Of a DNA stretch of 64,000 nt, positions 1 through 64,000 are shown in pieces. The DNA lies in contig NC_010617.1 in the NCBI RefSeq assembly GCF_000010285.1, positions 310,001-374,000 on the forward strand. The letters are read 5' to 3'. The notes under the pieces were generated by a model. It saw only the letters and a program-made list of their open reading frames with translations. It did not search any database and was not told the DNA's origin. Origin of the DNA: Kocuria rhizophila DC2201 (GTDB lineage: Bacteria; Actinomycetota; Actinomycetes; Actinomycetales; Micrococcaceae). Numbering within the stretch: position 1 is the first letter of the stretch; each line of letters opens with the position of its first letter. A program made the position numbers and the translations under genes.

Positions 1-565
1 CCACGGCCTGCGGCTGGAAGAAGCGGTACGCGTCGAAGTGCGAGCAGCGGATCCGGTGGCTCTGCACCACGGCGTCCGTGCCGCTCGCGCCCAGGCGCAG
101 CGCCGCGTTCTCGTGGCGCACGCCGTTCTCCTCCGCGCGGTAGGCCATGGCCCACTCGTGCAGCCCGAAGCAGTCGAACGTGCCGGGCTTCGCCGCGGTG
201 TTCGCCAGGATCTCGCGCGTGAACCTCACGGCCGTCTCCCGCTTGGCGAGGAACGCGCGCGCATCCACGACGACGCCGCTCGCGCCCTCCCGCACGCCCG
301 GCGCCGTGGGCTCTGCGGCGGTCGCGGGGCGGTAGAACTTCCAGTCCGCACGCTCGGGGGCGTCCAGCAGGACGACCCCGGGGCCCGGGTGCCAGCGGGT
401 GAACTGCGCGGGGGAGAGCGTGTAGTAGGTGAAGAGGAAGTCCTCCACAGGGTGCTTCTCCCCGCGGGAACGGCGGTCCAGGAACGGTTCGGTCCAGCGG
501 GAGACCCGGTGCCGGTGGGCCCGTTCCCTGCGGGTCCACTCCTCACGGGTGAGGACCTCAGGCAC
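1..565 (-). CDS. 3-methyladenine DNA glycosylase-like protein (3' part lies outside the window)
   Basis: The first 188 or so codons of a leftward gene whose end is beyond the window edge. The translation starts PEVLTREEWTRRER and contains HPVEDFLFTYY, RWHPGPGVVLLDAPE, FDCFGLHEWAMAY and SHRIRCSHFDAYRFF. As I recall, these blocks mark an actinobacterial family that databases label '3-methyladenine DNA glycosylase', although the true biochemistry of that family is poorly established. I chose the GTG at 565-563, which overlaps the 3' end of the upstream MarR gene by 8 nt, so the two are probably translationally coupled. A copy of the dispersed motif (269-279) is read as GVVVD. The family call is fairly secure; the enzymatic function is not. 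Confidence 0.6.
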   Translation of the reverse strand, partial: MPEVLTREEWTRRERAHRHRVSRWTEPFLDRRSRGEKHPVEDFLFTYYTLSPAQFTRWHPGPGVVLLDAPERADWKFYRPATAAEPTAPGVREGASGVVVDARAFLAKRETAVRFTREILANTAAKPGTFDCFGLHEWAMAYRAEENGVRHENAALRLGASGTDAVVQSHRIRCSHFDAYRFFQPQAV

Positions 566-1217
566 GGGTGCCGTCCTGCGCGTTCTCCTTCGAGGTGACG
601 ATCAACAGGTGCATCTCCTCGTTGAGCCGCTGCACCTGCTCCGCGGTGACCCGCAGCCGCTGCATCATCTCCTCCGGGACCTGCACGGCCCGCTCCCTCA
701 GCGCCGCCCCCTCGGGTGTGACGGTCACGGCCAGGGCGCGCTCGTTGCCCGGGTCCCGCTCCCGGGTGATGAGCCCCCGGGCCTCCAGGCGCTTGAGCAG
801 CGGGGAGAGAGTGGCCGAGTCCTGCATGAGGTCCTCGCCGAGGTCCTTGACCGTGCGCGGGTGGCGGTCCCACAGGGCCAGCATCACCAGGTACTGCGGA
901 TGGGTCAGCCCCAGCGGCTCCAGGACCGGGCGGTAGCTGTGCACCACCATGCGCGAGGCCACGGACAGGGAGAAGCACAACTGGTTGGACAGCGCCAGCG
1001 GGTCGTCGGCCGGGTCCTGGGGCGGGACGGTGCCCTGGGCTGGGGCGGCGTCCCGGTGGTCGGGGGAGGCCACGGGGTTGCGTGCCGCAGCGGACGGGGC
1101 CCCGTCCGCCGGGCCCGGCGCGGCTGCGGGGGCGTGTGCGGAACCCGCCGCGGCACAGGGACCGGGCGTCGCGGCGTCGTCGTTCCCGACGCCCAGGGGT
1201 GCGGTGTCGCGGGTCAT
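558..1217 (-). CDS. MarR-family regulator, OhrR-like
   Basis: A 219-residue MarR protein. The winged-helix part (about residues 75-215) has LSNQLCFSLSVASR, YRPVLEPLGLTHPQYLV, DSATLSPLLKRLEARGLI and NERALAV. The cysteine in LCFSL sits where OhrR family repressors carry the peroxide-sensing Cys, so organic-hydroperoxide sensing is a reasonable inference, although no ohr gene is adjacent. The first 75 residues are Ala/Pro/Gly-rich and look disordered, which is unusual for MarR. Either the true start is downstream or this is a lineage-specific extension. The extension carries one copy of the dispersed motif (about 1171-1181, read NDDAA). The gene begins 14 nt after lysC stops and runs into the glycosylase-like gene, suggesting an operon. 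Confidence 0.75.
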   Translation of the reverse strand: MTRDTAPLGVGNDDAATPGPCAAAGSAHAPAAAPGPADGAPSAAARNPVASPDHRDAAPAQGTVPPQDPADDPLALSNQLCFSLSVASRMVVHSYRPVLEPLGLTHPQYLVMLALWDRHPRTVKDLGEDLMQDSATLSPLLKRLEARGLITRERDPGNERALAVTVTPEGAALRERAVQVPEEMMQRLRVTAEQVQRLNEEMHLLIVTSKENAQDGTRA

Positions 1218-1231
1218 GGGGTGCGCCGGGG

Positions 1232-2518
1232 TCAGCGCCCCGTGCCCCCGTAGACGGTGGCCTCTTCGCTGGAGTCCAGGCCGAAGGCGGTGTGGACGGC
1301 GCGCACCGCCTCGTCGAGCTTGTCCACCGAGGTGACGATGGAGATGCGGACCTCGGAGGTGGAGATCATGTCCACGTTGATGTTCGCGTCCGCCAGCGCC
1401 TGGAAGAACTGGAAGGCCACGCCCGTGTTCGTCTTCATGCCCGCGCCCACCAGTGACAGCTTGCCCACCTCGCTGTTGTAGTCCAGGCGGGTGTAGCCGA
1501 TCTTCTCCTCGGCGGCGCGCAGCAGGTTCATGGCCAGGGCGCCCTGGGACTCGTCCAGCGTGAAGGACACGTCCGTGAGGGGGTGCTCGCCGGTGGAGAC
1601 GTTCTGCACGATCATGTCCACGTACACCTCGGAGTCCGCGAGCAGGCGGAAGATCCGGGACGCGATGCCCGGGTGGTCCGGTGCGCCCACGATCGTGATC
1701 TTGGCCTGGCTGCGATCATGAGCGATACCGGCGATCAGCGGCTGTTCCAAGGGGATCTCCTTCTGGGGCGTGAGGATCTCGTCGGGGCTGGGGATCACCC
1801 AGGTGCCCTCGTTGTGGGTGAAGGACGAGCGGACGTGCAGCGGGACGTTGAAGCGGCGGGCGTACTCCACGCAGCGCAGGTGCAGGATCTTGGCGCCGTT
1901 CGCGGCCAGCTCCAGCATCTCCTCCGAGGAGACCCGGTCCAGCTTCCGGGCCGAGGGCACGATGCGCGGGTCCGCGGAGTACACGCCGTCCACATCCGAG
2001 TAGATCTCGCACACGTCCGCGTCCAGGGCCGCGGCCAGGGCCACGGCGGTGGTGTCCGAACCGCCGCGACCCAGCGTGGTGATGTCCTTGGACGAGCGGT
2101 TCATGCCCTGGAAGCCGGCGATGATGGCCACGTTGTCGTTGTCCAGGGCCTCCCGGACCCGCAGCGGGCTGACCTCCACGAGCTTGGCCGCCCCGTGGGC
2201 GCCGTCCGTGATCATCCCCGCCTGGGAGCCCGTGAAGGACTGCGCCGGGACGCCGAGGTCCGAGATGGCCATGGCCAGCAGCGCCATGGAGATCCGCTCG
2301 CCGGAGGTCAGCAGCATGTCCAGCTCGCGGGCCGGGGGCTTGCGGGCCACCTCGTTCGCGAGGTCCAGGAGGTCGTCGGTAGTGTCGCCCATGGCGGAGA
2401 CCACCACGACCACCTGGTTGCCGGCGTTGCGGGTCTCGGCCACACGGCGGGCGACCCTGCGGACACCATCGGCATCGGCGACCGACGAGCCGCCGAACTT
2501 CTGGACAATGAGACTCAT
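1232..2518 (-). CDS. lysC: Aspartokinase
   Basis: 428 residues, full length for an ACT-domain aspartokinase, the first step of the aspartate pathway to lysine, threonine and methionine and, in Gram-positives, to diaminopimelate. The N-terminal kinase domain has VQKFGGSSV, VVVVSAMGDTTDDLL, LLTSGERIS, GFQGMN and TTLGRGGSDTTAVALAAAL. Two ACT domains follow (about 265-340 and 345-420), with the effector-site segment VSTGEHPLTDVSF. C. glutamicum makes a separate beta subunit from an internal start. I see no good ATG/GTG with a ribosome-binding site at the equivalent position (IPLEQPLIAG), so that arrangement is not supported. An AGAGGA ribosome-binding site precedes the ATG. asd, the usual partner, is not downstream; MarR is. 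Confidence 0.95.
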   Translation of the reverse strand: MSLIVQKFGGSSVADADGVRRVARRVAETRNAGNQVVVVVSAMGDTTDDLLDLANEVARKPPARELDMLLTSGERISMALLAMAISDLGVPAQSFTGSQAGMITDGAHGAAKLVEVSPLRVREALDNDNVAIIAGFQGMNRSSKDITTLGRGGSDTTAVALAAALDADVCEIYSDVDGVYSADPRIVPSARKLDRVSSEEMLELAANGAKILHLRCVEYARRFNVPLHVRSSFTHNEGTWVIPSPDEILTPQKEIPLEQPLIAGIAHDRSQAKITIVGAPDHPGIASRIFRLLADSEVYVDMIVQNVSTGEHPLTDVSFTLDESQGALAMNLLRAAEEKIGYTRLDYNSEVGKLSLVGAGMKTNTGVAFQFFQALADANINVDMISTSEVRISIVTSVDKLDEAVRAVHTAFGLDSSEEATVYGGTGR

Positions 2519-2672
2519 GCGTTCCTCTCGCGGGCGGTGGCCCGCACTGGGCGGGCGGACGGTCTCGGGGGTTCAGTGCCCCATGCTACTGGTTCGGGGG
2601 AACCGCCGGTCACGGGATCACGGGGCGGTGGCGGGTCCAGGGGCGCACTGCCCGGCGGGTCGGCCCGGTGCG

Positions 2673-3278
2673 CTACGTGGCCTCGGAGACCACCGTGCGG
2701 CCCTCGAACGCGCGGCCCAGCGTGACCTCGTCCGCGTACTCCAGGTCACCGCCCACCGGCAGCCCCGAGGCCAGCCGCGTGACCCGGATGCCGAGGGTCT
2801 TCAGCAGCCGGGACAGGTACGTGGCGGTGGCCTCGCCCTCGAGGTTGGGGTCCGTGGCCAGCACGATCTCCTGCACTGTCTCGTCCGACAGGCGGGTCAT
2901 CAGCTCACGAATGCGCAGCTGGTCCGGGCCCACTCCCTGCAGCGGCGAGATGGCACCGCCCAGCACGTGGTAGAGCCCGCGGTAGCTGCGGGTGCGTTCG
3001 ATGGCCATGACGTCCTTGGACTCCTCCACCACGCAGATCACGCTGCGGTCCCGGCGGGCGTCCCGGCAGATGGCGCACTCCTCCTGCTCGGTCACGTTGC
3101 CGCAGATCACGCAGAAGGACACGGAGGTCTTCACGGTGGAGATGGCGTCCACGAGCTGCTGGACCTCGTCCTTGTCCGCGTCCAGCAGGTGGAACGCGAT
3201 GCGCTGCGCGGACTTGGGGCCCACACCGGGCAACCGCCCCAGCTCGTCGATGAGGTCTTGAACCGGTCCTTCGTACAC
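2673..3278 (-). CDS. recR: Recombination mediator protein RecR
   Basis: 201 residues from the GTG at 3278, chosen because an AAGGAG ribosome-binding site lies 5 nt upstream; a longer frame adds 22 non-conserved residues. The order is typical: helix-hairpin-helix ([17 protein letters not shown]), a four-cysteine zinc finger (FCVICG and CAIC), a Toprim domain ([43 protein letters not shown]) and the C-terminal Walker-B-like tail. RecR works with RecO and RecF to load RecA on gapped DNA. It follows dnaX by 76 nt. The ybaB/ebfC gene that many bacteria carry between dnaX and recR is absent here. Confidence 0.95.
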
Positions 3279-3354
3279 CGTGCTCCTTCGTGGTGGTGGT
3301 CGTGATCGGGCGGTGCGCCGCAGGGCGGCCGCGGTGAGCGGCACCCGTGCGAGG

Positions 3355-6300
3355 TCACCGGCCGGTGTCGTGCGACCGTTCGTCGATCAGCATGCCACCC
3401 AGGATGCGCTCGATGGCGGCCTTCCCGTACAGGGCGGAGTCCTCGAGGGACTCGTCGTCGGCTCCGGGAACGAAGTTCTCCTCGTCCACGCCCGGGCTGC
3501 GGGTGCTCGGCGGGGCGATGCCCGGGGAACCGCTGGTGGCCGCGGCAATGGCAGCGGCGTGGCGCTCCCGCCAGCCGCGCCGCTGTCCTCCGGCGGGCGA
3601 GGGGGTGGCCCCGCCGTGTGCCGAGGGGCTCGCGGACTCCCGGCCGGACGCGGTGCGCTCCCCGGCGCCGCCCCCGCCCCCGGGGGTGCGGTGCGGATCC
3701 GGGCGGTCCCCGTCCCGCACGGGCCCCGAGCCGTCGCCCCGACCCTCGGGGCGGCGTCCACGCCGCGGGTACGACGACGCCGCGGGCCCCGGTTCGTCGT
3801 ACATGTCCGCCGGGGGCTCGTCCTCCGGGGGAGGGGGCGGCTCCTCAGGGCTCCAGTACTCGGGGCCCCGGTCCGGTCGGGCGCCCGCACCACCCGGGGT
3901 GACGCCGCCCATGCCCTGGTCCCGGTGGTTCTGGTCCCCGGTGCTCTGGTTCTCGGTGCTCTGCTCCCCACGGTGTTGGCCCCCCCGGCCCTGGATCCCG
4001 CTGCTTGGGGCCCCACTGCCCGGGGTCCCGCCGCCCGGGTTCTGGGCTCCACCGGAGTGCGGACGGCTGCCGTCCGCGGGGGTGTTCTCACCGGGTGCCG
4101 GGGGAGATGCGTCGGGGCGCTCGGACGGCCCGCCCTGCACTGCGTCCTGCGGTGCCTGGTGCTCCGTGGGCGCCTGACTCGGGGACTCGGGACCCTGGGC
4201 GGAGCCGGGCGCGGTGGCCTGCCCCGACCCGGGCTCAGTGGCCTGCCCCGACCCGAGCGCGGTGTCGGACTCCGGCCCGCGCCCCGTGCTGAATCCCGAG
4301 CCGGGCCCCGTACCGGAGCGTGGTGCAGTGGTGCTGTCGGTTCCGGCGGCCTCCCCGGACGGCGCGGCAGCGGATTCCGAGGCACTGGCCCGCGCGCCCG
4401 TGGAGGTGCCGCTCTCTTCCGCAGAGTGCTCCCCGGTGCCGGACCGGTCACCACCCGTTCGGGTGCCGACCCCCGGCTGGGGAATGGGCGCCACGGACCA
4501 CGAGGTGACGGGTTCGTCGTCGTCGCCGGACGGCTCTCGGTGAGTTTCCTGCGATGCGGAGCGGCCGCGCTCCTCCGACCGGCCCGCCCGCCGATCCTGC
4601 CCCCGGTCGCTCCGCGAGGGCCCCGAGGAGGCATCCCGCGCGGGGGCGGTCGACGCGTCCCTCGACGCGGGGGACGCGCTGTCCTGGCCACCCGAGGGGT
4701 TGCTGCGCCGTCGGTTCACGCCGAAGCCCTCCGGCTCCCGGAAGTAGTCCGGCTGCTCCTGGGATGAACCCGGGCCACCGGTGCTCCTGGGGGCCGGGCC
4801 GCGCCCACCGGAACCGCCGCCGCGCGGGTCTCCGCCCGAGCCCGGGGGTGGGCCTCCGGCGGGGCCGCCGTGCTGTCCTCGCGTGTCCCCCGGGCGCACG
4901 GCCTCCACCGCGCAGTCCAGCCCCACCACGTTCTGGATGGCGGTGCGGACGTCCCCCTCGAAGCGGGGGAAGTTCATGATGTCGCCGTCACCCTCGAAGG
5001 CAATGCGCAGCGTGGAGTTCTCGTAGGAGATGGGCGTGCCGCGCACCGTGATGGCCCACGCCACGCGGCGGATCTCCGCGAGGGCGGAGACGATCTCCGG
5101 CCACGAGGAGCGCAGCAGCTCCAGCTCGCCGCTGGTGACGTCGCTCGCCGCGGTGGTACCGGCCGCGGCACCGTCGTTCACACCGTCTCCCGCGCCCTCT
5201 CCAGCGCTTCCAGTGGAGGGCGACGGCGCGGCGGGGTCCCGGTCGTCCGACGGTGCGGTGTCCGGTTCGCCGCGGGCGCCGGAGGATGCCCCGGTCTCCT
5301 CGCCGGGGGTGGCGGCGCGGTCCTCTCCGGGGGCGGTGGCGTGGGACGGGGCGTCCGAACCCCGGGCGTCGTAATCGCGCCCACGAGAACACTGTCCGTC
5401 GGAGCGCGGCGCGGACTCCCGGCCGTCCGGTCTGTGCGCGTCCGCACCACCGCGCGTGTCATCCAAGCGCTGGACGCCGGAACGTGACTGCGCCCCGACG
5501 GTGTCCTGGGCGTCGTCGGGCCGGGAGGGCGTCGAAGACGCTGGCGACTTCGTCGGGTCGGCGGGTGCACCGGTGGCCGGGGAGCGCTCCTGCCCCGCGG
5601 CGTCGTGCTCGGTGGTGGTGCCGTCCGCGGGCGGGTGGTTGCCCTGGGGTCCGCGCTCACCCTGCGGAACGGGGTCACCCGCGGCGGGGTGGTCGCTGCC
5701 GCGGGGGTTCTCGGCCTCGTCCTCCGGGATGGACGGCTCGGCGATGTCCGGGGTGGTCAGGGCGGAACGGCCCGGCTGCGAGCCGTCCTGCCGGACGGGG
5801 CCGGACGGGGCAGGGTCCGCGGCCTCCCGTGCGGGTGCCGCGGAGGCGTCGGACGAAGGGGAGTCGGGCGCCACGGGCGCCATGGCGTCCGCACCGGGTG
5901 CGTGGGGCGCGGCCGGGTCGACCCCGTCCGCCGCGCCGGGCGCCGGAGGAATGGAGGGCCCACCGGGCCGGATGCCCGCGCCCCGGGGAATGCTCAGCCG
6001 GCGTTCCAGGCGGTCCACGCGGGAGGTGATGCCGCGGGTGGTGTCATCCGCGGAGGGCAGCAGGATGCGGGCGCACAGCAGCTCCAGGTGCAGCTGCGGG
6101 GAGGTGGCTCCCGTCATCTCGTTGAGCGCCTCGTTGGTGATGTCCGCGGAGCGGGAGAGCTCCGCGGCGCCCAGCTGGGTGGCCTGGTTGCGCAGCCGGT
6201 TGATCTGGTCCGTGGGCATCCCGTGCAGGATGTTGGCCGCGGAGTCCGGGACCGCGTTGACCACCACGAGGTCCCGGAAGCGCTCGAGGAGGTCCTCCAC

Positions 6301-7149
6301 GAAACGGCGCGGGTCCTGACCGGTCTGGACCACGCGGTCCACGGAGGAGAACACGGTGGCGGCGTCCCCGGCGGCGAAGGCATCCACGACGTCGTCGAGC
6401 AGCGCGGCGTGGGTGTAGCCGAGCAGGGCGACGGCGAGGTCGTAGCTGATCCCGCGCTCGTCCGAGCCCGCCATGAGCTGGTCCAGCACCGAGAGCGAGT
6501 CGCGCACGGACCCGCCGCCGGCGCGGACCACCAGGGAGAGCACACCCGGCTCGGTGCTGACGCCCTCCTCCTGGCACAGCTGCTCCAGGTAGCGCATGAG
6601 CGGCTCGGGCGGCACCAGCCGGAAGGGGTAGTGGTGTGTGCGTGAGCGGATGGTGGTGAGCACCTTGGAGGGCTCGGTGGTGGCGAAGATGAACTTCACG
6701 TGCTCCGGAGGTTCCTCCACGATCTTCAGCAGGGCGTTGAAGCCCTCGCGCGTGACCATGTGGGCCTCGTCGATGATGAAGATCTTGTAGCGGTCCCGCA
6801 CGGGCGCGAAGGTGGCGCGTTCGCGCAGGTCACGCGCGTGGTCCACGCCGCCGTGGGAGGCGGCGTCCATCTCGATGACGTCCAGGGAGCCGGCGCCGTC
6901 CCGGGCGAGGTCCCGGCAGGACTCGCAGCGCCCGCACGGCGTGGCGGTGGGCCCCTCGGCGCAGTTGAGGCAACGGGCCAGGATGCGCGCGGACGTGGTC
7001 TTGCCGCAGCCGCGGGGGCCCGAGAAGAGGTAGGCGTGGTTGACCCTGTTCTTGCGCAGCGCGGTCATCAGGGGCTCGGTCACGTGCTCCTGACCGATGA
7101 CGTCCTCGAAGGTCTCCGGGCGGTAGCGGCGGTACAGGGCGGTAGTCAC
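3355..7149 (-). CDS. dnaX: DNA polymerase III subunit gamma/tau, unusually long
   Basis: 1264 residues from GTG 7149; typical DnaX proteins are 550-850. Residues 1-370 are a standard clamp-loader ATPase: [15 protein letters not shown], Walker [10 protein letters not shown] (44-52), a zinc-binding cysteine cluster (CLNC, CGRCESC), Walker [14 protein letters not shown] and sensor FIFATTEP. About 670-750 is a second folded block ([18 protein letters not shown] to [10 protein letters not shown]), the conserved tau-type domain of actinobacteria. Residues 1225-1264 ([18 protein letters not shown]) are also conserved. Everything between, roughly 375-665 and 755-1205, is Pro/Gly/Ser/Thr/Asp-rich disorder with short internal repeats such as GSGQAT. 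A -10-like TAGAGT lies 7 nt before the GTG, so the mRNA may be leaderless. One dispersed motif (3773-3783) is read AASSY. Confidence 0.93.
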
Positions 7150-7216
7150 ACAGAAGACTCTAGCGGGGGTCTCAGACGCCCTCAGCGGGCCCGCGAGCAT
7201 GGGGAGCCAGGAACGT

Positions 7217-7307
7217 GAAGACCCCCCGTGCACCCGCCAGAGCCCATATACCCTTGCTGCCTTCCGGCCCTGGGGGAGTTTTACGAGATGGCGCCACACG
7301 AGGGGCT
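7217..7307 (-). ncRNA. ffs: Signal recognition particle RNA (small bacterial type)
   Basis: On the minus strand the sequence contains the hallmark SRP apical loop CAGGGCCGGAAGGCAGCA, flanked by CTCCCC and by GGGCTCTGGCGGGTG. The ends pair as a long hairpin (5' CCCCTCGTG against 3' CACGGGGGG). A -10-like TAAAGT at 7320-7315 fits a start near 7307. The RNA pairs with Ffh to target membrane proteins. Position between tRNA-Ser and dnaX is the usual actinobacterial order. The exact ends are approximate. Confidence 0.9.
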
Positions 7308-7410
7308 GGTCACTACTTTAGCCCAAGCGCGCGCGGAGTTCGAACCGGCCGCCACCGGTGGCCGCACCCTCCGCCCGGGTGAGGATTCGCGCGCTGGACG
7401 GGAGTTCCGC

Positions 7411-7416
7411 TATGCT
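7411..7416 (+). promoter_or_regulatory. Probable -10 box for tRNA-Ser
   Basis: TATGCT about 44 nt before the tRNA. No convincing -35 hexamer is visible at 16-18 nt, so only the -10 is proposed. Confidence 0.35.
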
Positions 7417-7459
7417 GATTGCCGCACGTGCCCCGCGAGAGCGGAACGCGTGTTTGCCT

Positions 7460-7544
7460 GGAGGATTCGCCTAGCGGCCTATGGCGCACGCCTGGAACGC
7501 GTGTTGGGTTAACGCCCTCGGGGGTTCAAATCCCCCATCCTCCG
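7460..7544 (+). tRNA. tRNA-Ser(GGA)
   Basis: The acceptor stem GGAGGAT pairs with ATCCTCC. The anticodon arm CACGC-CTGGAAC-GCGTG gives anticodon GGA, a long variable arm follows (class II), and the T loop is GGTTCAAATCC. The CCA end is not encoded. Confidence 0.95.
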
Positions 7545-7658
7545 CAGCACCGCGAAGCCCCTGATCCGCCACCTGGCGGGTCGGGGGCTTCGTCGTTGCC
7601 CTGGTGCCCCGCCGCGTGACGCGCGGATCACGTGAGGCGGCCTGCGTAGTCTGCCTCC

Positions 7659-8514
7659 ATGGTCGGGCTCCCCTTCTCCCTCTCGCGCGGTGGTCGTCAG
7701 TCTTGCCGACAGCGACCGCAGGCCCGGTTTCTTCGCCCAGCCGCTGGGGGAAATCTTCGAGGTGTTCGACGCCTTCCACGGCGCCACCCAGGACTGGACT
7801 CCGTACTTCGACGCGGAACGGTTCGCGGGAAACTACCTGCGTCCCCCGGACCCTGCCGAGATCGGCTGCGCCATCAGCCATGCCCAGGTGATCCGCGCGT
7901 TCGCGGCGGAGCCCGGGGACGATGCGGACCTGCTCCTGGTGGCGGAGGACGACGCCCGGTTCACCGCCGACCTCCCCTGTGCCCTGCGTGCCGTGACCGA
8001 GGGTCCGCTGCCGCACGACGTGGTGGTCCTGACGGACGGGTTGAGCCTGGACCCCGCGCTGCACCGCAGGCGGTTCCTCACCTCCATCTCTCAGCTCTCC
8101 CTCCTCTCGCGCACCGTCTCGGGCCCCGAGCGGCGTCACCGGATCGGGCGTTTCGCCGGACAGGGGGACTGCTCGGGGCTGTACCTGATGACCCGCGGCG
8201 GCGCGAGGAAGTTCGACGACTAGGTGCGGGCGCTGCCGGAGGGGAAGCTGCAGCGCGTCGCGGATGCGTGGCCGGATCTCCGTGACGAGGGCGGGGTGGA
8301 CGTCGCGCTCGTCCGACCCAGCCTCGTCCGGTGGTCGGGCGGATCCACCATCCGCGCCTCGGAGGACGGGCCCGCCGCGCGACGGGAGGCGCCCCTCCCG
8401 CCGTCCCTGCGGGACCGGATTGCCGTGCGCTCCAGGCTCCGGGGCGCGGGTCCTGCGCTCCGGGCCACGGTCGACGACGCGGGGTACCGCCTGCGGGGCG
8501 TGTTCCGTTCCTGA
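7659..8514 (+). pseudogene. GT25-family glycosyltransferase, disrupted
   Basis: The frame from 7690 encodes a family-25 (LgtF/LPS-type) glycosyltransferase: VVSLADSDRR, FDAFHGATQDWTPYFDAERF, EIGCAISHAQVIRAF and the DXD-like VAEDDARF. The frame is stopped by TAG at 8221-8223, yet the same frame continues at once (VRALPEGKLQRVADAWPDLR and on) to 8514. The N-terminus also looks broken: the only nearby ATG (7659, MVGLPFSLSR) is one base out of frame with VVVSLADS, as if one base was inserted near 7688. No ribosome-binding site precedes GTG 7690. Read as a degraded surface-glycan gene. Sequencing error or stop readthrough are alternatives. A shorter relic of a paralog sits at 11412. Confidence 0.7.
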
Positions 8515-8527
8515 GTCGCCCATGGCT

Positions 8528-8566
8528 AGGGCACCGCAGGGTCGCTCGTGAGACCCGCGGTGCCCT
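8528..8566 (+). terminator. Hairpin after the GT25 remnant
   Basis: Arms AGGGCACCGC(A)GGGTC and GACCCGCGGTGCCCT, 15 bp with one bulged A and an 8-nt loop, no T-tract. It lies 14 nt after the remnant's stop. Confidence 0.6.
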
Positions 8567-8574
8567 CGTGCCCA

Positions 8575-8610
8575 CCTCCGGATTGCCCCGAGCACGGGGC
8601 AGTCCGGAGG
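8575..8610 (-). terminator. Terminator of the small secreted protein gene
   Basis: A 16-bp stem with one wobble (CCTCCGGATTGCCCCG against CGGGGCAGTCCGGAGG), 4-nt loop AGCA, 13 nt beyond the stop codon at 8624. No U-tract, as is usual in this window. Confidence 0.7.
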
Positions 8611-8623
8611 GTGCGAGTACCCG

Positions 8624-9016
8624 CTACTTGCGGCGCGGGGTGAAGGACGTGGAGCACTTCCACGTGGTCTTGCCGGACACGGCGGTGACGTCCACGACCA
8701 CCTTGACCCCCGGGGTGGCCCTGGCAATGGCGTACGGAACCGCTGCCGTTCCCCTGGTGGACGCCGTGGCGTTCTTGACGGTGGTCGTGGTCTTGTAGCG
8801 GGCGCGCGTGGTGACCTTCGCCTTGGCGCCCACCTTGGAGACGTTCACGGTGGTGGTGGTGTTCTGCTTCGGCTGCGTCACGGACATGCTCGCGGCACAC
8901 GGCTTGGCGGCCGCGGCCTCGGCCGGGGCGGCGTCGGCCAGGGAGAGGCCGGCGGTCAGGGAGAGGGCCACGAAGGCGGTGGCGAGGGAGCGGCGCAAGG
9001 GTGCGGCAGTGGCCAT
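8624..9016 (-). CDS. Small secreted protein, unknown function
   Basis: 130 residues from ATG 9016, preceded by AAAGGA at 6 nt spacing. A longer frame starts further upstream but adds nothing conserved-looking. Residues 1-37 are a Sec signal peptide (MATAAPLRRSLATAFVAL then an Ala-rich AXA cleavage zone around AEAAAA). The mature part of about 95 residues is Thr/Val/Lys-rich with alternating beta-type patterns (TTTTVNVSKVGAKAKV, TTTTVKNATA). It has two cysteines near its ends (KPCAASMSV and WKCSTSFTP) that could form a disulfide, suggesting a single Ig-like or beta-sandwich domain. I do not recognise the family. It is followed by its own strong hairpin, so it is probably monocistronic. Confidence 0.8.
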   Translation of the reverse strand: MATAAPLRRSLATAFVALSLTAGLSLADAAPAEAAAAKPCAASMSVTQPKQNTTTTVNVSKVGAKAKVTTRARYKTTTTVKNATASTRGTAAVPYAIARATPGVKVVVDVTAVSGKTTWKCSTSFTPRRK

Positions 9017-9224
9017 GGTGGGTCCTTTGTGGGAGGGGCGCGCTGGGGATTCTGCAGTGCTCGCTGATCGACAGCCCGGCCGATCCGTTCCCGCGCCCAG
9101 GGGATGAGAACAGCAGGATCGTAGCCGCGCCTGCCCCACCCAGGGGGTTTGCGCGCGAAAATTACACATGGCTTCTCATTGACCTGCCCGGTGGCCCGCC
9201 CCTCCCGGACGGATGGTCACGACG

Positions 9225-9262
9225 GTGCCCCTGCGACCGCCCGGTGGCGGCCACAGGGGCAC
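9225..9262 (-). terminator. Terminator of the secreted nuclease gene
   Basis: 17-bp stem with two mismatches (arms start GTGCCCCTG and end CAGGGGCAC), CGGT loop, 19 nt beyond the stop codon at 9281. Confidence 0.65.
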
Positions 9263-9280
9263 TCCGTGTGCGGCGAGCTG

Positions 9281-11227
9281 CTACCGGCCCGCCCGGAATC
9301 CGGCAATGGCCGGGTCGTGGTCGGAGGACGCCGCGGCGTCCGGGCGGTAGTAGTCCAGCGCGGTGGTGCGGTACTGGGCGTACTGCAGCAGGGGTGACTG
9401 CCCGGAGTTGATGTTCCACACGTCCGCACCCGTGGTGCGCTGCTGCAGGCTCCGTGACACCAGGAGGTGGTCCAGGGATCCCACCTGCCCGCCGTGCACG
9501 TAGGTGTGTTCGTCCGCAGCGGGAGCAGACGCGAAGCCGGCCGAGTAGAAGACCTGCATGGGGTCCTCCTGCGTGTAGGAGTTGAAGTCGCCCAGCAGGG
9601 CCACGTCCGCGGAGCCGGCGCGGTCCGCGAGCTCCGGGATCCAGTCCACCAGCGCCTCGGCCTGGGCCACCCGGGCCGCGTTCCAGGCGCCCTGCCCGTC
9701 CCCGGCGTCCGCGTTGGGGCCGTTCTTGGGCCCCGAGCCCTTGGACTTGAAGTGGTTGACCACCACGGTGATCGGGGCGTTGGTGCCGCGGCCCTTGCCC
9801 CGCGTGGCGGTGAAAGAGGCCGCCAGTGGGGTCCGGGCGTTCTCGAAGGCCCCGCCGGCGCCCGCTTCAGCACCGAGTGCCTGGGCCTCACCCATCAGGC
9901 TCGCCTCGGCAGGCTGGTAGATGATCGCGTTGGTGATGACGTCCTGGTCCGCCACCGGCTGCAACTGGGAGGCGTCCACGGGGGCGATGGCCCACTTCTC
10001 GTAGCCGGCCGCGCCGTTGAGTGCGCTCACCAGGGTGGCCAGCGCCTCGTCCGGCTCCTCCCCCAGCTTTGCGGAGTTCTCGATCTCCATGAGACCCACC
10101 ACTGAGGCGTTCAGCTGGTTGATGGCCGCCACGGTCTTGGCCTGCTGGCGCTGCAGGTCCGCCGCGTCGTAGGCACCCCGGACGTCACACCCCTGGGCCA
10201 CGTTGTAGGTGCCGTCGGTGGAGAAGTTGCCACCCTTGCACTTCTTCTGCTGGCCCGTGGTGGTGAAGTAGTTCAGCACGTTGAAGGAGGCCACGGACAC
10301 CTGGCCGCCCACGCGAGGGGTCTTGTCCGCGGAAGTGGTGAAGCGCGCCGGCTCCGCACCACGGGTGATCTCGGAGGTGGGCTGGAACCGCCAGGAGTCG
10401 TGCCGGTAGTCCACGATCACGGGTGCGGTGATCTTGGCGCGGTCGCCCACCTCCACGGGGTTCTGCGGATCCAGGTAGGGGACGGTGCGCGCCTCCTGCT
10501 GGGGGCTCGCGGCGAAGCCACGGTTGGTGCCGTCGTCCAGGGTCACCGAGATGGCCTCGTTGCGCGCGGCCTGCGCCTCGGCCTCGGGGCTGCTGGGCAG
10601 GGCGACGTCGGTGGGCTGGGTGGGCAGCGCCGGGCCCGCCGAGAGTCCGAGCTCCCCGTAGCGGCCCACTCCGTAGGTGTCCGCCACCCGGAAGTTCTCC
10701 CGGGGCTGGTACACCATGGACTCCAGGTTCTCCCGGTAGGAGGCGGTGGAGGCCCAGTCGGTGGTGACGGGCTTGACCGGTGCCACCTTCTTGACGACCT
10801 TCTTGACGCTCACGGTCCCCGAGAGCTGCGTGAGGCCCTGGTACTCGCCGGCGGTGCCGGTGACCTGCACGGCATCGCCCCTCTGCACGGTCACGGGAGC
10901 CTGCCCGGTGTGGACGAACAGCCCGGTGGAGGCGGTGGTCCCAGTGATCGTGCCCCCGGATCCCGGCGTCTGGATCACGAACCCGCCGAGGGACCCGGGT
11001 CCTGGCGGGTACACCGCGGTGACCACCGCGGGTTCCGTGGTGACGGTCTGGCCCGCCAGGGGAGTGCTCTTCCCGGTGCCCTGGATGGTGGCGATGCTCG
11101 TGGTGCTCGGCGCGGCGATGGCGGGGGTGGCACCGAGTCCCGTGGTGAGCAGCGCGGCGCTGAGCGAGATGGCCAGCGCGCCTCGGCGCACTGCGCCGGC
11201 GGGGGCGGAGGGGTGGGGTGTGGGCAC
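9281..11227 (-). CDS. Secreted ExeM/NucH-type endonuclease/exonuclease
   Basis: 648 residues from GTG 11227, chosen for the AGGAGA ribosome-binding site 6 nt upstream. Residues 1-40 are a signal peptide (VRRGALAISLSAALLTTGLGA, cleavage near AIAAP). About 45-150 resembles the OB-fold found before such nucleases (SIATIQGTGKSTPLAG, GDAVQVTGTAGEYQGLTQLSG). The C-terminal EEP catalytic domain (about 310-648) has SVASFNVLNYF, GLMEIEN, VVNHFKSKGS, ALLGDFNSY, SLDHLLVS and the final SDHDP metal/catalytic motif. The family degrades extracellular DNA, for nutrients, biofilm remodelling or trap escape. There is no LPXTG sorting signal, so it is probably released. It has its own terminator. A second, unrelated secreted nuclease is at 49839. 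Confidence 0.88.
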   Translation of the reverse strand: MPTPHPSAPAGAVRRGALAISLSAALLTTGLGATPAIAAPSTTSIATIQGTGKSTPLAGQTVTTEPAVVTAVYPPGPGSLGGFVIQTPGSGGTITGTTASTGLFVHTGQAPVTVQRGDAVQVTGTAGEYQGLTQLSGTVSVKKVVKKVAPVKPVTTDWASTASYRENLESMVYQPRENFRVADTYGVGRYGELGLSAGPALPTQPTDVALPSSPEAEAQAARNEAISVTLDDGTNRGFAASPQQEARTVPYLDPQNPVEVGDRAKITAPVIVDYRHDSWRFQPTSEITRGAEPARFTTSADKTPRVGGQVSVASFNVLNYFTTTGQQKKCKGGNFSTDGTYNVAQGCDVRGAYDAADLQRQQAKTVAAINQLNASVVGLMEIENSAKLGEEPDEALATLVSALNGAAGYEKWAIAPVDASQLQPVADQDVITNAIIYQPAEASLMGEAQALGAEAGAGGAFENARTPLAASFTATRGKGRGTNAPITVVVNHFKSKGSGPKNGPNADAGDGQGAWNAARVAQAEALVDWIPELADRAGSADVALLGDFNSYTQEDPMQVFYSAGFASAPAADEHTYVHGGQVGSLDHLLVSRSLQQRTTGADVWNINSGQSPLLQYAQYRTTALDYYRPDAAASSDHDPAIAGFRAGR

Positions 11228-11411
11228 GGTGATCTCCTGGGCGGGGGCTGTGAAAGGGGGGTCTGAGTGGGGTGAACGGTCGAGGGGGATCGACCGGTGC
11301 TCTTGGTTCAGCACTGCTGCCAGTGAGCGTAAGGACAGCACAAGACCAGGTCGTGACGGGACAGTGAATTCCCGGTGAGGTGCGTCACGCAGCCCCCAGC
11401 CCCCAGCCCGG

Positions 11412-11520
11412 GTGTTCGAGATGGCGGAGGCGTTCCACGGCGCCACCCAGGACTGGACCCCGTACTTCGACGCGGAGCGGTTCGTCCAGCTCTACCTCGA
11501 CGGGCGGGCCCCACCACCGG
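11412..11520 (+). pseudogene. Relic of a second GT25 glycosyltransferase
   Basis: The frame reads VFEMAEAFHGATQDWTPY FDAERFVQLYLDGRAPPP, nearly identical in protein and DNA to the same segment of the GT25 remnant at about 7760-7850. After the point equivalent to PPDPAEIG the similarity is lost. No start codon region or downstream domain remains. It sits just upstream of the secreted nuclease, on the opposite strand. The rest of 11228-11634 shows no gene. Confidence 0.6.
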
Positions 11521-11634
11521 CCGGATCGGTCACCGGACGGGAGCGGCGAGCATGCGGGCCCGGTAGCCGGGCCAACCCGGTGACCGGGCCGCCGGAAGCC
11601 CCGATCCCGGCAGCTGGGCACCAGCCGGAGCAGG

Positions 11635-11964
11635 TCAGCGCTTGCCGGGAACATCCATGTCCACCCAGACGAGGTGGTGGTCGGTGGCCAGGGCGGGGTC
11701 GCTCGTGAGCCCCGAACCGGGTTCGCCGAGCATCGGCCAGAACACTCCGTTCCGGCTCACGGACAGGTGGTGGTCACGGAATGCCTCGGCGGCCCTGCCG
11801 CCCGGCACGTGGTCGAACTCGTGGACCAGCACCACGTCCGGCGCGTTGATCTGGATGACCTCCGCGATGTTCTGCGCCTGCTCGTTGCCCGGCGTGCTGA
11901 GATCGCGGAGCAGCTGCCCCTCCGCGCCGCGGTTCAGGGACGCGTTGCACGTGGCCACACGCAA
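11635..11964 (-). pseudogene. Truncated EEP-fold (endonuclease/exonuclease/phosphatase) gene
   Basis: 109 codons matching only the two ends of an EEP-family protein. The start is LRVATCNASLNRG, DLSTPGNEQAQNIAEVIQ and APDVVLVHEFD. The end is SGLTSDPALATDHHLVWVDM, which resembles the closing SDH motif. The roughly 200 residues normally between them are missing. The frame opens at TTG 11964 without a ribosome-binding site, and an in-frame TAG lies ten codons upstream where a signal peptide would be expected. I read it as a gene lacking its promoter, signal peptide and middle; a short functional protein is unlikely. Confidence 0.6.
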
Positions 11965-12004
11965 CGGCGAGTTCCGGTGCTGGGCCTACGTGGGGTCCCG
12001 GGGA

Positions 12005-12670
12005 TCAGGACACCGCGCTGAGCTGCGGCGGCTGCTGGGGCAGGTGCACGGGGCGCATCTGGGCGTCGAACTGGGCACCCAGGCCGCGCTGGATGAAGCG
12101 GACGGTGGCCAGCGTGCGCTGCTGCTGGGCGCGGGTGCTCTCCACGGAGGTGGTGCGGTCCGCGGTGGAGGTCAGAGAGCCGTGCACCAGCTGGGAGAGC
12201 TCGTCGGTGTCGCCGTGGGGCAGGTAGCCCTCGTCCATGGCGCGCTGCAGGATGCCCGCGAGCACGGTCTGCAGCTTCTGCACGTGCGCGCCCAGCTTCG
12301 CGAAGTCCTCGGGGGAGAGCACCGTGCGCATGGCCTGGCCGGGAGGCAGGTGGCGGCGGCCGAGGTCCTCGATCTGGTGCTGGATGTAGACACCCAGCTG
12401 GTCCACGGGGTTCTCGGTGTCCGCGAGCTCGCGGTTGAGGTCCGCCACGAAGCGCTCGGTCTTGTCCAGGGCGTAGGCCACGAGCAGTTCGCCCATGTCC
12501 GCGAAGTAGTTGTAGACCGCAGTGCGGCCCACTCCGGCGGTCTTGGCGACGCGGGTCATGGTGAGGTCGGTGAGCCCGTTGCTGTACAGCAGCTCCCCGA
12601 ACGCATCCAGGATCGCGCGCTGGGTGCGCTCTCGCTGGGCGGCGTTGCTGGGGGCTGTGATGCGGGGCAT
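12005..12670 (-). CDS. TetR/AcrR-family regulator
   Basis: 221 residues. The N-terminal helix-turn-helix (RTQRAILDAFGELLYSNGL, MTRVAKTAGVGRTAVYNYF) is canonical, and the C-terminal ligand domain is all-helical and not assignable. ATG 12670 is preceded by AAGGTG. An inverted repeat TGACA-N13-TGTCA at 12673-12695, directly upstream of the start, is a probable autoregulatory operator. The downstream neighbour is only the broken EEP gene, and pdxK is upstream in the same direction, so the regulated target is unknown. Confidence 0.85.
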   Translation of the reverse strand: MPRITAPSNAAQRERTQRAILDAFGELLYSNGLTDLTMTRVAKTAGVGRTAVYNYFADMGELLVAYALDKTERFVADLNRELADTENPVDQLGVYIQHQIEDLGRRHLPPGQAMRTVLSPEDFAKLGAHVQKLQTVLAGILQRAMDEGYLPHGDTDELSQLVHGSLTSTADRTTSVESTRAQQQRTLATVRFIQRGLGAQFDAQMRPVHLPQQPPQLSAVS

Positions 12671-12672
12671 GA

Positions 12673-12695
12673 TGACACCTTACCTTGTTCTGTCA
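12673..12695. promoter_or_regulatory. Candidate TetR operator
   Basis: Arms TGACA and TGTCA separated by 13 bp, immediately upstream of the TetR start codon. Inferred from position and symmetry only. Confidence 0.4.
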
Positions 12696-12754
12696 GCAAA
12701 GTGCGGGTTGCCGACATCGCGTGCGGGTTCGGTGTCCATTCCACCCTATGGAAA

Positions 12755-12787
12755 CGGGGAATGCCCTGCGGAACAGGGCATTCCCCG
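12755..12787 (-). terminator. Terminator of pdxK
   Basis: Perfect 14-bp stem (CGGGGAATGCCCTG and its complement) with a 5-nt loop, 33 nt beyond the pdxK stop. Confidence 0.75.
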
Positions 12788-12820
12788 AAGGCTCCCAGGA
12801 ACCTCGGTGGCGCTGTGCGG

Positions 12821-13648
12821 CTACGCGTCAGCGGCGTATCCGCCCTGCCACAGGGAGTCGAACGGCAGGTGGGATGCCAGACGGTGCCGGATGCCCGCGG
12901 TGACGAAGCTCTTGGCGGTGCGGGCGGCGTCGAGCGGGGTGGCGCCCTTGGCGAGCTCCGCCGTCACGGCCGCCGCGAGCGAGCAGCCCGCGCCGGACAC
13001 CGGCACCTCGCCCACCTTGGGCTCGGTGAGCACCTCGAGCGTGGATCCGTCGTAGAACACGTCCACGGCCTCCGCCCCGGCCAGCCGCACGCCGCCCTTG
13101 GCGAGCACGGCGGCACCTGAGGAGTCGTGGATGCGCTTCGCGGCCTCCTTGAGGTCCTCCACCGAGTCGATGGACTCCATCCCGGACAGGGACAGGGACT
13201 CGAAGTGGTTGGGGGTCACGAACGTGGCCAGCGGCAGCACCTCCGCCTTCAGCGCCTGGTCCGTGTCCAGCGCGGCACCCGGCTCCTGGCCCTTGCAGAT
13301 CAGCACGGGGTCCAGCACCAGGTGGCGGGGCTTGAGCTCCTTCATGGCGGTGGCCACGGTGCGGATGGTGTCCGGGTGGCCGAGCATGCCGATCTTCACG
13401 GCGTCCAGGTCGTAGGCCGCGGTGATGGTCTGCAGCTGGTTCGCCAGGGTCTGCTGGTCCACGGGGGTCACGCGGTGGCCCCACTCGTTCTCGGGGTCGA
13501 ACGCGACGATGCACGTGAGCGCCAGCGAGCCGAAGACCCCCAGGGACGTGAAGGTCTTGATGTCCGCGAGCGCCCCGGCGCCGCCGGTGGCCTCGGAGCC
13601 CGCGACGGTCATGGCGACGGGCGGTTGGTTGCGTGTGGTTTCGCTCAT
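12821..13648 (-). CDS. pdxK: Pyridoxine/pyridoxal kinase (ThiD-like fold)
   Basis: 275 residues from ATG 13648; the open frame continues upstream without conserved sequence. It is a ribokinase-fold enzyme closest in my recollection to the PdxK of Bacillus/Staphylococcus, which arose from ThiD-type HMP kinases: VAMTVAGSEATGGAGALADIK, TCIVAFDPENEWGHRVTPVD, KIGMLGHPDTI, LDPVLICKG, VTPNHFE and the anion-hole/catalytic PVSGAGCSLAAA. The EW-H insertion after FDP favours PdxK over ThiD. It phosphorylates B6 vitamers to feed PLP salvage. A small palindrome (GCACAGTATTGTGC, 13649-13662) lies against the start codon and may be a control site. Confidence 0.75.
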   Translation of the reverse strand: MSETTRNQPPVAMTVAGSEATGGAGALADIKTFTSLGVFGSLALTCIVAFDPENEWGHRVTPVDQQTLANQLQTITAAYDLDAVKIGMLGHPDTIRTVATAMKELKPRHLVLDPVLICKGQEPGAALDTDQALKAEVLPLATFVTPNHFESLSLSGMESIDSVEDLKEAAKRIHDSSGAAVLAKGGVRLAGAEAVDVFYDGSTLEVLTEPKVGEVPVSGAGCSLAAAVTAELAKGATPLDAARTAKSFVTAGIRHRLASHLPFDSLWQGGYAADA

Positions 13649-13770
13649 GCACAGTATTGTGCTCCGCCCGGCACCGGCCCCGCGAGTTTCGAACGCCGCA
13701 CTACACTGGTGCGCGACGTCGGGTGGCAGGCGACGTCCCCTCACCGCACGCGACGACCCCAAGGACACCC

Positions 13771-14529
13771 GTGTCTTCCCACGCCACCCCGCCCCGCGGC
13801 TCCACGCACCCCGCACCCGCCGCTGCGGCCACTGCCACATCCCGGCCCTCCACCGCGGCGCCCGCCTTCGCGCACCGTCCCCGCACGTACTTCGACCTGA
13901 TCCTGGCCGCGTACTGCGTCATCCTGGTGCTCTCCAACATTGGCGCCACGAAGGGTGTGCAGTTCGGCCCGGTCATCACGGACGGCGGGTTCTTCCTCTT
14001 CCCTCTGGCCTACGTGCTGGGGGACGTGGTCTCCGAGGTCTACGGCTTCCGCGCGGCCCGCAAGGCGATCCTCACCTCGTTCGTCTTCGGCGCGTTCGCG
14101 TCGGTGGTGTTCTGGATCGTGATCATCCTGCCCGCCGCCCCGTTCTACGAGAACCAGGGGGCGTTCGAGGCTGTGCTGGGCCCTGTGCCGCTGATCGTCG
14201 CGGCGTCCCTGCTGGGCTACCTGGTGGGCCAGCTGCTCAACGCGTACGTGATGGTCAAGGTCAAGCAGCGCACCCAGGAGAAGCACCTGTGGGCGCGGCT
14301 GATCTCCTCCACCATGGTGGGTGAACTGGTGGACACCCTCATCTTCTGCACGATCGCCGCGCCCATCATCGGCATCGACTCGTGGTCCGGGTTCCTCAAC
14401 TACGTGCTCGTGGGCTACGTGTACAAGTGCCTCGTGGAGGTGGTGATCATGCCGGTCACCTACGCCGCGATCGCGTGGATCAAGCGCCGCGAGCCCAGCT
14501 ACGCGGAGTCGGCCCCGCTGCAGGGCTGA
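13771..14529 (+). CDS. Queuosine precursor transporter (YhhQ/DUF165, VUT family)
   Basis: 252 residues from GTG 13771, with AAGGA 6 nt upstream. The first 35 residues are a His/Pro/Ala/Thr-rich cytoplasmic tail. Six or so membrane segments follow, with the family signatures LVLSNIGATKGVQFG, DGGFFLFPLAYVLGDVVSEVYGF and LNYVLVGYVYKCLVEVVIMPVTY. The family imports queuine or preQ bases. With tgt at 17447 this supports salvage of a queuosine base from outside rather than synthesis; no queCDEF genes are in the window. It converges on the MBL gene across a shared hairpin. Confidence 0.85.
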   Translation: MSSHATPPRGSTHPAPAAAATATSRPSTAAPAFAHRPRTYFDLILAAYCVILVLSNIGATKGVQFGPVITDGGFFLFPLAYVLGDVVSEVYGFRAARKAILTSFVFGAFASVVFWIVIILPAAPFYENQGAFEAVLGPVPLIVAASLLGYLVGQLLNAYVMVKVKQRTQEKHLWARLISSTMVGELVDTLIFCTIAAPIIGIDSWSGFLNYVLVGYVYKCLVEVVIMPVTYAAIAWIKRREPSYAESAPLQG

Positions 14530-14576
14530 GCGCCGCAGGGAACGGCGCGTGCGGCGTCGTCGTGCGCTGCGCTCAG
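14526..14576. terminator. Convergent hairpin carrying a dispersed motif copy
   Basis: The arms CTGAGCGC-GCAG and CTGCGCTCAG (with a 3-nt bulge) overlap the stop codons of both converging genes. The loop contains the motif GCGGCGTCGTC (14551-14561). Confidence 0.45.
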
Positions 14577-15439
14577 CGGCCGAGGTGGTCGAGGTGCGCG
14601 AGCTGGGCCGCGATGGAGTGCTCGGCCGCGCGGCGCACCTCGGCGGGGACGTCCGGGTAGACGGCGTCCGTGACGGTTTCCACGCTCGCGCGCTCGCCCA
14701 AGTCCGCGACGACGCCGCGCACCTGCTCCAGGCGCTCCAGCCGGTGCTCGGCGAGCTCGTCGCACGCGTCCTGCAGGCCCGGCAGGGGTGCACCGTGGGC
14801 GGGCAGGCCCATCGCGCCGGAGCGCCTGCCCAGGCGTTCGAGGGAGCGCAGGTAGTCGCCCAGGGTGCCGTCCGGGTGGTCGATCATGGTGGTGCCGCGG
14901 CCCAGGACGGTGTCCCCGGTGAGGATGGTCTCGGGCTCGTCGTGGTGCAGCAGGAACGAGACGGAGTCCGAGGTGTGGCCCGGGGTGGCGAGCACGCGGA
15001 TGCTCACGCCTGCCGCCAGCACGAAGTCCCCGTCCCGCAGAGGCTCGCCGCTGTCCCGGCAGAACTCGGGCAGCGCGGCGCGCACGGGGGCGCCGGTGAT
15101 CTCGTGCAGGCGGTCGATGCCGTCCGTGTGGTCCCTGTGGCGGTGCGTCACCAGGATCAGCACGACCCTGCCGGTGGCGGCCACGGCCTGAAGGTGGTCC
15201 TCGTCCAGGGGTCCCGGGTCCACGACGACGACGTCCGGCCCCGGCCACTCGCCCCGCCCCTGCGCGGACGGGTGCTGCCCGTAGTTCGGGTGCTCGGGCC
15301 CTGAGCCGGGGGCGGAGAGGATCCAGGTGTTGGTGCCGTCCAGGGTCATGGGCCCGGGATTCGGCGCAAGGACCATCCCGGCGCACGCGCTCACGCGGTG
15401 CAGCACGCCGGGGACGGTGTAGTCGGGCTGGGCGCTCAC
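14573..15439 (-). CDS. MBL-fold metallo-hydrolase
   Basis: 288 residues from GTG 15439. Metallo-beta-lactamase fold: NPGPMTLDGTNTWIL, DPGPLDEDHLQAV, the zinc motif THRHRDHTDG (HXHXDH), ATPGHTSDSVSFLL, LTGDTVLGRGTTM and LPAHGAP, with a C-terminal helical HTH-like tail (RLEQVRGVVADLGERASV). This architecture matches the LACTB2/endoribonuclease-like group common in actinobacteria. The substrate is not predictable, though RNA or a thioester are plausible. A motif copy (14708-14718) is read GVVAD in the tail. The start is moderately uncertain because no strong ribosome-binding site is visible. Confidence 0.8.
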   Translation of the reverse strand: MSAQPDYTVPGVLHRVSACAGMVLAPNPGPMTLDGTNTWILSAPGSGPEHPNYGQHPSAQGRGEWPGPDVVVVDPGPLDEDHLQAVAATGRVVLILVTHRHRDHTDGIDRLHEITGAPVRAALPEFCRDSGEPLRDGDFVLAAGVSIRVLATPGHTSDSVSFLLHHDEPETILTGDTVLGRGTTMIDHPDGTLGDYLRSLERLGRRSGAMGLPAHGAPLPGLQDACDELAEHRLERLEQVRGVVADLGERASVETVTDAVYPDVPAEVRRAAEHSIAAQLAHLDHLGR

Positions 15440-15781
15440 GCTCGCGGGTCCCGTCCCGTGGCTCCCACGCGGACGACGACGCCGCTGCCGCCGGCGCGCG
15501 CGGCCCCTGTCACCGTGCGCGCGGCGCGGCAGAGCGGTCCCGTGGTGGGGACGCGCCTGGTCTCGCTCAACACGTGGGGCCCTCGAACCTGCGGATCCCT
15601 GAACCCCCGCCTGCTGCGGCAGGAGAGCCGGGTGGACCCACCGGGGCCGTGGATCCGCGTGCAGAGGACTCCCGGCGGGTTGAAGAAGTTCACGGAAGTC
15701 TAACGCGGACAGCGGGTGTCCCGGTCCGTGCATGCCGCTGTCCAGGGTCACGCTCCCAACGTTTGCAGGGTGACGATCTCG
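15440..15781. other. Gene-free stretch
   Basis: No convincing gene. It holds one dispersed motif copy (15475-15485). The short frames on both strands have no recognisable domain and no ribosome-binding site. Confidence 0.5.
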
Positions 15782-15787
15782 TAGAGT
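15782..15787 (+). promoter_or_regulatory. -10 box of a leaderless mRNA (DUF6176 gene)
   Basis: TAGAGT ends exactly 6 nt before ATG 15794, and there is no ribosome-binding site. Confidence 0.55.
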
Positions 15788-15793
15788 CAGCCC

Positions 15794-16147
15794 ATGATCG
15801 TCGAGATGACCCGCTTCCGAGTGCGGCCCGGCGCGGAAGAACGCGCAGCCGAGTGGATGAATTTTCTCCGTTCGAACCCGGAGGCTTTCCGGGAAACACT
15901 CGAACCGGAACAGATGTACGTGGAGACGATCTTCAGCGAAGTTCTCGACAGTGTCATGTACCTCTACTGGTATTCCGTTCAGGGTGAGGGCCGGCGATCC
16001 GTGTTGGAGTCGGAGCACTGGCTCGACGCGAAGCACCTGGAGTTCTGGCGCGAGTGCATCGACCCGGAATTCCCGCCCCAGGAGCTGACTCCCCAGGTGC
16101 ACATGGCACCGGAGAGGGTGGAGGCGGCGATGCGGCCGCGTGGCTGA
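15794..16147 (+). CDS. DUF6176-family protein
   Basis: 117 residues, full length for the family. The pattern MIVEMTRFRVRPGAEERAAE, WMNFLRSNPEAF, EQMYVETIF, YLYWYSVQGEG, HWLDAKHLEFWRECID is that of small ferredoxin-like-fold (dimeric alpha-beta barrel type) proteins of unknown function, grouped as DUF6176 as I recall. The predicted mRNA is leaderless. Codon use is visibly less G+C-rich at third positions than neighbouring genes (for example TTC/TTT, GAA and AAG mixtures), hinting at later acquisition. It stands alone between the MBL gene and the broken AraC gene. Confidence 0.7.
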   Translation: MIVEMTRFRVRPGAEERAAEWMNFLRSNPEAFRETLEPEQMYVETIFSEVLDSVMYLYWYSVQGEGRRSVLESEHWLDAKHLEFWRECIDPEFPPQELTPQVHMAPERVEAAMRPRG

Positions 16148-16184
16148 CGATCCTCCGGCGTGCGGCACCGGGGCGAGAACCGTC

Positions 16185-16988
16185 TCAGGGGTGCCGCTGC
16201 GCGGCACTGCATGTGGATCTGTAGTCGCCGGGGGTGATCCCGAAGGCCGACTTGAACTCTCGGCCCAAGTGGGCCTGGTCCGTCATGTCGAAGTGGACTG
16301 CGACGTCCGCGAGTGATTCCCCTGGGTGGAGGCGGATGCGTTCAGCGATCTCCTGGAGGCGTCACCGCCTGATCATGCTGTAGGGGGACACCCCCACGTA
16401 GCGTCGGGCCAGCCGGCAGAGGCCACTCTGGGAAACTCCCACGGCGTCGGCAAGTCCTGACACGGAGGTGATCTGAGGGTCGGTCGTGGCAAGGCGCCCC
16501 ATGTGATTGGCGGTGAGAGCCGAATCGTCGAGCGCTCCGGCTCGGGCCACGAGCCACCGTGACAGGACGTCGACGGCGCTGTCGAGGTGACCTGTCGCTG
16601 CACGGTCCGCCACGCGGGAGTGCAGCCCGGGGAGGTGGAGCGGCTCCAGTCGGTTGCGCAGCGAGGCCGGATCGAAGGTGAACACCGGGGTCGCGGCAGG
16701 TTTGAGGAGTGCACCGATCACCCATCCCCGGCCCGTCAGCTCGCGGGTGGAGGCCGAGCTGGTGGCACCGGAGATCCCGGCTCCACGGTCGTCGACCGTG
16801 AAGTTCAGGGCGGGGAACGCGAGGACCTGCTGGTTCGAGTGCTGCCCTACAGGAACGTCCCACTCGCAGATCCACCACCACGCGACCAGTTCATCGGTCT
16901 GCACCGAGGCGGGCAGACGCCGGAACGTCACCGGGGGATGTTCGGGGTAGGGGACCCCGCGGCCGTTCGGCACGGTCTTCGCAACCAT
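16185..16988 (-). pseudogene. AraC-family regulator with an in-frame stop
   Basis: The first 208 codons encode an AraC-type regulator: an N-terminal sensing domain (TFRRLPASVQTDELVAWWW, FPALNFTVDDR) and the first DNA-binding helix-turn-helix (SGLADAVGVSQSGLCRLARR, YVGVSPYSMIRR). A TGA at 16364-16362 follows. The same frame resumes immediately with RLQEIAERIRLHPGESLADV, the second helix-turn-helix (HFDMTDQAHLGREFKSAFG) and ITPGDYRS to a stop at 16187-16185. One base change (for example CGA to TGA) explains this. Half of an AraC DNA-binding domain is unlikely to bind normally. A TAGATT box 6 nt before ATG 16988 indicates a leaderless mRNA. It is divergent from, and presumably regulated, the monooxygenase at 17038. 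Confidence 0.8.
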
Positions 16989-16994
16989 GGCAAG

Positions 16995-17031
16995 AATCTA
17001 CAAGTCCAGGGGAATTGCCATGACCTACGGT
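16995..17031. promoter_or_regulatory. Overlapping divergent leaderless promoters
   Basis: TAGATT (minus strand, 17000-16995) is 6 nt from the AraC start, and TACGGT (plus strand, 17026-17031) is 6 nt from ATG 17038. The two promoters lie back to back within 37 bp, so one bound regulator could control both. Confidence 0.5.
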
Positions 17032-17037
17032 TGTGAC

Positions 17038-17376
17038 ATGGCTGACAACAAGACCACCGGTGAGAATTCCTCCTACATGCTCCACGGCCGCCTGCGCTCC
17101 ACTGCGGGCGAGGGTGACACGCTGGCAAGCATCCTGAGCGAGCAGGAGCGCAACGAGCCGATGCCGGGATGCCGTCTCTACCTGGTCGCCCGTGACCCGC
17201 AGGACGCCGACGCCGTGTGGGTCACCGAGGTCTGGGACACCGAGGCCGCCCACCGTGCCTCCTTGGAGATCCCGGCGGTGCAGGAGCGGATCGCCCGGGC
17301 CATGCCCATCATCGACCGGGAGGGGATGACGCAGCAGGAACTCGTGGCCGTCGCGGGCATTCCCTCGGCGCCCTGA
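17038..17376 (+). CDS. Antibiotic-biosynthesis-monooxygenase (ABM) domain protein, putative quinol monooxygenase
   Basis: 112 residues from ATG 17038; in-frame ATGs at 17020 and further upstream are alternatives. The start was chosen from the -10 box TACGGT ending 6 nt upstream. The fold is a dimeric alpha-beta barrel: SYMLHGRLRSTAGEGDTL, CRLYLVARDPQDADAVWVTE, VWDTEAAHRASL and VQERIARAMPII. Proteins of this type oxidise or detoxify quinols and aromatic metabolites without a metal. The divergent, now broken AraC gene is its likely former regulator. Confidence 0.75.
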   Translation: MADNKTTGENSSYMLHGRLRSTAGEGDTLASILSEQERNEPMPGCRLYLVARDPQDADAVWVTEVWDTEAAHRASLEIPAVQERIARAMPIIDREGMTQQELVAVAGIPSAP

Positions 17377-17408
17377 GACACCACGGTCCCGGCAGTGCCG
17401 CGCGTGGG

Positions 17409-17445
17409 CTGGCCCGGCGGGACCAGCCGGCCCCGCGGCGTCGTC
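17409..17445. terminator. Convergent hairpin plus motif copy
   Basis: Six-bp arms GGCTGG/CCAGCC with a 10-nt loop, then the motif GCGGCGTCGTC at 17435-17445, between two converging genes. A weak terminator candidate. Confidence 0.35.
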
Positions 17446-17446
17446 G

Positions 17447-18733
17447 TCAGGCGGTGGGCCGGGCGGTGCCGTAGTAGGTGCCCAGGAACTCGTCCCGGTA
17501 CTCGAAGTAGGTGTCTGTCTCGATCGCGGCGCGGGCGCCGGCCACGAGGTCCAGGACGAAGCGCTCGTTGTGGATGGACGCCAGGGTGGCGGCGTTGCGC
17601 TCCTTGGACTTGAACAGGTGCCGCAGGTACGCGCGGGTGTAGTGCGTGCACGTGTAGCAGGGGCACGTGTCCGAGATGGGCGTGAAGTCCCGCTTGAAGC
17701 GGATGTTCGTGAGGTTGAAGCGGCCCGTGGGGGAGTAGACCGCGGAGGAGCGCGCCACGCGGGTGGGGGAGACGCAGTCGAAGGTGTCCACCCCGTTGTC
17801 GATCGCGGTGAAGATGTCGTCCGGCTCGGAGATGCCCAGCAGGTGCTTGGGGGTGTTCTCCGGCAGCTCCTCGGTGCACCAGCGCACAATCGTGCCCAGC
17901 TGCGACTTCTCCAGTGCGCCGCCGATGCCGAAGCCGTCGAAACCCATCTCGGACAGGTCCCGGCACGCCTGCCGGCGCAAGTCCTCGTACTGGGCGCCCT
18001 GGATCACGCCGAACAGCGCCTGGTAGGGCTTGTGAGCGCGCTCTTCCGTGAGCCGGCGGTGCTCCGCGACGCAGCGCAGCGCCCATTTCCGGGTGCGCTC
18101 CAGGGCGGTCTCCTGGTACTCGCGGGTGTTGTGGAGGGTGGTGAGCTCGTCGAAGGCGAACATGATGTCCGCGCCGATGTTGTGCTGCACCCTCATGGAG
18201 ACCTCCGGGGTGAACCGGTGCAGGTCCCCGTTGAGGTAGGAGCGGAACCACACGCCGTCGTCGTCCACGCGCGCCATGCGTTTCTGGCCGGGCGCCATCT
18301 GGGAGTCGCCCAGGGGGTTGGCCACGGTGGACATGTCGATCACCTTGCCCAGCCCCGAGCCCAGGGACATCACCTGGAACCCGCCGGAGTCCGTGAACGT
18401 GGGTCCGGGCCAGTTCATGAAGGTGCCCAGCCCGCCGGCCTCGTCCAGCACGTCGTCCCCGGGTTCGAGGAACAGGTGGTACGCGTTGGCCAGCATGGCC
18501 TGCGCGCCCTCGGCCGCCATGGACTCGGGCAGCACGGCCTTCATCGCGGCCTGGGTGGCCACGGGGATGAACGCGGGCGTCCGGATCTGCCCGTGCGGGG
18601 TGGTGATGGTGCCCGTGCGGGCCTGGAACTGTCCGCCGTTCTCGCGCACCCGCTCCTCGGGCAGGGTGGGGCTGTCGCGCAGCCGGGTGTGGAGCTCGAA
18701 GCTGAACGGGGGCACGGAGTCTGTGGTGGGCAC
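17447..18733 (-). CDS. tgt: tRNA-guanine transglycosylase (queuine insertion)
   Basis: 428 residues from GTG 18733. TIM-barrel enzyme exchanging G34 of GUN-anticodon tRNAs for a queuosine base. Visible signatures are TPAFIPVATQAAMKAVLP, the catalytic TFTDSGGFQVMSL, IGADIMFAFDELT, GFDGFGIGGALEKSQ, the second catalytic Asp in DTFDCVSPTR, and the zinc site CPCYTC with the later His (ASIHNERF). It is slightly longer than usual at the N-terminus (VPTTDSVPPFSFELHTRL). Together with the VUT transporter at 13771 it suggests import and insertion of queuine or preQ1. A CACAAT box 6 nt before the GTG would fit leaderless initiation. Confidence 0.95.
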   Translation of the reverse strand: MPTTDSVPPFSFELHTRLRDSPTLPEERVRENGGQFQARTGTITTPHGQIRTPAFIPVATQAAMKAVLPESMAAEGAQAMLANAYHLFLEPGDDVLDEAGGLGTFMNWPGPTFTDSGGFQVMSLGSGLGKVIDMSTVANPLGDSQMAPGQKRMARVDDDGVWFRSYLNGDLHRFTPEVSMRVQHNIGADIMFAFDELTTLHNTREYQETALERTRKWALRCVAEHRRLTEERAHKPYQALFGVIQGAQYEDLRRQACRDLSEMGFDGFGIGGALEKSQLGTIVRWCTEELPENTPKHLLGISEPDDIFTAIDNGVDTFDCVSPTRVARSSAVYSPTGRFNLTNIRFKRDFTPISDTCPCYTCTHYTRAYLRHLFKSKERNAATLASIHNERFVLDLVAGARAAIETDTYFEYRDEFLGTYYGTARPTA

Positions 18734-18790
18734 CCGACCATTGTGCCGGGTCCGGCGGCCGCAGGGGTCCCGGGCCCGTGCCGACGCGGG

Positions 18791-18825
18791 GACGACGCCG
18801 CTCGGGGCCACCGCGCGGCGTCGTC
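18791..18825 (-). terminator. Inverted pair of the dispersed motif after the IclR gene
   Basis: GACGACGCCGC (18791-18801) and GCGGCGTCGTC (18815-18825) form an 11-bp perfect stem with a 13-nt loop, about 105 nt beyond the IclR stop. Confidence 0.55.
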
Positions 18826-18929
18826 GCAGGGGTCTCAGCGCGCCATGCCACGGTGCCCCCGAATCCCGGTGCGGGCGTCGCTGAGGCGCCCTGGGTCTTG
18901 GGGTGCCGCTCCCGCGGGGGCCCGGGATC

Positions 18930-19715
18930 TCAGCCGGCCGGGGGAACGTGGCCGAGCCGCTGCGAGACCTCCCGTGCCGCGTCCGTGCACGCCTCCACCA
19001 TCAGGGCCACCTGGTCCTCCGTGACCCGGTACCGCGGGGCCGCGATCACCACCGCGGAGACCAGCTCACCCCGGTGGTCGAAGACCGGGGCGGCCACCCC
19101 GACCTCGTCCACGGAGGTCCGGCCGTAGTTCACGGCCACCCCGGCCTCCCGCACCTCGGCGAGCTCGCCCAGGTAGGCGTCCACGGCGGCGTCGGCCGTG
19201 GAGTGGTGCGTGAGGGTGCCCGCCAGCAGCAGCGCGCGCACCCGCTCCTGGGGCTGGTGGGCCAGGAACACCTGGACCGTGGAGCTGGGCGCGGAGTTGT
19301 AGCGGGTGCCCAGCGGGACGGTGTGCTTGATCTCCCGCGGGCTCGGGATCTGCTCCACGCACACCGTCTCCGTGCCGTTCCACACCACCAGGGCGCTGGT
19401 CTCACCGGTGCGCTCGGTGAGCTCCTGCAGCACGGGGTAGGCCACGCGGCGCTCGTCCAGCTCTGCGAGCAGCGGCCCGGCCAGGGTGATCAGTCCGAGC
19501 CCCAGGGTGTACTTGAGGGACTGCGGGTCCCGCTCCACCAGGTTCTCCTGCTCCAGGCTGGTCAGGATCCGGGACACGGTGGACTTGTGCAGTCCCACGC
19601 GGCCGGCGATGTCCGTGACGCCCAGGTGCGGCTCATCCACGGTGAAGCAGCGCAGCACGCCGATGGCGTTGGAGACCACCGGGGTGGTGCGGGAGTCGTT
19701 GGTCGCAGTAGTCAT
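18930..19715 (-). CDS. IclR-family regulator of the creatine genes
   Basis: 261 residues. N-terminal winged helix (SNAIGVLRCFTVDEPHLG, VTDIAGRVGLHKSTVSRILT, SLEQENLVER) and C-terminal effector domain (YPVLQELTERTGETSALVVW, HTVPLGTRYNSAPSSTVQVF, VAVNYGRTSVDEVGVAAPVF). It lies 76 nt beyond creatinase in the same direction. Repressor or activator of creatine or a related nitrogen compound catabolism is inferred from this linkage, not from the sequence itself. Confidence 0.88.
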   Translation of the reverse strand: MTTATNDSRTTPVVSNAIGVLRCFTVDEPHLGVTDIAGRVGLHKSTVSRILTSLEQENLVERDPQSLKYTLGLGLITLAGPLLAELDERRVAYPVLQELTERTGETSALVVWNGTETVCVEQIPSPREIKHTVPLGTRYNSAPSSTVQVFLAHQPQERVRALLLAGTLTHHSTADAAVDAYLGELAEVREAGVAVNYGRTSVDEVGVAAPVFDHRGELVSAVVIAAPRYRVTEDQVALMVEACTDAAREVSQRLGHVPPAG

Positions 19716-19791
19716 GGTGCCCCGTATTCTCCCGCACGCAGCGGGGCGGCGCCGCGCGCACGCGACACCGCCCCGCTGCGTGACGGGGTTC

Positions 19792-21039
19792 TCACGCGTC
19801 CACGATGTTGTGCTCGGGGCCGTAGGGGAACTTGGTGATGTTCTCCACGGTGTCCTCCCCGATCACCAGGATGTCGTGCTCGCGGTAGCCGCCGGCGCCG
19901 GGCTGGCCTTCCGGGATGGTGATCATGGGCTCCATGGAGATCACCATGCCCGGTTCCAGCACGGTGTCGATGTCCTCGCGCAGCTCCAGCCCGGCCTCCC
20001 GCCCGTAGTAGTGGGAGAGCACGCCGAACGAGTGGCCGTAGCCGAACGTCCGGTTGGCCAGCAGCCCGTGGGACACGTAGATCTTGTTGAGCTCGTGGGC
20101 GATGTCCTTGCACACCGCACCCGGTTTGATGAGCTCCTGGCCGCGCTCGTGGACCTCCACGTTGATCTCCCACAGCTCGCGGGAACGGGCATCCGGCTCC
20201 CCCAGGAACAGGGTGCGCTCCAGGGCGGTGTAGTACCCGGAGGTCATCGGGAAGCAGTTCAGGGACAGGATGTCCCCGCGCCGCAGCCTGCGCGTGGTGG
20301 CCCAGTTGTGGGCGCCGTCCGTGTTGAGCCCGGACTGGAACCACACCCACGTGTCCCGGACCTCGCGCAGCGGGAACGTGGTGGCGATCTCGTGGATCAT
20401 CGCCTCGGTCCCGGCCAGCGCCACCTCGTACTCGGTGACGCCCTCGCGGATCGCGTTGCGGATGGCCTCACCGCCCAGGTCACCGATGCGCGCGCCGTCC
20501 TTGATCACCGCGATCTCCTCCGCGGACTTGAACATGCGCTGGCGCATGGACTCCAGGGAGATGTCCACCAGCTCGGCGTCCGGGAACGCGTCCTGGATGC
20601 GCTGGCGGTTCAGCAGCGGCAGGGCGTCGTCCTCCACACCGATCCTGCGGGCGGTGATCCCGCGCTGGCGCAGCACCTCCTGCAGCGCGAAGTAGTAGTT
20701 GTCGCGCTGCCAGTCCGTGTAGACCACGTTCTCGCCGTAGCTGGTGCGCCACGGCATGCCGGCGTCGATGTTCGCGGTCACGGTCACGGAGTCCTCCGGG
20801 GTGACCACCAGCGCGTAGCTGCGCCCGAACGTGGTGTAGAGGAAGTCCGAGTAGTACTTGATGCCGTGGTGGCTGGTGAGGATCACGGCGTCCAGCTGCT
20901 TCTCCGCCATGATCCGGCGCAGCCCGTCCAGGCGGCGCTCGAACTCGGCGTCGGAGAACGTGAGCTGCTCCTTCTGGCCGTTGTGCATGACCTTCAGACG
21001 GGCCAGCTCCGAGACATCGGTGGCGGGTGACGTGTTCAT
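19792..21039 (-). CDS. Creatinase (creatine amidinohydrolase), M24 family
   Basis: 415 residues, the size of known creatinases (about 403-411). It hydrolyses creatine to sarcosine and urea in the cytoplasm. The pita-bread fold is complete and the family-specific blocks are present: LKVMHNGQKEQLTFSDAEFE, KYYSDFLYTTFGRSYALVVT, YTDWQRDNYYFALQEVL, VWFQSGLNTDGAHNWATTR (containing the catalytic His of DGAHN), GYGHSFGVLSHYYGREAG, SMEPMI and GGYREHDILVI. These distinguish it from prolidases. A strong AGGAGG ribosome-binding site precedes ATG 21039. It is flanked by an MHS transporter upstream and an IclR gene downstream; sarcosine oxidase is not in the window. Confidence 0.87.
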   Translation of the reverse strand: MNTSPATDVSELARLKVMHNGQKEQLTFSDAEFERRLDGLRRIMAEKQLDAVILTSHHGIKYYSDFLYTTFGRSYALVVTPEDSVTVTANIDAGMPWRTSYGENVVYTDWQRDNYYFALQEVLRQRGITARRIGVEDDALPLLNRQRIQDAFPDAELVDISLESMRQRMFKSAEEIAVIKDGARIGDLGGEAIRNAIREGVTEYEVALAGTEAMIHEIATTFPLREVRDTWVWFQSGLNTDGAHNWATTRRLRRGDILSLNCFPMTSGYYTALERTLFLGEPDARSRELWEINVEVHERGQELIKPGAVCKDIAHELNKIYVSHGLLANRTFGYGHSFGVLSHYYGREAGLELREDIDTVLEPGMVISMEPMITIPEGQPGAGGYREHDILVIGEDTVENITKFPYGPEHNIVDA

Positions 21040-21055
21040 GATCCTCCTTGGTGGT

Positions 21056-21085
21056 GGGGTTGGTGGGGTTGGTGGGGTTGGTGGG
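21056..21085 (+). repeat. Tandem GGGGTTGGTG repeats, possible G-quadruplex
   Basis: Three 10-bp units followed by a further GGG give four G-runs of 3-4 separated by TTGGT loops, a textbook quadruplex pattern on the non-template side of the creatinase 5' region, 17 nt from the start codon. Confidence 0.6.
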
Positions 21086-21096
21086 TCCGGGACGGG

Positions 21097-21116
21097 GGCG
21101 ACGCCGCGGCGTCGCC
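21097..21116. other. 20-bp perfect palindrome
   Basis: GGCGACGCCG followed by its exact reverse complement, between the MHS transporter and creatinase. It is a one-base variant of the dispersed motif arranged head to head; it could be an operator or terminator stem. Confidence 0.5.
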
Positions 21117-21208
21117 GTCCCTGCCCCGGTGGCGGTGGGTCGGTGGCCCCGTGCCGCCCGCCCCGGGCGGCGGGGCCGGTGGGCGGTGCGGTCAGCGGGA
21201 CGTGCGGG

Positions 21209-22546
21209 TCAGTGCGACAGCGGTTCGCGGTGCGTCTCGTGGGAGAGGGCGACCGCCACGAAGGACACCGCGGCGGCGGCCATCAGGTACCAGGCGGGGG
21301 CGAGCTGGCTGTGGAACGCGGAGATCAGCAGCGTGGCCATGAAGGGTGCGGTGCCGCCGAAGATCGCGTTGGACAGGTTGAAGCTCACCGCGAAGCCGCT
21401 GTAGCGGATGCGGGTGGGGAACTGCTCGGCCAGGAAGCTGGGCAGAGTGCCGTCGTTGAGGGTGAGCATGGCGCCCAGCACCACCTGCACCAGCAGCACC
21501 ACCAGGAACGAGCCCTCGTCCAGCAGCAGGAACAGCGGGACGGTCAGCAGCACGAAGCACACGGACGCGGCCATGAGCAGCTTCTTGCGCCCGAAACGGT
21601 CCGAGGCCAGGCCCGTGAGGAAGATGAAGCCGATGTAGGACAGCAGCGCCAGGGACGTGGCCAGGAAGGACTCGGTCTTGCCGAAGCCGATCTCCTCGGA
21701 GAGGTACGTGGGCATGTAGCTGAGCAGCATGTAGAAGCCCACGGCGTTGAGCAGCACGGCGCCGCACGCGCGCAGCAGCGTGGCCCAGTGGTGGCGGAAC
21801 ATGTCCCGCACGGGGGCGTGGATGACCTCGTCCTCCTGGGCGAGCTCCTGGAACACGGGGGTGTCCTCGAGCTTGGTGCGCACGTAGCGTCCGATCAGGC
21901 CCATGGGGGCGGCCAGCAGGAAGGGGATGCGCCAGCCCCACACGTTCATCTGGTCCCCGGAGAGGACGGCGGTCAGGGCGGCCACGAACAGGGAGCCGAA
22001 CAGCAGACCAGCAGCCGTGCTTGCGGGCACCACCGCGGCGTAGAGCCCGCGGCGGTGGGCCGGGGCGTACTCCACCAGGAAGGCCGAGGCCCCGGCGTAC
22101 TCACCGGCGGCGGAGAAGCCCTGCACGATCCGCACCACCAGCAGCAGGATGGGCGCAAAGATCCCGATGCTCCCGTAGCCGGGGATCAGGGCCATGCAGA
22201 ACGTGGCGCCGGTCATGATCAGGATGGACAGGGACAGCGCGGTGCGCCGCCCGAGCCGGTCCCCCAGGTGGCCCCAGAAGAAGCCGCCCACGGGCCGGAC
22301 GAAGAACGAGATGGCGAACAGTGCGAAGGTGGCGAGCAGCGCCGTCTGCGGGTCGGACTCCGGGAAGAACACCACCGCGATGGTCGCGGCCAGGTAGCCG
22401 TACACGGCGTAGTCGAACCACTCCACGAAGTTGCCGATGAAGCTGGCCCCGATCACCCGGCGGCGCGTCCCGGCGGACACCGCCGCCGCTGCGGCCGGTG
22501 GTCCTCCCGCGGGGGCCGCCTGTGGAGTTGCAGCATCGTGCGTCAT
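21209..22546 (-). CDS. MHS-family major facilitator transporter, putative creatine importer
   Basis: 445 residues from ATG 22546. Twelve membrane segments with the metabolite:H+ symporter signatures SFIGNFVEWFDYAVYGYLA, FFVRPVGGFFWGHLGDRLGR, GASAFLVEYAPAHRRGLY, GWRIPFLLAAPMGLIGRYVR and FGRKKLLMAAS. Family members import organic acids, betaines, proline and similar small solutes. Placement directly upstream of creatinase, all on one strand with an IclR gene, suggests creatine or a related guanidino compound as substrate; the sequence cannot prove this. The 168 bp to creatinase contain hairpins and a G-rich repeat, so the two genes may be transcribed separately. Confidence 0.85.
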   Translation of the reverse strand: MTHDAATPQAAPAGGPPAAAAAVSAGTRRRVIGASFIGNFVEWFDYAVYGYLAATIAVVFFPESDPQTALLATFALFAISFFVRPVGGFFWGHLGDRLGRRTALSLSILIMTGATFCMALIPGYGSIGIFAPILLLVVRIVQGFSAAGEYAGASAFLVEYAPAHRRGLYAAVVPASTAAGLLFGSLFVAALTAVLSGDQMNVWGWRIPFLLAAPMGLIGRYVRTKLEDTPVFQELAQEDEVIHAPVRDMFRHHWATLLRACGAVLLNAVGFYMLLSYMPTYLSEEIGFGKTESFLATSLALLSYIGFIFLTGLASDRFGRKKLLMAASVCFVLLTVPLFLLLDEGSFLVVLLVQVVLGAMLTLNDGTLPSFLAEQFPTRIRYSGFAVSFNLSNAIFGGTAPFMATLLISAFHSQLAPAWYLMAAAAVSFVAVALSHETHREPLSH

Positions 22547-22662
22547 GGGTCCCCCAGGGGTCGGGGGTTGCAAGGAGTGCAACCCGGTTGCCACAAGCTA
22601 CGGTGCGGAACGCTGTCCGGTCAATGGAGGACCGGTAACTTGCGGGCCCGGAGGTAGGACGC

Positions 22663-22700
22663 CGCGCGGCCCGGAACCGTCATGGGTTCCGGGCCGCGCG
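22663..22700 (-). terminator. Strong hairpin after the DUF4916 gene
   Basis: Perfect 16-bp stem (CGCGCGGCCCGGAACC and complement), 6-nt loop, 51 nt beyond the stop at 22751. A run of ten G follows at 22722-22731. Confidence 0.7.
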
Positions 22701-22750
22701 TGAAGGCAACGGTGTTGCGCCGGGGGGGGGGTGACGCCGTGGAGGGCCGC

Positions 22751-23293
22751 TCAGCGACCCCAGCCCGCGTGGGCGATTGCCTGCCGGATGAGGTCCTCGC
22801 GTCCGCCCTCGAACTCCTCCTGGACGTCCAGGGATAGTGCCTCGTCCGGGGTCATCCAGGACAGCTGCAGCGCGTCCTGGCGGGGTTCGCACTCGCCGCG
22901 CACGGGGATGATGTAGCTCAGGGCCACGGCGTGCTGGCGGTCGTCGGTGAGTCCCGTCTCGGACGGGGACGGGAAGAACTCGGACACCGCGAACGGCACG
23001 GTGGTGGAGGGCATCTGCGGCATGGCCAGCGGGCCGAGGTCCTTCTCGAGGTGGCGCAGGAGTGCGGCGCGCACCGTCTCGCGGTACATCACGCGCCCGG
23101 AGACGAACGTGCGGACCATCCGGCCCTCGTCGTTGGCGGTGAGCAGCAGCCCGATCTCAGAGAGGCAGCCCAGGGGGTCCAGGCGCACGGGAATGGCCTG
23201 GACGTACACGATGGGCAGCGTGGCGCGGGCTCGGTTGAGGTCCTCCTCGCTGAGCCAACCAGGGTTCGGGTCCGGGGTGCGTACTGAGCTCAT
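22751..23293 (-). CDS. NUDIX-like DUF4916 protein
   Basis: 180 residues. The pattern PGWLSEEDLNRARATLPIVY, VQAIPVRLDPLGCLSEIGLL, VSGRVMYRETVRAALLRHLE, LSYIIPVRGECEPRQDALQL and WMTPDEAL matches the actinobacterial DUF4916 / NUDIX-related family, as I recall. The classical Nudix box (GX5EX7REUXEEXGU) is not intact, so hydrolase activity is uncertain. TAGAAA lies 6 nt before ATG 23293, which fits a leaderless mRNA. It stands alone between convergently and codirectionally placed genes of unrelated function. Confidence 0.65.
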   Translation of the reverse strand: MSSVRTPDPNPGWLSEEDLNRARATLPIVYVQAIPVRLDPLGCLSEIGLLLTANDEGRMVRTFVSGRVMYRETVRAALLRHLEKDLGPLAMPQMPSTTVPFAVSEFFPSPSETGLTDDRQHAVALSYIIPVRGECEPRQDALQLSWMTPDEALSLDVQEEFEGGREDLIRQAIAHAGWGR

Positions 23294-23355
23294 GCCTCGT
23301 TTCTACCCCCGGCGTACCCCTGCGGGCCAGAGTCCGCGCGCGTGGCGGGCCCGGT

Positions 23356-24528
23356 TCAGCGGTCAGCCGAACGCGCGGCCGCCTCCAGCACGGTCCACGC
23401 CTGCACCTGGGTGCTCAGCTCCACGGGCGCGCCGGTGCGCTGCGCCTGGTTCGCGTGCTCGGCGGGCTCCGGGGAGAACACCGCCACGGTCTCGCCGCCG
23501 TCCGCGCCCGGAGTCGAGAAGTCCTCGTCCGGGTCGAACTCGCGCCGCCCGTCCCACAGGGCGTCCGCGGTGTCGCACACCAGCGCCTTCGCCGTGCGGC
23601 GCGTCTCGGCATCCACGTCGGACGACGACGCCGCCTCGCCCAGGTACCGCGCCAGGATCCCCGTGAACAGTCCGGCATCCCCACCGCCCTGGCCCGTGAG
23701 CACGGGAGCGCCGTGCGGGCCGGGGACCGTGAACTGCTGCGCCGCTCCCTGCACGAGCTGGGAGGCGCGGGAGAGCCAGAGCTCGCGCTGGGCGGCGTCG
23801 TCCGTCACGCGCGCCAGCGCGAGGGCGGCACCCAGGGCGGGGCCGCTGTTGTAGGTGTAGACGTGCGGGTCCACCGCCGTGATCTCCGAGCCGGAGCCCG
23901 CGGCGACCATGCGGATGCCGTCCAGGAACACGCCGCGCTCGGCGTCGAAGAGGGTGTCGAACAGCCACGTGAGCAGCGCGCGGGCCTCGTCCACCCGGTG
24001 CATCCGCAGGAAGCTCAGTGCCACCGGGGCCGTGGACGCGGTGTTCTTGTAGTCGCGGGTCATGTTCCACCACGCCCCGCCGCCCAGGTTCTCGTCGCAC
24101 CCCGCCTCGAGCCGCTTGGCCAGAGCGACGCCGTCGTCCTGCACCGTGCGCGTGGTGCGGCCCGTGGCGGCGACGTCCTCGTGGCGCAGCCTCCCCAGCG
24201 CGAGAGACAGCCATGCCATGTCGTCGAAGAACACGTTGTTGGTCACCCGGCCACCGCTGTGCACGGCGATGCCCCGCAGCAGCTGGTGCGCGCGGGAGCG
24301 GGCCAGGGCGGCGTCGTCGTGGTGACCGGCCGCGCGCTCGCGGGCGGCGGCGTCCACGAACGCCTCCAGCAGGTGCGCCTGCCACCAGTAGTGCCACGGG
24401 CCGCGGCGCGGGTGCGGGAACGCGACGGCGCCCAGGTACGTGCCCGGCACACGGAACGCGCGGGAGCCGAACAGCCGGTCCACGGAACGGGCGGCCGTGG
24501 CGGCGCGGTGGGCGGGGGGCTCGGACAT
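23356..24528 (-). CDS. Glycoside hydrolase family 76 protein
   Basis: 390 residues from ATG 24528, with AGGAG upstream; the open frame extends 25 codons further without support. (alpha/alpha)6-barrel enzyme of the GH76 type: GTYLGAVAFPHPRRGPWHYW, the acidic pair in TNNVFFDDMAWLSLAL, ENLGGGAWWNMTRDYKN, HVYTYNSGPALGAALAL and DAGLFTGILARYLG. Family members cut alpha-1,6-mannans. No signal peptide is visible, so it probably acts inside the cell, for example on mannan-type lipoglycan fragments. Three dispersed motif copies fall inside (23624, 23792, 24308), read as AASSS, DDAAQ and DDAAL. Confidence 0.75.
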   Translation of the reverse strand: MSEPPAHRAATAARSVDRLFGSRAFRVPGTYLGAVAFPHPRRGPWHYWWQAHLLEAFVDAAARERAAGHHDDAALARSRAHQLLRGIAVHSGGRVTNNVFFDDMAWLSLALGRLRHEDVAATGRTTRTVQDDGVALAKRLEAGCDENLGGGAWWNMTRDYKNTASTAPVALSFLRMHRVDEARALLTWLFDTLFDAERGVFLDGIRMVAAGSGSEITAVDPHVYTYNSGPALGAALALARVTDDAAQRELWLSRASQLVQGAAQQFTVPGPHGAPVLTGQGGGDAGLFTGILARYLGEAASSSDVDAETRRTAKALVCDTADALWDGRREFDPDEDFSTPGADGGETVAVFSPEPAEHANQAQRTGAPVELSTQVQAWTVLEAAARSADR

Positions 24529-24681
24529 CGCGGGGCTCCTGCGGGACGTGGCGGGGTGTGGCAGAAGCCTAACGGCCCGAGCGGGAGGGGTGCGCTGTGC
24601 CAAGGGACTGTCAGCATTGAGCCGCCGCCTGGTTCGCAGGGGTGGGCATCCCGGCCCCCTCCTGCGGGCCGCGAGCCTCCC

Positions 24682-25224
24682 TCAGCCCAGCGCCTCCCGC
24701 AGCGCCGGCTCCCGCACCTGGTCCCCGAGCCACGGGCTGAACGCGTAGGGGGCTGACTCCACCGCCGCAATCAGGTCCCGCGGCGCGGTCCAGGCGTACT
24801 CGGCCACCTCCGATTCCGCGGGCTGCGGGTCGGTGTCGGTGACGGCCACGAACACGGGGCAGAACTCGTTCTCCACCACGCCGGTGGCGTCCGTGGCGCG
24901 GTACTGGAACTCGGGGACCACCACGGTGAGGTTGCGGATCTCCAGCCCCAGTTCCTGGCGGGCGCGGCGGGCGATCGCGTCCTCGAAGGACTCGTGCGGC
25001 CCCGGGTGCCCGCAGAAGCTGTTGGACCACACGCCGGGCCACGTGCGCTTGCTCAGCGCTCGGCGGGTCACGAGCACCCGACCGTCCGGGTTGAGCACGT
25101 GGCACGAGAACGCCAGGTGCAGCGGGGTGGCCTCGGTGTGGACCTCGGACTTCAGTGCGGTCCCGGTCGGCTGGTGCTGCTCGTCCAGGAGCACGACGCG
25201 CTCCGGGGTGCTGTTCTCGCTCAC
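24682..25224 (-). CDS. idi: Isopentenyl-diphosphate delta-isomerase, type I
   Basis: 180 residues from GTG 25224. Nudix-fold isomerase interconverting IPP and DMAPP for carotenoid, menaquinone and polyprenyl synthesis. Metal and catalytic residues are visible: HLAFSCHVLNPDGRVLVTRR, the catalytic-Cys segment WSNSFCGHPGPHESFEDAIA, ARRARQELGLEI and ATGVVENEFCPVFVAV (catalytic Glu in NEFCP). Length is right for the bacterial enzyme. It is divergent from the RluA-type gene across 62 bp. Confidence 0.92.
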   Translation of the reverse strand: MSENSTPERVVLLDEQHQPTGTALKSEVHTEATPLHLAFSCHVLNPDGRVLVTRRALSKRTWPGVWSNSFCGHPGPHESFEDAIARRARQELGLEIRNLTVVVPEFQYRATDATGVVENEFCPVFVAVTDTDPQPAESEVAEYAWTAPRDLIAAVESAPYAFSPWLGDQVREPALREALG

Positions 25225-25286
25225 GGTGCCGCCTCACGGTGGTGTGTTAGGTTCCTCGCCATGGTATCGGCCGGGTCGGACACGCA

Positions 25287-26267
25287 GTGAGACGCCGCGT
25301 GACCCCTCCGCTGCCCATCGTTCGCGGCGTGGGCCCCACCCGCGTGCGGATGCCCGGCCCGGGCGCCCCGGACCCCGTTCTCGACTCCCTCCCCGGTCTG
25401 CCCGCCACCGCGGTGGACTACGTCCGGGCCCGCTTTCCCGACGACGCCGCGTGGTTCGCCGAGCAGGTGGCGGCCGGTCGTGTGCTCGGGGACGGCGGCG
25501 TCGTCGTGACCCCGGAGACCCCCTACGAGCCCGGGGTGTCCGTGTGGTTCCACCGCCCCGTGCCGGACGAGGACGCTCCGCCCGTCACACTGGACGTGCT
25601 CCACGAGGACGAGTGGATCATGGCCGTGGACAAGCCCCACGGGCTGTGCAGCACACCCAAGGGGGAGAACGTGCGGCGCTCGGTGGTGGTGGCCGCGCGC
25701 TGCCAGTTCGACAACGACGAGATCTCCGCGCTGCACCGCCTGGACCGCTCCACCGGCGGGGTGCTACTGCTGTGCAAGCGCGCGGAGGACCGGAGCGCGT
25801 TCCACCGCCTGTTCCAGGAGCGCACGGTGCGCAAGACGTACTGGGCCGTGGCGGGCGTGAACGAGCGCGTGGGGGAGCAGACCGTGCGCGTGGAGTCACG
25901 CATCCGCAAGATCCAGGGTGTGGTGCAGGCCTTCGAGGAGCCCGGTGAGGTCAACGCGGTCACGGACGTGCGGCGCGTGGAGACCTTCACGGACGCGGAC
26001 GGCACATGGGGGCTCTACGAGATCGCCCCGCTGACCGGGCGCACCCACCAGATCCGCGTGCACATGACGTCGCTCGGGCTGCCGCTGCGCGGGGACAAGC
26101 TCTATCCGCAGCCGCGGCAGGACTTCGACGTGGAGGACCCGGAGAACCCCCTGCAGCTGATCGCCCGCTCCATCGAGTTCGTGCACCCCGTGACGGGTCG
26201 CGCGGTGCGGATCGACTCGCGACTGACCCCCGGCAGCCATGCGGCGGCCACTCGGAGCGCCACGTAA
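25287..26267 (+). CDS. RluA-family 23S rRNA/tRNA pseudouridine synthase
   Basis: 326 residues. Catalytic motif ISALHRLDRSTGGVLLLCKR (Asp of HRLDR), with DEWIMAVDKPHGLCSTP upstream and the closing PLTGRTHQIRVHMTSLGLPL, GDKLYPQ. A weak S4-like N-terminal part (VDYVRARFPDDAAWFAEQVA, GRVLGDGGVV) is present. The modified uridine cannot be deduced. GTG 25287 is used; GTG 25299 is an equally possible start. Two dispersed motif copies lie 45 bp apart in opposite orientation (25440 read PDDAAW, 25495 read GGVVVT). Confidence 0.88.
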   Translation: MRRRVTPPLPIVRGVGPTRVRMPGPGAPDPVLDSLPGLPATAVDYVRARFPDDAAWFAEQVAAGRVLGDGGVVVTPETPYEPGVSVWFHRPVPDEDAPPVTLDVLHEDEWIMAVDKPHGLCSTPKGENVRRSVVVAARCQFDNDEISALHRLDRSTGGVLLLCKRAEDRSAFHRLFQERTVRKTYWAVAGVNERVGEQTVRVESRIRKIQGVVQAFEEPGEVNAVTDVRRVETFTDADGTWGLYEIAPLTGRTHQIRVHMTSLGLPLRGDKLYPQPRQDFDVEDPENPLQLIARSIEFVHPVTGRAVRIDSRLTPGSHAAATRSAT

Positions 26268-26280
26268 CGATTGCGTAACA

Positions 26281-26296
26281 TGTGACGGGTGGCACA
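26281..26296 (+). promoter_or_regulatory. Candidate CRP/GlxR-type site
   Basis: TGTGACGGGTGGCACA matches TGTGA-N6-TCACA at 9 of 10 conserved positions, about 190 bp before the CAP/LGFP gene. The remaining 26297-26485 holds no gene that I can recognise. Confidence 0.35.
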
Positions 26297-26485
26297 CGCC
26301 GATGCCCTCCGGGGGTACCGTAGCGCGCGGGTCTTCCCCCCTCAGCGGGCCCACCTCGGAGCCACCGCCGCAGTGCGGGGGCCCGAACCGGTTGGCGTCA
26401 GCCACCGGGAGCTGTCCCCACAGCGTGCACGACCCGTCGCACCCGGCGGGACCCTCGTGCCCGCCCGACGACGAAACGGCCCTGC

Positions 26486-27493
26486 ATGTCCACACACCTC
26501 ACCTCTGCGCCCCGCGCGCAGAGTCCGATCCGCCGTGCCCTGACCACCCTCGCCGCCGCCGCGTCCGCGGCCACCGTGGTCCTGACGGGCAGCCTGCTCA
26601 CTGCGCCGCAGGCGCAGGCCAGCCCCTCCGACATCGTGGCCGTGTCCTCCGGGACCCGCGCCGCCGACTCCCAGAAGCTGCTGGACCAGGTCAACAGCCA
26701 CCGGGCGTCCCGTGGTCTGAAGCCCGTGAAGTACTCCAAGTCCCTGTCCGGGCTCGCCCAGGGGCAGTCGGACCGGCTGGTCAACCAGGAGGTCATCAAC
26801 CACTCCAACACCTTCCTCACGGACCGCCGGGCCGCGGGGTACAGCGCCGCGGGTGAGATCCACGCCCTGTCCTGGAAGAACTCAGTCACGGACCTCACCA
26901 CCTGGTGGAAGGGTTCTCCGGCGCACAACAAGGTGCTCACCGATCCGCGCATGGAGGTGATCGGCATCGGGCTGACCTACGTGGACGGCAGCCTGGGCGG
27001 CAGCGGTCAGGGCTGGCGGCTGGTGGGAACGGTGAACTCCTACGGCTTCCCGGCCGGGCGCGCCCCCGCGGACACGAGCACCCGGGTGGCCGGCGCCGTC
27101 GCACCCCGCGCGAGCGCCGTGAAGCCCGCACCTCCCAAGGTCGTGGTGCGTGGTGCCATCAGGGGCCGCTACGACGCCCTCGGCGGGGCCTCCGTGTGCG
27201 GTGCTCCCCTGGCCAACGAGCGCGGCGGTCTCGTGGGAGGCGGCGTCTACCAGAGCTTCCGCGCGGCCAACGGCGCCCAGTGGAAGATCCTGTGGACCCC
27301 GCGCACGGGCGCGCACGCCGTCAAGGAGTCGGGCGGGATCGGCAGCGCCTGGAAGGCCGCGGGCTTCGAGCGCGGCTGGGGCTACCCGCTCACCGAGGAA
27401 TACCGCGCGGGCTCCGAGGTCCAGCAGCGCTTCTCCAACGGCTACACCGCGCACTGGTCCCGCACCACCGGCCGCACCTGGGTCACGCGCTGA
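26486..27493 (+). CDS. Secreted CAP-domain protein with LGFP repeats
   Basis: 335 residues. Signal peptide about 1-46 (PIRRALTTLAAAASAATVV, cleavage after PQAQA). The CAP/SCP domain spans about 60-195: LLDQVNSHRASRGLKPVKYS, SDRLVNQEVINHSNTFL, AAGEIHAL, WWKGSPAHNKVLTDPRM. A Pro/Ala linker is followed by two to three LGFP repeats (YDALGGASVCGAPLANERG, GSAWKAAGFERGWGYPLTEE), which bind peptidoglycan-arabinogalactan type walls in related bacteria. The CAP active-site His/Glu pattern is partly kept (NHS, GEIHA). Probably a wall-associated protein; no enzymatic activity can be claimed. A long upstream region (218 bp) with a CRP-like site suggests regulated expression. Confidence 0.85.
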   Translation: MSTHLTSAPRAQSPIRRALTTLAAAASAATVVLTGSLLTAPQAQASPSDIVAVSSGTRAADSQKLLDQVNSHRASRGLKPVKYSKSLSGLAQGQSDRLVNQEVINHSNTFLTDRRAAGYSAAGEIHALSWKNSVTDLTTWWKGSPAHNKVLTDPRMEVIGIGLTYVDGSLGGSGQGWRLVGTVNSYGFPAGRAPADTSTRVAGAVAPRASAVKPAPPKVVVRGAIRGRYDALGGASVCGAPLANERGGLVGGGVYQSFRAANGAQWKILWTPRTGAHAVKESGGIGSAWKAAGFERGWGYPLTEEYRAGSEVQQRFSNGYTAHWSRTTGRTWVTR

Positions 27494-27517
27494 CACGTAC
27501 CGCACAGCCGACGACGC

Positions 27518-27558
27518 CGCCCCGCGGACTCCCTGCCTCGGCACGGGTCCGCGGGGCG
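27518..27558 (+). terminator. Terminator of the CAP/LGFP gene
   Basis: 12-bp perfect stem CGCCCCGCGGAC/GTCCGCGGGGCG, 17-nt loop, 24 nt after the stop. Its left arm overlaps a dispersed motif copy (27510-27520). Between here and 27742 there is only a further 10-of-11 motif (27683) and G+C-rich sequence. Confidence 0.65.
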
Positions 27559-27741
27559 CTGCGTTTCCCTGTCGCTGCGGCCCGGGCAGCGCAGGTGGGC
27601 GGGGACAGGGTCCATGGGCCGGGCAGCGGCGCCCATCGCCCCGGCCCGAAGCGAAGACCGCGTGCTTCGAGTACGTGAGCGGGCGGCGTCGTGCGCGGTG
27701 GCCGTGCCCGGGGGCGCGCGGTGACGTGCCGGCCGGCTGCG

Positions 27742-28749
27742 TCAGGCCGCGGCCTGGCAGCGGGGGCACCACGCGATGGTGCGCAGGTGCTGCACCGCGG
27801 TGCGTGAGGGGGCGGGGTCCACGGTGAGCAGGGCGTCGTCGATCTCCCCGCGCTTGAGCTGCGTCCCGCAGCGGCGGCACGGCTGACCGTCCTTGCCGTA
27901 CGCCCAGAACAGGGGGCGGCCCGGCGGCGCCTGGCCCACGGTGGAGCGCATCGAGCGGTCCTTGTTCAGGTGCAGCAGCTTGTGGGCGAGCACGACGATC
28001 TCGCGCAGCTTGCCCTCCGGCAGGGAGTCCACCCGGGCCCACGGGTTGGTGCGGGTCATGAACAGGGTCTCCACGCGGTACACGTTGCCGATGCCCGCGA
28101 GGTTGCGCTGGTCCATCAGGGCGGTGCCGATCGCCCGGTCCGGCTGGGCGCTCAACCGTTCCAGGGCCTTCTCCAGGTCCCAGTCCGGGCCGAGGATGTC
28201 CGGGCCCAGGTAGCCCACGAGCTCCTGGTCCTCCAGCCGGGTGGGCACCAGGCGCACGTCCTTGACGTCGAAGCCCACGGCCTCCACCTCTTTGGTGCGC
28301 AGGATCGCGCGGATGGTGTGCGAGCCCTGCCCGATGGCCACGTCGGCGCTGAGCCGGGTGCGCGCCTCGGCGGCGGAGCGCACACTTCCGCCCTTCCGGG
28401 CCTGGCCGCGCGGTCGGTACGGGCTCGCGCCGGGCCGGCTCCGGCGCCCGCCGGGGCGCGCGGCGGCGTCGTCCTGCTGCCGGTCGAAGACCCGCCAGGT
28501 GCCGTCCATCATGAGGTGCGAGTGCAGGGTGAGGGGCTCGGCGCCGGACTTCATCTGCTCCGCGTCCGGGGCCGCGGAGAGCCGGATGAGGATGTGCTTC
28601 CCGCGCGGCACCACGGCCACCACGGTGCGTCCAGACACGTCCGAGGTGGCGAGGGCGGGCACCCTGAAGTCCGAGCTCTCGATCACGGCACCCTCCAGCG
28701 CCTCGCGCAGCATCTTGCACTGGCGGTAGACGGAATCACCTTCGGGCAC
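27742..28749 (-). CDS. nei: Endonuclease VIII-type DNA glycosylase
   Basis: 335 residues from GTG 28749, fixed by AGGAGG 6 nt upstream and by the product beginning (M)PEGD, where Pro2/Glu3 are the catalytic N-terminus of the Fpg/Nei family. Other signatures are HSHLMMDGTWRV, the H2TH region (IGTALMDQRNLAGIGNVYR) and the C-terminal zinc finger CRRCGT to WCPRCQ. It removes oxidised pyrimidines with AP-lyase activity. Compared with other Nei proteins there is an extra basic, Gly/Arg-rich loop at about residues 90-130 (RPGGRRSRPGASPYRPRG). This loop contains a dispersed motif copy (28463-28473, read DDAAA). Confidence 0.9.
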   Translation of the reverse strand: MPEGDSVYRQCKMLREALEGAVIESSDFRVPALATSDVSGRTVVAVVPRGKHILIRLSAAPDAEQMKSGAEPLTLHSHLMMDGTWRVFDRQQDDAAARPGGRRSRPGASPYRPRGQARKGGSVRSAAEARTRLSADVAIGQGSHTIRAILRTKEVEAVGFDVKDVRLVPTRLEDQELVGYLGPDILGPDWDLEKALERLSAQPDRAIGTALMDQRNLAGIGNVYRVETLFMTRTNPWARVDSLPEGKLREIVVLAHKLLHLNKDRSMRSTVGQAPPGRPLFWAYGKDGQPCRRCGTQLKRGEIDDALLTVDPAPSRTAVQHLRTIAWCPRCQAAA

Positions 28750-28868
28750 GGGTCCTCCTCGGTTCGCGGTGGGGTGTTCAGCGTACGGCGTGCTCCACCA
28801 GATGCTTATGGTGGATTTTCCGGATTCGCCGAGTGTTTGGCGGTTCACTCCAACTGTGAGGAGCCCTG

Positions 28869-29441
28869 ATGAGATCCGAGGAAATCGCGAGAAACGCCGA
28901 AGGCTGGACCCCGCCTCCTCTGTGGGCGCCGGTGTCCGGACACCTGATGATGGGGGCGGTCAAGGTGCCCGTCATGGTGCTTCTGCTGTGGGCCGCCACG
29001 CTCACGGGGTGGCTGGCGGCCGCGCCCCTGCAGAATCTGGTCGTCGCAGGGGTGGCCGCAGTGGTCGTGGGGGAGGTCCTCACCACACTGGCGGAGCGGC
29101 CCTTCGTGGTGAAGCGACGGCTCTCCGCCCCGGGCGGCTGGGACTACGCGCTCGTGCCCGTGGTGATCCACGCGGTCGTGGGGCTGGGCCTCGGCGCCCT
29201 CCTCCTGGGCGGTCTGAGGGGCGGCATCGCTCTGGGGATGGCATATGCAGTGGCCGCGGTGGGCGAGACGATCCTGTCGAAGTCCTGGTTGCCCGGCGAC
29301 ACCCAGGCCGAGTTTGACGAGAAGTGGCGCCAGACCAAGCAGATGACGCACGAGACGTTCGACGACGATGTGCAAGACCTCAAACGGCAGGCCGGTCAGA
29401 AGGTCCGGGACAGCTACGACAAGCGCAAGGGAAACGAGTGA
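28869..29441 (+). CDS. Membrane protein of unknown function
   Basis: 190 residues, ATG 28869 with AGGAG 5 nt upstream. Four hydrophobic segments at about 27-50 (MGAVKVPVMVLLLWAATLTG), 52-75, 90-118 (YALVPVVIHAVVGLGLGALL) and 118-135. A charged, Lys/Asp/Gln-rich cytoplasmic helix of about 45 residues follows (TFDDDVQDLKRQAGQKVRD). I do not recognise the family. It is divergent from nei and followed 80 nt later by the hydrolase gene, which has its own promoter. Confidence 0.75.
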   Translation: MRSEEIARNAEGWTPPPLWAPVSGHLMMGAVKVPVMVLLLWAATLTGWLAAAPLQNLVVAGVAAVVVGEVLTTLAERPFVVKRRLSAPGGWDYALVPVVIHAVVGLGLGALLLGGLRGGIALGMAYAVAAVGETILSKSWLPGDTQAEFDEKWRQTKQMTHETFDDDVQDLKRQAGQKVRDSYDKRKGNE

Positions 29442-29509
29442 CGCAGGAGCAAGCGGTGTCCATGGTCCACACGTAGGCCCATCTCCGCCGGTGCACGTCC
29501 GGTCCCGCC

Positions 29510-29515
29510 TATGGT
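29510..29515 (+). promoter_or_regulatory. -10 box of a leaderless mRNA (hydrolase gene)
   Basis: TATGGT ends 6 nt before ATG 29522. Confidence 0.5.
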
Positions 29516-29521
29516 GACGAG

Positions 29522-30310
29522 ATGATCGACGTTGAAGCGCTGTGGCAGTCAGCCCGGCAGCGAGCAGCCGCGCGGCCAGGGTCCCCATTTGACGGTGTGA
29601 TCCGCGATGAGCACGTGGGCGTCGTTGCGACGCGGTCCTACACCCCGCACGAGAGGATGACCGATGCCATCGTCTACTTCTCACACGGTGGATACGGGGT
29701 GTTCGGTGACCTCGACCTGCAGGACGCCTACTGTCGTCGTCTCGCAACGGTCTTGCACCGTCGAGTCGTGGCCGTTGACTACCGCCTGGCGCCCGAGAAT
29801 TCATTCTTCGACGCAGTCGACGATCTCGCGAGCTGTGTTCGGGTCCAGACAGGGACCACGGGCGTCATTCTCTGTGGAGATTCGGCCGGGGATGCCGTGA
29901 GCGTCGCCGCAGGGAATCGGATCGGAGCCACGGTTCGCGCTTCAATGCTCACCAACCCGAATCTCGACCTCACTCTGCAGTCCTTCGACCGTCAGGCTCC
30001 CCAGGGTCCGGACTGGGAACTGACTCACCGTGCTTTCACGCTCTGGTCACGGCCGCTGCCGCTGCAGGAAGCCCCGGAGTTCCACCGACCGGAGAAACCG
30101 CCGCCACCCATTTTTCTTGCTGTCGGAAGCGAGGACTCTCTGGTTCCAGAGGCGCGAATGCTGGCAACTATCTGCGCGAGCCGCGGATGGGACTGCGAAC
30201 TGAATATCGTGGACGGGCGCGGTCACGGTTTCATGAGTGACCCTGACAGTGCGGACCTCGTGCTCCGGCGGGCGGGCGCTTTCATCCGCAGGCATCCTGC
30301 CGTGCCCTGA
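29522..30310 (+). CDS. Alpha/beta hydrolase fold-3 (HSL-type) protein
   Basis: 262 residues. Nucleophile elbow CGDSAGDAV (GDSAG), acid in VGSEDSLVPEA and His in DGRGHGFMSD complete a triad. The HSL oxyanion motif HGGG is altered to SHGGYGVFGD, and the YRLAPE block is VDYRLAPENSF. A carboxylesterase or lipase-like activity is likely; the substrate is unknown. Codon use is clearly less G+C-rich than in flanking genes (AAT, ATT, TCA, GAA and CTG mixed), suggesting horizontal acquisition. The predicted transcript is leaderless. Confidence 0.8.
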   Translation: MIDVEALWQSARQRAAARPGSPFDGVIRDEHVGVVATRSYTPHERMTDAIVYFSHGGYGVFGDLDLQDAYCRRLATVLHRRVVAVDYRLAPENSFFDAVDDLASCVRVQTGTTGVILCGDSAGDAVSVAAGNRIGATVRASMLTNPNLDLTLQSFDRQAPQGPDWELTHRAFTLWSRPLPLQEAPEFHRPEKPPPPIFLAVGSEDSLVPEARMLATICASRGWDCELNIVDGRGHGFMSDPDSADLVLRRAGAFIRRHPAVP

Positions 30311-30395
30311 TCACGCACTCCCGCACAGAACAGGACGAAACTCCATCGAGGTCGCCGGGCCTCCCCAGAGTGACCGTGGAGACGGCCCCGGACCG

Positions 30396-33300
30396 TCACC
30401 CCCGGCCCCCACCCACCGGCGCCCGCATCCGCACGCCCTTCGGGGTCTGGTAGAAGCCGCCCGCGAGCAGCCCGTCCCGCACCGCGGTGACGAGCTCCTC
30501 CGAGGAGAGCACCGAGTCCCCGTTGACCTTCTCCACCACCAGCGAGTCCACGGCCTTGCGCTGTACGAGAGCGGCCACGGCCTCCGCCGCGAGGTGCAGC
30601 AGCGCGGGGTCAGAGGCGAACGCCAGCGCCGTCTTGCCGCCGCGCTCCAGGTACAGGGTCAGCGCGCCGTCCACGAGCACCACCACGGCACCGGCCTTGC
30701 GCCCCGGCCGGTGCTTTGTGCTGGACTCCAGCACCACCGCCTCCGGCCAGTCCAGCGCCGCGCCGTACGGGTTCGCGGGGTCCGTAGCCGCGAGGGCGAG
30801 GACCTGGGGATCGGCCTTGCGGGCGGCGTCGTCGTCCGTGAAGCTGCGCAACACATCAACCGTTGCCGGTTGCGTGAACTGGGCGGCTCCGAGACCCTCG
30901 ATGAAGTAGCCGCGCCGCGCCCGCCCCGCGTCCTCCAGGGCACGCAGCACCTTGTAGACCGTCGAGAACCCGCCGGGGACGTCCTCCACCGCCACGGGTC
31001 CACGCGTGAGGATCCCGTAGCGGTCCAGCAGCAGCTCCGCCTGGGCCTGCGCCCGCACGGTGGGGTTCAGCGGCTCGGGGCGCAGCGCGGACCACCGGCC
31101 CGCCGTCGTGCGCTCCTCGCCGCCCCCGGAGGCGCGGACCACGCGCGTGCCGGACGGAGCGGCGTCGTCGGCGGAACCCGCGGGGTCGAAGCCGGCCGGA
31201 CCGCGCCCGACCGCGCGCAGCCGCGCCGCACCCCGGCGCCCCGCGGAGCGGGAACGCCCCGGCCGCTTGGGCGTCTTGTGCGCGGAGTGCCCGCCGGAGA
31301 TCAGTGCGCGCACGGGGGCGTACGTGTCGTTGGTGATCAGCCCCGCCCACAGCAGGTTCCACAGCGCGGTGCGCAGCTGGGCCATGTCCACGCTCACGCC
31401 CGCCGCGGCGAGGGGCTGGACCAGCTGCCACGCGAAGTACGCGCCACCGCCCTGCAGGACCGTGAGCAGCTCCCGTTCGAGCGCGGAGTCCAGGGCGTCC
31501 GCGGTGGCGTCCAACTGGGCGACGGGCGGTAGCGAGAGTTCCGCGGACTCGGCCAGGTGGAACGCCACCCAGCCGTCCTCACCACCCAGGGACCCGGCGC
31601 CGGAGAAGACGACCTCGCCCGTGGCCATGAGCTCGTCCAGCATGGCGGGCCGGTAGTCCACCACGCGCTGCGCGAGCACGAGCGGCTCCCACGCGGACGC
31701 CGGGATCGGCACCCCGGCGAGCTGGTCGATCACGGTGAGCACCCCGTCCAGCCCGCGCAGCTGATGTCCCTTCACGGCGTGCTGCCACGCGGGCAGGAAC
31801 GTGGCGTACGCCTGCGGGTCCACCGGCTCCACGTCCGCGCGCAGGGCCGCCAGCGAACGACGCCGCAGGGTCCGCAGCACCTCGATGTCGCACCACTCCG
31901 AGTCCGACGCCGCCGGGTCACCGCTCGGCCGGAACGCCCCCTCGCTCACCCGCCGCTGCCTGGCCAGGGACCGCAGGGCGGACTCCACCACGGCAGGGCC
32001 CAGGCTCAGGGCCTGCGCGGCCTCGGCCACACTGAACGGCCCGTGCGTCCGGGCGTACCGGGAGACGAGGTCCCCCACGGGATCCGCGACCGGTTCCAGG
32101 AACGCGAGCGGAACCCCCATGGGCAGGGGCTGACCGAGCGCGTCCCGCATCCGGGCGGCGTCCTCCACCGCGCAGTACACCTCACGCCCGCCCACGCGCA
32201 GCACGATCGCGCGGTTGGTGTCCACGAGGGCGTCCAGCAGCTCGCGCGCGGCCTCCGGGGAGATTGCCCGGTACGCGGGGTCCTCGGCCCGCCCCGTGTC
32301 CTCCTCGTCCTCAGGGCCGCCTTCGTCGCCGATCCGGGCGGACGCGGCGGCGCCCGGCGCCTCCAACGCCGCTGACGACGCCGCCCCCGAAGCCCCGGTG
32401 CTGGGCGCCGGAGCGTCGGGGGGCGCAGCACCTGCCCCGGCGGAGGCGGACCCCGCGGCCGGCGACCCCGCCGGAACGGAACCGTCCCCGCGCAGGCGCA
32501 GGGCGGCGTCGTCGGCGGTCATGGGCCCGAGCAGGCGCAGCAGGTCCGCCGCGCCCTCCACCCCGCGCAGGCGGCGGTCGGGGGCGAGGCGCTGCAGCTG
32601 CAGGACGGTGGTCTCGATGACCTCGGGGTCCAGCAGCTCGCGCAGTTCGGCGCGGCCCAGCAGCTCGTTGAGCAGGGCGGGGTCCAGGGACAGCGCGGCG
32701 GCCTTGCGCTCGGCCAGCGGGGAGTCACCCTCGTAGAGGAACTGCGCCACGTATCCGAACAGCAGGGTGCGCGCGAAGGGTGAAGGGGAGTCCGTGGTGG
32801 TCTCCACCACCCGCAGCTTCCGTCCGGCCAGGTCCCGTTGCAGCTGGAGCAGGGCGGGGACGTCGTACACGTCCTGGAGGCACTCGCGCACCGTCTCCAG
32901 GATGATCGGGAACTGCGGGTACTTCCGGGCCACGTCCAGCAGCTGCGCCGAGCGCTGGCGCTGCTGCCACAGCGGCGTGCGCTTGCCGGGGTCCGCGCGC
33001 GGCAGCAGAAGGGCGCGGGCTGCGTTCTCCCGGAACCGGGACGCGAACAGCGCGGAACCGCCCACCTCCTCGGTGACGATCTGCTCGAGCTCCTCCGGCT
33101 CGAAGAGGAACAGCTCCGCCCCGGGAGGCTCTTCATCCGTGGCGGGCACGCGCAGCACGATGCCGTCGTCCGCGGCCTGCGCGGAGGCATCCAGGCCCCA
33201 GCGCTCGTCCAGCCGCGCGCGGACGGCCAGCGCCCACGGGCCGTGCACGGGCGTGCCGAACGGGCTGTGCAGCACCACGCGCCAGTCCCCGAGCTCGTCC

Positions 33301-35732
33301 CGGAACCGCTCCACCATGAGCGTGCGGTCGTCCGGCACGTGCTCGGTGGCCTCCCGCTGCTCCGCGAGGTAGGCCAGCAGGTTGTCCTGGGCCCACTCGT
33401 CCAGCCCGGACACCGCCAGGCGCTCGCGGGCCTCGGCGTTCGCGGCACCGGCCAGCTCCCGGGTGAAGCGCCCGGCGGCGCGCCCCAGCTCCACGGGCCG
33501 GCCCAGCCCGTCCCCGTGCCAGAACGGCAGCTTGCCCGGAACACCCGGCGCCGGGGCCACGACCACCCGGTTGTGGGTGATCTCCTCGATCCGCCAGCTG
33601 GAGGCGCCCAGCGCGATGATGTCCCCCACGCGGGACTCGTAGACCATCTCCTCGTCCAGCTCGCCCACGCGCTTGGGGGACTTGGAGTCCTGCTCACCCA
33701 CCAGGAACACGGGGAACAGTCCCCGGTCCGGGATGGTGCCGCCGCTCGTGGTCGCCAGGCGCAGCGCTCCCGGGCGGGCCTGCAGCGTGCCCGTCTCGCG
33801 GTCCCACACCAGTCGCGGGCGCAGCTGTGCGAACTCGTCCGAGGGGTACCGCCCGGCGAGCAGGTCCAGTACGGCGTCGTACGCGGAGCGCGGCAGGGAG
33901 CGGAACGGGGCGCTGCGGCGCACGGTGTCGTACCAGGCCTCCACGTCCACGTCCTCGGCGGCCACCGCGGAGACCGTCTGCTGGGCCAGGATGTCCAGGG
34001 GGTTGGCGGGCACCGAGAGCGGTTCCAGGTTTCCGGCGAGCATCTGCTCCGCGATCACCGCGGCGTCCCGCACGTCCCCGCGGTGCTTGGGGTAGATCCG
34101 CCCGATCGACACCTCACCCACCTGGTGCCCGGCACGCCCCACGCGCTGCAGCCCGGAGGCCGCCGAGGGCGGGGACTCGATCTGGACCACCAGGTCCACG
34201 TGGCCCATGTCGATGCCCAGCTCCAGGGACGAGGTGGCCACCACGCACCGCAGCCGCCCGGTTTTGAGGTCCTCCTCGATCAGGCTGCGCTGGTCCTTGG
34301 ACACCGAGCCGTGGTGGGCGCGCGCGAGCACCGGGGACGCGCCCTCGTGCCGGTTGCTCTGCCGGGGGATCGCGGCGGGCTCCCGCTCGTCGGACGCGGG
34401 GCGGGCGACGCCGCCCGGGCCGTCGGGCGCGCCAGTCCCGTCCCCGGGGGTGCCGAACAGCGCTGCGTCGCCGGGCGCTCGCCCTGGGTGGCTGGGACCG
34501 TCCGAGGGCGCACCGGGGGTGCCCGGCGTGTCGTCCCCCTCGACGGCGAAACCGTCGAGGCCTTCGGATCCGGTGTCCTCGTCCCCGGCCGCGCGCCGAG
34601 CGCTCTCCGCGAAGAGGTGGTTCAGTGCGTCCCCCACGGCCACGGGATCCCCGGAGCGTTCACCACTTGGGAACTGCTCCGCGGCGTTCTCCAGGCGGAA
34701 CTCGTGGATCTCGTTGAGCCGCGCGGTCAGCTTCTCCGCGAGCCCGCGGGAGTTCGCGAACACGATGGTGGAGCGGTGGGCCTCCACGAGGTCCACGATC
34801 CGCTCCTCCACGTGCGGCCAGATGGATGCCGTAGCCTGCTGCCCCGCACCGTCCAGCTCGGCGTCCAGGGAGGGGGAGCCGTCCGATGACGGCGACGCCG
34901 CCGCCCCGCCCAGCACGGTCATGTCCGGGATGGGCACGGAGACCGTGAGGTCCCAGTCCTTCTCGGACGGCGGGCGCACCACGTCCACGGGCTGGGAACC
35001 GCCCAGGAATCCGGCCACGGTGTCCACGGGTTCCACGGTGGCGGAGAGCCCGATCCGCTGGGCGGGCTGCTCCAGCAGGTCGTCCAGGCGTTCGAGGCTG
35101 ACGGCCAGGTGCGCGCCGCGCTTGGTCCCGGCCACCGCGTGCACCTCGTCGATGATCACGGTGTTCACGTGGCGCAGGGTCTCTCGCGCCTTGGACGTGA
35201 GCATGAGGTACAGGGACTCGGGCGTGGTGATGAGGATGTCCGGCGGGTGGGCCAGCAGGGAGCGGCGGATCGCCTGGGGGGTGTCGCCCGAGCGGACCCC
35301 CACGGAGATCTCCGGGGGCTCACCCCCGGCGGCCCTGACCGCCTGGGTGATCCCGATCAGGGGTGCGCGCAGGTTGCGCTCCACGTCCACGCCGAGGGCC
35401 TTGAGCGGGGAGATGTAGAGCACCGAGGTGCGGTCCTCGGACGGGGCGGCCGCGGCGTCGTCGTCGCCGGAGGAGCCCGGCGCGGTGGGGCCGCTCGGCG
35501 AGCTCCCGTCAGGGGAGCCCGCGGGGGACTTTGCCGCGAGCAGCCGGTCGATGGACCACAGGAACGCCGCGAGCGTCTTGCCGGAACCGGTGGGGGCCAC
35601 CACGAGGGCGTGGTGGCCCGCCGAGATGGCCTCCCACGCGCCGCGCTGGGCCGCCGTGGGCCCGTGGAAGGCGGCGTCGAACCACCGCGCGGTCGCGGGG
35701 GAGAAGAGGTTCAGGACCGAGTCAGGATCCAA
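30396..35732 (-). CDS. lhr: Lhr-type DEAD/DEAH-box helicase
   Basis: 1778 residues, longer than most actinobacterial Lhr (about 1500-1550). Residues 1-520 hold both RecA domains: QRGAWEAI, Walker A APTGSGKTLAAF (46-57), ITTPESLYLML, Walker B IIDEVHAVAGTKRGAHL, GLSATVEP and the domain-2 motifs VVATSSLELGIDMG and QRVGRAGHQVG. A Lhr-core winged-helix part and the long actinobacterial C-terminal extension follow. Lhr unwinds DNA:RNA and is linked to repair. The extra length sits in disordered insertions at about 70-100, 390-470 and 1070-1140. These hold most of the gene's five full dispersed motifs and one 10-of-11 copy (30823, 31159, 31857, 32374, 32503, 35452). The ATG overlaps the lipoprotein gene by 11 nt. 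Confidence 0.92.
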   Translation of the reverse strand: MDPDSVLNLFSPATARWFDAAFHGPTAAQRGAWEAISAGHHALVVAPTGSGKTLAAFLWSIDRLLAAKSPAGSPDGSSPSGPTAPGSSGDDDAAAAPSEDRTSVLYISPLKALGVDVERNLRAPLIGITQAVRAAGGEPPEISVGVRSGDTPQAIRRSLLAHPPDILITTPESLYLMLTSKARETLRHVNTVIIDEVHAVAGTKRGAHLAVSLERLDDLLEQPAQRIGLSATVEPVDTVAGFLGGSQPVDVVRPPSEKDWDLTVSVPIPDMTVLGGAAASPSSDGSPSLDAELDGAGQQATASIWPHVEERIVDLVEAHRSTIVFANSRGLAEKLTARLNEIHEFRLENAAEQFPSGERSGDPVAVGDALNHLFAESARRAAGDEDTGSEGLDGFAVEGDDTPGTPGAPSDGPSHPGRAPGDAALFGTPGDGTGAPDGPGGVARPASDEREPAAIPRQSNRHEGASPVLARAHHGSVSKDQRSLIEEDLKTGRLRCVVATSSLELGIDMGHVDLVVQIESPPSAASGLQRVGRAGHQVGEVSIGRIYPKHRGDVRDAAVIAEQMLAGNLEPLSVPANPLDILAQQTVSAVAAEDVDVEAWYDTVRRSAPFRSLPRSAYDAVLDLLAGRYPSDEFAQLRPRLVWDRETGTLQARPGALRLATTSGGTIPDRGLFPVFLVGEQDSKSPKRVGELDEEMVYESRVGDIIALGASSWRIEEITHNRVVVAPAPGVPGKLPFWHGDGLGRPVELGRAAGRFTRELAGAANAEARERLAVSGLDEWAQDNLLAYLAEQREATEHVPDDRTLMVERFRDELGDWRVVLHSPFGTPVHGPWALAVRARLDERWGLDASAQAADDGIVLRVPATDEEPPGAELFLFEPEELEQIVTEEVGGSALFASRFRENAARALLLPRADPGKRTPLWQQRQRSAQLLDVARKYPQFPIILETVRECLQDVYDVPALLQLQRDLAGRKLRVVETTTDSPSPFARTLLFGYVAQFLYEGDSPLAERKAAALSLDPALLNELLGRAELRELLDPEVIETTVLQLQRLAPDRRLRGVEGAADLLRLLGPMTADDAALRLRGDGSVPAGSPAAGSASAGAGAAPPDAPAPSTGASGAASSAALEAPGAAASARIGDEGGPEDEEDTGRAEDPAYRAISPEAARELLDALVDTNRAIVLRVGGREVYCAVEDAARMRDALGQPLPMGVPLAFLEPVADPVGDLVSRYARTHGPFSVAEAAQALSLGPAVVESALRSLARQRRVSEGAFRPSGDPAASDSEWCDIEVLRTLRRRSLAALRADVEPVDPQAYATFLPAWQHAVKGHQLRGLDGVLTVIDQLAGVPIPASAWEPLVLAQRVVDYRPAMLDELMATGEVVFSGAGSLGGEDGWVAFHLAESAELSLPPVAQLDATADALDSALERELLTVLQGGGAYFAWQLVQPLAAAGVSVDMAQLRTALWNLLWAGLITNDTYAPVRALISGGHSAHKTPKRPGRSRSAGRRGAARLRAVGRGPAGFDPAGSADDAAPSGTRVVRASGGGEERTTAGRWSALRPEPLNPTVRAQAQAELLLDRYGILTRGPVAVEDVPGGFSTVYKVLRALEDAGRARRGYFIEGLGAAQFTQPATVDVLRSFTDDDAARKADPQVLALAATDPANPYGAALDWPEAVVLESSTKHRPGRKAGAVVVLVDGALTLYLERGGKTALAFASDPALLHLAAEAVAALVQRKAVDSLVVEKVNGDSVLSSEELVTAVRDGLLAGGFYQTPKGVRMRAPVGGGRG

Positions 35733-36495
35733 AGCCTCTGACCTGGAGCTGGGAGACCTTGGGGTTGCCGCAGGCCTGCCCCGGGTAGGAGACCACGAGG
35801 GACTCGTGGCTGCCCGGCGGGTAGACGCGCAGGCCGGTGACGTCGTGCGGGTTGCACACCTGCCCGATCACACCCGGCTGGGTGATGCTCAGGCTCGTGC
35901 TCGTGGAGGCCCCGGGCTGCAGCGTGACCGCGGCGGCCGCGGACTCGGTGCGGGAGGCCGGGGCGCCCACCATGGCGCCGGAGGCGTCCACGAAGGACAC
36001 CCCCGGGTACCCGCTGAGCACGCACGGGGTGGAGCCGGTGTTGGTCACGGTGAGGCTCGCGATGACGTGCCCGGCCGCGCCGTTGGAGGGTGCCGCGGTG
36101 CCGCTGAGCTGCGACGCGCTGCACACGCCGCCCACGCCCTGCTGGTCGGCCTTCTCCTTGTCGAACGGGCTCGCGGTGGGCATCCCGACCTCGGGGGCCG
36201 ACGCCATGCGGGTCTCCTCCGGCTGGGGCTGTGAGGCGTCCGCCGCCGTGGCGGTCTCCGAGGGGGCCGGCGTCTCGCTCGCGGAGGAGCTGGCCGAGGA
36301 GCTGGCCGACGCGCTCGGGGACGCACTCGGCGAGGCCGAGGTGGCCGATGCGCTCGCGGACGTTGAGTCTGTGGTGGGGGAGTCGTCGGAGGAGCCGCAC
36401 GCGGAGAGCGCCAGCAGGGCGGTCAGGGCAGTGGCGGCGAGCAGCGGACGGGAGTGCTTGCGGGTGCCCCGGGGGTCGGGCGATGAGGTCGTCAT
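35722..36495 (-). CDS. DUF4232 lipoprotein
   Basis: 257 residues. Lipoprotein signal (RPLLAATALTALLALSAC, lipobox LSAC, Cys about residue 33), then a Ser/Ala/Pro/Thr linker of some 60 residues (for example SASASATSASPSASPS) spanning the wall. The C-terminal DUF4232 domain follows (about 120-257): GHVIASLTVTNTGSTPCVLS, GYPGVSFVDASG, PGVIGQVCNP and YPGQACGNPKVSQLQV, with paired cysteines. The domain's role is unknown. The ATG overlaps the stop of the dehydrogenase gene (ATGA), and its own end overlaps lhr, so all three are likely co-transcribed. Confidence 0.82.
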   Translation of the reverse strand: MTTSSPDPRGTRKHSRPLLAATALTALLALSACGSSDDSPTTDSTSASASATSASPSASPSASASSSASSSASETPAPSETATAADASQPQPEETRMASAPEVGMPTASPFDKEKADQQGVGGVCSASQLSGTAAPSNGAAGHVIASLTVTNTGSTPCVLSGYPGVSFVDASGAMVGAPASRTESAAAAVTLQPGASTSTSLSITQPGVIGQVCNPHDVTGLRVYPPGSHESLVVSYPGQACGNPKVSQLQVRGFGS

Positions 36496-39400
36496 GGTGA
36501 CAGTGTCCTACGTTTCGTCCGCAATGCGGCACACATCACTTCCGCGAGGTGCACCGCGTCGGCCCCGGTGCCCTGGGAGATCTGCGTGCGGCACGAGAAA
36601 CCGTCCGCCAGCACGATCGCCCCGGGCTCGGCGGCCCGGATCGCGGGGAACAGATTGCGCTCGCCGAGGGTCTGCGAGATCTCGTAGTGCCCCGGCTCGA
36701 AGCCCCAGTTCCCGGCCAGCCCGCAGCACCCGCCGCCCACCACGGAGGTGTCCACGCCCAGCTTCTCCAGCACGGTGAGCTCCGGGGAGTAGTCCCCCAT
36801 GGCCTTCTCGTGGCAGTGCACCTGGCACACGGCGCTGCTCGGCCCCTGCCGGGTCTCCAGCGGCTCGAACGGCCAGTCCCCGCCGGCCTCCAGGTGGGCC
36901 GCCGCGAACTCGCCCAGGGTCCGGGTGAGGCCCTTCACCGCATGGGCCCGCGGATCCTCGGGCAGCAGCTCGGTGATCTCGTGCTGCAGCATCACCGTGC
37001 AGGACGGCTCCAGTCCGATCACCGGGTACCCGGCCTCCAGCAGCGGTGCCATCACGTCCAGGGTCTGGCGCAGCACCTTCCGGGTCATGTCCAGCTGGCC
37101 CGTGGAGTGCCACGTGAGCCCGCAGCACACGTCCCCCATGGGCATCAGCACGCGGTAGCCCATGGCCTCCAGGACCTCCACGGCGGCCTTGCCGGGCCCG
37201 TCCGCGGAGTAGGTGGTGAACGTGTCCGGCCACAGCACCACGGACGGGCGCCCGGCGGGGTCCGCGCCCGCCACCCCGTCTGCCAGGGCGCCGCGGGCCG
37301 ACGACGCCGCACGGCCGCCTCCGCGCGCAGCCGCACCGGCGGCGTCGTTCCCCGCAGCATGCTGCCCGGCAGCGAGGGCCCCAGTGCCCGTGGGCGCTGC
37401 TCCCGAGGGGGCCACACCCCGCGCGGTCCCCGGGTGGGCGGCGTCGTGGCCCGCGTGACGGGAGCGCGCGCGGAACCACGCGGTGAACGGGGTGTCGTTG
37501 AAGCGGATCATGTCGCGGCGCGGTTCGATGCCACCGAGCTTCTTGGTGAGCGCCTCCACGGCCGGGATGCGCTCGAGGGCGTTGACCGCGCGCAGGGAGC
37601 CGGGCACGCGGGCCGCGATCCGCATGAGCCACGGCATCCACCCCATGGTGAGGTGCGCCATGGGCCGGCGGTCCCGGCCGATGAACGAACGGAGGCCCTG
37701 CCGGAAGTGGTGGTGCAGGAACTCGGCCTTGTAGGTGGCCATGTCCACGTTCACGGGGCACTCGGTGGCGCACGCCTTGCACGAAAGGCACAGGTCCAGG
37801 GCCTCGTAGGTCTCCTGCGACTTCCAGCCGTCGGTGAGGTGCTCGCCGCGCAGCATCTCCGCGAGTGAGCGCATGCGGCCTCGCGTGGAGTGCACCTCGT
37901 CCCCGGTGGCGTGGAAGGACGGGCACATCGCACCGGAGTCCGAGCGGCACGCTCCCACGCCCACGCAGCGGTTCACGGCCTGGCCGAACGAGCCGTTGTC
38001 GTGGGAGAACGCGTGCACCGGGGTGAGCTCGAACGTGCGCGCACCCGGTCCGGGGCGGATGCCACGGTCCAGCGGCTCCGGATCCACCAGCACACCGGGG
38101 TTGAACAGGCCCTCGGGGTCGAAGATCCGCTTGAAGCGCGCGAACGCGGCCAGTGCCTCCGGTGTGTAGATGGTGCTCAGCAGTTCGGAACGGGCGCGGC
38201 CGTCCCCGTGCTCTCCGGAGACCGAACCGCCGTAGCGGTGCACCAGCTCGGCGGCCCGCTCGATGAACGTGCGGTACTGGGCCACTCCGTGGTCGGAGTT
38301 GAAGTCGAAGGAGATGCGGATGTGCACGCAACCCTCGCCGAAGTGCCCGAACGGTATGCCGCGCAGACCCATCTCGTCCAGCAGGGCGTAGAGGTCCCTC
38401 AGGTACTCGCCCAGCCGTGCCGGGGGCACCGCGGAGTCCTCCCACCCGGGCCACGCCTCGCCGCCGTCCGGCAGGCGGGTCACGATGCCTGCCCCGGCCT
38501 CTCGGATGTGCCACAGGGCCCGGGCCTGCGTCGGATCCCCGACCACCACCGAGTCCACCACCGTCTCCTCGACCAGCGCGGGGAGTCTCCGGGCGGCGTC
38601 GTAGGCCTGCTCGGGGGTGTCCCCGGAAACCTCGCAGTACAGCCAGCCGCCGCCGCGCGGGAGTTCGGAGCCGGCGTGCTCCTGGCCGGGGCGGGTGCGC
38701 AGGGCGTCCAGGAGGTCCGAGCCCATGCCCTCGATGGTGGTCACGCCGGAGACGCGGAGCGCGGGTGCGGCGCTCGCGGCGTCGATCGCGTCCTGGAACC
38801 CGAGGACCGCCAGCGCGGTGTGCGCGGGCCTGGCCACGAGCTTGACCGTGAGCTCCGTGATGATCCCGCACGTGCCCTCGGTGCCCGCGAAGGCCTTGGC
38901 GGTGTCGAAGCCGTTCTCGCCCAGCAGGTAGTGCAACCCGTAGCCTGAGACCTGCCGGGGGAACTGGCCCAGCTCGGTGCGCAGCATGGCCAGGTGCTCG
39001 TTGCGCAGCCGCTCCAGCTGCGATGTCAGTGCGGGCTCCGAGGTGCCGCCCGCGTCCAGGGTGACCAGGCGGCCGTCGGCCAGCATGACAGTGACCGACA
39101 CGAGGTTCTCCGCACTCGTGCCCCACGCGACCGAGTGGGAGCCGCACGCGTTGTTGGCCACCATCCCGCCCACCGTGCAGCGGGAGTGCGTGGAGGGGTC
39201 CGGTCCGTAGGTCAGGCCGAACTCGGAGGCAGCCTCCCGCAGCTGGTCACAGATCACCCCGGGCTCGATCCGCGCCGTGCGGGCCTGCGGGTCGATCTCC
39301 AGGATGCGGCGGAAGTGGCGGGAGGTGTCGATCACCAGTCCCTCGCCGATCGCGTTGCCCGCCACGGACGTGCCGCCGCCGCGGGGGACCACGGACCAGC

Positions 39401-39542
39401 CGTTCTCCCGCGCGGTGGCGAGCAGCTCGCGGATCTCCGCGACCGAGCTCGGCTCGGCCACCGCGGCCGGGAGCCTGCGGTAGATCGAGGCGTCGGAAAC
39501 GTACGCCGCGCGCGTGGTCAGGTCGTCCCGCAGGACCGTCAT
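36492..39542 (-). CDS. YdiJ-type FAD/Fe-S D-2-hydroxyglutarate dehydrogenase
   Basis: 1016 residues, matching E. coli/H. influenzae YdiJ (about 1018). The N-terminal FAD-binding PCMH domain has VVPRGGGTSVAGNAIGEG, STHSRCTVGGMVANNACGS and GTEGTCGIITELTVKL. The oxidase C-terminal domain has GHFGEGCVHIRISFDF and GEHGDGRARSELL. Two 4Fe-4S sites are CVGVGACRSDSGAMCPS and CLSCKACATECPV, and paired CCG motifs are DVCCGLTWHSTG and GGGCCGLAGNWGF. YdiJ oxidises D-2-hydroxyglutarate; this activity is inferred by family. An Ala/Gly-rich insertion (about 690-770) packed with three motif copies (37300, 37339, 37438) separates the Fe-S and CCG parts. ATG 39542 is used, eight codons inside the open frame. 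A 2Fe-2S ferredoxin gene lies just upstream and could take the electrons. Confidence 0.85.
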   Translation of the reverse strand: MTVLRDDLTTRAAYVSDASIYRRLPAAVAEPSSVAEIRELLATARENGWSVVPRGGGTSVAGNAIGEGLVIDTSRHFRRILEIDPQARTARIEPGVICDQLREAASEFGLTYGPDPSTHSRCTVGGMVANNACGSHSVAWGTSAENLVSVTVMLADGRLVTLDAGGTSEPALTSQLERLRNEHLAMLRTELGQFPRQVSGYGLHYLLGENGFDTAKAFAGTEGTCGIITELTVKLVARPAHTALAVLGFQDAIDAASAAPALRVSGVTTIEGMGSDLLDALRTRPGQEHAGSELPRGGGWLYCEVSGDTPEQAYDAARRLPALVEETVVDSVVVGDPTQARALWHIREAGAGIVTRLPDGGEAWPGWEDSAVPPARLGEYLRDLYALLDEMGLRGIPFGHFGEGCVHIRISFDFNSDHGVAQYRTFIERAAELVHRYGGSVSGEHGDGRARSELLSTIYTPEALAAFARFKRIFDPEGLFNPGVLVDPEPLDRGIRPGPGARTFELTPVHAFSHDNGSFGQAVNRCVGVGACRSDSGAMCPSFHATGDEVHSTRGRMRSLAEMLRGEHLTDGWKSQETYEALDLCLSCKACATECPVNVDMATYKAEFLHHHFRQGLRSFIGRDRRPMAHLTMGWMPWLMRIAARVPGSLRAVNALERIPAVEALTKKLGGIEPRRDMIRFNDTPFTAWFRARSRHAGHDAAHPGTARGVAPSGAAPTGTGALAAGQHAAGNDAAGAAARGGGRAASSARGALADGVAGADPAGRPSVVLWPDTFTTYSADGPGKAAVEVLEAMGYRVLMPMGDVCCGLTWHSTGQLDMTRKVLRQTLDVMAPLLEAGYPVIGLEPSCTVMLQHEITELLPEDPRAHAVKGLTRTLGEFAAAHLEAGGDWPFEPLETRQGPSSAVCQVHCHEKAMGDYSPELTVLEKLGVDTSVVGGGCCGLAGNWGFEPGHYEISQTLGERNLFPAIRAAEPGAIVLADGFSCRTQISQGTGADAVHLAEVMCAALRTKRRTLSP

Positions 39543-39593
39543 GGTGCTACCTCTTCCTCCGCGCACTGCCGCGCTGCTGTCACCGGTGGGCGC

Positions 39594-39920
39594 TCACCAC
39601 TCCGGGGCGATCTCGATCTCCGCGCCGTCCAGGTCCTCGGACCACTCCACCTGGCAGGTCAGGCGAGAGTTGTCATGGCGGGTGTCGTCCAGCATCTCCA
39701 GGAGGTCCTCCTCCTCCTCGTTGGTGCCGCCCGTCTTCACGAACGTCTCCTGGTCCAGGTACGAGTGGCACGTGGAGCACGAGGCGTTGCCGCCGCACGT
39801 GGCCAGGATGGGGAACTTGTTGCGGGTGAGGCACTCCATGAGGGACTCGAAGTCCTTCCACTCCACACCCTGGGTGCGCACACCGTCGCGGTCGGTCACG
39901 TTGATCTGGATGCTGCTCAC
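39594..39920 (-). CDS. 2Fe-2S ferredoxin (adrenodoxin/putidaredoxin type)
   Basis: 108 residues. The cluster ligands are seen in ATCGGNASCSTCHSYL (C-X5-C-X2-C) with the fourth Cys in SRLTCQVEW. The acidic stretch NEEEEDLLEMLDD is the usual partner-docking surface. It lies 51 nt upstream of the YdiJ-type dehydrogenase and after a thioesterase gene, so it may serve as that enzyme's electron acceptor; this is inference from order. Confidence 0.9.
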   Translation of the reverse strand: MSSIQINVTDRDGVRTQGVEWKDFESLMECLTRNKFPILATCGGNASCSTCHSYLDQETFVKTGGTNEEEEDLLEMLDDTRHDNSRLTCQVEWSEDLDGAEIEIAPEW

Positions 39921-40029
39921 TCGCCTGGACCTCCTGGGGCTCGCACCCCGTCCGAATTGTTCTGGGAATCAGCCGCCATTCTACGAGCGCCCGTCAAACC
40001 CTGCGTCATCGCACGACGCCGCCCGGGCC

Positions 40030-40851
40030 TCAGCCCATGCGGCGCACGGTGAGCGCCTGCGCCACCCGGCCGATGGGGCCCTGCTCGTCGAAGAGCTCCG
40101 AGTGGGTCAGGCCCACGCCGTCCCCGCCGAACTCCACGTTGGTGTCCAGGCCCACCCATGCGGAGACGGGGGCGCGGAACATGTGGATGGTGAGGTCCAC
40201 GTTGGGGAACGCCCACGGGCCGATCTCCACGCGGGGCGCCAGACCGTTGGCGGCGTCCACCGCGCTGATGAACTGGGCGGTGGGGGAGGAGTCCTCGCCC
40301 TCCACCACGGCCTTGCTGATCCGCAGCCAGCCCGCGCCGCTGCCCGGGCGGGGCATGCGCGCCACGCGGGCCTCGAGGGAGCCGATGTAGCCGCCGCCCC
40401 ACTGCTCGTACATGTTCAGCTCCTCGCACTGCTCCAGCGGGGTGAGCGGTTCGATCTCGCCGCCCGCCACGTCCTGGGTGTCCGAGGTCTTCAGCCGCCA
40501 CATGCTCAGCCGGATGCAGTCCCGCCCGCCGCTGCTCATGGTGGCCTCGACCAGCTCGATGGTCTTGCCCGGGCGCAGCACGCGGGTGTGCACCTCGATC
40601 TCGCCGCCGGCAATGAAGCCCAGGATGTCGAACGAGAACCGCACCGGGATCATGTCCTCACGCGGGTGGTTGCGCTCGATCTCGTGCACCAGCAGCCCGG
40701 AGGACGCCGCCATGTGCTGCTCCAGGGGGCTCCACGCGCCCTGTGTGTACACGGTGGTGCGGAAGCTGTGCTCCCCGGTGCGGATGTAGTGGGCGTCCGG
40801 GGTGTCCTCGCCGTTCACGCCCAGGTGCCCCACGGGCTGCTCGTCGCTCAT
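40030..40851 (-). CDS. Acyl-CoA thioesterase-like double-hotdog protein
   Basis: 273 residues with two hotdog domains. The first has WSPLEQHMAASSGLLVHEIE, RFSFDILGFIAGGEIEVHTR and GKTIELVEATMSSGGRDCIR. The second has APRVEIGPWAFPNVDLTIHM, FRAPVSAWVGLDTNVEFGGD and GVGLTHSELFDEQGPIGRVA. This matches the TesB-like 'thioesterase family protein' group. The substrate is unknown. ATG 40851 has AGAGGA upstream. It heads the leftward run thioesterase - ferredoxin - dehydrogenase - lipoprotein - lhr; a 10-of-11 motif lies in the 109-bp gap to the ferredoxin. Confidence 0.78.
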   Translation of the reverse strand: MSDEQPVGHLGVNGEDTPDAHYIRTGEHSFRTTVYTQGAWSPLEQHMAASSGLLVHEIERNHPREDMIPVRFSFDILGFIAGGEIEVHTRVLRPGKTIELVEATMSSGGRDCIRLSMWRLKTSDTQDVAGGEIEPLTPLEQCEELNMYEQWGGGYIGSLEARVARMPRPGSGAGWLRISKAVVEGEDSSPTAQFISAVDAANGLAPRVEIGPWAFPNVDLTIHMFRAPVSAWVGLDTNVEFGGDGVGLTHSELFDEQGPIGRVAQALTVRRMG

Positions 40852-41048
40852 GCTCTGATCCTCTTCCTGTCCGGGCCGTGGGTGCGCGGCGCGTCCCAGG
40901 GGACACCCCCATCCACGACCGAAGTGTGTGCCGGATTACACCCTAGGGGGAGGGCTGTGTGAACGCCTACCGGCGCGTAGCGCGGGCTCGCGCCTGCCTC
41001 GCAGAAGTTCTCGGCGAGTCGAGCACCTGTCCCGGACTCCGGGTGAGA

Positions 41049-42161
41049 TCAGGGCAGGGCCAGCCTGAACACCTTGCGCCACGCCTGGAAGACCTGCTGG
41101 GGCAGCGGGCCGGAGGTGTACCGGATCCCGTACTGCCGGCAGATCTCCCGCACGCGCGGTGCGATCTGGGACAGCCTGTTGGAGGGCATGTCCGGGAACA
41201 GGTGGTGCTCGATCTGGAAGGACAGGTTGCCGCTCATGAAGTGCATGAGGCGGGAGCCGTCGATGTTCGCGGATCCCATGGCCTGCCGCCGGTACCAGTG
41301 CCCCCGCGACTCGTTCTCCACCTCGTCCTCCGTGAAGGTCTCCGCGCCGTCCGGGAAGTGGCCGCAGAAGATCACCGCGTGCGCCCACACGTTGCGGATC
41401 ACGTTCGCCGCCAGGAAGCCCTTGATCGACGCCTTCCCCGACCCGGTGAGGGATGCCAGCAGGGGGGAGACCAGGAAATCCTTCGCGGACTGCCTCCCGA
41501 GCTTCTTCATCACCCGCTTGAAGTCCTCCCAGGTGGCTCGGCCGGACTTGGTCCCGGCGCGGAACTGGTCCAGCTCCACGTCGTAGATGGCGATCCCCCA
41601 CTCGAACGCCGGGGCCAGCAGGAGATTGATCACGGGATTGAGCAGGTTCACGGGCCGCCACGGCTGGTCCGGGTCCATGCGCAGCACGTTGTACCCCACG
41701 TCCCGGTCCTTGCCGAGCACGTTGGTCCAGGTGTGGTGGAGATCGTTGTGGGTGCGCTGCCAGCCGGCGGACGGTGCCACGAAGTCCCACTCCCACGTGG
41801 TGGAGTGGATCTCCTTGTCGTTCATCCAGTCCCACTGACCGTGGAGCACGTTGTGGCCGATCTCCATGTTCTCCAGGATCTTGCCCACGCTCAGACAGCC
41901 CACGCCCGCCCACCACAGGGGCCGGTGTTTGGAGAAGATCATGCACGCGCGCCCCGTCATCTCCAGGCCGCGCTGCAGGGCCACCACACGGCGGATGTAG
42001 CGTGCGTCCGACTGCCCGCGCTGGGAGAAGATGTCCTCCCGCACGGCGTCGAGCTGTGCCGCGAGGTCGTCGAGTTCCGCCCGTGTGAGGTTCAGGGGAT
42101 CACCCGGTGGACGCGGCGCTGTTCTGGTGTTCTGGGTGGGGGTGACTGAGGTGAGCGTCAT
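41049..42161 (-). CDS. Membrane fatty-acyl desaturase (DesA3-like)
   Basis: 370 residues from ATG 42161 (AAAGGA upstream; the open frame is 30 codons longer). Three histidine boxes for the di-iron centre are visible: HNVLHGQ, HNDLHHTW and IEHHLFPDMPSNRL, with hydrophobic segments between them. By analogy with mycobacterial DesA3, it introduces a delta-9 double bond into acyl-CoA. The electron-supplying reductase is the next gene upstream, 70 nt away, mirroring the mycobacterial DesA3-Rv3230c pair. Confidence 0.9.
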   Translation of the reverse strand: MTLTSVTPTQNTRTAPRPPGDPLNLTRAELDDLAAQLDAVREDIFSQRGQSDARYIRRVVALQRGLEMTGRACMIFSKHRPLWWAGVGCLSVGKILENMEIGHNVLHGQWDWMNDKEIHSTTWEWDFVAPSAGWQRTHNDLHHTWTNVLGKDRDVGYNVLRMDPDQPWRPVNLLNPVINLLLAPAFEWGIAIYDVELDQFRAGTKSGRATWEDFKRVMKKLGRQSAKDFLVSPLLASLTGSGKASIKGFLAANVIRNVWAHAVIFCGHFPDGAETFTEDEVENESRGHWYRRQAMGSANIDGSRLMHFMSGNLSFQIEHHLFPDMPSNRLSQIAPRVREICRQYGIRYTSGPLPQQVFQAWRKVFRLALP

Positions 42162-42231
42162 GGTGGTTCCTTTGTTCCGGGGGTGCAGGCCGGAGGGATC
42201 GGTGCCGGCGGAGAGGGGAGGGTGGTGGGTG

Positions 42232-43284
42232 TCAGGCATCGAACGCGGCATAGGGGGCGGGCCGCGTCACGCAGGTCTGGATGGGTCCGGGTTCCCGGTG
42301 GAGCTCACCGGTGCGGATGTTGGTGACCGCTCCGTCCGTCATGGGAATCAGGCAGCTGTGGCAGATGCCCATCCGGCAGCCGTGGGGCAGAGGGTGCTCG
42401 GCGCGTTCGGCGGCCTCCAGGATGGTGTCGCGTCCGCCCACCGCCACCGTGAGGCCGCTTTGCTGGAGACGGATCTCTCCCGGGCGCCCGCCGGTGGCTG
42501 CGCGCGCCACGTCGAACCTCTCCACCACGGGGGCGTGACCGGAAACCTCCCCCAGGGCCTCCACGGCCGTGACGAAGGAGTCCGGGCCGCACGCGTACGT
42601 CGCGCGCGCCCGGTGGTCGGGGCACAGCGCGCCCACTGCACCCGGGTCCGCGGCGTCGAGCCGCCCGCGCTCTTCGGTGAACCAGAAGACCGGGCGCAGG
42701 CCCCGGAACTGGTCGGCGAGCTCCAGGATCTCGTCGTGGAAGATGCACGACTCCCGGTTCCTGGCCACGTAGACCAGGACCACGTCGTGATCCGGTCTGC
42801 GCGGCATGAGGGTCCGCAGCATGGACATCACCGGGGTGATGCCGGAACCGGCTACCATGAAGAGCAGCGCCGTGGGCATCTCCGGGAGGATGAACTGCCC
42901 CTCCGGGCGCTCCAGGTACAGCACGTCCCCGGGGGCGGCCCGGTGCACGAGGTGCTCGGACACGGTCCCCTGGGCCCTGACGGTGATCGAGGGGTCGCCC
43001 TGCTCGGGAGCGCTGAGGGAGTAGGGGCGCCAGATCCGCTTCCCGTCCACCTCTACGCCGATCCGCGCCCACTGGCCCGCGCGGTGCGGGATCCAGCCGT
43101 CGCCGGCGGTGAAGAACGCGGTCACGGTGTCGGGCGTCTCTCGGTGGATGCGGGTGATCCGCCCGCGCGTGTAGTGGGCGCTCGAGAGTGCGCCGAAGAG
43201 TTGTGCAAACGAGCGCGGATCCTGGGGGTAGCTCAGGATGCCGGCTGCTGCGTGGAGGAATCTCACGATCCCGGAGCGGCCCAT
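42232..43284 (-). CDS. Ferredoxin reductase with built-in 2Fe-2S domain, partner of the desaturase
   Basis: 350 residues from ATG 43284; TTG 43290 is the alternative. ATG was chosen because TAGAAC ends 6 nt upstream, consistent with the leaderless promoters seen elsewhere. The order is flavin-binding barrel (WRPYSLSAPEQGDPSITVRA), NAD(P)H domain (LLFMVAGSGITPVMSMLRTL, YACGPDSFVTAVEALG) and C-terminal plant-type 2Fe-2S domain (LPHGCRMGICHSCLIPM, with a later IQTCVTRP). It passes electrons from NADPH to the desaturase, by analogy with Rv3230c. Confidence 0.9.
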   Translation of the reverse strand: MGRSGIVRFLHAAAGILSYPQDPRSFAQLFGALSSAHYTRGRITRIHRETPDTVTAFFTAGDGWIPHRAGQWARIGVEVDGKRIWRPYSLSAPEQGDPSITVRAQGTVSEHLVHRAAPGDVLYLERPEGQFILPEMPTALLFMVAGSGITPVMSMLRTLMPRRPDHDVVLVYVARNRESCIFHDEILELADQFRGLRPVFWFTEERGRLDAADPGAVGALCPDHRARATYACGPDSFVTAVEALGEVSGHAPVVERFDVARAATGGRPGEIRLQQSGLTVAVGGRDTILEAAERAEHPLPHGCRMGICHSCLIPMTDGAVTNIRTGELHREPGPIQTCVTRPAPYAAFDA

Positions 43285-43387
43285 GCCCAAGTTCTATCCG
43301 ATTGATAAGCAGGCCGGCAATCCCTGCGGGCCCTTTTCATCCTTCGGGCTTCCTGGACGCTCTGCGGCGTGGTGCTCCCCTGCAACG

Positions 43388-43422
43388 GAGAACACCCCGA
43401 ACCTGAGGTTCGGGGTGTTCTC
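43388..43422 (-). terminator. Terminator of tRNA-Ser(CGA)
   Basis: Perfect 15-bp stem GAGAACACCCCGAAC and complement, 5-nt loop, 20 nt beyond the tRNA 3' end. Confidence 0.8.
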
Positions 43423-43442
43423 GGAGTCCCTGATCGGGACAG

Positions 43443-43532
43443 TGGCGGTGACGGTGGGATTTGAACCCACGTTGGCTTTGACACCAAACATCATTTCGAG
43501 TGATGCACCTTCGGCCGCTCGGACACGTCACC
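43443..43532 (-). tRNA. tRNA-Ser(CGA)
   Basis: Minus strand: acceptor GGTGACG pairs with CGTCACC, then G and an encoded CCA. The anticodon arm ATCA-CTCGAAA-TGAT gives CGA. Long variable arm of class II, T loop GGTTCAAATCC. Confidence 0.95.
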
Positions 43533-43623
43533 AGCTCCCAGCACTTTACAGGCCGAGACGCAACCCCTCCAAACCGGAGCCCTGGGCTGGCAGGCTGCGC
43601 GGCGGCGTCGGGGAATGCGGCGC

Positions 43624-44109
43624 TCAGCGGTGGGTGCGGAAGAAATCGCGCAGCAGAGCGGCGCACTCGTCCTCGCGCACGCCGCCGGTGACCTCCACCC
43701 AGTGATTGAGGCGGGGGTCCCGCACGATGTCGAACACCGAGCCGCACGCCCCGGCCTTGGGGTCCCACGCGCCGAACACCACGGTGGGCACGCGGGCGAG
43801 CACGACCGCCCCGGCGCACATGGCGCACGGCTCCAGGGTGACGACGAGGGTGCACCCCTCCAGCCGCCACTCACCGCGGTGCGCCGCCGCCTCGCGCAGG
43901 GCGAGCACCTCCGCGTGCGCGGTGGGGTCCCCGCACTCCTCGCGGCGGTTGCGCCCGGTGCCGATCACCCGCCCGTCCGTGTCCAGCACGACGGCGCCGA
44001 TGGGCACGTCCCCGGACGCGGCCGTGAGTGCGGCCTCGGAAAGCGCCAGGTCCATCCAGCCCTCGAGCTGGATGGACCTGGCGGTGTGCGGAAGAGCCAT
44101 GCGACTCAT
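43624..44109 (-). CDS. tadA: tRNA-specific adenosine deaminase
   Basis: 161 residues from ATG 44109, which overlaps the stop of the upstream gene (ATGA). CDA-fold zinc deaminase: DVPIGAVVLDTDGRVIGTG, the zinc/proton-shuttle motif DPTAHAEVLALREAA (HAE) and TLEPCAMCAGAVVLARV (PCXXC). It converts A34 to inosine in tRNA-Arg(ACG); that substrate tRNA is itself in this window at 51026. The tRNA-Ser / tadA / upp neighbourhood is common in actinobacteria. Confidence 0.95.
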   Translation of the reverse strand: MSRMALPHTARSIQLEGWMDLALSEAALTAASGDVPIGAVVLDTDGRVIGTGRNRREECGDPTAHAEVLALREAAAHRGEWRLEGCTLVVTLEPCAMCAGAVVLARVPTVVFGAWDPKAGACGSVFDIVRDPRLNHWVEVTGGVREDECAALLRDFFRTHR

Positions 44110-44789
44110 CGCTGCACGCTGTTCTGGTTGAACCAGGCGGTGGTGGGGGCCTTGTACGCGGTGACGATCCAGAGGATGTCCACGACAACCTTCACCAGGC
44201 CAAGGGCGACGATGAGGATGTTCCACGGGGCAGGGAAGACGAAGGCGGTGAACAGGTTGAAGATGCCGCCCAGGATCGAAATGGCCGCAAACACGGTGCC
44301 AAGGACTCGTGCCCAGTTCTTGCCCTTCTTGAGGAAGGTGTACACCAGGAGGTACAAGCCGATGGTGACGATCATGCTGATGATCGAGCCGATGGGGCCA
44401 CCCACACCGGAAGCGCGGTCGGCAGTCTGGTTCGCCGTCTCAGTGCTCAAGCCCATGTTGCGGTAGAGCTCGGGGAAGTCGATGTTGGCAGTCGCGACCA
44501 GTCCCAGGACGGCGTTGAGCACGTAGATGCCCAGCGACACCAGCGTCAGCTTGAGCAGCCGGTCGATCGTGGAGGGGCGCTCCATCAGGCCGGTGTACTG
44601 CCCGGGGTTGTACTCCGCGGTGCCGAACTTGCCTCCGGCCTGACCGTACTGCTGGCCGTTGGGGCCACCCTGCGGTGCGCCGTTGACCGCGCCCTGGCCG
44701 TAGGGCATGGGCTGGCCGGACTGTGCGGGGCCGGGCTGTCCGGGGATGCCGGACTGCGGGTTCTGCGGTTCGTTCGGAGTGGTGCTCAT
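44106..44789 (-). CDS. Four-helix membrane protein with Pro/Gln/Gly-rich N-terminus
   Basis: 227 residues. Residues 1-65 are a disordered Pro/Gly/Gln/Asn/Tyr region (GQPMPYGQGAVNGAPQGGPN). Four membrane segments follow (LLKLTLVSLGIYVLNAVLGL, IGSIISMIVTIGLYLLVYTF, VLGTVFAAISILGGIFNLF, ILIVALGLVKVVVDILWIVT). Such proline-rich-tail membrane proteins are common in actinobacteria but their role is unknown. It lies 51 nt downstream of the ABC permease gene and is translationally coupled to tadA. Confidence 0.75.
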   Translation of the reverse strand: MSTTPNEPQNPQSGIPGQPGPAQSGQPMPYGQGAVNGAPQGGPNGQQYGQAGGKFGTAEYNPGQYTGLMERPSTIDRLLKLTLVSLGIYVLNAVLGLVATANIDFPELYRNMGLSTETANQTADRASGVGGPIGSIISMIVTIGLYLLVYTFLKKGKNWARVLGTVFAAISILGGIFNLFTAFVFPAPWNILIVALGLVKVVVDILWIVTAYKAPTTAWFNQNSVQR

Positions 44790-44840
44790 GACTGCCGTCC
44801 TTTCATGTGGTGGTGCGAGTGGTGGTGCAGGTGTGGGGGG

Positions 44841-46124
44841 TCACTCGTAGCGCAGGGCGGTGATGGGATCCTGGCGGGCAGCCCGCACGGCGGGGATGGT
44901 GCCGGCCAGGAAGGCGATGAACATGACCGAGAGGATGATCAGGGCGATGTTCACGGGGTTGAACAGGAACAGGCTCAGCCCGGGCAGTGACGACAGCAGC
45001 CCGTTGGAGAGCACCCCGCTGAGGATGCTCCCGGCTGCCACGGCTACGCCGGCGCCGATCGCGGAGCCCAGGAAGCCGATGAAGATCGCCTCGAGGGAGA
45101 ACAGGCCGAAGACCTTGCCCCCGCTCATGCCCAGCGCCTTCATCAGCCCGATCTCCCGGGTGCGCTCCTGCACGGACATCAGCAGCGTGTTCACGATGCC
45201 GAAGCCCGCGGCGAGCAGCGCGATGATGGCGAAGGAGTTGAGGATCCACACGATGCCGTTGATGACCGCGCGGAACATGCCCAGCTGGTCCTCCACGGTG
45301 CGTCCGAGCATGTTCTCGTCCGAGAGCTGCGACTTGATGGCGCCCACCTTGGACATGTCGTCCACGGTGGCGGTGGCGGTCAGGTACGAGTTCGGGACCT
45401 TCCGGGGGCTTCCGGAGACCTGGTAGTCGTAGAGCTTCTTGTTCAGGCCCGCGGAGGGGATGGGGTTGTCGGAGGAGCCCGCCAGTGAGGCCTGGGCGAC
45501 GCCCGAGACCTTGACGGTGAACGTCCTGTCCTGGTCCACGGCGTTGCCCAGCGCGATCTTCACGGTCTTGCCCACGGCGTCCTGGTTGGATCCCAGGCCC
45601 AGGGGCTCGACCCACGAGGAGGGCAGCAGGATCTCGTCCTTGCCGCGCTCCGGGGCCTCACCGGACTCGAGCTGCAGCCCGTCCGCCTCCGGGGGCGAGC
45701 CCAGGCTGAGCGTGAACTTCTCGCCGCCGGGGGCCTCCAGGTACTTGGGGGTGACCATGTACATGGGGTCCACCGAGCCCACGCCGTCGATCTTCTCGAT
45801 CTTGTCGATGTCCGAGTCGGTCAGGCCGCTGATGGAGCCGAAGCCGAGCTGCACGTTGGTCTCGTCCGGGTTGTACTCGGTGGGTCCGTCCTGCTCGCTG
45901 GAGCCGGGGGCGGACTGCTCGGAGACCTTCTGGACGAACAGGGCGTTCTCGTTGCCGAACGCGGCCACGGTCTTGTCGATGTAGTCGTTGACGCCCGTGC
46001 CGATCCCGGAGGTCAGGGTGAGCGTGAACGAGCCGATGAAGATCGCGATCACGGTCAGGATGGTGCGCGCCTTGGCCCGGAACGTGTTCCCGATCGCCGT
46101 GCGCAGCAGATCGATGAATTTCAC
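44841..46124 (-). CDS. MacB-like ABC transporter permease
   Basis: 427 residues from GTG 46124, overlapping the ATPase stop (GTGA). One N-terminal membrane helix (RTILTVIAIFIGSFTLTLTS), a long periplasmic-type MacB domain (about 45-285), then three helices in the FtsX-like module (WILNSFAIIALLAAGFGIVN, TREIGLMKALGMSGGKVFGL, IALIILSVMFIAFLAGTIPA) ending DPITALRYE. It probably exports a lipid, peptide or lipoprotein, or transmits a mechanical signal. The extracellular domain is rich in acidic residues. No MacA-like partner is nearby. Confidence 0.85.
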   Translation of the reverse strand: MKFIDLLRTAIGNTFRAKARTILTVIAIFIGSFTLTLTSGIGTGVNDYIDKTVAAFGNENALFVQKVSEQSAPGSSEQDGPTEYNPDETNVQLGFGSISGLTDSDIDKIEKIDGVGSVDPMYMVTPKYLEAPGGEKFTLSLGSPPEADGLQLESGEAPERGKDEILLPSSWVEPLGLGSNQDAVGKTVKIALGNAVDQDRTFTVKVSGVAQASLAGSSDNPIPSAGLNKKLYDYQVSGSPRKVPNSYLTATATVDDMSKVGAIKSQLSDENMLGRTVEDQLGMFRAVINGIVWILNSFAIIALLAAGFGIVNTLLMSVQERTREIGLMKALGMSGGKVFGLFSLEAIFIGFLGSAIGAGVAVAAGSILSGVLSNGLLSSLPGLSLFLFNPVNIALIILSVMFIAFLAGTIPAVRAARQDPITALRYE

Positions 46125-47032
46125 GCGGTGGCTCCTGGCTGCTCGGGGGTGGGGGCGGGCGCGGCGTGCTTGCCGGGGCGCGGTGGTTCCTGGGCGGCGC
46201 GGGCGATCTCGGCGGCGTCGGCCTGGCTGATCGTGACCACCTCCCCGGTGGCGGGCTCGGTGACCTGCAGGGTCTCCGCAGCGGCCTCGGCGGGCTGCTG
46301 GGCCCACGGGTGGGCCGGGGATCCGGGGGCGACGTCGCTCGCGGGCTTCTCGGGGCTCGGCACGATCTGCCCGTCCACCAGGTAGATCTGGCGCGAGCAG
46401 CGCTTGGCGAGGTCCTCGTCGTGGGTCACGACCACCAGGGTGATCCCCTTGTCCCGGTTGAGTCCGAAGAGGATGTCCTCCACCACCTTGGAGGTCGCGG
46501 AGTCCAGGTTGCCGGTGGGCTCGTCCGCGAAGATCACGGAGGGGTCGTTGATGAGCGCGCGGGCGATCACCACGCGCTGCTTCTGCCCGCCGGAGAGGTC
46601 GGTGGCCTTGTTGTCCGCCTTGTCCGCCATCTCCAGCTGCTCGAGCGCCTCGAGGCCCCGGCGCTTGCGCTCGGACGCGGGGACGCCCGCGATCTTCAGG
46701 GGCAGCGTGACGTTCTCCAGCACGCTCTGGTTGGGTGTCAGGAAGAACTGCTGGAACACGAAGCCGAACGCGGAGTTGCGCAGCTCGTTGAGCTCCTTGG
46801 CGCCGAGGTCCCCGGTGGGCCTGCCCTCCACGGCCACCACGCCGTGGGTGGGGGCGTCCAGCAGCGCGAGCAGGTGCATGAGGGTGGACTTGCCCGAGCC
46901 GGACTTGCCCACCACGGCCACGGACTCGCCCTTGCCGATCTCCAGGTTGATGCCCTTGAGGGCGTCGAAGCGGGTGTCGCCCCTGCCGTAGATCTTGACC
47001 AAATTCTCCGTCTCGAGAACCGGTGCCGTCAT
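46121..47032 (-). CDS. MacB/LolD-like ABC transporter ATPase
   Basis: 303 residues from ATG 47032 (AAGGGG upstream). Walker A GKSGSGKSTLMHLLALLD, Q-loop FGFVFQQFFLTPNQSV, signature TDLSGGQKQRVVIARALI, Walker B VIFADEPTGNLDS and H-loop VVVTHDEDLAKR. The standard ATPase ends near residue 230; an extra tail of about 70 Ala/Pro/Glu-rich residues (TGEVVTISQADAAEIARAAQ) is unusual. It pairs with the overlapping permease. The promoter lies in the 236-bp divergent gap to upp. Confidence 0.92.
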   Translation of the reverse strand: MTAPVLETENLVKIYGRGDTRFDALKGINLEIGKGESVAVVGKSGSGKSTLMHLLALLDAPTHGVVAVEGRPTGDLGAKELNELRNSAFGFVFQQFFLTPNQSVLENVTLPLKIAGVPASERKRRGLEALEQLEMADKADNKATDLSGGQKQRVVIARALINDPSVIFADEPTGNLDSATSKVVEDILFGLNRDKGITLVVVTHDEDLAKRCSRQIYLVDGQIVPSPEKPASDVAPGSPAHPWAQQPAEAAAETLQVTEPATGEVVTISQADAAEIARAAQEPPRPGKHAAPAPTPEQPGATA

Positions 47033-47256
47033 GTGTGGTGCCCCTTCCGAGGGTTGCCGTGCGCAGGACTGGGTGGAGCGGGATCGCATGTTCCCTACGA
47101 GAGTAGGGCACGGCACCATCCTGCACGGCGTGCGGCGGTGTCCCGTGACGAAGTCGTGACGTGACCCGTCCGGCCGGGGACGGCGGCGTCGTGGGCGCGT
47201 GGGCCGGGGCCGGTGGAGCCCGCTCCGGCGATGGTCCGCGCAGCCGGGGCTACTGC

Positions 47257-47262
47257 TAGATT
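47257..47262 (+). promoter_or_regulatory. -10 box of leaderless upp mRNA
   Basis: TAGATT ends 6 nt before ATG 47269; no ribosome-binding site is present. Confidence 0.6.
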
Positions 47263-47268
47263 CTGGGT

Positions 47269-47904
47269 ATGCGAGTCACTGTCTTGGATCACCCGTTGGT
47301 CGCCCACAAGCTGAGCGTGTTGCGCGAGAAGGACACCCCGTCCCCCGTGTTCCGCCAGCTGGTGGAGGAACTGGTCACGCTGCTGGCCTACGAGGCCACC
47401 CGGGATGTCCGCGTGGAGCCGGTGACCATCCAGACCCCGGTGGCCGAGACGCAGGGCACCGCCCTGACCCGCCCGCGCCCGCTGGTGGTTCCCATCCTGC
47501 GCGCCGGGCTGGGGATGCTCGAGGGCATGACCCACCTGATCCCCACCGCGGAGGTCGGCTTCCTGGGCATGGCCCGGGACGACGCCACCCTGGACATCAT
47601 CACCTACGCCGAACGGCTGCCGGACGACCTCACGGGGCGCCAGGTGTACGTGCTCGATCCCATGCTCGCCACGGGTGGCACCCTCAGCGAGGCCATCAAG
47701 TTCCTGTACCGCCGCGGTGCGCAGGACATCACGTGCGTGTGCCTGCTGGCCGCCCCCGAGGGGCTCGACCGGCTCGAGAAGGAGCTCGGGGACAGCGAGG
47801 TGAACGTGGTGCTCGCCTCCGTGGACGAGCGGCTCGACGAGAACGCCTACATCGTGCCGGGGCTCGGGGACGCCGGGGACCGTCTGTACGGCGTCGTGGA
47901 CTGA
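47269..47904 (+). CDS. upp: Uracil phosphoribosyltransferase
   Basis: 211 residues, full length. It makes UMP from uracil and PRPP in pyrimidine salvage. Signatures are [34 protein letters not shown] and the PRPP loop [19 protein letters not shown], with the uracil-binding C-terminus [15 protein letters not shown]. The transcript is predicted to be leaderless. Confidence 0.95.
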
Positions 47905-47989
47905 GCTGCCCGGCAGCCGCCGACCAGCGAAAGACGTGCGGGATGTGATCCCCCACCATGATGCGCCACACCTGACCCCTAAGCCCGGG

Positions 47990-48130
47990 CGAATTGCAAC
48001 CTTTTTTCGCTCCGGACACGCCAGAGGTGTACCCCATCTCACCATGTGAGAAAAAAGCGCATATATTACTTGCCAGTCCAGCCCCATGTCGCGGAACATG
48101 GGATATAACACCGTTTTCCAGGAAATTCAC
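47990..48130 (+). promoter_or_regulatory. AT-rich regulatory region with palindromes
   Basis: A stretch far richer in A+T than its surroundings (CAACCTTTTTTCGC, GAGAAAAAAGCGCATATATT, GGGATATAACACCG). It holds CCCATGT-N6-ACATGGG (48083-48102) and an imperfect CTCACCATGTGAG. It lies 30-170 bp upstream of the winged-helix regulator and probably carries its promoter and operator(s). Confidence 0.55.
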
Positions 48131-48161
48131 GGGAACGGGGCTTCACGAGGCAGGGGTACGA

Positions 48162-48956
48162 ATGTCAGGCGCACCGGGCTACGTCCACATCTCCCAGCGG
48201 CACCGGCTGTCCGGCGCCCAGGCCCCTGTGCGCGCACGCGGAGCCCACCGCGCTCCCGGGGCTCCCGAGGAGCACCGCCACCTGCGCTCCGTCTCCGCGG
48301 ACTACGCCCCCGAGGTCCGGGACCCCCAGGTGCCCGACCAGCAGCCCACCGAGGCCCGCGGCTTCGTGCTGTACGTGGGCGTGGACGAGCAGGCCGCGGC
48401 GGACCGGGGGATCAACCTGGTCCAGCTCGTGCAGGAGATCCGCCAGCACATCCGTTCCACCGTTCCCGGGTCCGACTCCTACGCCGCCGTGGCGCTCGCC
48501 CCGGTGAACGCGCAGGGCACGGACCTCGAGGTGGTGCGCAGCGCCCTGGGGGACCCCACCTTCACGGATCCGGTGATCGAGCCCATCGCGCCGCTGCCCG
48601 CGTGCGGTGCCGGCAGCCGCATCGACCACCAGCGCGTGGGCGTGCTGATCGACCTGTCCCGCCGCGAGGTGTTCCTGGACGGGGACCTGCTCAACCTCAC
48701 GCACCGCGAGTTCGAGCTGCTCAACTACCTGGTGGAGAACGGCACGCGCACCGTGGGCCGCACCGAGCTGCTCGACAACCTGTGGGAGGACGCCGAGGAG
48801 GTGCCCTCCGAGCGCACCATCGACGTCCACGTGCGGCGGCTGCGCTCCAAGCTGGGGCGCCTGGCCAACACCGTGCGCACCGTGCGGGGCCAGGGCTACC
48901 GCTTCTACGACCACCCCGAGGTGGTCGTGTGGGCGGCTCCCGAGTACTCCATCTGA
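48162..48956 (+). CDS. Winged-helix (OmpR/PhoB-type) transcriptional regulator without a receiver domain
   Basis: 264 residues from ATG 48162 (AGGGG upstream). The C-terminal DNA-binding domain (about 165-250) is canonical: LIDLSRREVFLDGDLLNLTH, REFELLNYLVENGTRTVGRT, LLDNLWEDAEEVPSERTIDV, HVRRLRSKLG and VRGQGYRF. The N-terminal 160 residues lack the Asp/Lys pattern of a phospho-receiver; they contain FVLYVGVDEQAAADRGINLV and a dimer-like helical part. It resembles a solitary actinobacterial winged-helix regulator. The unusually AT-rich, palindromic leader suggests tight or autogenous control. Confidence 0.8.
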   Translation: MSGAPGYVHISQRHRLSGAQAPVRARGAHRAPGAPEEHRHLRSVSADYAPEVRDPQVPDQQPTEARGFVLYVGVDEQAAADRGINLVQLVQEIRQHIRSTVPGSDSYAAVALAPVNAQGTDLEVVRSALGDPTFTDPVIEPIAPLPACGAGSRIDHQRVGVLIDLSRREVFLDGDLLNLTHREFELLNYLVENGTRTVGRTELLDNLWEDAEEVPSERTIDVHVRRLRSKLGRLANTVRTVRGQGYRFYDHPEVVVWAAPEYSI

Positions 48957-48996
48957 CGGCGCCGCGGCCGCACGTGCGCGCCGCCGCGAAGCGTGC

Positions 48997-49031
48997 ACGA
49001 CGCCGCCCGCAACGGTGCCCGGCGGCGTCGT
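48997..49031 (+). terminator. Terminator built from an inverted motif pair
   Basis: ACGACGCCGCC (48997-49007) and GGCGGCGTCGT (49021-49031) form an 11-bp perfect stem, 41 nt after the regulator's stop. Confidence 0.6.
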
Positions 49032-49067
49032 CACCCGGGGTGGGCGGCCCGTGACAGACTGGCCTGC

Positions 49068-49589
49068 ATGACCCGCCACGACCTCAAGCACCTGGTGATC
49101 ATGCGCCACGGGCAAGCCGACTACCCGCGGGACGTCCCGGACCACGACCGTCCGCTCGTGCCGCGCGGTGCGCGGGAGGCCGCGGCGGCGGGGGCGTGGC
49201 TGGCGGAGAACGCGCCGCCAGAGATGATCCTGGTCTCGCCCGCCCTGCGCACGCGGCAGACGGTCACGTGGGTGTGCCACGAACTGGGGGAGAAGGCGCC
49301 CACTCCCCAGTTGTGGGAGGGGCTCTACAACGGGGCGGACGCCCAGCTGGTCGCCGCGGTCAACCACGTGCCGGAATCCGTGCGCACCCTGCTGGTGGTC
49401 GCGCACATGCCGGGTGTCCTGGACGCCGTGCTGCGCCTGGCCTCACGCGACTCGGACCCGGACGCCATGATGGACGTGGCCGGTGGCTTCCCCACCGCGG
49501 GCACCGCGGTGCTGGAGGTCCCCGGGGACTGGGCGCTGCTCGACGGTGCGGACGCCCGCCTCACCGCGTTCCACGCACCGGAGGTGTGA
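49068..49589 (+). CDS. SixA-like histidine phosphatase
   Basis: 173 residues from ATG 49068. Short histidine-phosphatase fold: the phosphohistidine motif HLVIMRHGQADYPRD, DRPLVPRGAREAAAAG, SPALRTRQTVTWVCHELG and the second catalytic His in TLLVVAHMPGVLDAVLRL. The family removes phosphate from phosphohistidine or small metabolites; the substrate here is unknown. A CAGACT box 7 nt before the ATG suggests a leaderless mRNA. Its last 29 bp overlap the end of the convergent small membrane-protein gene. Confidence 0.85.
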   Translation: MTRHDLKHLVIMRHGQADYPRDVPDHDRPLVPRGAREAAAAGAWLAENAPPEMILVSPALRTRQTVTWVCHELGEKAPTPQLWEGLYNGADAQLVAAVNHVPESVRTLLVVAHMPGVLDAVLRLASRDSDPDAMMDVAGGFPTAGTAVLEVPGDWALLDGADARLTAFHAPEV

Positions 49590-49821
49590 CCCGCCGCCGG
49601 CGCGCCTCACGCCGGGCGCGGGCGATGACGAACGCCAGGGAGATCCCCGCGCTCATCACGCTCAGCAGGAGCAGGACGAACCCGATTACGGCGGTGCCCA
49701 GACCGTCGTCCGGGACGAGAGGCAGGCCCAGCAGCGCGGCACCCCACAGCACCGCGGCCAGCGCCACCAGGACGCCCGCGGTGAGCCACAGGCTCCGCAG
49801 CGTGCGGTGGAAGGGTCTCAT
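49561..49821 (-). CDS. Small two-helix membrane protein
   Basis: 86 residues, ATG 49821: two hydrophobic segments (LWLTAGVLVALAAVLWGAAL and LGTAVIGFVLLLLSVMSAGI) separated by a short loop (LPLVPDDG), with a strongly basic C-terminus (RARREARRRRVTP) that should stay in the cytoplasm. Family unknown. It lies just 17 nt beyond the HNH/Excalibur gene, so co-transcription is likely. Its 3' end overlaps the sixA-like gene by 29 bp in the antisense direction. Confidence 0.7.
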   Translation of the reverse strand: MRPFHRTLRSLWLTAGVLVALAAVLWGAALLGLPLVPDDGLGTAVIGFVLLLLSVMSAGISLAFVIARARREARRRRVTPPVRGTR

Positions 49822-49838
49822 GCGGCCTCGTGCAGGGG

Positions 49839-50999
49839 TCAGTGCTTGGCCTCGCACGCTACACCGTCGCCGTCCCCGTCCAGACCCGGGCGGTACCCGG
49901 GGGATCCCGCGTACAGCGGCGCCATCCCGGCGGCGCGGGCCTCGGCGCAGCGGGAGAAGTACACGTCCCCGCCGGGCGCACCCGCACCGGCCGGGGGCTG
50001 CGCAGAAGCCGGCAGCCGGGGTGCGGGCGCGGCCGGGGCGGCGGGTGCCGCCGGCACGGCGGGCGGTGCCGCGGGTTCCGCGGCGGGTTCGTCCGCCGGG
50101 GCCGGAACGGCGCGCGGGCCCGGCAGTATCTGCTCGGGGCACGTGTCCAGCACGCGGATCAGCGCCTGCTTCTCCGCGTCCGTGACCCACAGCTCGTAGG
50201 TCTTCTTCACCGCGATCTGCGTGGCGACGTACTCGCAGCGCTCGCCCCTGGCCGGGGGCAGCCAGGTGGCGGCGTCCCCGTCGGACTTCGCAGTGTTGCT
50301 CGGGCCGTCCACGGCCAGCAGGTTGAGGGGGTCGTTGGCGAGCTCGGTGCGCCGGGCGGCGTCGAGCTGCTGCGCACCCTTCTGCCACGCGTCGGAGAGG
50401 GCCACCACGTGGTCGATCTGCACCTCCGCGCTGGTGTCCCGGCCCGCCGTGAACGCCATGGCCTCCCCCGTGTACGGGCTCAGCAGCGAGCCCGCGGCCA
50501 CCTTGCAGCCGTGCGTGCCCGGCTTCACCTCCACCCCGGTGAGGTCCCGCCGCAGGACGTCGTTGCGGGTGTCGCAGCCGTTGTGGTCCGTGTCCGCCCA
50601 GCGGGGGCCGAACTCGTCCCGCGAGTAGCCGGTCCTGGGCGCGCGGCCCTTCACGGGGATTTCTCCCAGTGCCGCGAGCGCCGTTCCGGGTGCGGCACTG
50701 CGCGTGCGGTCGGAGGGGGACGACGACGCCGTCCCCGCCCCGGCTGCCCCGGTGCGGCTCGCGGCCGGCGTGGGGGAGGGCGCGGGCGGCGTCGTCGTGT
50801 CGGTTGTGCGCGCAGCGGAGGCGGTCGGCGCGTCCGACGAGGGGGCGGACGTGCCCGGGGCGCCGCACCCGGCGAGGGCGACGGCGAGCACCGCGGCCAC
50901 GATGGCGGTGCTGCGGGCGGGGGAGGTGCGGGGGGAAGTCAGGGAGTCCTCGATCCTGGCGGCGCCGGCGGGGCGGCGGTTAACGCAAGGACCCCGCAT
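49839..50999 (-). CDS. Secreted HNH (DUF1524/GmrSD-type) nuclease with Excalibur domain
   Basis: Lipoprotein-type signal (STAIVAAVLAVALAGC, lipobox LAGC) followed by a Ser/Thr/Ala/Pro linker. A DUF1524 HNH nuclease domain comes next: DNNG-like DTDHNGCDTRNDVLRRDL, the catalytic QIDHVVALSDAW, LANDPLNLLAVDGPSNTAKS and RCEYVATQIAVKKTYEL. A Pro/Ala linker precedes the C-terminal Excalibur calcium-binding domain (YFSRCAEARAAG, PGLDGDGDGVACE). It should cut DNA at the cell surface. The start is uncertain: ATG 50999 lies inside the tRNA-Arg terminator hairpin, and no ATG/GTG/TTG is well placed between it and the lipobox. CTG 50942 has GAGGA in front. One motif copy (50786) is read TTPP in the linker. 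Confidence 0.82.
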   Translation of the reverse strand: MRGPCVNRRPAGAARIEDSLTSPRTSPARSTAIVAAVLAVALAGCGAPGTSAPSSDAPTASAARTTDTTTPPAPSPTPAASRTGAAGAGTASSSPSDRTRSAAPGTALAALGEIPVKGRAPRTGYSRDEFGPRWADTDHNGCDTRNDVLRRDLTGVEVKPGTHGCKVAAGSLLSPYTGEAMAFTAGRDTSAEVQIDHVVALSDAWQKGAQQLDAARRTELANDPLNLLAVDGPSNTAKSDGDAATWLPPARGERCEYVATQIAVKKTYELWVTDAEKQALIRVLDTCPEQILPGPRAVPAPADEPAAEPAAPPAVPAAPAAPAAPAPRLPASAQPPAGAGAPGGDVYFSRCAEARAAGMAPLYAGSPGYRPGLDGDGDGVACEAKH

Positions 51000-51017
51000 C
51001 CGGTGGATGCGGGGTCC
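50989..51017 (-). terminator. Terminator of tRNA-Arg
   Basis: Perfect 13-bp stem GGACCCCGCATCC and complement with a 3-nt loop, 9 nt beyond the tRNA. Confidence 0.8.
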
Positions 51018-51025
51018 CGATGGAG

Positions 51026-51098
51026 TGCGCCCGATAGGATTCGAACCTACAACCTTCTGATCCGTAGTCAGATGCTCTATCCGTTGAGCTACAGGCGC
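51026..51098 (-). tRNA. tRNA-Arg(ACG)
   Basis: Minus strand: acceptor GCGCCTG pairs with CGGGCGC; D arm GCTCAACGGATAGAGC; anticodon arm TCTGA-CTACGGA-TCAGA gives ACG (inosine after TadA); T arm AGGTTCGAATCCT. No encoded CCA. 51099-51369 upstream of pckG shows no further gene. Confidence 0.95.
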
Positions 51099-51369
51099 CC
51101 TCGTGCAGCGGCACGCGGCCTCTGCAACGGGTAACAACTTACACCCGCGTGCCCCCGGCGACAAATCGCGGAGCTCTCCGTGCGGGGTGGATGTGGTGTA
51201 ACTCTCGTCCGGGGTTCCCGGCACCGCGATAGACTCCAGGCACACCCCCGTGCCCCCGGGGGAGGCCCGACCCCGGCGCCGTTGCACAGCGAGGTGCGGC
51301 GCGTGAACCGGCGGCCGCGGCCCCGCGGTGGTGCGGCACGCACGACGGCCTCAACGAGGAGACATGTCA

Positions 51370-53235
51370 ATGGCTGACAACAGCACAGCAAGCACCGGGA
51401 CCACCGAGCTCAACCGCGAGGTCCAGCAGTCGCTGGACAACCCGCCCACGGACTACCGGGAGCTCGTGGACTGGGTGCGCGAGGTCGCAGAGCTTGCCAC
51501 GCCGGACCGCATCCACTGGGCGGACGGCTCCGAGGCCGAGTGGGCCCAGCTGACCGACCAGATGGTCGAGGCCGGCACGCTGGTGCGTCTCGCGGAGGAC
51601 AAGTTCCCCAATTCGTTCGCGGCGTTCTCCGACCCCGAGGACGTCGCCCGCGTGGAGGAGCGCACCTTCATCTGCACCAAGACCCAGAAGGGGGCGGGGC
51701 CCACCAACAACTGGGAGGACCCGCAGGTCATGAAGGAGACCCTGCGCAAGCGCTTCAACGGCGCCATGCGCGGGCGCACCATGTACGTGATCCCGTTCGT
51801 CATGGGCTCCCTGGACGCGCAGAAGCCCCAGTACGGCGTGGAGATCACCGACTCCCCCTACGTGGTGTGCTCCATGCGCATCATGGCCACCATCGGCACG
51901 GACGTGCTGGAGAAGATGTCCCGGGACAAGGCCCCGTTCGTGGAGTGCGTGCACTCCCTGGGCGCCCCGCTGCAGCCGGGCGAGGAGGACGTCCCCTGGC
52001 CCTGCAACCCGGCCAAGTACATCGTGCAGTTCCCCGAGGACCGCGCCATCTGGTCCTTCGGCTCCGGCTACGGCGGCAACGCACTGCTGGGCAAGAAGTG
52101 CTACGCGCTGCGCATCGCCTCCGCGATCGCCCACGACGAGGGCTGGCTGGCCGAGCACATGCTGATCCTCAAGGTCACGGACCCCGAGGGCGACTCCCGC
52201 TTCATCGCCGCGGCCTTCCCGTCCGCGTGCGGCAAGACCAACTTCGCGATGCTCGAGCCCACCATCGAGGGCTGGAAGGCCGAGATGGTCGGGGACGACA
52301 TCGCCTGGATCCGCTTCGGCAAGGACCGCACCCCGCGCGTGGTCAACCCGGAGGCTGGGCTGTTCGGCGTGGCGCCGGGCACCGGGTGGTCCACCAACCC
52401 GAACGCGATGCACGCGATTGCTCGCGGCAACACCATCTTCACCAACGTGGCGCTGACCGACGACGGCGGCGTGTGGTGGGAGGGCATGACCGACGAGGTC
52501 CCCGAGCACCTCACAGACTGGAAGGGCAACGACTGGACCCCAGAGTCCGGGCGACCCGCCGCGCACCCCAACTCCCGGTTCTGCACCCCCATCAAGCAGG
52601 TGGAGATCCTGGCCCCGGAGTACGACGACCCCGAGGGCGTGCCGCTGTCGGCGATCATCTTCGGCGGGCGCCGCAAGACCACCGTGCCCCTGGTGTCCGA
52701 GTCCTTCGGGTGGGAGCACGGCGTGTTCCAGGGCGCCACGCTGTCCTCCGAGACCACCGCCGCCGCCAAGGGTGCGGTGGGTGTGGTGCGCCGCGACCCC
52801 ATGGCCATGCTCCCGTTCATCGGCTACAACGCCAACGACTACCTCGAGCACTGGCTGGACACCGGCGCCCGCATGGGCGAGGAGAACATGCCGCGGATCT
52901 ACTACGTGAACTGGTTCCGCCGCACCCCGGACGGCGGTTTCGCGTGGCCCGGCTTCGGTGAGAACTCGCGCGTGGTCAAGTGGATCGTGGAACGCCTCAA
53001 GGGCACCGCGGGCGGCCACGAGACCCCCGTGGGCATCCTCCCGGCCAAGGAGGACCTCGACCTCACGGGTCTGGAGATCTCCGACGAGGAGATCGAGGCA
53101 GCCCTGCGCGTGGACAAGGACGAGTGGCTCGCGGAGCTGCCCGGCATCGACGAGTGGTTCGCCCGACTGCGCGACGTCCCCGAGGTCATCCTCGAGCAGC
53201 GCGCCGGTCTCGAGGAGCGCCTGAAGAACGACTGA
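51370..53235 (+). CDS. pckG: Phosphoenolpyruvate carboxykinase (GTP)
   Basis: 621 residues from ATG 51370, preferred over ATG 51364 because GAGGAG then sits 8 nt upstream. GTP-type enzyme making PEP from oxaloacetate for gluconeogenesis. Signatures are [20 protein letters not shown], the kinase-1 loop with hyper-reactive Cys [17 protein letters not shown] (about residue 285), kinase-2 [38 protein letters not shown] and [15 protein letters not shown]. Length is normal. It has its own terminator hairpin and is separate from nsrR. Confidence 0.97.
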
Positions 53236-53271
53236 CGAGGGCCGGCACCCGCCGGACCCCCTGTGCGATTG

Positions 53272-53300
53272 CGCCGCGCGGCCGAGCTGGCCGCGCGGCG
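53272..53300 (+). terminator. Terminator of pckG
   Basis: Perfect 12-bp stem CGCCGCGCGGCC and complement, 5-nt loop, 36 nt after the stop. Its right arm runs into a dispersed motif copy (53295-53305). Confidence 0.7.
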
Positions 53301-53342
53301 TCGTCGTGCGTGCCGACGGACGGCACCGAGGAGAGGAAGACC

Positions 53343-53873
53343 ATGCGGCTCACGGCGTTCTCGGACATCGCCCTGCGCGTGCTGCTGCTCATGGGCGGGC
53401 TGCCGCAGGGCACCATGCTGTCCACGCAACGCATCGCGGAGGGCGTGGGTGCCCCGTACCACCACGTGGCCAAGACCGTGGCGCGGCTGCGGGGGATGGG
53501 CCTGCTGTGCTCGCAGCGCGGCCGCGCGGGAGGCGTTGCCCTCACAGCCGAGGGGTGCGGGGTGAGCGTGGGCCGGGTGCTGCGGGAGCTCGAGGCGGAC
53601 ACGGCGATCGTGGAGTGTGAGGCGGACGAGGCGGCGTGCCCGCTGAACCACGGGTGCCGGTTGCGCCGGGCGCTGAACAGTGCACGGGAGGCGTTCTACC
53701 GGGAGCTCGACGGCGTCACGGTCACGGACCTGGTGAACCCCCGCCAGGTGGGGCCGATCGCCGTGCAGCTGGGGCTGCGCCCGCCCGCCGGGGGCACTGC
53801 ACCGGGCGAGGGGGCGGCGGGCGTCACCCCGGTCACTCGCACGGGTGGGGGACCCGACAGCACCGCTCACTAA
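53343..53873 (+). CDS. nsrR: NsrR-type Rrf2 nitric-oxide-sensing repressor
   Basis: 176 residues, ATG 53343 after a GAGGAGAGGA ribosome-binding site. Rrf2 winged helix (RLTAFSDIALRVLLLMGG, STQRIAEGVGAPYHHVAKTV, SQRGRAGGVALT) and the three cluster-binding cysteines in VECEADEAACPLNHGCRLR. The spacing is that of NsrR, whose Fe-S cluster reacts with NO. A 20-30-residue Gly/Pro tail is extra. It lies directly upstream of the NO dioxygenase gene hmp and its AT-rich operator, so it represses hmp until NO appears; the pairing makes this a confident call. Confidence 0.88.
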   Translation: MRLTAFSDIALRVLLLMGGLPQGTMLSTQRIAEGVGAPYHHVAKTVARLRGMGLLCSQRGRAGGVALTAEGCGVSVGRVLRELEADTAIVECEADEAACPLNHGCRLRRALNSAREAFYRELDGVTVTDLVNPRQVGPIAVQLGLRPPAGGTAPGEGAAGVTPVTRTGGGPDSTAH

Positions 53874-53877
53874 ACAC

Positions 53878-53897
53878 AGCATATTAAATGCTAAATT
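53878..53897 (+). promoter_or_regulatory. NsrR operator overlapping the hmp -10 box
   Basis: AGCAT-ATTAA-ATGCT (53878-53892) is a perfect 5-bp inverted repeat in an AT-rich island, and TAAATT (53892-53897) is a good -10 box. Repressor bound here would block hmp transcription. Confidence 0.6.
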
Positions 53898-53930
53898 AGT
53901 CTCGTCAGGTTCAGACGAGAGGAAGCCGCC

Positions 53931-55115
53931 ATGCTGTCCGAGAAGTCACGCCCGGTCATCGCCCAGACCCTGGGGATCATCGCCGAGCGGATCCCCCACA
54001 TCACCCCGGTGTTCTACCGGTCCATGTTCGAGGCTCGCCCCGACCTGCTGGACGGGATGTTCAGCCGCGCCAACCAGAAGAACGGCACGCAGCCGCAGGC
54101 GCTGGCCGGGTCGATCGCCATGTTCGCCTCGCACCTGCTGAACCACCCGGACTCCTACCCGGACGAGGTGCTCTCCCGTGTGGCGCACAAGCACGCGTCC
54201 CTCGGGCTCGATCCCCGGGAGTACCCCACGGTGCACGAGCACCTGTTCAAGGCCATTGCCGCGGACCTCGGGGACGCCGCCACCCCGGAGGTCGTGGCCG
54301 CGTGGGACGAGGTCTACTGGCTCATGGCGGACGCGCTCATCGCCCTCGAGAAGGACCTCTACGCCCGGCAGGCCAACCGCGTGGCGTTCGCGCCCTTCCG
54401 TGTGAGCGCCAGGGAGGCCGTGGCGGACGGTGTGCTGGCCTTCGAGTTCGAGCCCGCGGACGGCACCCCCATGACCCCGGCGGTCCCGGGGCAGTACGTG
54501 ACCGTGCAGGTCACCGTGACCGACGGGCTGCGCCAGCCCCGCCAGTTCACGCTGGTGCCGGGCCGCCCGGGCCACCGCCGGGTGATCGTGCGGGAGGACC
54601 CACAGGGGGAGGTCACCCCGGTGCTGCACCGGGACGTGGCCGTGGGGGACGTCCTGGAGCTCTCCAACCCGTACGGGGACGTGGTCCTGGACCCGGCGTC
54701 CCCCGCTCCGCTCGTGCTGGTGTCCGCGGGCATCGGGATCACGCCGGTGCTCGCGTTCCTCGACCAGCTCGTGCGCGAGGATCCCGAGCGGGAGGTGCTG
54801 GTGCTGCACGCGGACCACTCTGCGGCGGCCTGGCCGTGCCGGGAGCAGGTGCGGGAGTACGTCTCGCAGCTGCCCAACGCCCGCCTGGTCTCGTGGCTCG
54901 GGGTTCCGGGGGAGGGGGACCACGAGGGGCGGATGGACGTCTCCCGGGTGGAGGTCCCCGCGGACGCCGAGGTGTTCATGTGCGGCCCGCTGCCGTTCAT
55001 GCAGGCCGTGCGCTCGCAGCTGGTCGACGCGGGCGTGCCCGGCCGCGCGATCCACTACGAGATCTTCGGCCCGGACCTGTGGATGCTCCACGACGAGGCC
55101 CGCGCCGCGGCCTGA
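53931..55115 (+). CDS. hmp: Flavohemoprotein, nitric oxide dioxygenase
   Basis: 394 residues. Globin domain 1-140 (ITPVFYRSMFEARPDLLDGM with the distal Tyr, NQKNGTQPQALA, proximal His in SRVAHKHASLGLDP). FAD domain about 150-250 (PGQYVTVQVTV, RQPRQFTLV). NAD domain about 255-390 (LVSAGIGITPVLAFLDQL, EVFMCGPLPFMQAVRSQL, HYEIFGPDLW). It turns NO and O2 into nitrate. GAGAGGA precedes ATG 53931. It is controlled by the adjacent NsrR through the AT-rich operator. Confidence 0.95.
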   Translation: MLSEKSRPVIAQTLGIIAERIPHITPVFYRSMFEARPDLLDGMFSRANQKNGTQPQALAGSIAMFASHLLNHPDSYPDEVLSRVAHKHASLGLDPREYPTVHEHLFKAIAADLGDAATPEVVAAWDEVYWLMADALIALEKDLYARQANRVAFAPFRVSAREAVADGVLAFEFEPADGTPMTPAVPGQYVTVQVTVTDGLRQPRQFTLVPGRPGHRRVIVREDPQGEVTPVLHRDVAVGDVLELSNPYGDVVLDPASPAPLVLVSAGIGITPVLAFLDQLVREDPEREVLVLHADHSAAAWPCREQVREYVSQLPNARLVSWLGVPGEGDHEGRMDVSRVEVPADAEVFMCGPLPFMQAVRSQLVDAGVPGRAIHYEIFGPDLWMLHDEARAAA

Positions 55116-55227
55116 GCCCCGTCACCACTGCCACAACGCGCGCGACCGCTCGGCGGGGCGCCGGGCGGCGGTGACCCGGTGGGCCGGTGACGTCGCCCGT
55201 TCGCGGTGCCCCCCGCCCAGCGCCCGC

Positions 55228-55282
55228 GGGCACGCGCGGAGGGCTCGGGCACCCGCGGAGGGCCGGGTACGTGCGGAGAGCC
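55228..55282 (+). repeat. Three tandem 18-19-bp imperfect repeats
   Basis: Units GGGCACGCGCGGAGGGCTC, GGGCACCCGCGGAGGGCC and GGGTACGTGCGGAGAGCC follow hmp and end at the motif hairpin. No function is proposed. Confidence 0.6.
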
Positions 55283-55285
55283 GGG

Positions 55286-55333
55286 GGTACGACGACGCCG
55301 CGCGGCCGGGTGGCTGCGCGGCGTCGTCGTACC
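55286..55333. terminator. 18-bp hairpin from an inverted motif pair between hmp and manB
   Basis: GGTACGACGACGCCGCGC and its exact complement flank a 12-nt loop. Each arm contains the dispersed 11-mer (55291-55301, 55318-55328). Converging genes hmp and manB both end near it, so it can terminate both. Confidence 0.75.
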
Positions 55334-55365
55334 CTGTCCGGAGGCGGGGATGGTGCCCGGGGTGC

Positions 55366-56775
55366 TCAGCCCTGGCGGACGATCCTGAGGACGGTGTCCC
55401 GCACGGCCTCCATGGCCGCGGCGTCCGGGGCCTCCACGTTGAGCCGCAGGAAGGGCTCCGTGTTGGAGGGGCGCAGGTTGAACCACCAGCCCTGGGTGGG
55501 GTGCGTGAACGTGGTGCCGTCCATGTCCTCGACCGTGACCGCGGGATCGGTCTCGGCGAAGTGCGCGCGCACGCGGTCCACGGCGGCGGCCTTGTCCTCG
55601 ATCTCGGAGTTGATCTCGCCGGAGGCCACGTACGGGTCGTAGCGGTCCATGAGGTCGCTGAGCGTGCCGGTCTGCTCGCCCAGGGCGGCCAGCACGTGCA
55701 TGGCCGCGAGCATCCCGGTGTCCGCGTTGAAGAAGTCCTTGAAGTAGTAGTGCGCGGAGTGCTCCCCGCCGAACACGGCGCGCTCGGAGGCCATCACTGC
55801 CTTGATGAAGGAGTGGCCCACGCGGGTGCGCACGGCGCGCCCGCCGTTCGCCTCGATCAGCTCCGGCACGGCCTGGGAGGTGATGAGGTTGTGGATCACC
55901 ACGGGGTGCTCCTCGCCCGCGGCCTGCGCACGGGCGATCTCCCGCTCCGCGACGATCGCCGCCACGGCGGACGGGGAGACCGGCTCGCCGTTCTGGTCCA
56001 CCACGAAGCAGCGGTCGGCATCCCCGTCGAACGCGAGGCCGATGTCGGCGCCGTGCTCCCGGACGGCCTTCTGCAGGTCCACCAGGTTGGCGGGCTCCAG
56101 CGGGTTGGCCGGGTGGTTGGGGAACGTGCCGTCCAGCTCGAAGTACAGGGGCACGATCTCCAGGTGCAGGGCCTCCAGCAGGGCATCGCCCAGCACCGCG
56201 GGGGTGGTGAGACCGGCCATGCCGTTGCCGGCGTCCACCACGACCTTCAGCGGACGGATCCCGCTCAGGTCCACGAGCGAGCGCAGGTAGCGGGCGTAGT
56301 CGCCCAGCACGTCCCGGCGGGTCACCCGACCACCGCGCGGCACGGCCTCGATCTCGCCCGCGTCCAGGTACGCCTGGGCGGCGTCGCGGATCTCGTACAG
56401 CCCGGTGTCCGAGGACACGGGCACCGCACCGGCCTGGGCCATCTTGATCCCGTTGTACTGCGCCGGGTTGTGGCTCGCCGTGAACGTGGCGCCCGCGCAG
56501 TCCAGGGTGCCGCACGCGAAGTACAGCTCGTCCGTGGAGATGCTGCCGATCACCGTGACGTCCGCGCCACGGCGGGTGGCACCGGCCGCGAAGGCCTCGA
56601 CGAACTCCGGGGAGGAGGGGCGCATGTCCCCGCCCACCACCACGGAGGAGCCGGTCAGGCCCAGGACGTCCACGAAGGCCGCGCCCGTGGCCCGCACGCT
56701 CTCGGCGGTGATGCTCTCGCCCACGATGCCGCGCACGTCGTAGGCCTTGAATGATGAGGAAAGGTCTGTGGTCAC
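55366..56775 (-). CDS. manB: Phosphomannomutase/phosphoglucomutase
   Basis: 469 residues from GTG 56775. Four-domain phosphohexomutase: FKAYDVRGIVGE, the phosphoserine loop FTASHNPAQYNGIKM, the Mg2+ loop FDGDADRCFVVD, the sugar loop GGEHSAHYYFKD and the phosphate-binding RPSNTEPFLRLNVEA. It interconverts mannose-6-P and mannose-1-P for GDP-mannose and mannosylated lipids. It is divergent from manA with only 80 bp between starts, so the fructose-6-P to mannose-1-P route is encoded back to back. Confidence 0.92.
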   Translation of the reverse strand: MTTDLSSSFKAYDVRGIVGESITAESVRATGAAFVDVLGLTGSSVVVGGDMRPSSPEFVEAFAAGATRRGADVTVIGSISTDELYFACGTLDCAGATFTASHNPAQYNGIKMAQAGAVPVSSDTGLYEIRDAAQAYLDAGEIEAVPRGGRVTRRDVLGDYARYLRSLVDLSGIRPLKVVVDAGNGMAGLTTPAVLGDALLEALHLEIVPLYFELDGTFPNHPANPLEPANLVDLQKAVREHGADIGLAFDGDADRCFVVDQNGEPVSPSAVAAIVAEREIARAQAAGEEHPVVIHNLITSQAVPELIEANGGRAVRTRVGHSFIKAVMASERAVFGGEHSAHYYFKDFFNADTGMLAAMHVLAALGEQTGTLSDLMDRYDPYVASGEINSEIEDKAAAVDRVRAHFAETDPAVTVEDMDGTTFTHPTQGWWFNLRPSNTEPFLRLNVEAPDAAAMEAVRDTVLRIVRQG

Positions 56776-56855
56776 GGCCCCGATTCTACGGGAGGGGCCC
56801 TGGGGGTTCGCGGGGTGCCAGGGTCCGCGCGGGGCGCTGTGGTTACATGTGTGGC

Positions 56856-58085
56856 ATGGCCGAGTTCCTGAGGATGAGCAACCCGATCCAGCACTACGCC
56901 TGGGGGTCCTGCTCGGTGCTCGCCGACATGCAGGGCCGCCCCGGGCCCACCGAACGGCCGGAGGCGGAGCTGTGGATGGGCGCCCACGCGAGCGCACCGT
57001 CGCGCGTGGAGCTCGCCGGGCAGCAGCGGGGCCTGGACGAGATCGCCCCGCACCTGCCGTTCCTGCTCAAGGTCCTGGCCATCGACGCACCCCTGTCCAT
57101 CCAGGTCCACCCCTCCTCCGACCAGGCACGGGAGGGCTTCGCGCGGGAGAACGCCGCCGGGATCGCCCCGGACGCACCCCACCGCAACTACCGGGACGAG
57201 CACGCCAAGCCGGAGACGGTCATCGCCCTCACGGACATGTGGCTGCTCGCCGGGCAGCAGGAGCCCGGGCGGCTCGCGGAGCTCGCCGAGACGCTGGACC
57301 TGCCGTGGCTCGCTGCGGCGGCCGCCTCCCCGTGTCCCCTGCGCCACGCCCTGGAGCTCGGTGACGACGACGCCGCCGCGGCCGTGCGCGTGTGCGTCAC
57401 CGCGGCCGCCTCCGCACGCGACACGGCGGCGTCCTCACAAGAGGGGACCGGGTCGCTGTCCCCGGAGCAGGGCCCGGCCGAGCGCGCCGTGCACCTCATC
57501 GAGCTGCTGAGCCGGCACCACCCGCAGGACCGGGGGATGCTGGTGGCCCTGTGCATGAACGTGGTGCACCTGGCTCCGGGGCAGGCGCTGTTCACCCCCG
57601 CGCAGCAGGTCCACGCCTACCTCAGCGGCACGGCCGTGGAGATCATGGGGTGCTCGGACAACGTGCTGCGGGCGGGGCTGACCTCCAAGCACATCGACGT
57701 CCCCGAGCTGCTCGCCGTGATGGCGCAGACCCAGGAGCCCGTGGAACTGCTGCAGACCCGCACCGCCGAGGACGGCGCCGTGCACTACCCCCTGTGGGAT
57801 CCGGCCCTGTCCCTCGTGTCCGCGCGGGTGGCACCCGGTGCGCCGCTCGTGCGCGAGGTCGCGGACACCTGCATGGTGCTCGTCACCGAGGGCTCCGTAC
57901 GGGTCTCCGCCACGGCGGGGCCCGAGGACGGCGGCGCGCAGGACGAGGGCACGGCCGCGGCGGCCGGGGAGTCGCTCGTGCGCCTGGGCGGCGCGTGCAC
58001 CGTGCGGATCACCGGCGAGGGGTGTGTGTTCCTCGTGGAGGCTGTGACTCCCGGCCGGCCGCACGGGCCCCGTCTCACCCTTTAG
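56856..58085 (+). CDS. manA: Mannose-6-phosphate isomerase, class I
   Basis: 409 residues from ATG 56856 (ATG 56847 possible; a TACATG box 6 nt upstream would make it leaderless). Type I PMI: NPIQHYAWGS, ELWMGAHASAPS, LPFLLKVLAIDAPLSIQVHP (zinc-site Gln/His), RDEHAKPETVIALTDMWLLA, VVHLAPGQALFTPAQQVHAY and DNVLRAGLTSKHIDVPELL. It converts fructose-6-P to mannose-6-P. A disordered insertion at about residues 165-200 carries the dispersed motif (57366, read DDDAAAAVRV). Divergent from manB. Confidence 0.92.
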   Translation: MAEFLRMSNPIQHYAWGSCSVLADMQGRPGPTERPEAELWMGAHASAPSRVELAGQQRGLDEIAPHLPFLLKVLAIDAPLSIQVHPSSDQAREGFARENAAGIAPDAPHRNYRDEHAKPETVIALTDMWLLAGQQEPGRLAELAETLDLPWLAAAAASPCPLRHALELGDDDAAAAVRVCVTAAASARDTAASSQEGTGSLSPEQGPAERAVHLIELLSRHHPQDRGMLVALCMNVVHLAPGQALFTPAQQVHAYLSGTAVEIMGCSDNVLRAGLTSKHIDVPELLAVMAQTQEPVELLQTRTAEDGAVHYPLWDPALSLVSARVAPGAPLVREVADTCMVLVTEGSVRVSATAGPEDGGAQDEGTAAAAGESLVRLGGACTVRITGEGCVFLVEAVTPGRPHGPRLTL

Positions 58086-58158
58086 ATGGTCGCGCGCGGC
58101 CGCCGAGAGGCGTTGAATGGCTGGGCCCATGTTTGACGAGCAGTGCTAGGGAGTGCAG

Positions 58159-58707
58159 ATGGACCGGCGGATCGAACGCACCCGCGCGGCAGTGGTGCAG
58201 GCCACCGTGGAGCTGGTGGCGTCCCGCGGTTCGCAGGTCGGGATGACCGAGATCGCTGACGCCGCGGGCGTCAGCCGCAAGGCCGTGTACGAGAACTTCG
58301 GCTCCAGGGACCAGGTGCTGTGCAGCGCCACCCAGAGCCTGCTGGCCACGGTGCCCCTGCGCGTGAGCGCGCTGGACGCCGAGCGGCCGAACCCTTGGGA
58401 CGTGGTGCTCGCGCCCATCGCCGAGCACGTGGAGCAGTTCCGGGACTTCTACCGCGCGGTGCTCTCCGGACCCGGCTGCTTCCTGGTGCGGGACGCCGTG
58501 GTGGACCACGCGGTCACCGGGCTGCGGGAGGTGCGCGGGCGCATCGAGGACCCCCGCGTGCGGGACGCCGGCGAGTGCGACCGCTTCATCGTGCACGGTC
58601 TCGTGGGCGTGATCGCCGAGTCCCTCGTGGCGCAGCCGGGCGTGAGCGTGCAGTCCCTGGCCCACTCCCTCAGTGCGGGGCTCGCGGAGTCGATGAGCTG
58701 CTGCTGA
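58159..58707 (+). CDS. TetR-family regulator
   Basis: 182 residues from ATG 58159, with AGGGAG 6 nt upstream. N-terminal helix-turn-helix RAAVVQATVELVASRGSQVG, MTEIADAAGVSRKAVYENFG. C-terminal helical domain, ending MSCC with two adjacent cysteines that could respond to metal or oxidants; that is speculation. It precedes the NAD(P)-binding protein gene by 113 nt and may control it. Confidence 0.85.
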   Translation: MDRRIERTRAAVVQATVELVASRGSQVGMTEIADAAGVSRKAVYENFGSRDQVLCSATQSLLATVPLRVSALDAERPNPWDVVLAPIAEHVEQFRDFYRAVLSGPGCFLVRDAVVDHAVTGLREVRGRIEDPRVRDAGECDRFIVHGLVGVIAESLVAQPGVSVQSLAHSLSAGLAESMSCC

Positions 58708-58820
58708 GGGCGGGCCCACCACGCCCCCTGCCGGAATAATCACGCCCTCACAGCCGCTGTACGGAGTCCAGGGGCGCGCGAGCACCCCTCACAGATCCGT
58801 TCCGACAGGAAGGACTCACA

Positions 58821-59483
58821 ATGTCCCAGATCACGATCATCGGTGGCCACGGCAAGGTGGCGCTGCAGCTGAGCCGGCTGCTCTCCTCGCAGGGGGACAC
58901 GGTCAACGCCGTGATCCGCAAGGAGGAGCAGAGTCAGGACGTGCAGGACGCGGGCGCGAACCCCGTGGTCGCGGACGTGCAGGAGATGGACGTGGCGGCG
59001 CTGAGCGAGCTGCTGGCCGGGCAGGACGCCGTGGTCTGGTCCGCGGGCGCCGGCGGGGGATCCCCCGAGCGCACCTACGCCGTGGACCGTGACGCCGCCA
59101 TCCGCTCGATGGACGCCGCCGAGGCCGCCGGTGTGAAGCGCTACGTGATGGTCTCCTACATGGGCGCCGGGCAGGACCACGGTGTGCCCCAGGACAACGA
59201 CTTCTACGCCTACGCCCAGTCCAAGGCGGACGCGGACGACCACCTGCGGGCGAGCTCCCTGGACTGGACCATCCTGGGCCCCGGAATGCTCACCGACGAC
59301 GCCGCCACGGGCTCGATCGCGATCGGCAGGGCCGGGGAGGACGGCAACCGGGACACCGCCCGCGGCAACGTGGCACTGGTGGCCGCCAGGGTGCTCGCCG
59401 ACCCCGCCCACACCGTGCACCGCTTCATCGAGTTCGCGGACGGCAGCACCCCGATCGCCGAGGCCGTCGACTCGCTGGACTGA
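58821..59483 (+). CDS. NAD(P)-binding atypical short-chain dehydrogenase
   Basis: 220 residues with AGGA 8 nt upstream. N-terminal dinucleotide motif SQITIIGGHGKVALQLSRLL, then VVWSAGAGGGSPERTYAVDR, DAAEAAGVKRYVMVSYMGAG and the Tyr/Lys pair YAYAQSKADADDHLRAS, followed by DWTILGPGMLTDD. This is the atypical SDR group that includes YtfG/HSCARG-like redox proteins. The substrate is unknown. One motif copy (59295) encodes DDAAT in a surface loop after the PGML motif. Confidence 0.82.
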   Translation: MSQITIIGGHGKVALQLSRLLSSQGDTVNAVIRKEEQSQDVQDAGANPVVADVQEMDVAALSELLAGQDAVVWSAGAGGGSPERTYAVDRDAAIRSMDAAEAAGVKRYVMVSYMGAGQDHGVPQDNDFYAYAQSKADADDHLRASSLDWTILGPGMLTDDAATGSIAIGRAGEDGNRDTARGNVALVAARVLADPAHTVHRFIEFADGSTPIAEAVDSLD

Positions 59484-59548
59484 TCCGCACACCGATCGCC
59501 CGGTCCGCGCCGCCCCTGCCGGGGTGCCGTGCGGGCCGGGCGATCTTC

Positions 59549-59554
59549 TAGGCT
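59549..59554 (+). promoter_or_regulatory. -10 box of leaderless acyP mRNA
   Basis: TAGGCT ends 6 nt before ATG 59561. Confidence 0.55.
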
Positions 59555-59560
59555 GAGCGC

Positions 59561-59899
59561 ATGGATATGCCATTGATCCACCCCGAGGCCTCCGACGGCC
59601 ACCCCCGGGAGCGCATGGACCTCAACGAGGTCATGGCCCTGACCGCCGTGGTCCACGGGACCGTCCAGGGGGTCGGCTTCCGCTACTGGTGCTGGCGGCA
59701 GGCGGAGAAGCTCGGGCTCACCGGCACTGCGACCAACCAGGAGGACGGCACCGTGGGCGTCGTCGCCGAGGGGCCGCGCTGGGCCGTGGGGGAGTTCCTG
59801 CAGGCCCTGATCTCCCGCGACACCCCCGGGGCCGTGATCACCGTGGACGAGCACTTCGGCCCCGCCACCGGTCAGTACACGGACTTCACCACCCACTGA
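59561..59899 (+). CDS. acyP: Acylphosphatase
   Basis: 112 residues, longer than the usual 90 because of an 18-residue N-terminal extension ([18 protein letters not shown]). The acylphosphatase fold is complete: [18 protein letters not shown] with the catalytic Arg, [20 protein letters not shown] with the catalytic Asn, and [13 protein letters not shown]. It hydrolyses acyl phosphates such as carbamoyl or acetyl phosphate. The transcript is predicted to be leaderless, which supports the early ATG. Confidence 0.9.
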
Positions 59900-59987
59900 T
59901 TCGCGGGTCCGCGGCCGTGTTCACCTCCGGTTGGTCTGCGGACCCTACCGTGGGGGAGTCCGACCGACCGCCCGCGAGGAGGAGTCC

Positions 59988-61819
59988 ATGACCGTCACGA
60001 GTTCCCCGGGGACCGGCTCCCGGCCTGAGCGCGCGGCCCGGTGCCTGGGCGGCGCCGTCGAGCTGCTGGAGCGCATCCGCGCGGCCCGTCGCGCGCGTCT
60101 CGCGGACGTCAACCGGGTGGCGCCCCGGCACCGGCACTCCGCGCTGAACCTGGTGGACTACACCGACGTGCGCTCCTAGGACCTTAGGGAGCTGCCGACC
60201 GAGCTCGCGGCGCTGGGGGTCTCCTCCCCTCGGGCGCATGGAGTCCGGGGTCGCGGAGCACCTCGTGGCGGTCGCGCTGACGCTGGTCGCCGTGGCGGGC
60301 ACGGATGCCCGGCTGCCCGACCTCGACCCGGGCCTGCCGCCGGGGGAGGACGCCCTCCCCGGACCACTGACGCTGGAACGCGACACCGTGCGCCTCGTGG
60401 GCCAGGGCCGTGAGCGCCGCGCCACGCGCATCATGGTCACGATGCCCACCAACGCCGCCCGGGACCCGGCGCTCGTCAGGCGCATGGTGGCCGTCGGCAT
60501 GGACGTGGCGCGCATCAACTGCGCCCACGACGGGCCGCGGGAGTGGGCCGCGATGCTCGAGCACCTCCGGGCGGCGGCCGCGGAGCTGGGCACCGACCTG
60601 CGGGTGGCCATGGACCTCGCGGGGCCCAAGGTGCGCACGGGACCCGTGTCACCGGGCCCGCGCGTGGAGAAGATCAAGCCCGAACGGGACGCCAGGGCCA
60701 CGTGCGCCGCCCCGCCCGGCTGTGGCTCGGCACGCAGCGCTCGGAGGACGTCCCCGCGGTGCCCGTGGAGCCCCAGGGGTGGCTCGCCGCGCGCACCGTG
60801 GGCGAGCGCCTCCGGCTGCGCGACGCCCGGGACTCCGGACGCACCCTGCGCGTGGTGGAGGTCCACGAGGACGCCGTGCTGGTGGAGTTCTCCAAGACCG
60901 TCTACTTCGCCACGGGGATCGTCCTGAGGGCCCCGGACGGTGCGGAGGGCGTGCTCGGCGAGCTGCCCGAGACCGAGCAGTCCCTGCGCGTGGCGGTGGG
61001 CGAGACCCTGCGCCTGCTGAACCACACGGACCCCGTGCCCGCGGAGGGCACGGCTCCGCTCGTCATCGGCTGCACCCTCCCCGAGGTCTTCCGGGACGCC
61101 GCCGCCGGGCACCGCGTGTGGCTGGACGACGGCAGGATCGGCGGGGTGATCCGCTCGGTGCACCCGCAGCACATGGACGTGGAGATCACCCACGCCGGGC
61201 CCACGGGCAGCAGACTCCGGGCCGAGAAGGGCATCAACTTCCCGGACACGGACCTGCACCTGCCCGCGCTGACGGAGAAGGACCGCGAGGACCTGGCGTT
61301 CGTGGCCCGCCACGCGGACAACGTCAACATGTCCTTCGTGCGCAGTGCCCAGGACGTGGCGGACCTGCTCGCCCGCCTGGAGGCGCTGGACGCCCGCTCC
61401 GTGGACGTCACCCTCAAGATCGAGACCGTGGGCGGGTTCGAGCACCTGTCCATGATCCTGCTGGAGGTCATGCGGTGGCAGGACTCCGGTGTCATGATCG
61501 CCCGCGGGGACCTCGCGGTGGAGACCGGTTTCGAGCGCATGGCCGAGGTGCAGCAGGAGATCCTGTGGCTGCGCACGTCCCGGTGGTCTGGGCCACCCAG
61601 GTGCTGGAGACCCTCGCCAAGAAGGGCCTGCCCTCCCGCGCCGAGATCACGGACGCCGCCCAGGGCCAGCAGGCCGAGTGCGTGATGCTCAACAAGGGGC
61701 CCTTCGTGGTGGAGGCCATCCGCACCCTCTCCTCTGTGCTGGAACGGATGTCCGGGCACGCCTCCAAGAAGACGGACCTGCTGCGGCAGCTGCACGCGTG
61801 GCGGGACTTCGTGCGCTGA
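59988..61819 (+). pseudogene. Pyruvate-kinase-like gene with several disabling lesions
   Basis: Starts well (GAGGAGGAG ribosome-binding site, ATG 59988) but is broken repeatedly. TAG at 60177-60179 is followed in frame by DLRELPTELAALGVSS. A frameshift near 60230 leads to MESGVAEHLVAVALTLVA, then [39 protein letters not shown] and [15 protein letters not shown] second shift is near 60700, then [53 protein letters not shown] and [18 protein letters not shown] third is near 61580, then [20 protein letters not shown] and [14 protein letters not shown]. All pyruvate-kinase motifs are present across the frames. It resembles the long (about 600 aa) accessory pyruvate-kinase family rather than the housekeeping enzyme. 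Confidence 0.85.
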
Positions 61820-62003
61820 GGGGAGCGGGCCCGTCCCGTGAACCGGAGCCGCGAACCCGCCCCGCGACCCACGGCTGCGGGCCCGTCCTGTGAGCCCTGG
61901 GCGTACGGCGGCGCGCGGTGGCGGGCGCTGTGTCATAGTGAATCCGGAGATTTCCGGCGCACCCGCCGAACAACCCCCCATCCGTGTCGAGGAGTGGACA
62001 GAG

Positions 62004-62813
62004 ATGCGCGTTAACCCCCTGAACAAGGCGTTCGACGAGAACGGCCAGCCCTCGCCGGGCGTCAACAAGTTCCTCAACCACGCGCTGCGCATGCAGAAGC
62101 CCTGGGTGGTCAAGATGATCAAGCACATGCGCCGCCAGCACCCGGACGAGACCCCCGCCCAGCTGGCCAAGCGCGCCCAGAAGCTCTACGTGCGCTCCGT
62201 GACCGCCGGCGGCGGCGCGGTGGGCGCAACGGCCGCGGTGCCGGGCATCGGCACGCTGGCCTCCTTCGGGCTCTCGTCGGTGGCCGTGACCGGCTACCTC
62301 GAGGCCACCGCGCTGTACGCGCAGGCCGTGGCGGAGCTGCACGGTGTGGAGCCGCAGGACGACGAGCAGAACCGCACCATGGTCATGGCCCTCATGCTCG
62401 GCGAGGACGGTCAGGCCCTCATGGGCCAGCTGCTCACCAGCTCCTCCGCGAGCAAGAGTCTCTCCGGCAAGTGGGGGCTCATGATGGGCAAGTCCTCGGA
62501 CCACTCCAAGCGCTTCGACGTGGGCCGGTCCATCCGCAACATGTTCGTCAAGCGGTTCATCGCCCGCCAGTCCGGCGCGATGCTCGGCCGTGCCCTGCCC
62601 TTCGGCATCGGTGCGGTGGTCGGCGGCGGCGCCAACCTGGCCATGGCCCGGCAGGTCATCAAGTCCGCGCAGGAGGCGTTCGGGGAGTTCCCCTCGGACT
62701 TCCCGGCCACGCTGGCCGTGGACGAGCGTGCCGCGGCGTTCGAGGGCGGGACCACCGCCACCCAGCAGGAGGCCGTGGAGTCCTCCGCGAAGGGGCGCAC
62801 CCGGGGCAAGTAG
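62004..62813 (+). CDS. Conserved alpha-helical protein of unknown function
   Basis: 269 residues from ATG 62004 (GAGGAG 9 nt upstream). Basic N-terminal region (HALRMQKPWVVKMIKHMRRQ), then a Gly/Ala-rich hydrophobic core (TAGGGAVGATAAVPGIGTLA, SFGLSSVAVTGYLEATALYA) and a second one (LGRALPFGIGAVVGGGANLA). These resemble membrane-inserting or glycine-zipper segments seen in EcsC-like proteins. No catalytic motif is visible. A strong hairpin follows. I do not recognise the function. Confidence 0.75.
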   Translation: MRVNPLNKAFDENGQPSPGVNKFLNHALRMQKPWVVKMIKHMRRQHPDETPAQLAKRAQKLYVRSVTAGGGAVGATAAVPGIGTLASFGLSSVAVTGYLEATALYAQAVAELHGVEPQDDEQNRTMVMALMLGEDGQALMGQLLTSSSASKSLSGKWGLMMGKSSDHSKRFDVGRSIRNMFVKRFIARQSGAMLGRALPFGIGAVVGGGANLAMARQVIKSAQEAFGEFPSDFPATLAVDERAAAFEGGTTATQQEAVESSAKGRTRGK

Positions 62814-62826
62814 CCACCCGACCACG

Positions 62827-62875
62827 CGCGCACGGGCGCCCGGGTGACCACGGTTCCCCGGGGCGCCCGTGCGCG
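62827..62875 (+). terminator. Terminator hairpin
   Basis: Perfect 15-bp stem CGCGCACGGGCGCCC and complement, 14 nt after the stop at 62813. Confidence 0.75.
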
Positions 62876-62945
62876 TTCACGCGGACGTCACCGGGAGGTC
62901 ACCTCCGCGTCGGGCGGCGCTCGGACCCGCGTTTCCCCCGCCTCC

Positions 62946-62951
62946 TAGCGT
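62946..62951 (+). promoter_or_regulatory. -10 box of a leaderless mRNA (GDPD gene)
   Basis: TAGCGT ends 6 nt before GTG 62958. Confidence 0.55.
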
Positions 62952-62957
62952 GGGGCC

Positions 62958-63899
62958 GTGGCCACCCCGACCGAACCGCCCGCCGCCCGCCCCCTGGTCT
63001 ACGCGCACCGCGGCTCCTCGCAGCGCTATCCCGAGCTCACCCGGGCCGCGTTCGTGCAGGCCCTCGCCGATGGCGCCGACGGCGTGGAGTGCGACGTCCA
63101 CCTCACCCGTGACGGGCACCTGGTGCTGCACCACGACGCCCACCTGGGGCGCACCTCGAACGGCAGCGGACCCGTGGGCCAGCACACGCTCGCGCAGCTG
63201 CGGCGGCTGGACTTCACCACGTGGAAGGGCGTGCGGATCCCGCCGACCCACGGGGCACCGCACGAGCAGCTCATGACGCTCGACGAGCTGCTGGACCTGC
63301 TGCTCGCCGCGGGGCGGCCGGTGGGGCTGGCGGTCGAGACCAAGCACCCCAGCCCCCACGGGCAGGGACTCGAGGAGGCGCTGCTGGTGCTGCTCATGCG
63401 CCGCGGCTGGAACCCGGAGACCGGCAGGCTCGGCACCGTGACGGTGTCGATCATGAGCTTCCACCCCGACGCCGTCCGCTACGTCCTGGGGGTGGTGGCC
63501 CCGCGGCACGTGTGCCAGCTGGTCACGCAGTCCACCGTGGCCTCGGTGCGCTCGAGCCTCGGGGTGGGCTCGGCCACCGCCGCCGTGTGCCGCGCCGGGA
63601 TGCGGCTCGTGGTGCCCCCGGCCGTCCCGCTGATCTCCCGCGGCGAGGTGGAGATCGCGGGGCCTGGGATCCGGTTCGTGCGGGAGAACCCGCGGCTGGT
63701 CGAGCGCTGGCGGGAGCGCGGCTCCACCCTGCGGGTGTGGACGGTGGACACGTTCGCGGACACCCACGTGTGCCTGGCCCTGGGAGTCCAGCAGATCACC
63801 ACGAACGTTCCGGCCCTGGTGCGGAGCTGGACCGATCCGCACCGGGCCCCGGTTCCGGGGCACCGGACGCGCGTCCCCCAGGTGCTCGGGTCGGTCTGA
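62958..63899 (+). CDS. Glycerophosphodiester phosphodiesterase
   Basis: 313 residues from GTG 62958. GDPD TIM barrel: YAHRGSSQRYPELTRAAF (catalytic HR), GADGVECDVHLTRDGHLVLH (metal-binding ECDV and HHD), LAVETKHPSPHG, VSIMSFHPDAVRYVLG and the final RVWTVDTFADTHVCLALGVQ, QITTNVP. It hydrolyses glycerophosphodiesters to glycerol-3-phosphate. No signal peptide, so cytoplasmic. The transcript is predicted to be leaderless. Confidence 0.9.
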   Translation: MATPTEPPAARPLVYAHRGSSQRYPELTRAAFVQALADGADGVECDVHLTRDGHLVLHHDAHLGRTSNGSGPVGQHTLAQLRRLDFTTWKGVRIPPTHGAPHEQLMTLDELLDLLLAAGRPVGLAVETKHPSPHGQGLEEALLVLLMRRGWNPETGRLGTVTVSIMSFHPDAVRYVLGVVAPRHVCQLVTQSTVASVRSSLGVGSATAAVCRAGMRLVVPPAVPLISRGEVEIAGPGIRFVRENPRLVERWRERGSTLRVWTVDTFADTHVCLALGVQQITTNVPALVRSWTDPHRAPVPGHRTRVPQVLGSV

Positions 63900-63933
63900 G
63901 GGGAGACCCGCTGCGGCTGACTCATTCCTCGGG

Positions 63934-63959
63934 CCCATCCCTCCGGCCCATCCCTCCGG
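63934..63959 (+). repeat. Two tandem 13-bp units
   Basis: CCCATCCCTCCGG repeated twice, then CCCGGG, 34 nt after the GDPD stop. The last 100 bases hold no gene. Confidence 0.5.
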
Positions 63960-64000
63960 CCCGGGTGGTCCGAGAACGGCCGGCGGGCCCTGCACGGGAC

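Follow-up and report, generated by a model that had tools for sequence, protein, structure and literature searches.

Candidate DNA-uptake-type word in Kocuria rhizophila and its relatives, with a sister word in K. soli and the Arthrobacter group

The 64-kb stretch of the Kocuria rhizophila DC2201 chromosome analysed in this study (hereafter the window) carries, among others, tgt, a glycosyl hydrolase 76 family gene, an RluA-family gene, an Lhr-type helicase gene and a PEPCK gene, together with an SRP RNA and two tRNAs, the sole matches in an Rfam search. Within and between the genes lies the 11-bp word GACGACGCCGC, herein referred to as W, of which an earlier note on this DNA had claimed about 29 exact copies in balanced orientation (16 and 13), ten of them intergenic. 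These figures were reproduced, the orientation counts in reverse order: we counted 29 exact copies (mean 0.39 and maximum 4 in dinucleotide shuffles), 13 on the plus and 16 on the minus strand, and 10 of the 29 are intergenic by our own gene calls [note that the gene calls were home-made throughout, so that "intergenic" takes in missed genes and trimmed gene starts]. In contrast, the about 9 near-copies claimed fell well short, since 67 matches with at most one mismatch were found, 38 of them inexact (10.2 matches in the shuffles). Several of the inexact matches are overlapping GAC repeats. The exact copies, and one inexact copy that forms a hairpin arm, are as follows (G numbers denote relatives in which the copy is kept).

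269..279, plus strand: W, coding
1171..1181, minus: W, coding
3773..3783, plus: W, coding
14551..14561, minus: W, intergenic; kept in G022, G012
14708..14718, plus: W, coding
15475..15485, plus: W, intergenic
17435..17445, minus: W, intergenic, adjoining the tgt 3′ end; kept in G022, G005, G025
18791..18801, plus: W, intergenic, left arm of hairpin
18815..18825, minus: W, intergenic, right arm of the 18791 hairpin
23624..23634, plus: W, coding, glycosyl hydrolase 76 family gene
23792..23802, minus: W, coding, same gene
24308..24318, minus: W, coding, same gene
25440..25450, plus: W, coding, RluA-family gene
25495..25505, minus: W, coding, RluA-family gene
27510..27520, plus: W, intergenic; kept in G022, G005
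28463..28473, minus: W, coding
30823..30833, minus: W, coding, Lhr-type helicase gene
31159..31169, minus: W, coding, Lhr-type helicase gene
32374..32384, plus: W, coding, Lhr-type helicase gene
32503..32513, minus: W, coding, Lhr-type helicase gene
35452..35462, minus: W, coding, Lhr-type helicase gene
37300..37310, plus: W, coding
48996..49006, plus: one-mismatch W (C at position 1), left arm of hairpin
49022..49032, minus: W, intergenic, right arm of the 48996 hairpin
50786..50796, minus: W, coding
53295..53305, minus: W, intergenic, 59 bp 3′ of the PEPCK gene; kept in G022, G012
55291..55301, plus: W, left arm of 23-bp hairpin between convergent genes; kept in G022, G005
55318..55328, minus: W, right arm of the 23-bp hairpin; kept in G022, G005
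57366..57376, plus: W, coding
59295..59305, plus: W, coding

Core genes of the window hold 19 copies in 49.4 kb and accessory genes none in 4.5 kb, where fewer than 2 were expected. A genome-wide count, as proposed in the note, gave 740 copies of W (274 per Mb; 364 and 376 on the two strands) against 14 of the reversed word used as control; the density in the window (0.45 per kb) is higher than that in the genome (0.27 per kb). For more detailed tests 464 kb was sampled from the genome, in which W occurs 122 times: 43 copies are intergenic, 78 lie within genes in several frames and 1 lies at an edge. With dnaA at base 1 and the terminus assumed to be half-way, 56 of these are on the leading and 66 on the lagging strand, and a bias of 75% is rejected at 7e-12, so that orientation around ori and ter is unbiased. 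The consensus was derived from the intergenic DNA (166 kb) of six genomes of the clade that carries W (see below), with 88 copies against 0.49 expected: positions 3, 4, 6, 7, 9 and 10 are near-invariant and positions 1, 2, 5 and 8 are tolerant. The flanks of W, mostly below 0.4 bit per column, show a weak preference.

The three hairpins claimed at 18791, 48997 and 55286 are all present. Those at 18791 (MFE -32.9 kcal/mol, z -3.0) and 48996 (-29.3 kcal/mol, z -2.8), the latter pairing an exact with an inexact arm, are less stable than the one at 55291 (-53.1 kcal/mol, z -9.3). Among the 43 intergenic copies of the sample, 16 have an inverted partner within 60 bp with at most one mismatch and only 1 has a direct partner (P 6e-5), leaving 27 without an inverted partner.

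In three near sister species, intergenic copies are retained at orthologous sites above control 11-mers, in 6 of 10 cases in G022 (controls 13%; P 0.0007), 4 of 9 in G005 (7.6%; P 0.003) and 2 of 3 in G012 (6.3%; P 0.011). Conservation, which the note proposed to test, was above background for intergenic copies in these three relatives, but it was weak for coding copies, which were significantly retained in the nearest relative only (P 0.04 in G022, 0.20 in G005, 0.12 in G012 and 0.06 in G018; 1 of 13 kept in G011 and 0 of 4 in G025), and it was not raised in the distant clade members, where 0 of 3 intergenic copies in G011 and 0 of 1 in G018 are kept, the sites being few. Of 40 comparisons of coding copies with outgroups, 13 place the copy at a gapped position, against about 6% (P 2e-7), in line with the statement that such copies favour linkers and lineage-specific insertions.

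Among 27 Kocuria genomes, W is abundant (335-823 copies) in 12 and scarce (15-141 copies) in the other 15. On a tgt tree, which omits G002 (tgt in three fragments) and G019 (without a tgt match) and in which some rows carry extra flanking residues, the 11 high-W genomes placed form one clade with support 100/100, including the studied genome, K. tytonis, K. marina and K. carniphila, in agreement with the lineage restriction predicted. Arthrobacter rows stand beside this clade with weak support. W gives way to an enriched sister word, ACGACGACGGCG, in the Arthrobacter group and in K. soli. Because whole-genome counts of ACGACGACGGCG, which reach 848 copies in another family, are partly driven by coding sequence, we relied on intergenic and antisense counts. 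The intergenic DNA of 61 loci of the Arthrobacter group holds 25 copies of ACGACGACGGCG (0.04 expected) and 1 of W (0.24 expected), with 40 antisense coding copies of ACGACGACGGCG against 2.4; in K. soli, intergenic CGACGACGGCG was found 16 times against 0.29. Thus, in the intergenic tests of the W clade, K. soli and the Arthrobacter group, dialects with a common core follow phylogeny, a point beyond the proposal of the note. ACGACGACGGCG is slightly enriched in the W clade as well (4 against 0.26 in the studied genome), and neither word stood out in G003, G008, G014 and G020, for which the intergenic samples were small. Inverted pairing of ACGACGACGGCG in the Arthrobacter group is weak, with 7 inverted and 3 direct partners for 35 intergenic copies, and 7 inverted and 8 direct for 127 copies in genes. 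Another candidate for the sister dialect, GACGACGGCGC, was rejected after its whole-genome counts failed to split the lineages, ACGACGACGGCG performing better. A de novo word ranking of the Arthrobacter set was not used, since it is dominated by longer sequences common to orthologous loci; these resemble a tRNA gene.

The check for com and pil genes proposed in the note was positive: the studied genome carries comEC, next to it a comEA with SLBB and helix-hairpin-helix parts, and two Tad clusters that encode TadA ATPases and TadE-like pilins. Since ComEC was detected in 284 of 297 genomes of the order and T2SSE-type ATPases in 297 of 297, these genes say little about where the word occurs, and their presence is weak evidence; ComEC, TadE and T2SSE were all uninformative as predictors. 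Three ComEC-negative drafts are rich in ACGACGACGGCG, with 274 copies in G065, 175 in G163 and 104 in G126 (280, 580 and 700 contigs, respectively), and the missing ComEC may reflect assembly gaps. A clade-restricted type IVa pilus, to which pilB and pilT in PMC13388538 had pointed, was rejected: a pilT model matched weakly in 27 of 27 Kocuria genomes, in none above the cut-off, and the 27 gave no N-methyl pilin like those of Neisseria, where a ComP-type minor pilin is the word-binding receptor. That paper judges the competence gene set of K. rhizophila incomplete or highly divergent. A clade-specific pilin was rejected as well, since every pilus gene of both Tad clusters has a counterpart in low-W Kocuria, as compared in loci of nine relatives (one cluster only for G014 and for G008). 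A gene beside the first Tad cluster (L259:1195-1869, weak PTH2 match) was found only in loci of the clade.

The abundance of W could in principle follow from codon and codon-pair bias together with the composition of high-GC genomes, and a coding background of both words is indeed present in many such genomes. With codon-aware nulls applied to the sampled 464 kb, W occurs 43 times in the sense DDAA frame against 21.4 expected (about 2-fold), codon bias accounting for about half of these copies, and all sense coding copies amount to 47 against 29.4 under the codon-pair null. In contrast, antisense coding copies number 31, where 2.2 (by synonymous shuffling) or 1.6 are expected (about 14-fold), and the 43 intergenic copies compare with 1.04 to 0.25 depending on Markov order (40- to 170-fold). 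The hundredfold enrichment claimed therefore has to be qualified by class of copy, and the survival of the antisense and intergenic excess indicates that the enrichment of W is not a matter of codon usage. Sister Kocuria at similar G+C, with few copies of W, argue likewise. Barring grossly wrong gene calls, codon bias is refuted for the intergenic and antisense copies, and as the sole cause of W it is hardly tenable. Gene calls did fail in one genome, G004 (57% GC), which showed excess intergenic DNA, and no inference was drawn from it.

Given the inverted partners and the three stable hairpins, W might by chance form the stem of a hairpin or terminator element, or of a small REP/MITE-like mobile repeat. 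Such an element should be conserved beyond the core and intergenic, whereas the flanks are weak, 79 of the 122 sampled copies are not intergenic, most intergenic copies stand without an inverted partner, no Rfam family was found at the hairpins of the window, and convergent gene pairs hold no surplus of intergenic copies (15 of the 40 classified, on 27.7 of 77.6 kb); we regard this origin as highly improbable. More weight is due to the possibility that W is recognised by some other protein that handles DNA along the whole chromosome and whose specificity shifts between lineages. Chi-like recombination signals for a nuclease of the AddAB/AdnAB/RecBCD type, like sites for a repair factor or for a nucleoid or segregation factor, would also be dispersed in hundreds of copies, with dialects and a restricted lineage range. 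Chi and KOPS are biased for replication strand, however, and W is not; inverted pairing and intergenic excess are also unexpected for Chi. On balance, a site of this kind is unlikely.

Taken together, W is probably an actinobacterial DNA-uptake-type word with dialects. Several features expected of such a word were observed for W: a dispersed presence in hundreds of copies that codon use and composition do not explain, an intergenic excess with inverted hairpin pairs, no replication-strand bias, and competence genes in the same genome. Most of the testable sequence-level predictions of the uptake-like reading put forward in the note came out in its favour, apart from the weak retention of coding copies and in distant relatives; its near-copy and hundredfold figures were too simple. 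We propose that the competence apparatus (ComEA/ComEC working with Flp/Tad pili, as in Micrococcus luteus) would have a DNA-binding component with a preference for fragments carrying W, that DNA of the same kind would then be taken up and recombined more often, and that this preference would over time accumulate W in the chromosome, mostly where the sequence is free to vary, that is, in intergenic DNA and variable protein segments. Two adjacent inverted copies could double as a terminator-like hairpin, and lineages would use dialects of one frame, W in its own clade and ACGACGACGGCG in K. soli and the Arthrobacter group. More tentatively, the sequences raise the possibility that much of the Kocuria/Arthrobacter order reads a single self-DNA word family (frame CGACGACG-N-CG, with lineage dialects), representing sequence-specific Tad-pilus uptake in Gram-positives, and that the K. 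rhizophila-type clade switched dialect once.

To our knowledge, Neisseriaceae and Pasteurellaceae are the only groups with established sequence-specific DNA uptake through a word dispersed in the genome, and no description of W turned up in our literature searches. If true, the present proposal would add a third, independent case, in Gram-positive actinobacteria and with a different pilus, allowing a comparative test of why uptake words exist (selfish drive, kin-DNA preference or by-product of a biased receptor). The dialects would predict barriers to gene transfer and the species between which the receptor should have changed, and the word could be of practical use in transforming laboratory strains of Kocuria and Arthrobacter.

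As a dispersed short word W is comparable to Chi and KOPS, from which it differs in strand neutrality, hairpin pairing and intergenic excess. The Pasteurellaceae USS is a dispersed, strand-neutral word with a weak extra flank preference, all of which W shares, although the word, the phylum and the pilus are different. W also resembles the Neisseriaceae DUS, in which inverted pairs serve as terminators, conservation is above average, and copies are over-represented in intergenic DNA and more numerous in permissive core regions (PMC2397512), while dialects with a fixed core are congruent with phylogeny and reach 2245-5918 copies per genome (PMC3630211). W is likewise short, non-palindromic and present in hundreds of copies on both strands, with hairpin-forming inverted pairs, intergenic excess, retention of intergenic copies above background in near relatives, permissive positions and phylogeny-following dialects around a fixed core; unlike the DUS, it belongs to Actinomycetota, is GC-rich with CpG every 3 bp, is less dense, and goes with Tad/Flp rather than type IVa pili. 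The pilus finds its parallel in M. luteus of the same family: the M. luteus competence papers searched for the term "uptake sequence" do not contain it. In PMC6370729, transformation of M. luteus is described with Flp pili in the presence of comEA and comEC, the gene set that accompanies the two Tad clusters in the genome studied here.

The 11-bp word GACGACGCCGC (W) occurs in the window as 29 exact copies, 13 on the plus and 16 on the minus strand (dinucleotide shuffles, 0.39), and in the whole genome of the same strain (2,697,540 bases, one contig) 364 and 376 times by strand, against 14 copies of the reversed-letter control. Two window stretches of more than 10 kb, 3773-14551 and 37300-49022, lack exact copies. 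The RNA genes of the window are:

7214-7310, small SRP RNA gene
43446-43532, tRNA gene
51026-51098, tRNA gene

For the codon test, all 122 W copies were examined in a 464-kb sample made up of the window and twenty 20-kb stretches, with genes called by a simple codon score. Among 11-mers seen at least 6 times, W had the top z (122 vs 5.3, fourth-order Markov model); 43 copies were intergenic (0.25 to 1.04 expected, Markov orders 2 to 4), 78 were genic (47 sense plus 31 antisense), and 1 lay at an edge. Permutation of synonymous codons within genes gave 21.6 sense and 2.2 antisense copies, and a codon-pair-conditioned null 29.4 and 1.6. The over-representation claimed in the earlier note therefore stands beyond codon choice for the intergenic and antisense copies, while ordinary codon choice accounts for roughly half of the copies read in frame as Asp-Asp-Ala-Ala. 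Its claim of balanced orientation held around the replication origin as well: with dnaA, located at base 1 of the genome, as the origin and the terminus taken as half-way, 56 copies in the 464 kb run with the leading strand and 66 against it.

The intergenic DNA sampled from six genomes of the W-rich Kocuria clade, 166 kb, holds W 88 times vs 0.49 expected. One-base variants of W indicate scarcely any freedom at positions 3, 4, 6, 7, 9 and 10 and little more at 11; C is accepted at position 1 (31 copies), and there is partial tolerance at positions 2, 5 and 8, A at position 8 being probably an overlap with a preceding GAC. C is favoured directly before W (0.76 of 78 intergenic copies), so that the extended word reads CG-A-CG-A-CG-C-CG-C, a CpG at 3-base spacing, with weak extra preferences for A at -2 and G at +14 and with A/T scarce at +12 and +14. 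A near-copy lies within 60 bases of intergenic W in inverted orientation in 16 of 43 cases and in direct orientation in 1 of 43 (12 and 2 for the other 79 copies); three W hairpins of the window have folding energies of -32.9, -29.3 and -53.1 kcal/mol.

Of 27 Kocuria genomes, 12 carry 335-823 copies and 15 carry 15-141; outside the genus, ten genomes of the same family carry 3-141 and 22 from other families 1-217. The enrichment is therefore no general high-GC trait. When 11 of the 12 high-W genomes were placed on a tgt tree together with 14 low-W Kocuria and 5 rows from outgroups, one branch set all 11 apart (support 100/100, 100% of 200 bootstrap trees). Syntenic regions of the clade hold 27 (K. 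tytonis), 29 (G005), 26 (G012) and 13 (Kocuria sp. cx-455) copies per 80 kb, 16 per 60 kb (K. carniphila) and 4 per 20 kb (G025), and those of low-W Kocuria 5, 5, 1, 3 and 1 per 80 kb (G003, G008, K. soli, G014, G020).

Intergenic W of the window is exactly kept in 6 of 10 cases in K. tytonis (control 11-mers, 13%), 4 of 9 in G005 (7.6%) and 2 of 3 in G012 (6.3%), and coding W in 9/17 (30%), 5/17 (19%) and 4/14 (14%), respectively. Kocuria sp. cx-455 keeps 0/3 intergenic and 1/13 coding copies (7%), K. carniphila 0/1 and 3/11 (8%), G025 1/2 and 0/4 (24%), and five low-W Kocuria together 1 of 44. In alignments to the latter five, a gap falls inside coding W in 13 of 40 cases, against 5-7% for coding positions overall, which fits the earlier proposal that linkers and lineage-specific insertions are the preferred places of coding copies; K. 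soli (0/6) and G008 (1/8) fall below the overall level.

A related dialect, the sister word (CGACGACGGCG / ACGACGACGGCG), was found in other genomes. In 578 kb of K. soli, of which 77.5 kb are intergenic, CGACGACGGCG occurs between genes 16 times vs 0.29 and ACGACGACGGCG 10 vs 0.05, with no clear enrichment of W there (1 vs 0.23); coding CGACGACGGCG numbers 31 and 30 vs 10.7 and 7.2 under the synonymous null. Around tgt in the Arthrobacter group (61 loci, 1.21 Mb, orthologous, so that copies are not all independent), intergenic ACGACGACGGCG was found 25 times vs 0.04 expected, W once vs 0.24, antisense coding copies of the sister word 40 vs 2.4, and pairing was weak (7/35 intergenic copies inverted vs 3/35 direct). 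The sister word is slightly enriched in the W clade (CGACGACGGCG in DC2201, 4 vs 0.26), and in small samples of G003, G008, G014 and G020 neither word was clear between genes. Over 297 genomes of the order the sister-word count lies between 0 and 848, the maximum being G135 (444 and 404), and reversed controls reach at most 49; these counts include codon effects, the intergenic check covering K. soli and the Arthrobacter group. Genomes with 403-848 copies of ACGACGACGGCG, namely G135, G042, G149, G121 (family f7), G257 (f13), G171, G259 and G311 (f3), are candidates for its strongest form. Three related Arthrobacter phages (130 kb), a small and non-independent control, carry ACGACGACGGCG 2 times vs 11.5 predicted from host density, CGACGACGGCG 6 vs 17.4 and W 6 vs 2.2.

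Neither word was seen in nine Rothia loci. These orthologous loci (L152-L157, L159-L161) carry intergenic CGAATGTGCC (11 vs 0.10) and GGCGTCCGC (14 vs 0.43), which may reflect shared descent or another dialect-like word. Other repeats were seen in Kocuria: at L039-L041 of G004 (57% GC), a set of overlapping words, CTCCCCGCGCCT among them, with some 21 copies per word, probably a CRISPR array; a longer intergenic repeat with TTTCGCGAGGGTTC in K. soli (13-14 copies of its words, 8 segments); and overlapping words around GTTCCCTGTCG in G008 (L042-L044, L129-L132, L278; 14 copies).

The DC2201 genome carries comEC, two Tad clusters and, next to comEC, a comEA gene with SLBB and helix-hairpin-helix domains. 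Low-W Kocuria have counterparts of the pilus genes of the Tad clusters. A gene with a weak PTH2 match (L259:1195-1869) adjoins the first cluster; the loci compared contain it in three relatives from the clade and lack it in six low-W Kocuria. A serine recombinase gene (L260:2896-4281) adjoining the second was not found in loci of nine relatives. Of the 297 genomes surveyed in the order, 284 have ComEC and every one has a T2SSE match, which passes the cut-off in 294 (scoring covered no more than 6 candidates in each genome). Among the 13 ComEC-negative genomes, three measure 0.8-1.1 Mb and have 0-2 sister-word copies, and there are fragmented drafts, three of which have 104-274, so that presence of the machinery neither predicts nor excludes the word; uptake specificity, if real, would reside in the sequence of a machinery component common to these bacteria.

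Taken together, an uptake recognition word is the likeliest reading of W, held with somewhat better than even confidence. The main rival, that W is the site of another chromosome-wide DNA-binding or recombination factor, appears unlikely, at perhaps one chance in a handful. Among the matches listed from open-licence literature (titles and beginnings of abstracts), no such word was described in Actinomycetota, which leaves its absence unproven. As the search for a ComP-type pilin gave no N-methyl pilin among the 27 Kocuria genomes, W is not classed with the neisserial family.

Neisserial uptake sequences form inverted terminator pairs, show above-average conservation and intergenic over-representation, occupy permissive core-genome sites, and have dialects that track phylogeny around a fixed core (PMC2397512, PMC3630211). 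W resembles them in inverse pairing, intergenic excess, permissive sites and dialects. It may also share their conservation, where numbers are small, and their core-genome bias, the window having 0 copies in 4.5 kb of accessory genes (under 2 expected) and 19 in 49.4 kb of core genes; the sister word shares the enrichment with little pairing. The Flp system of M. luteus (PMC6370729) is a plausible uptake route. W thus appears to work like a neisserial uptake sequence.
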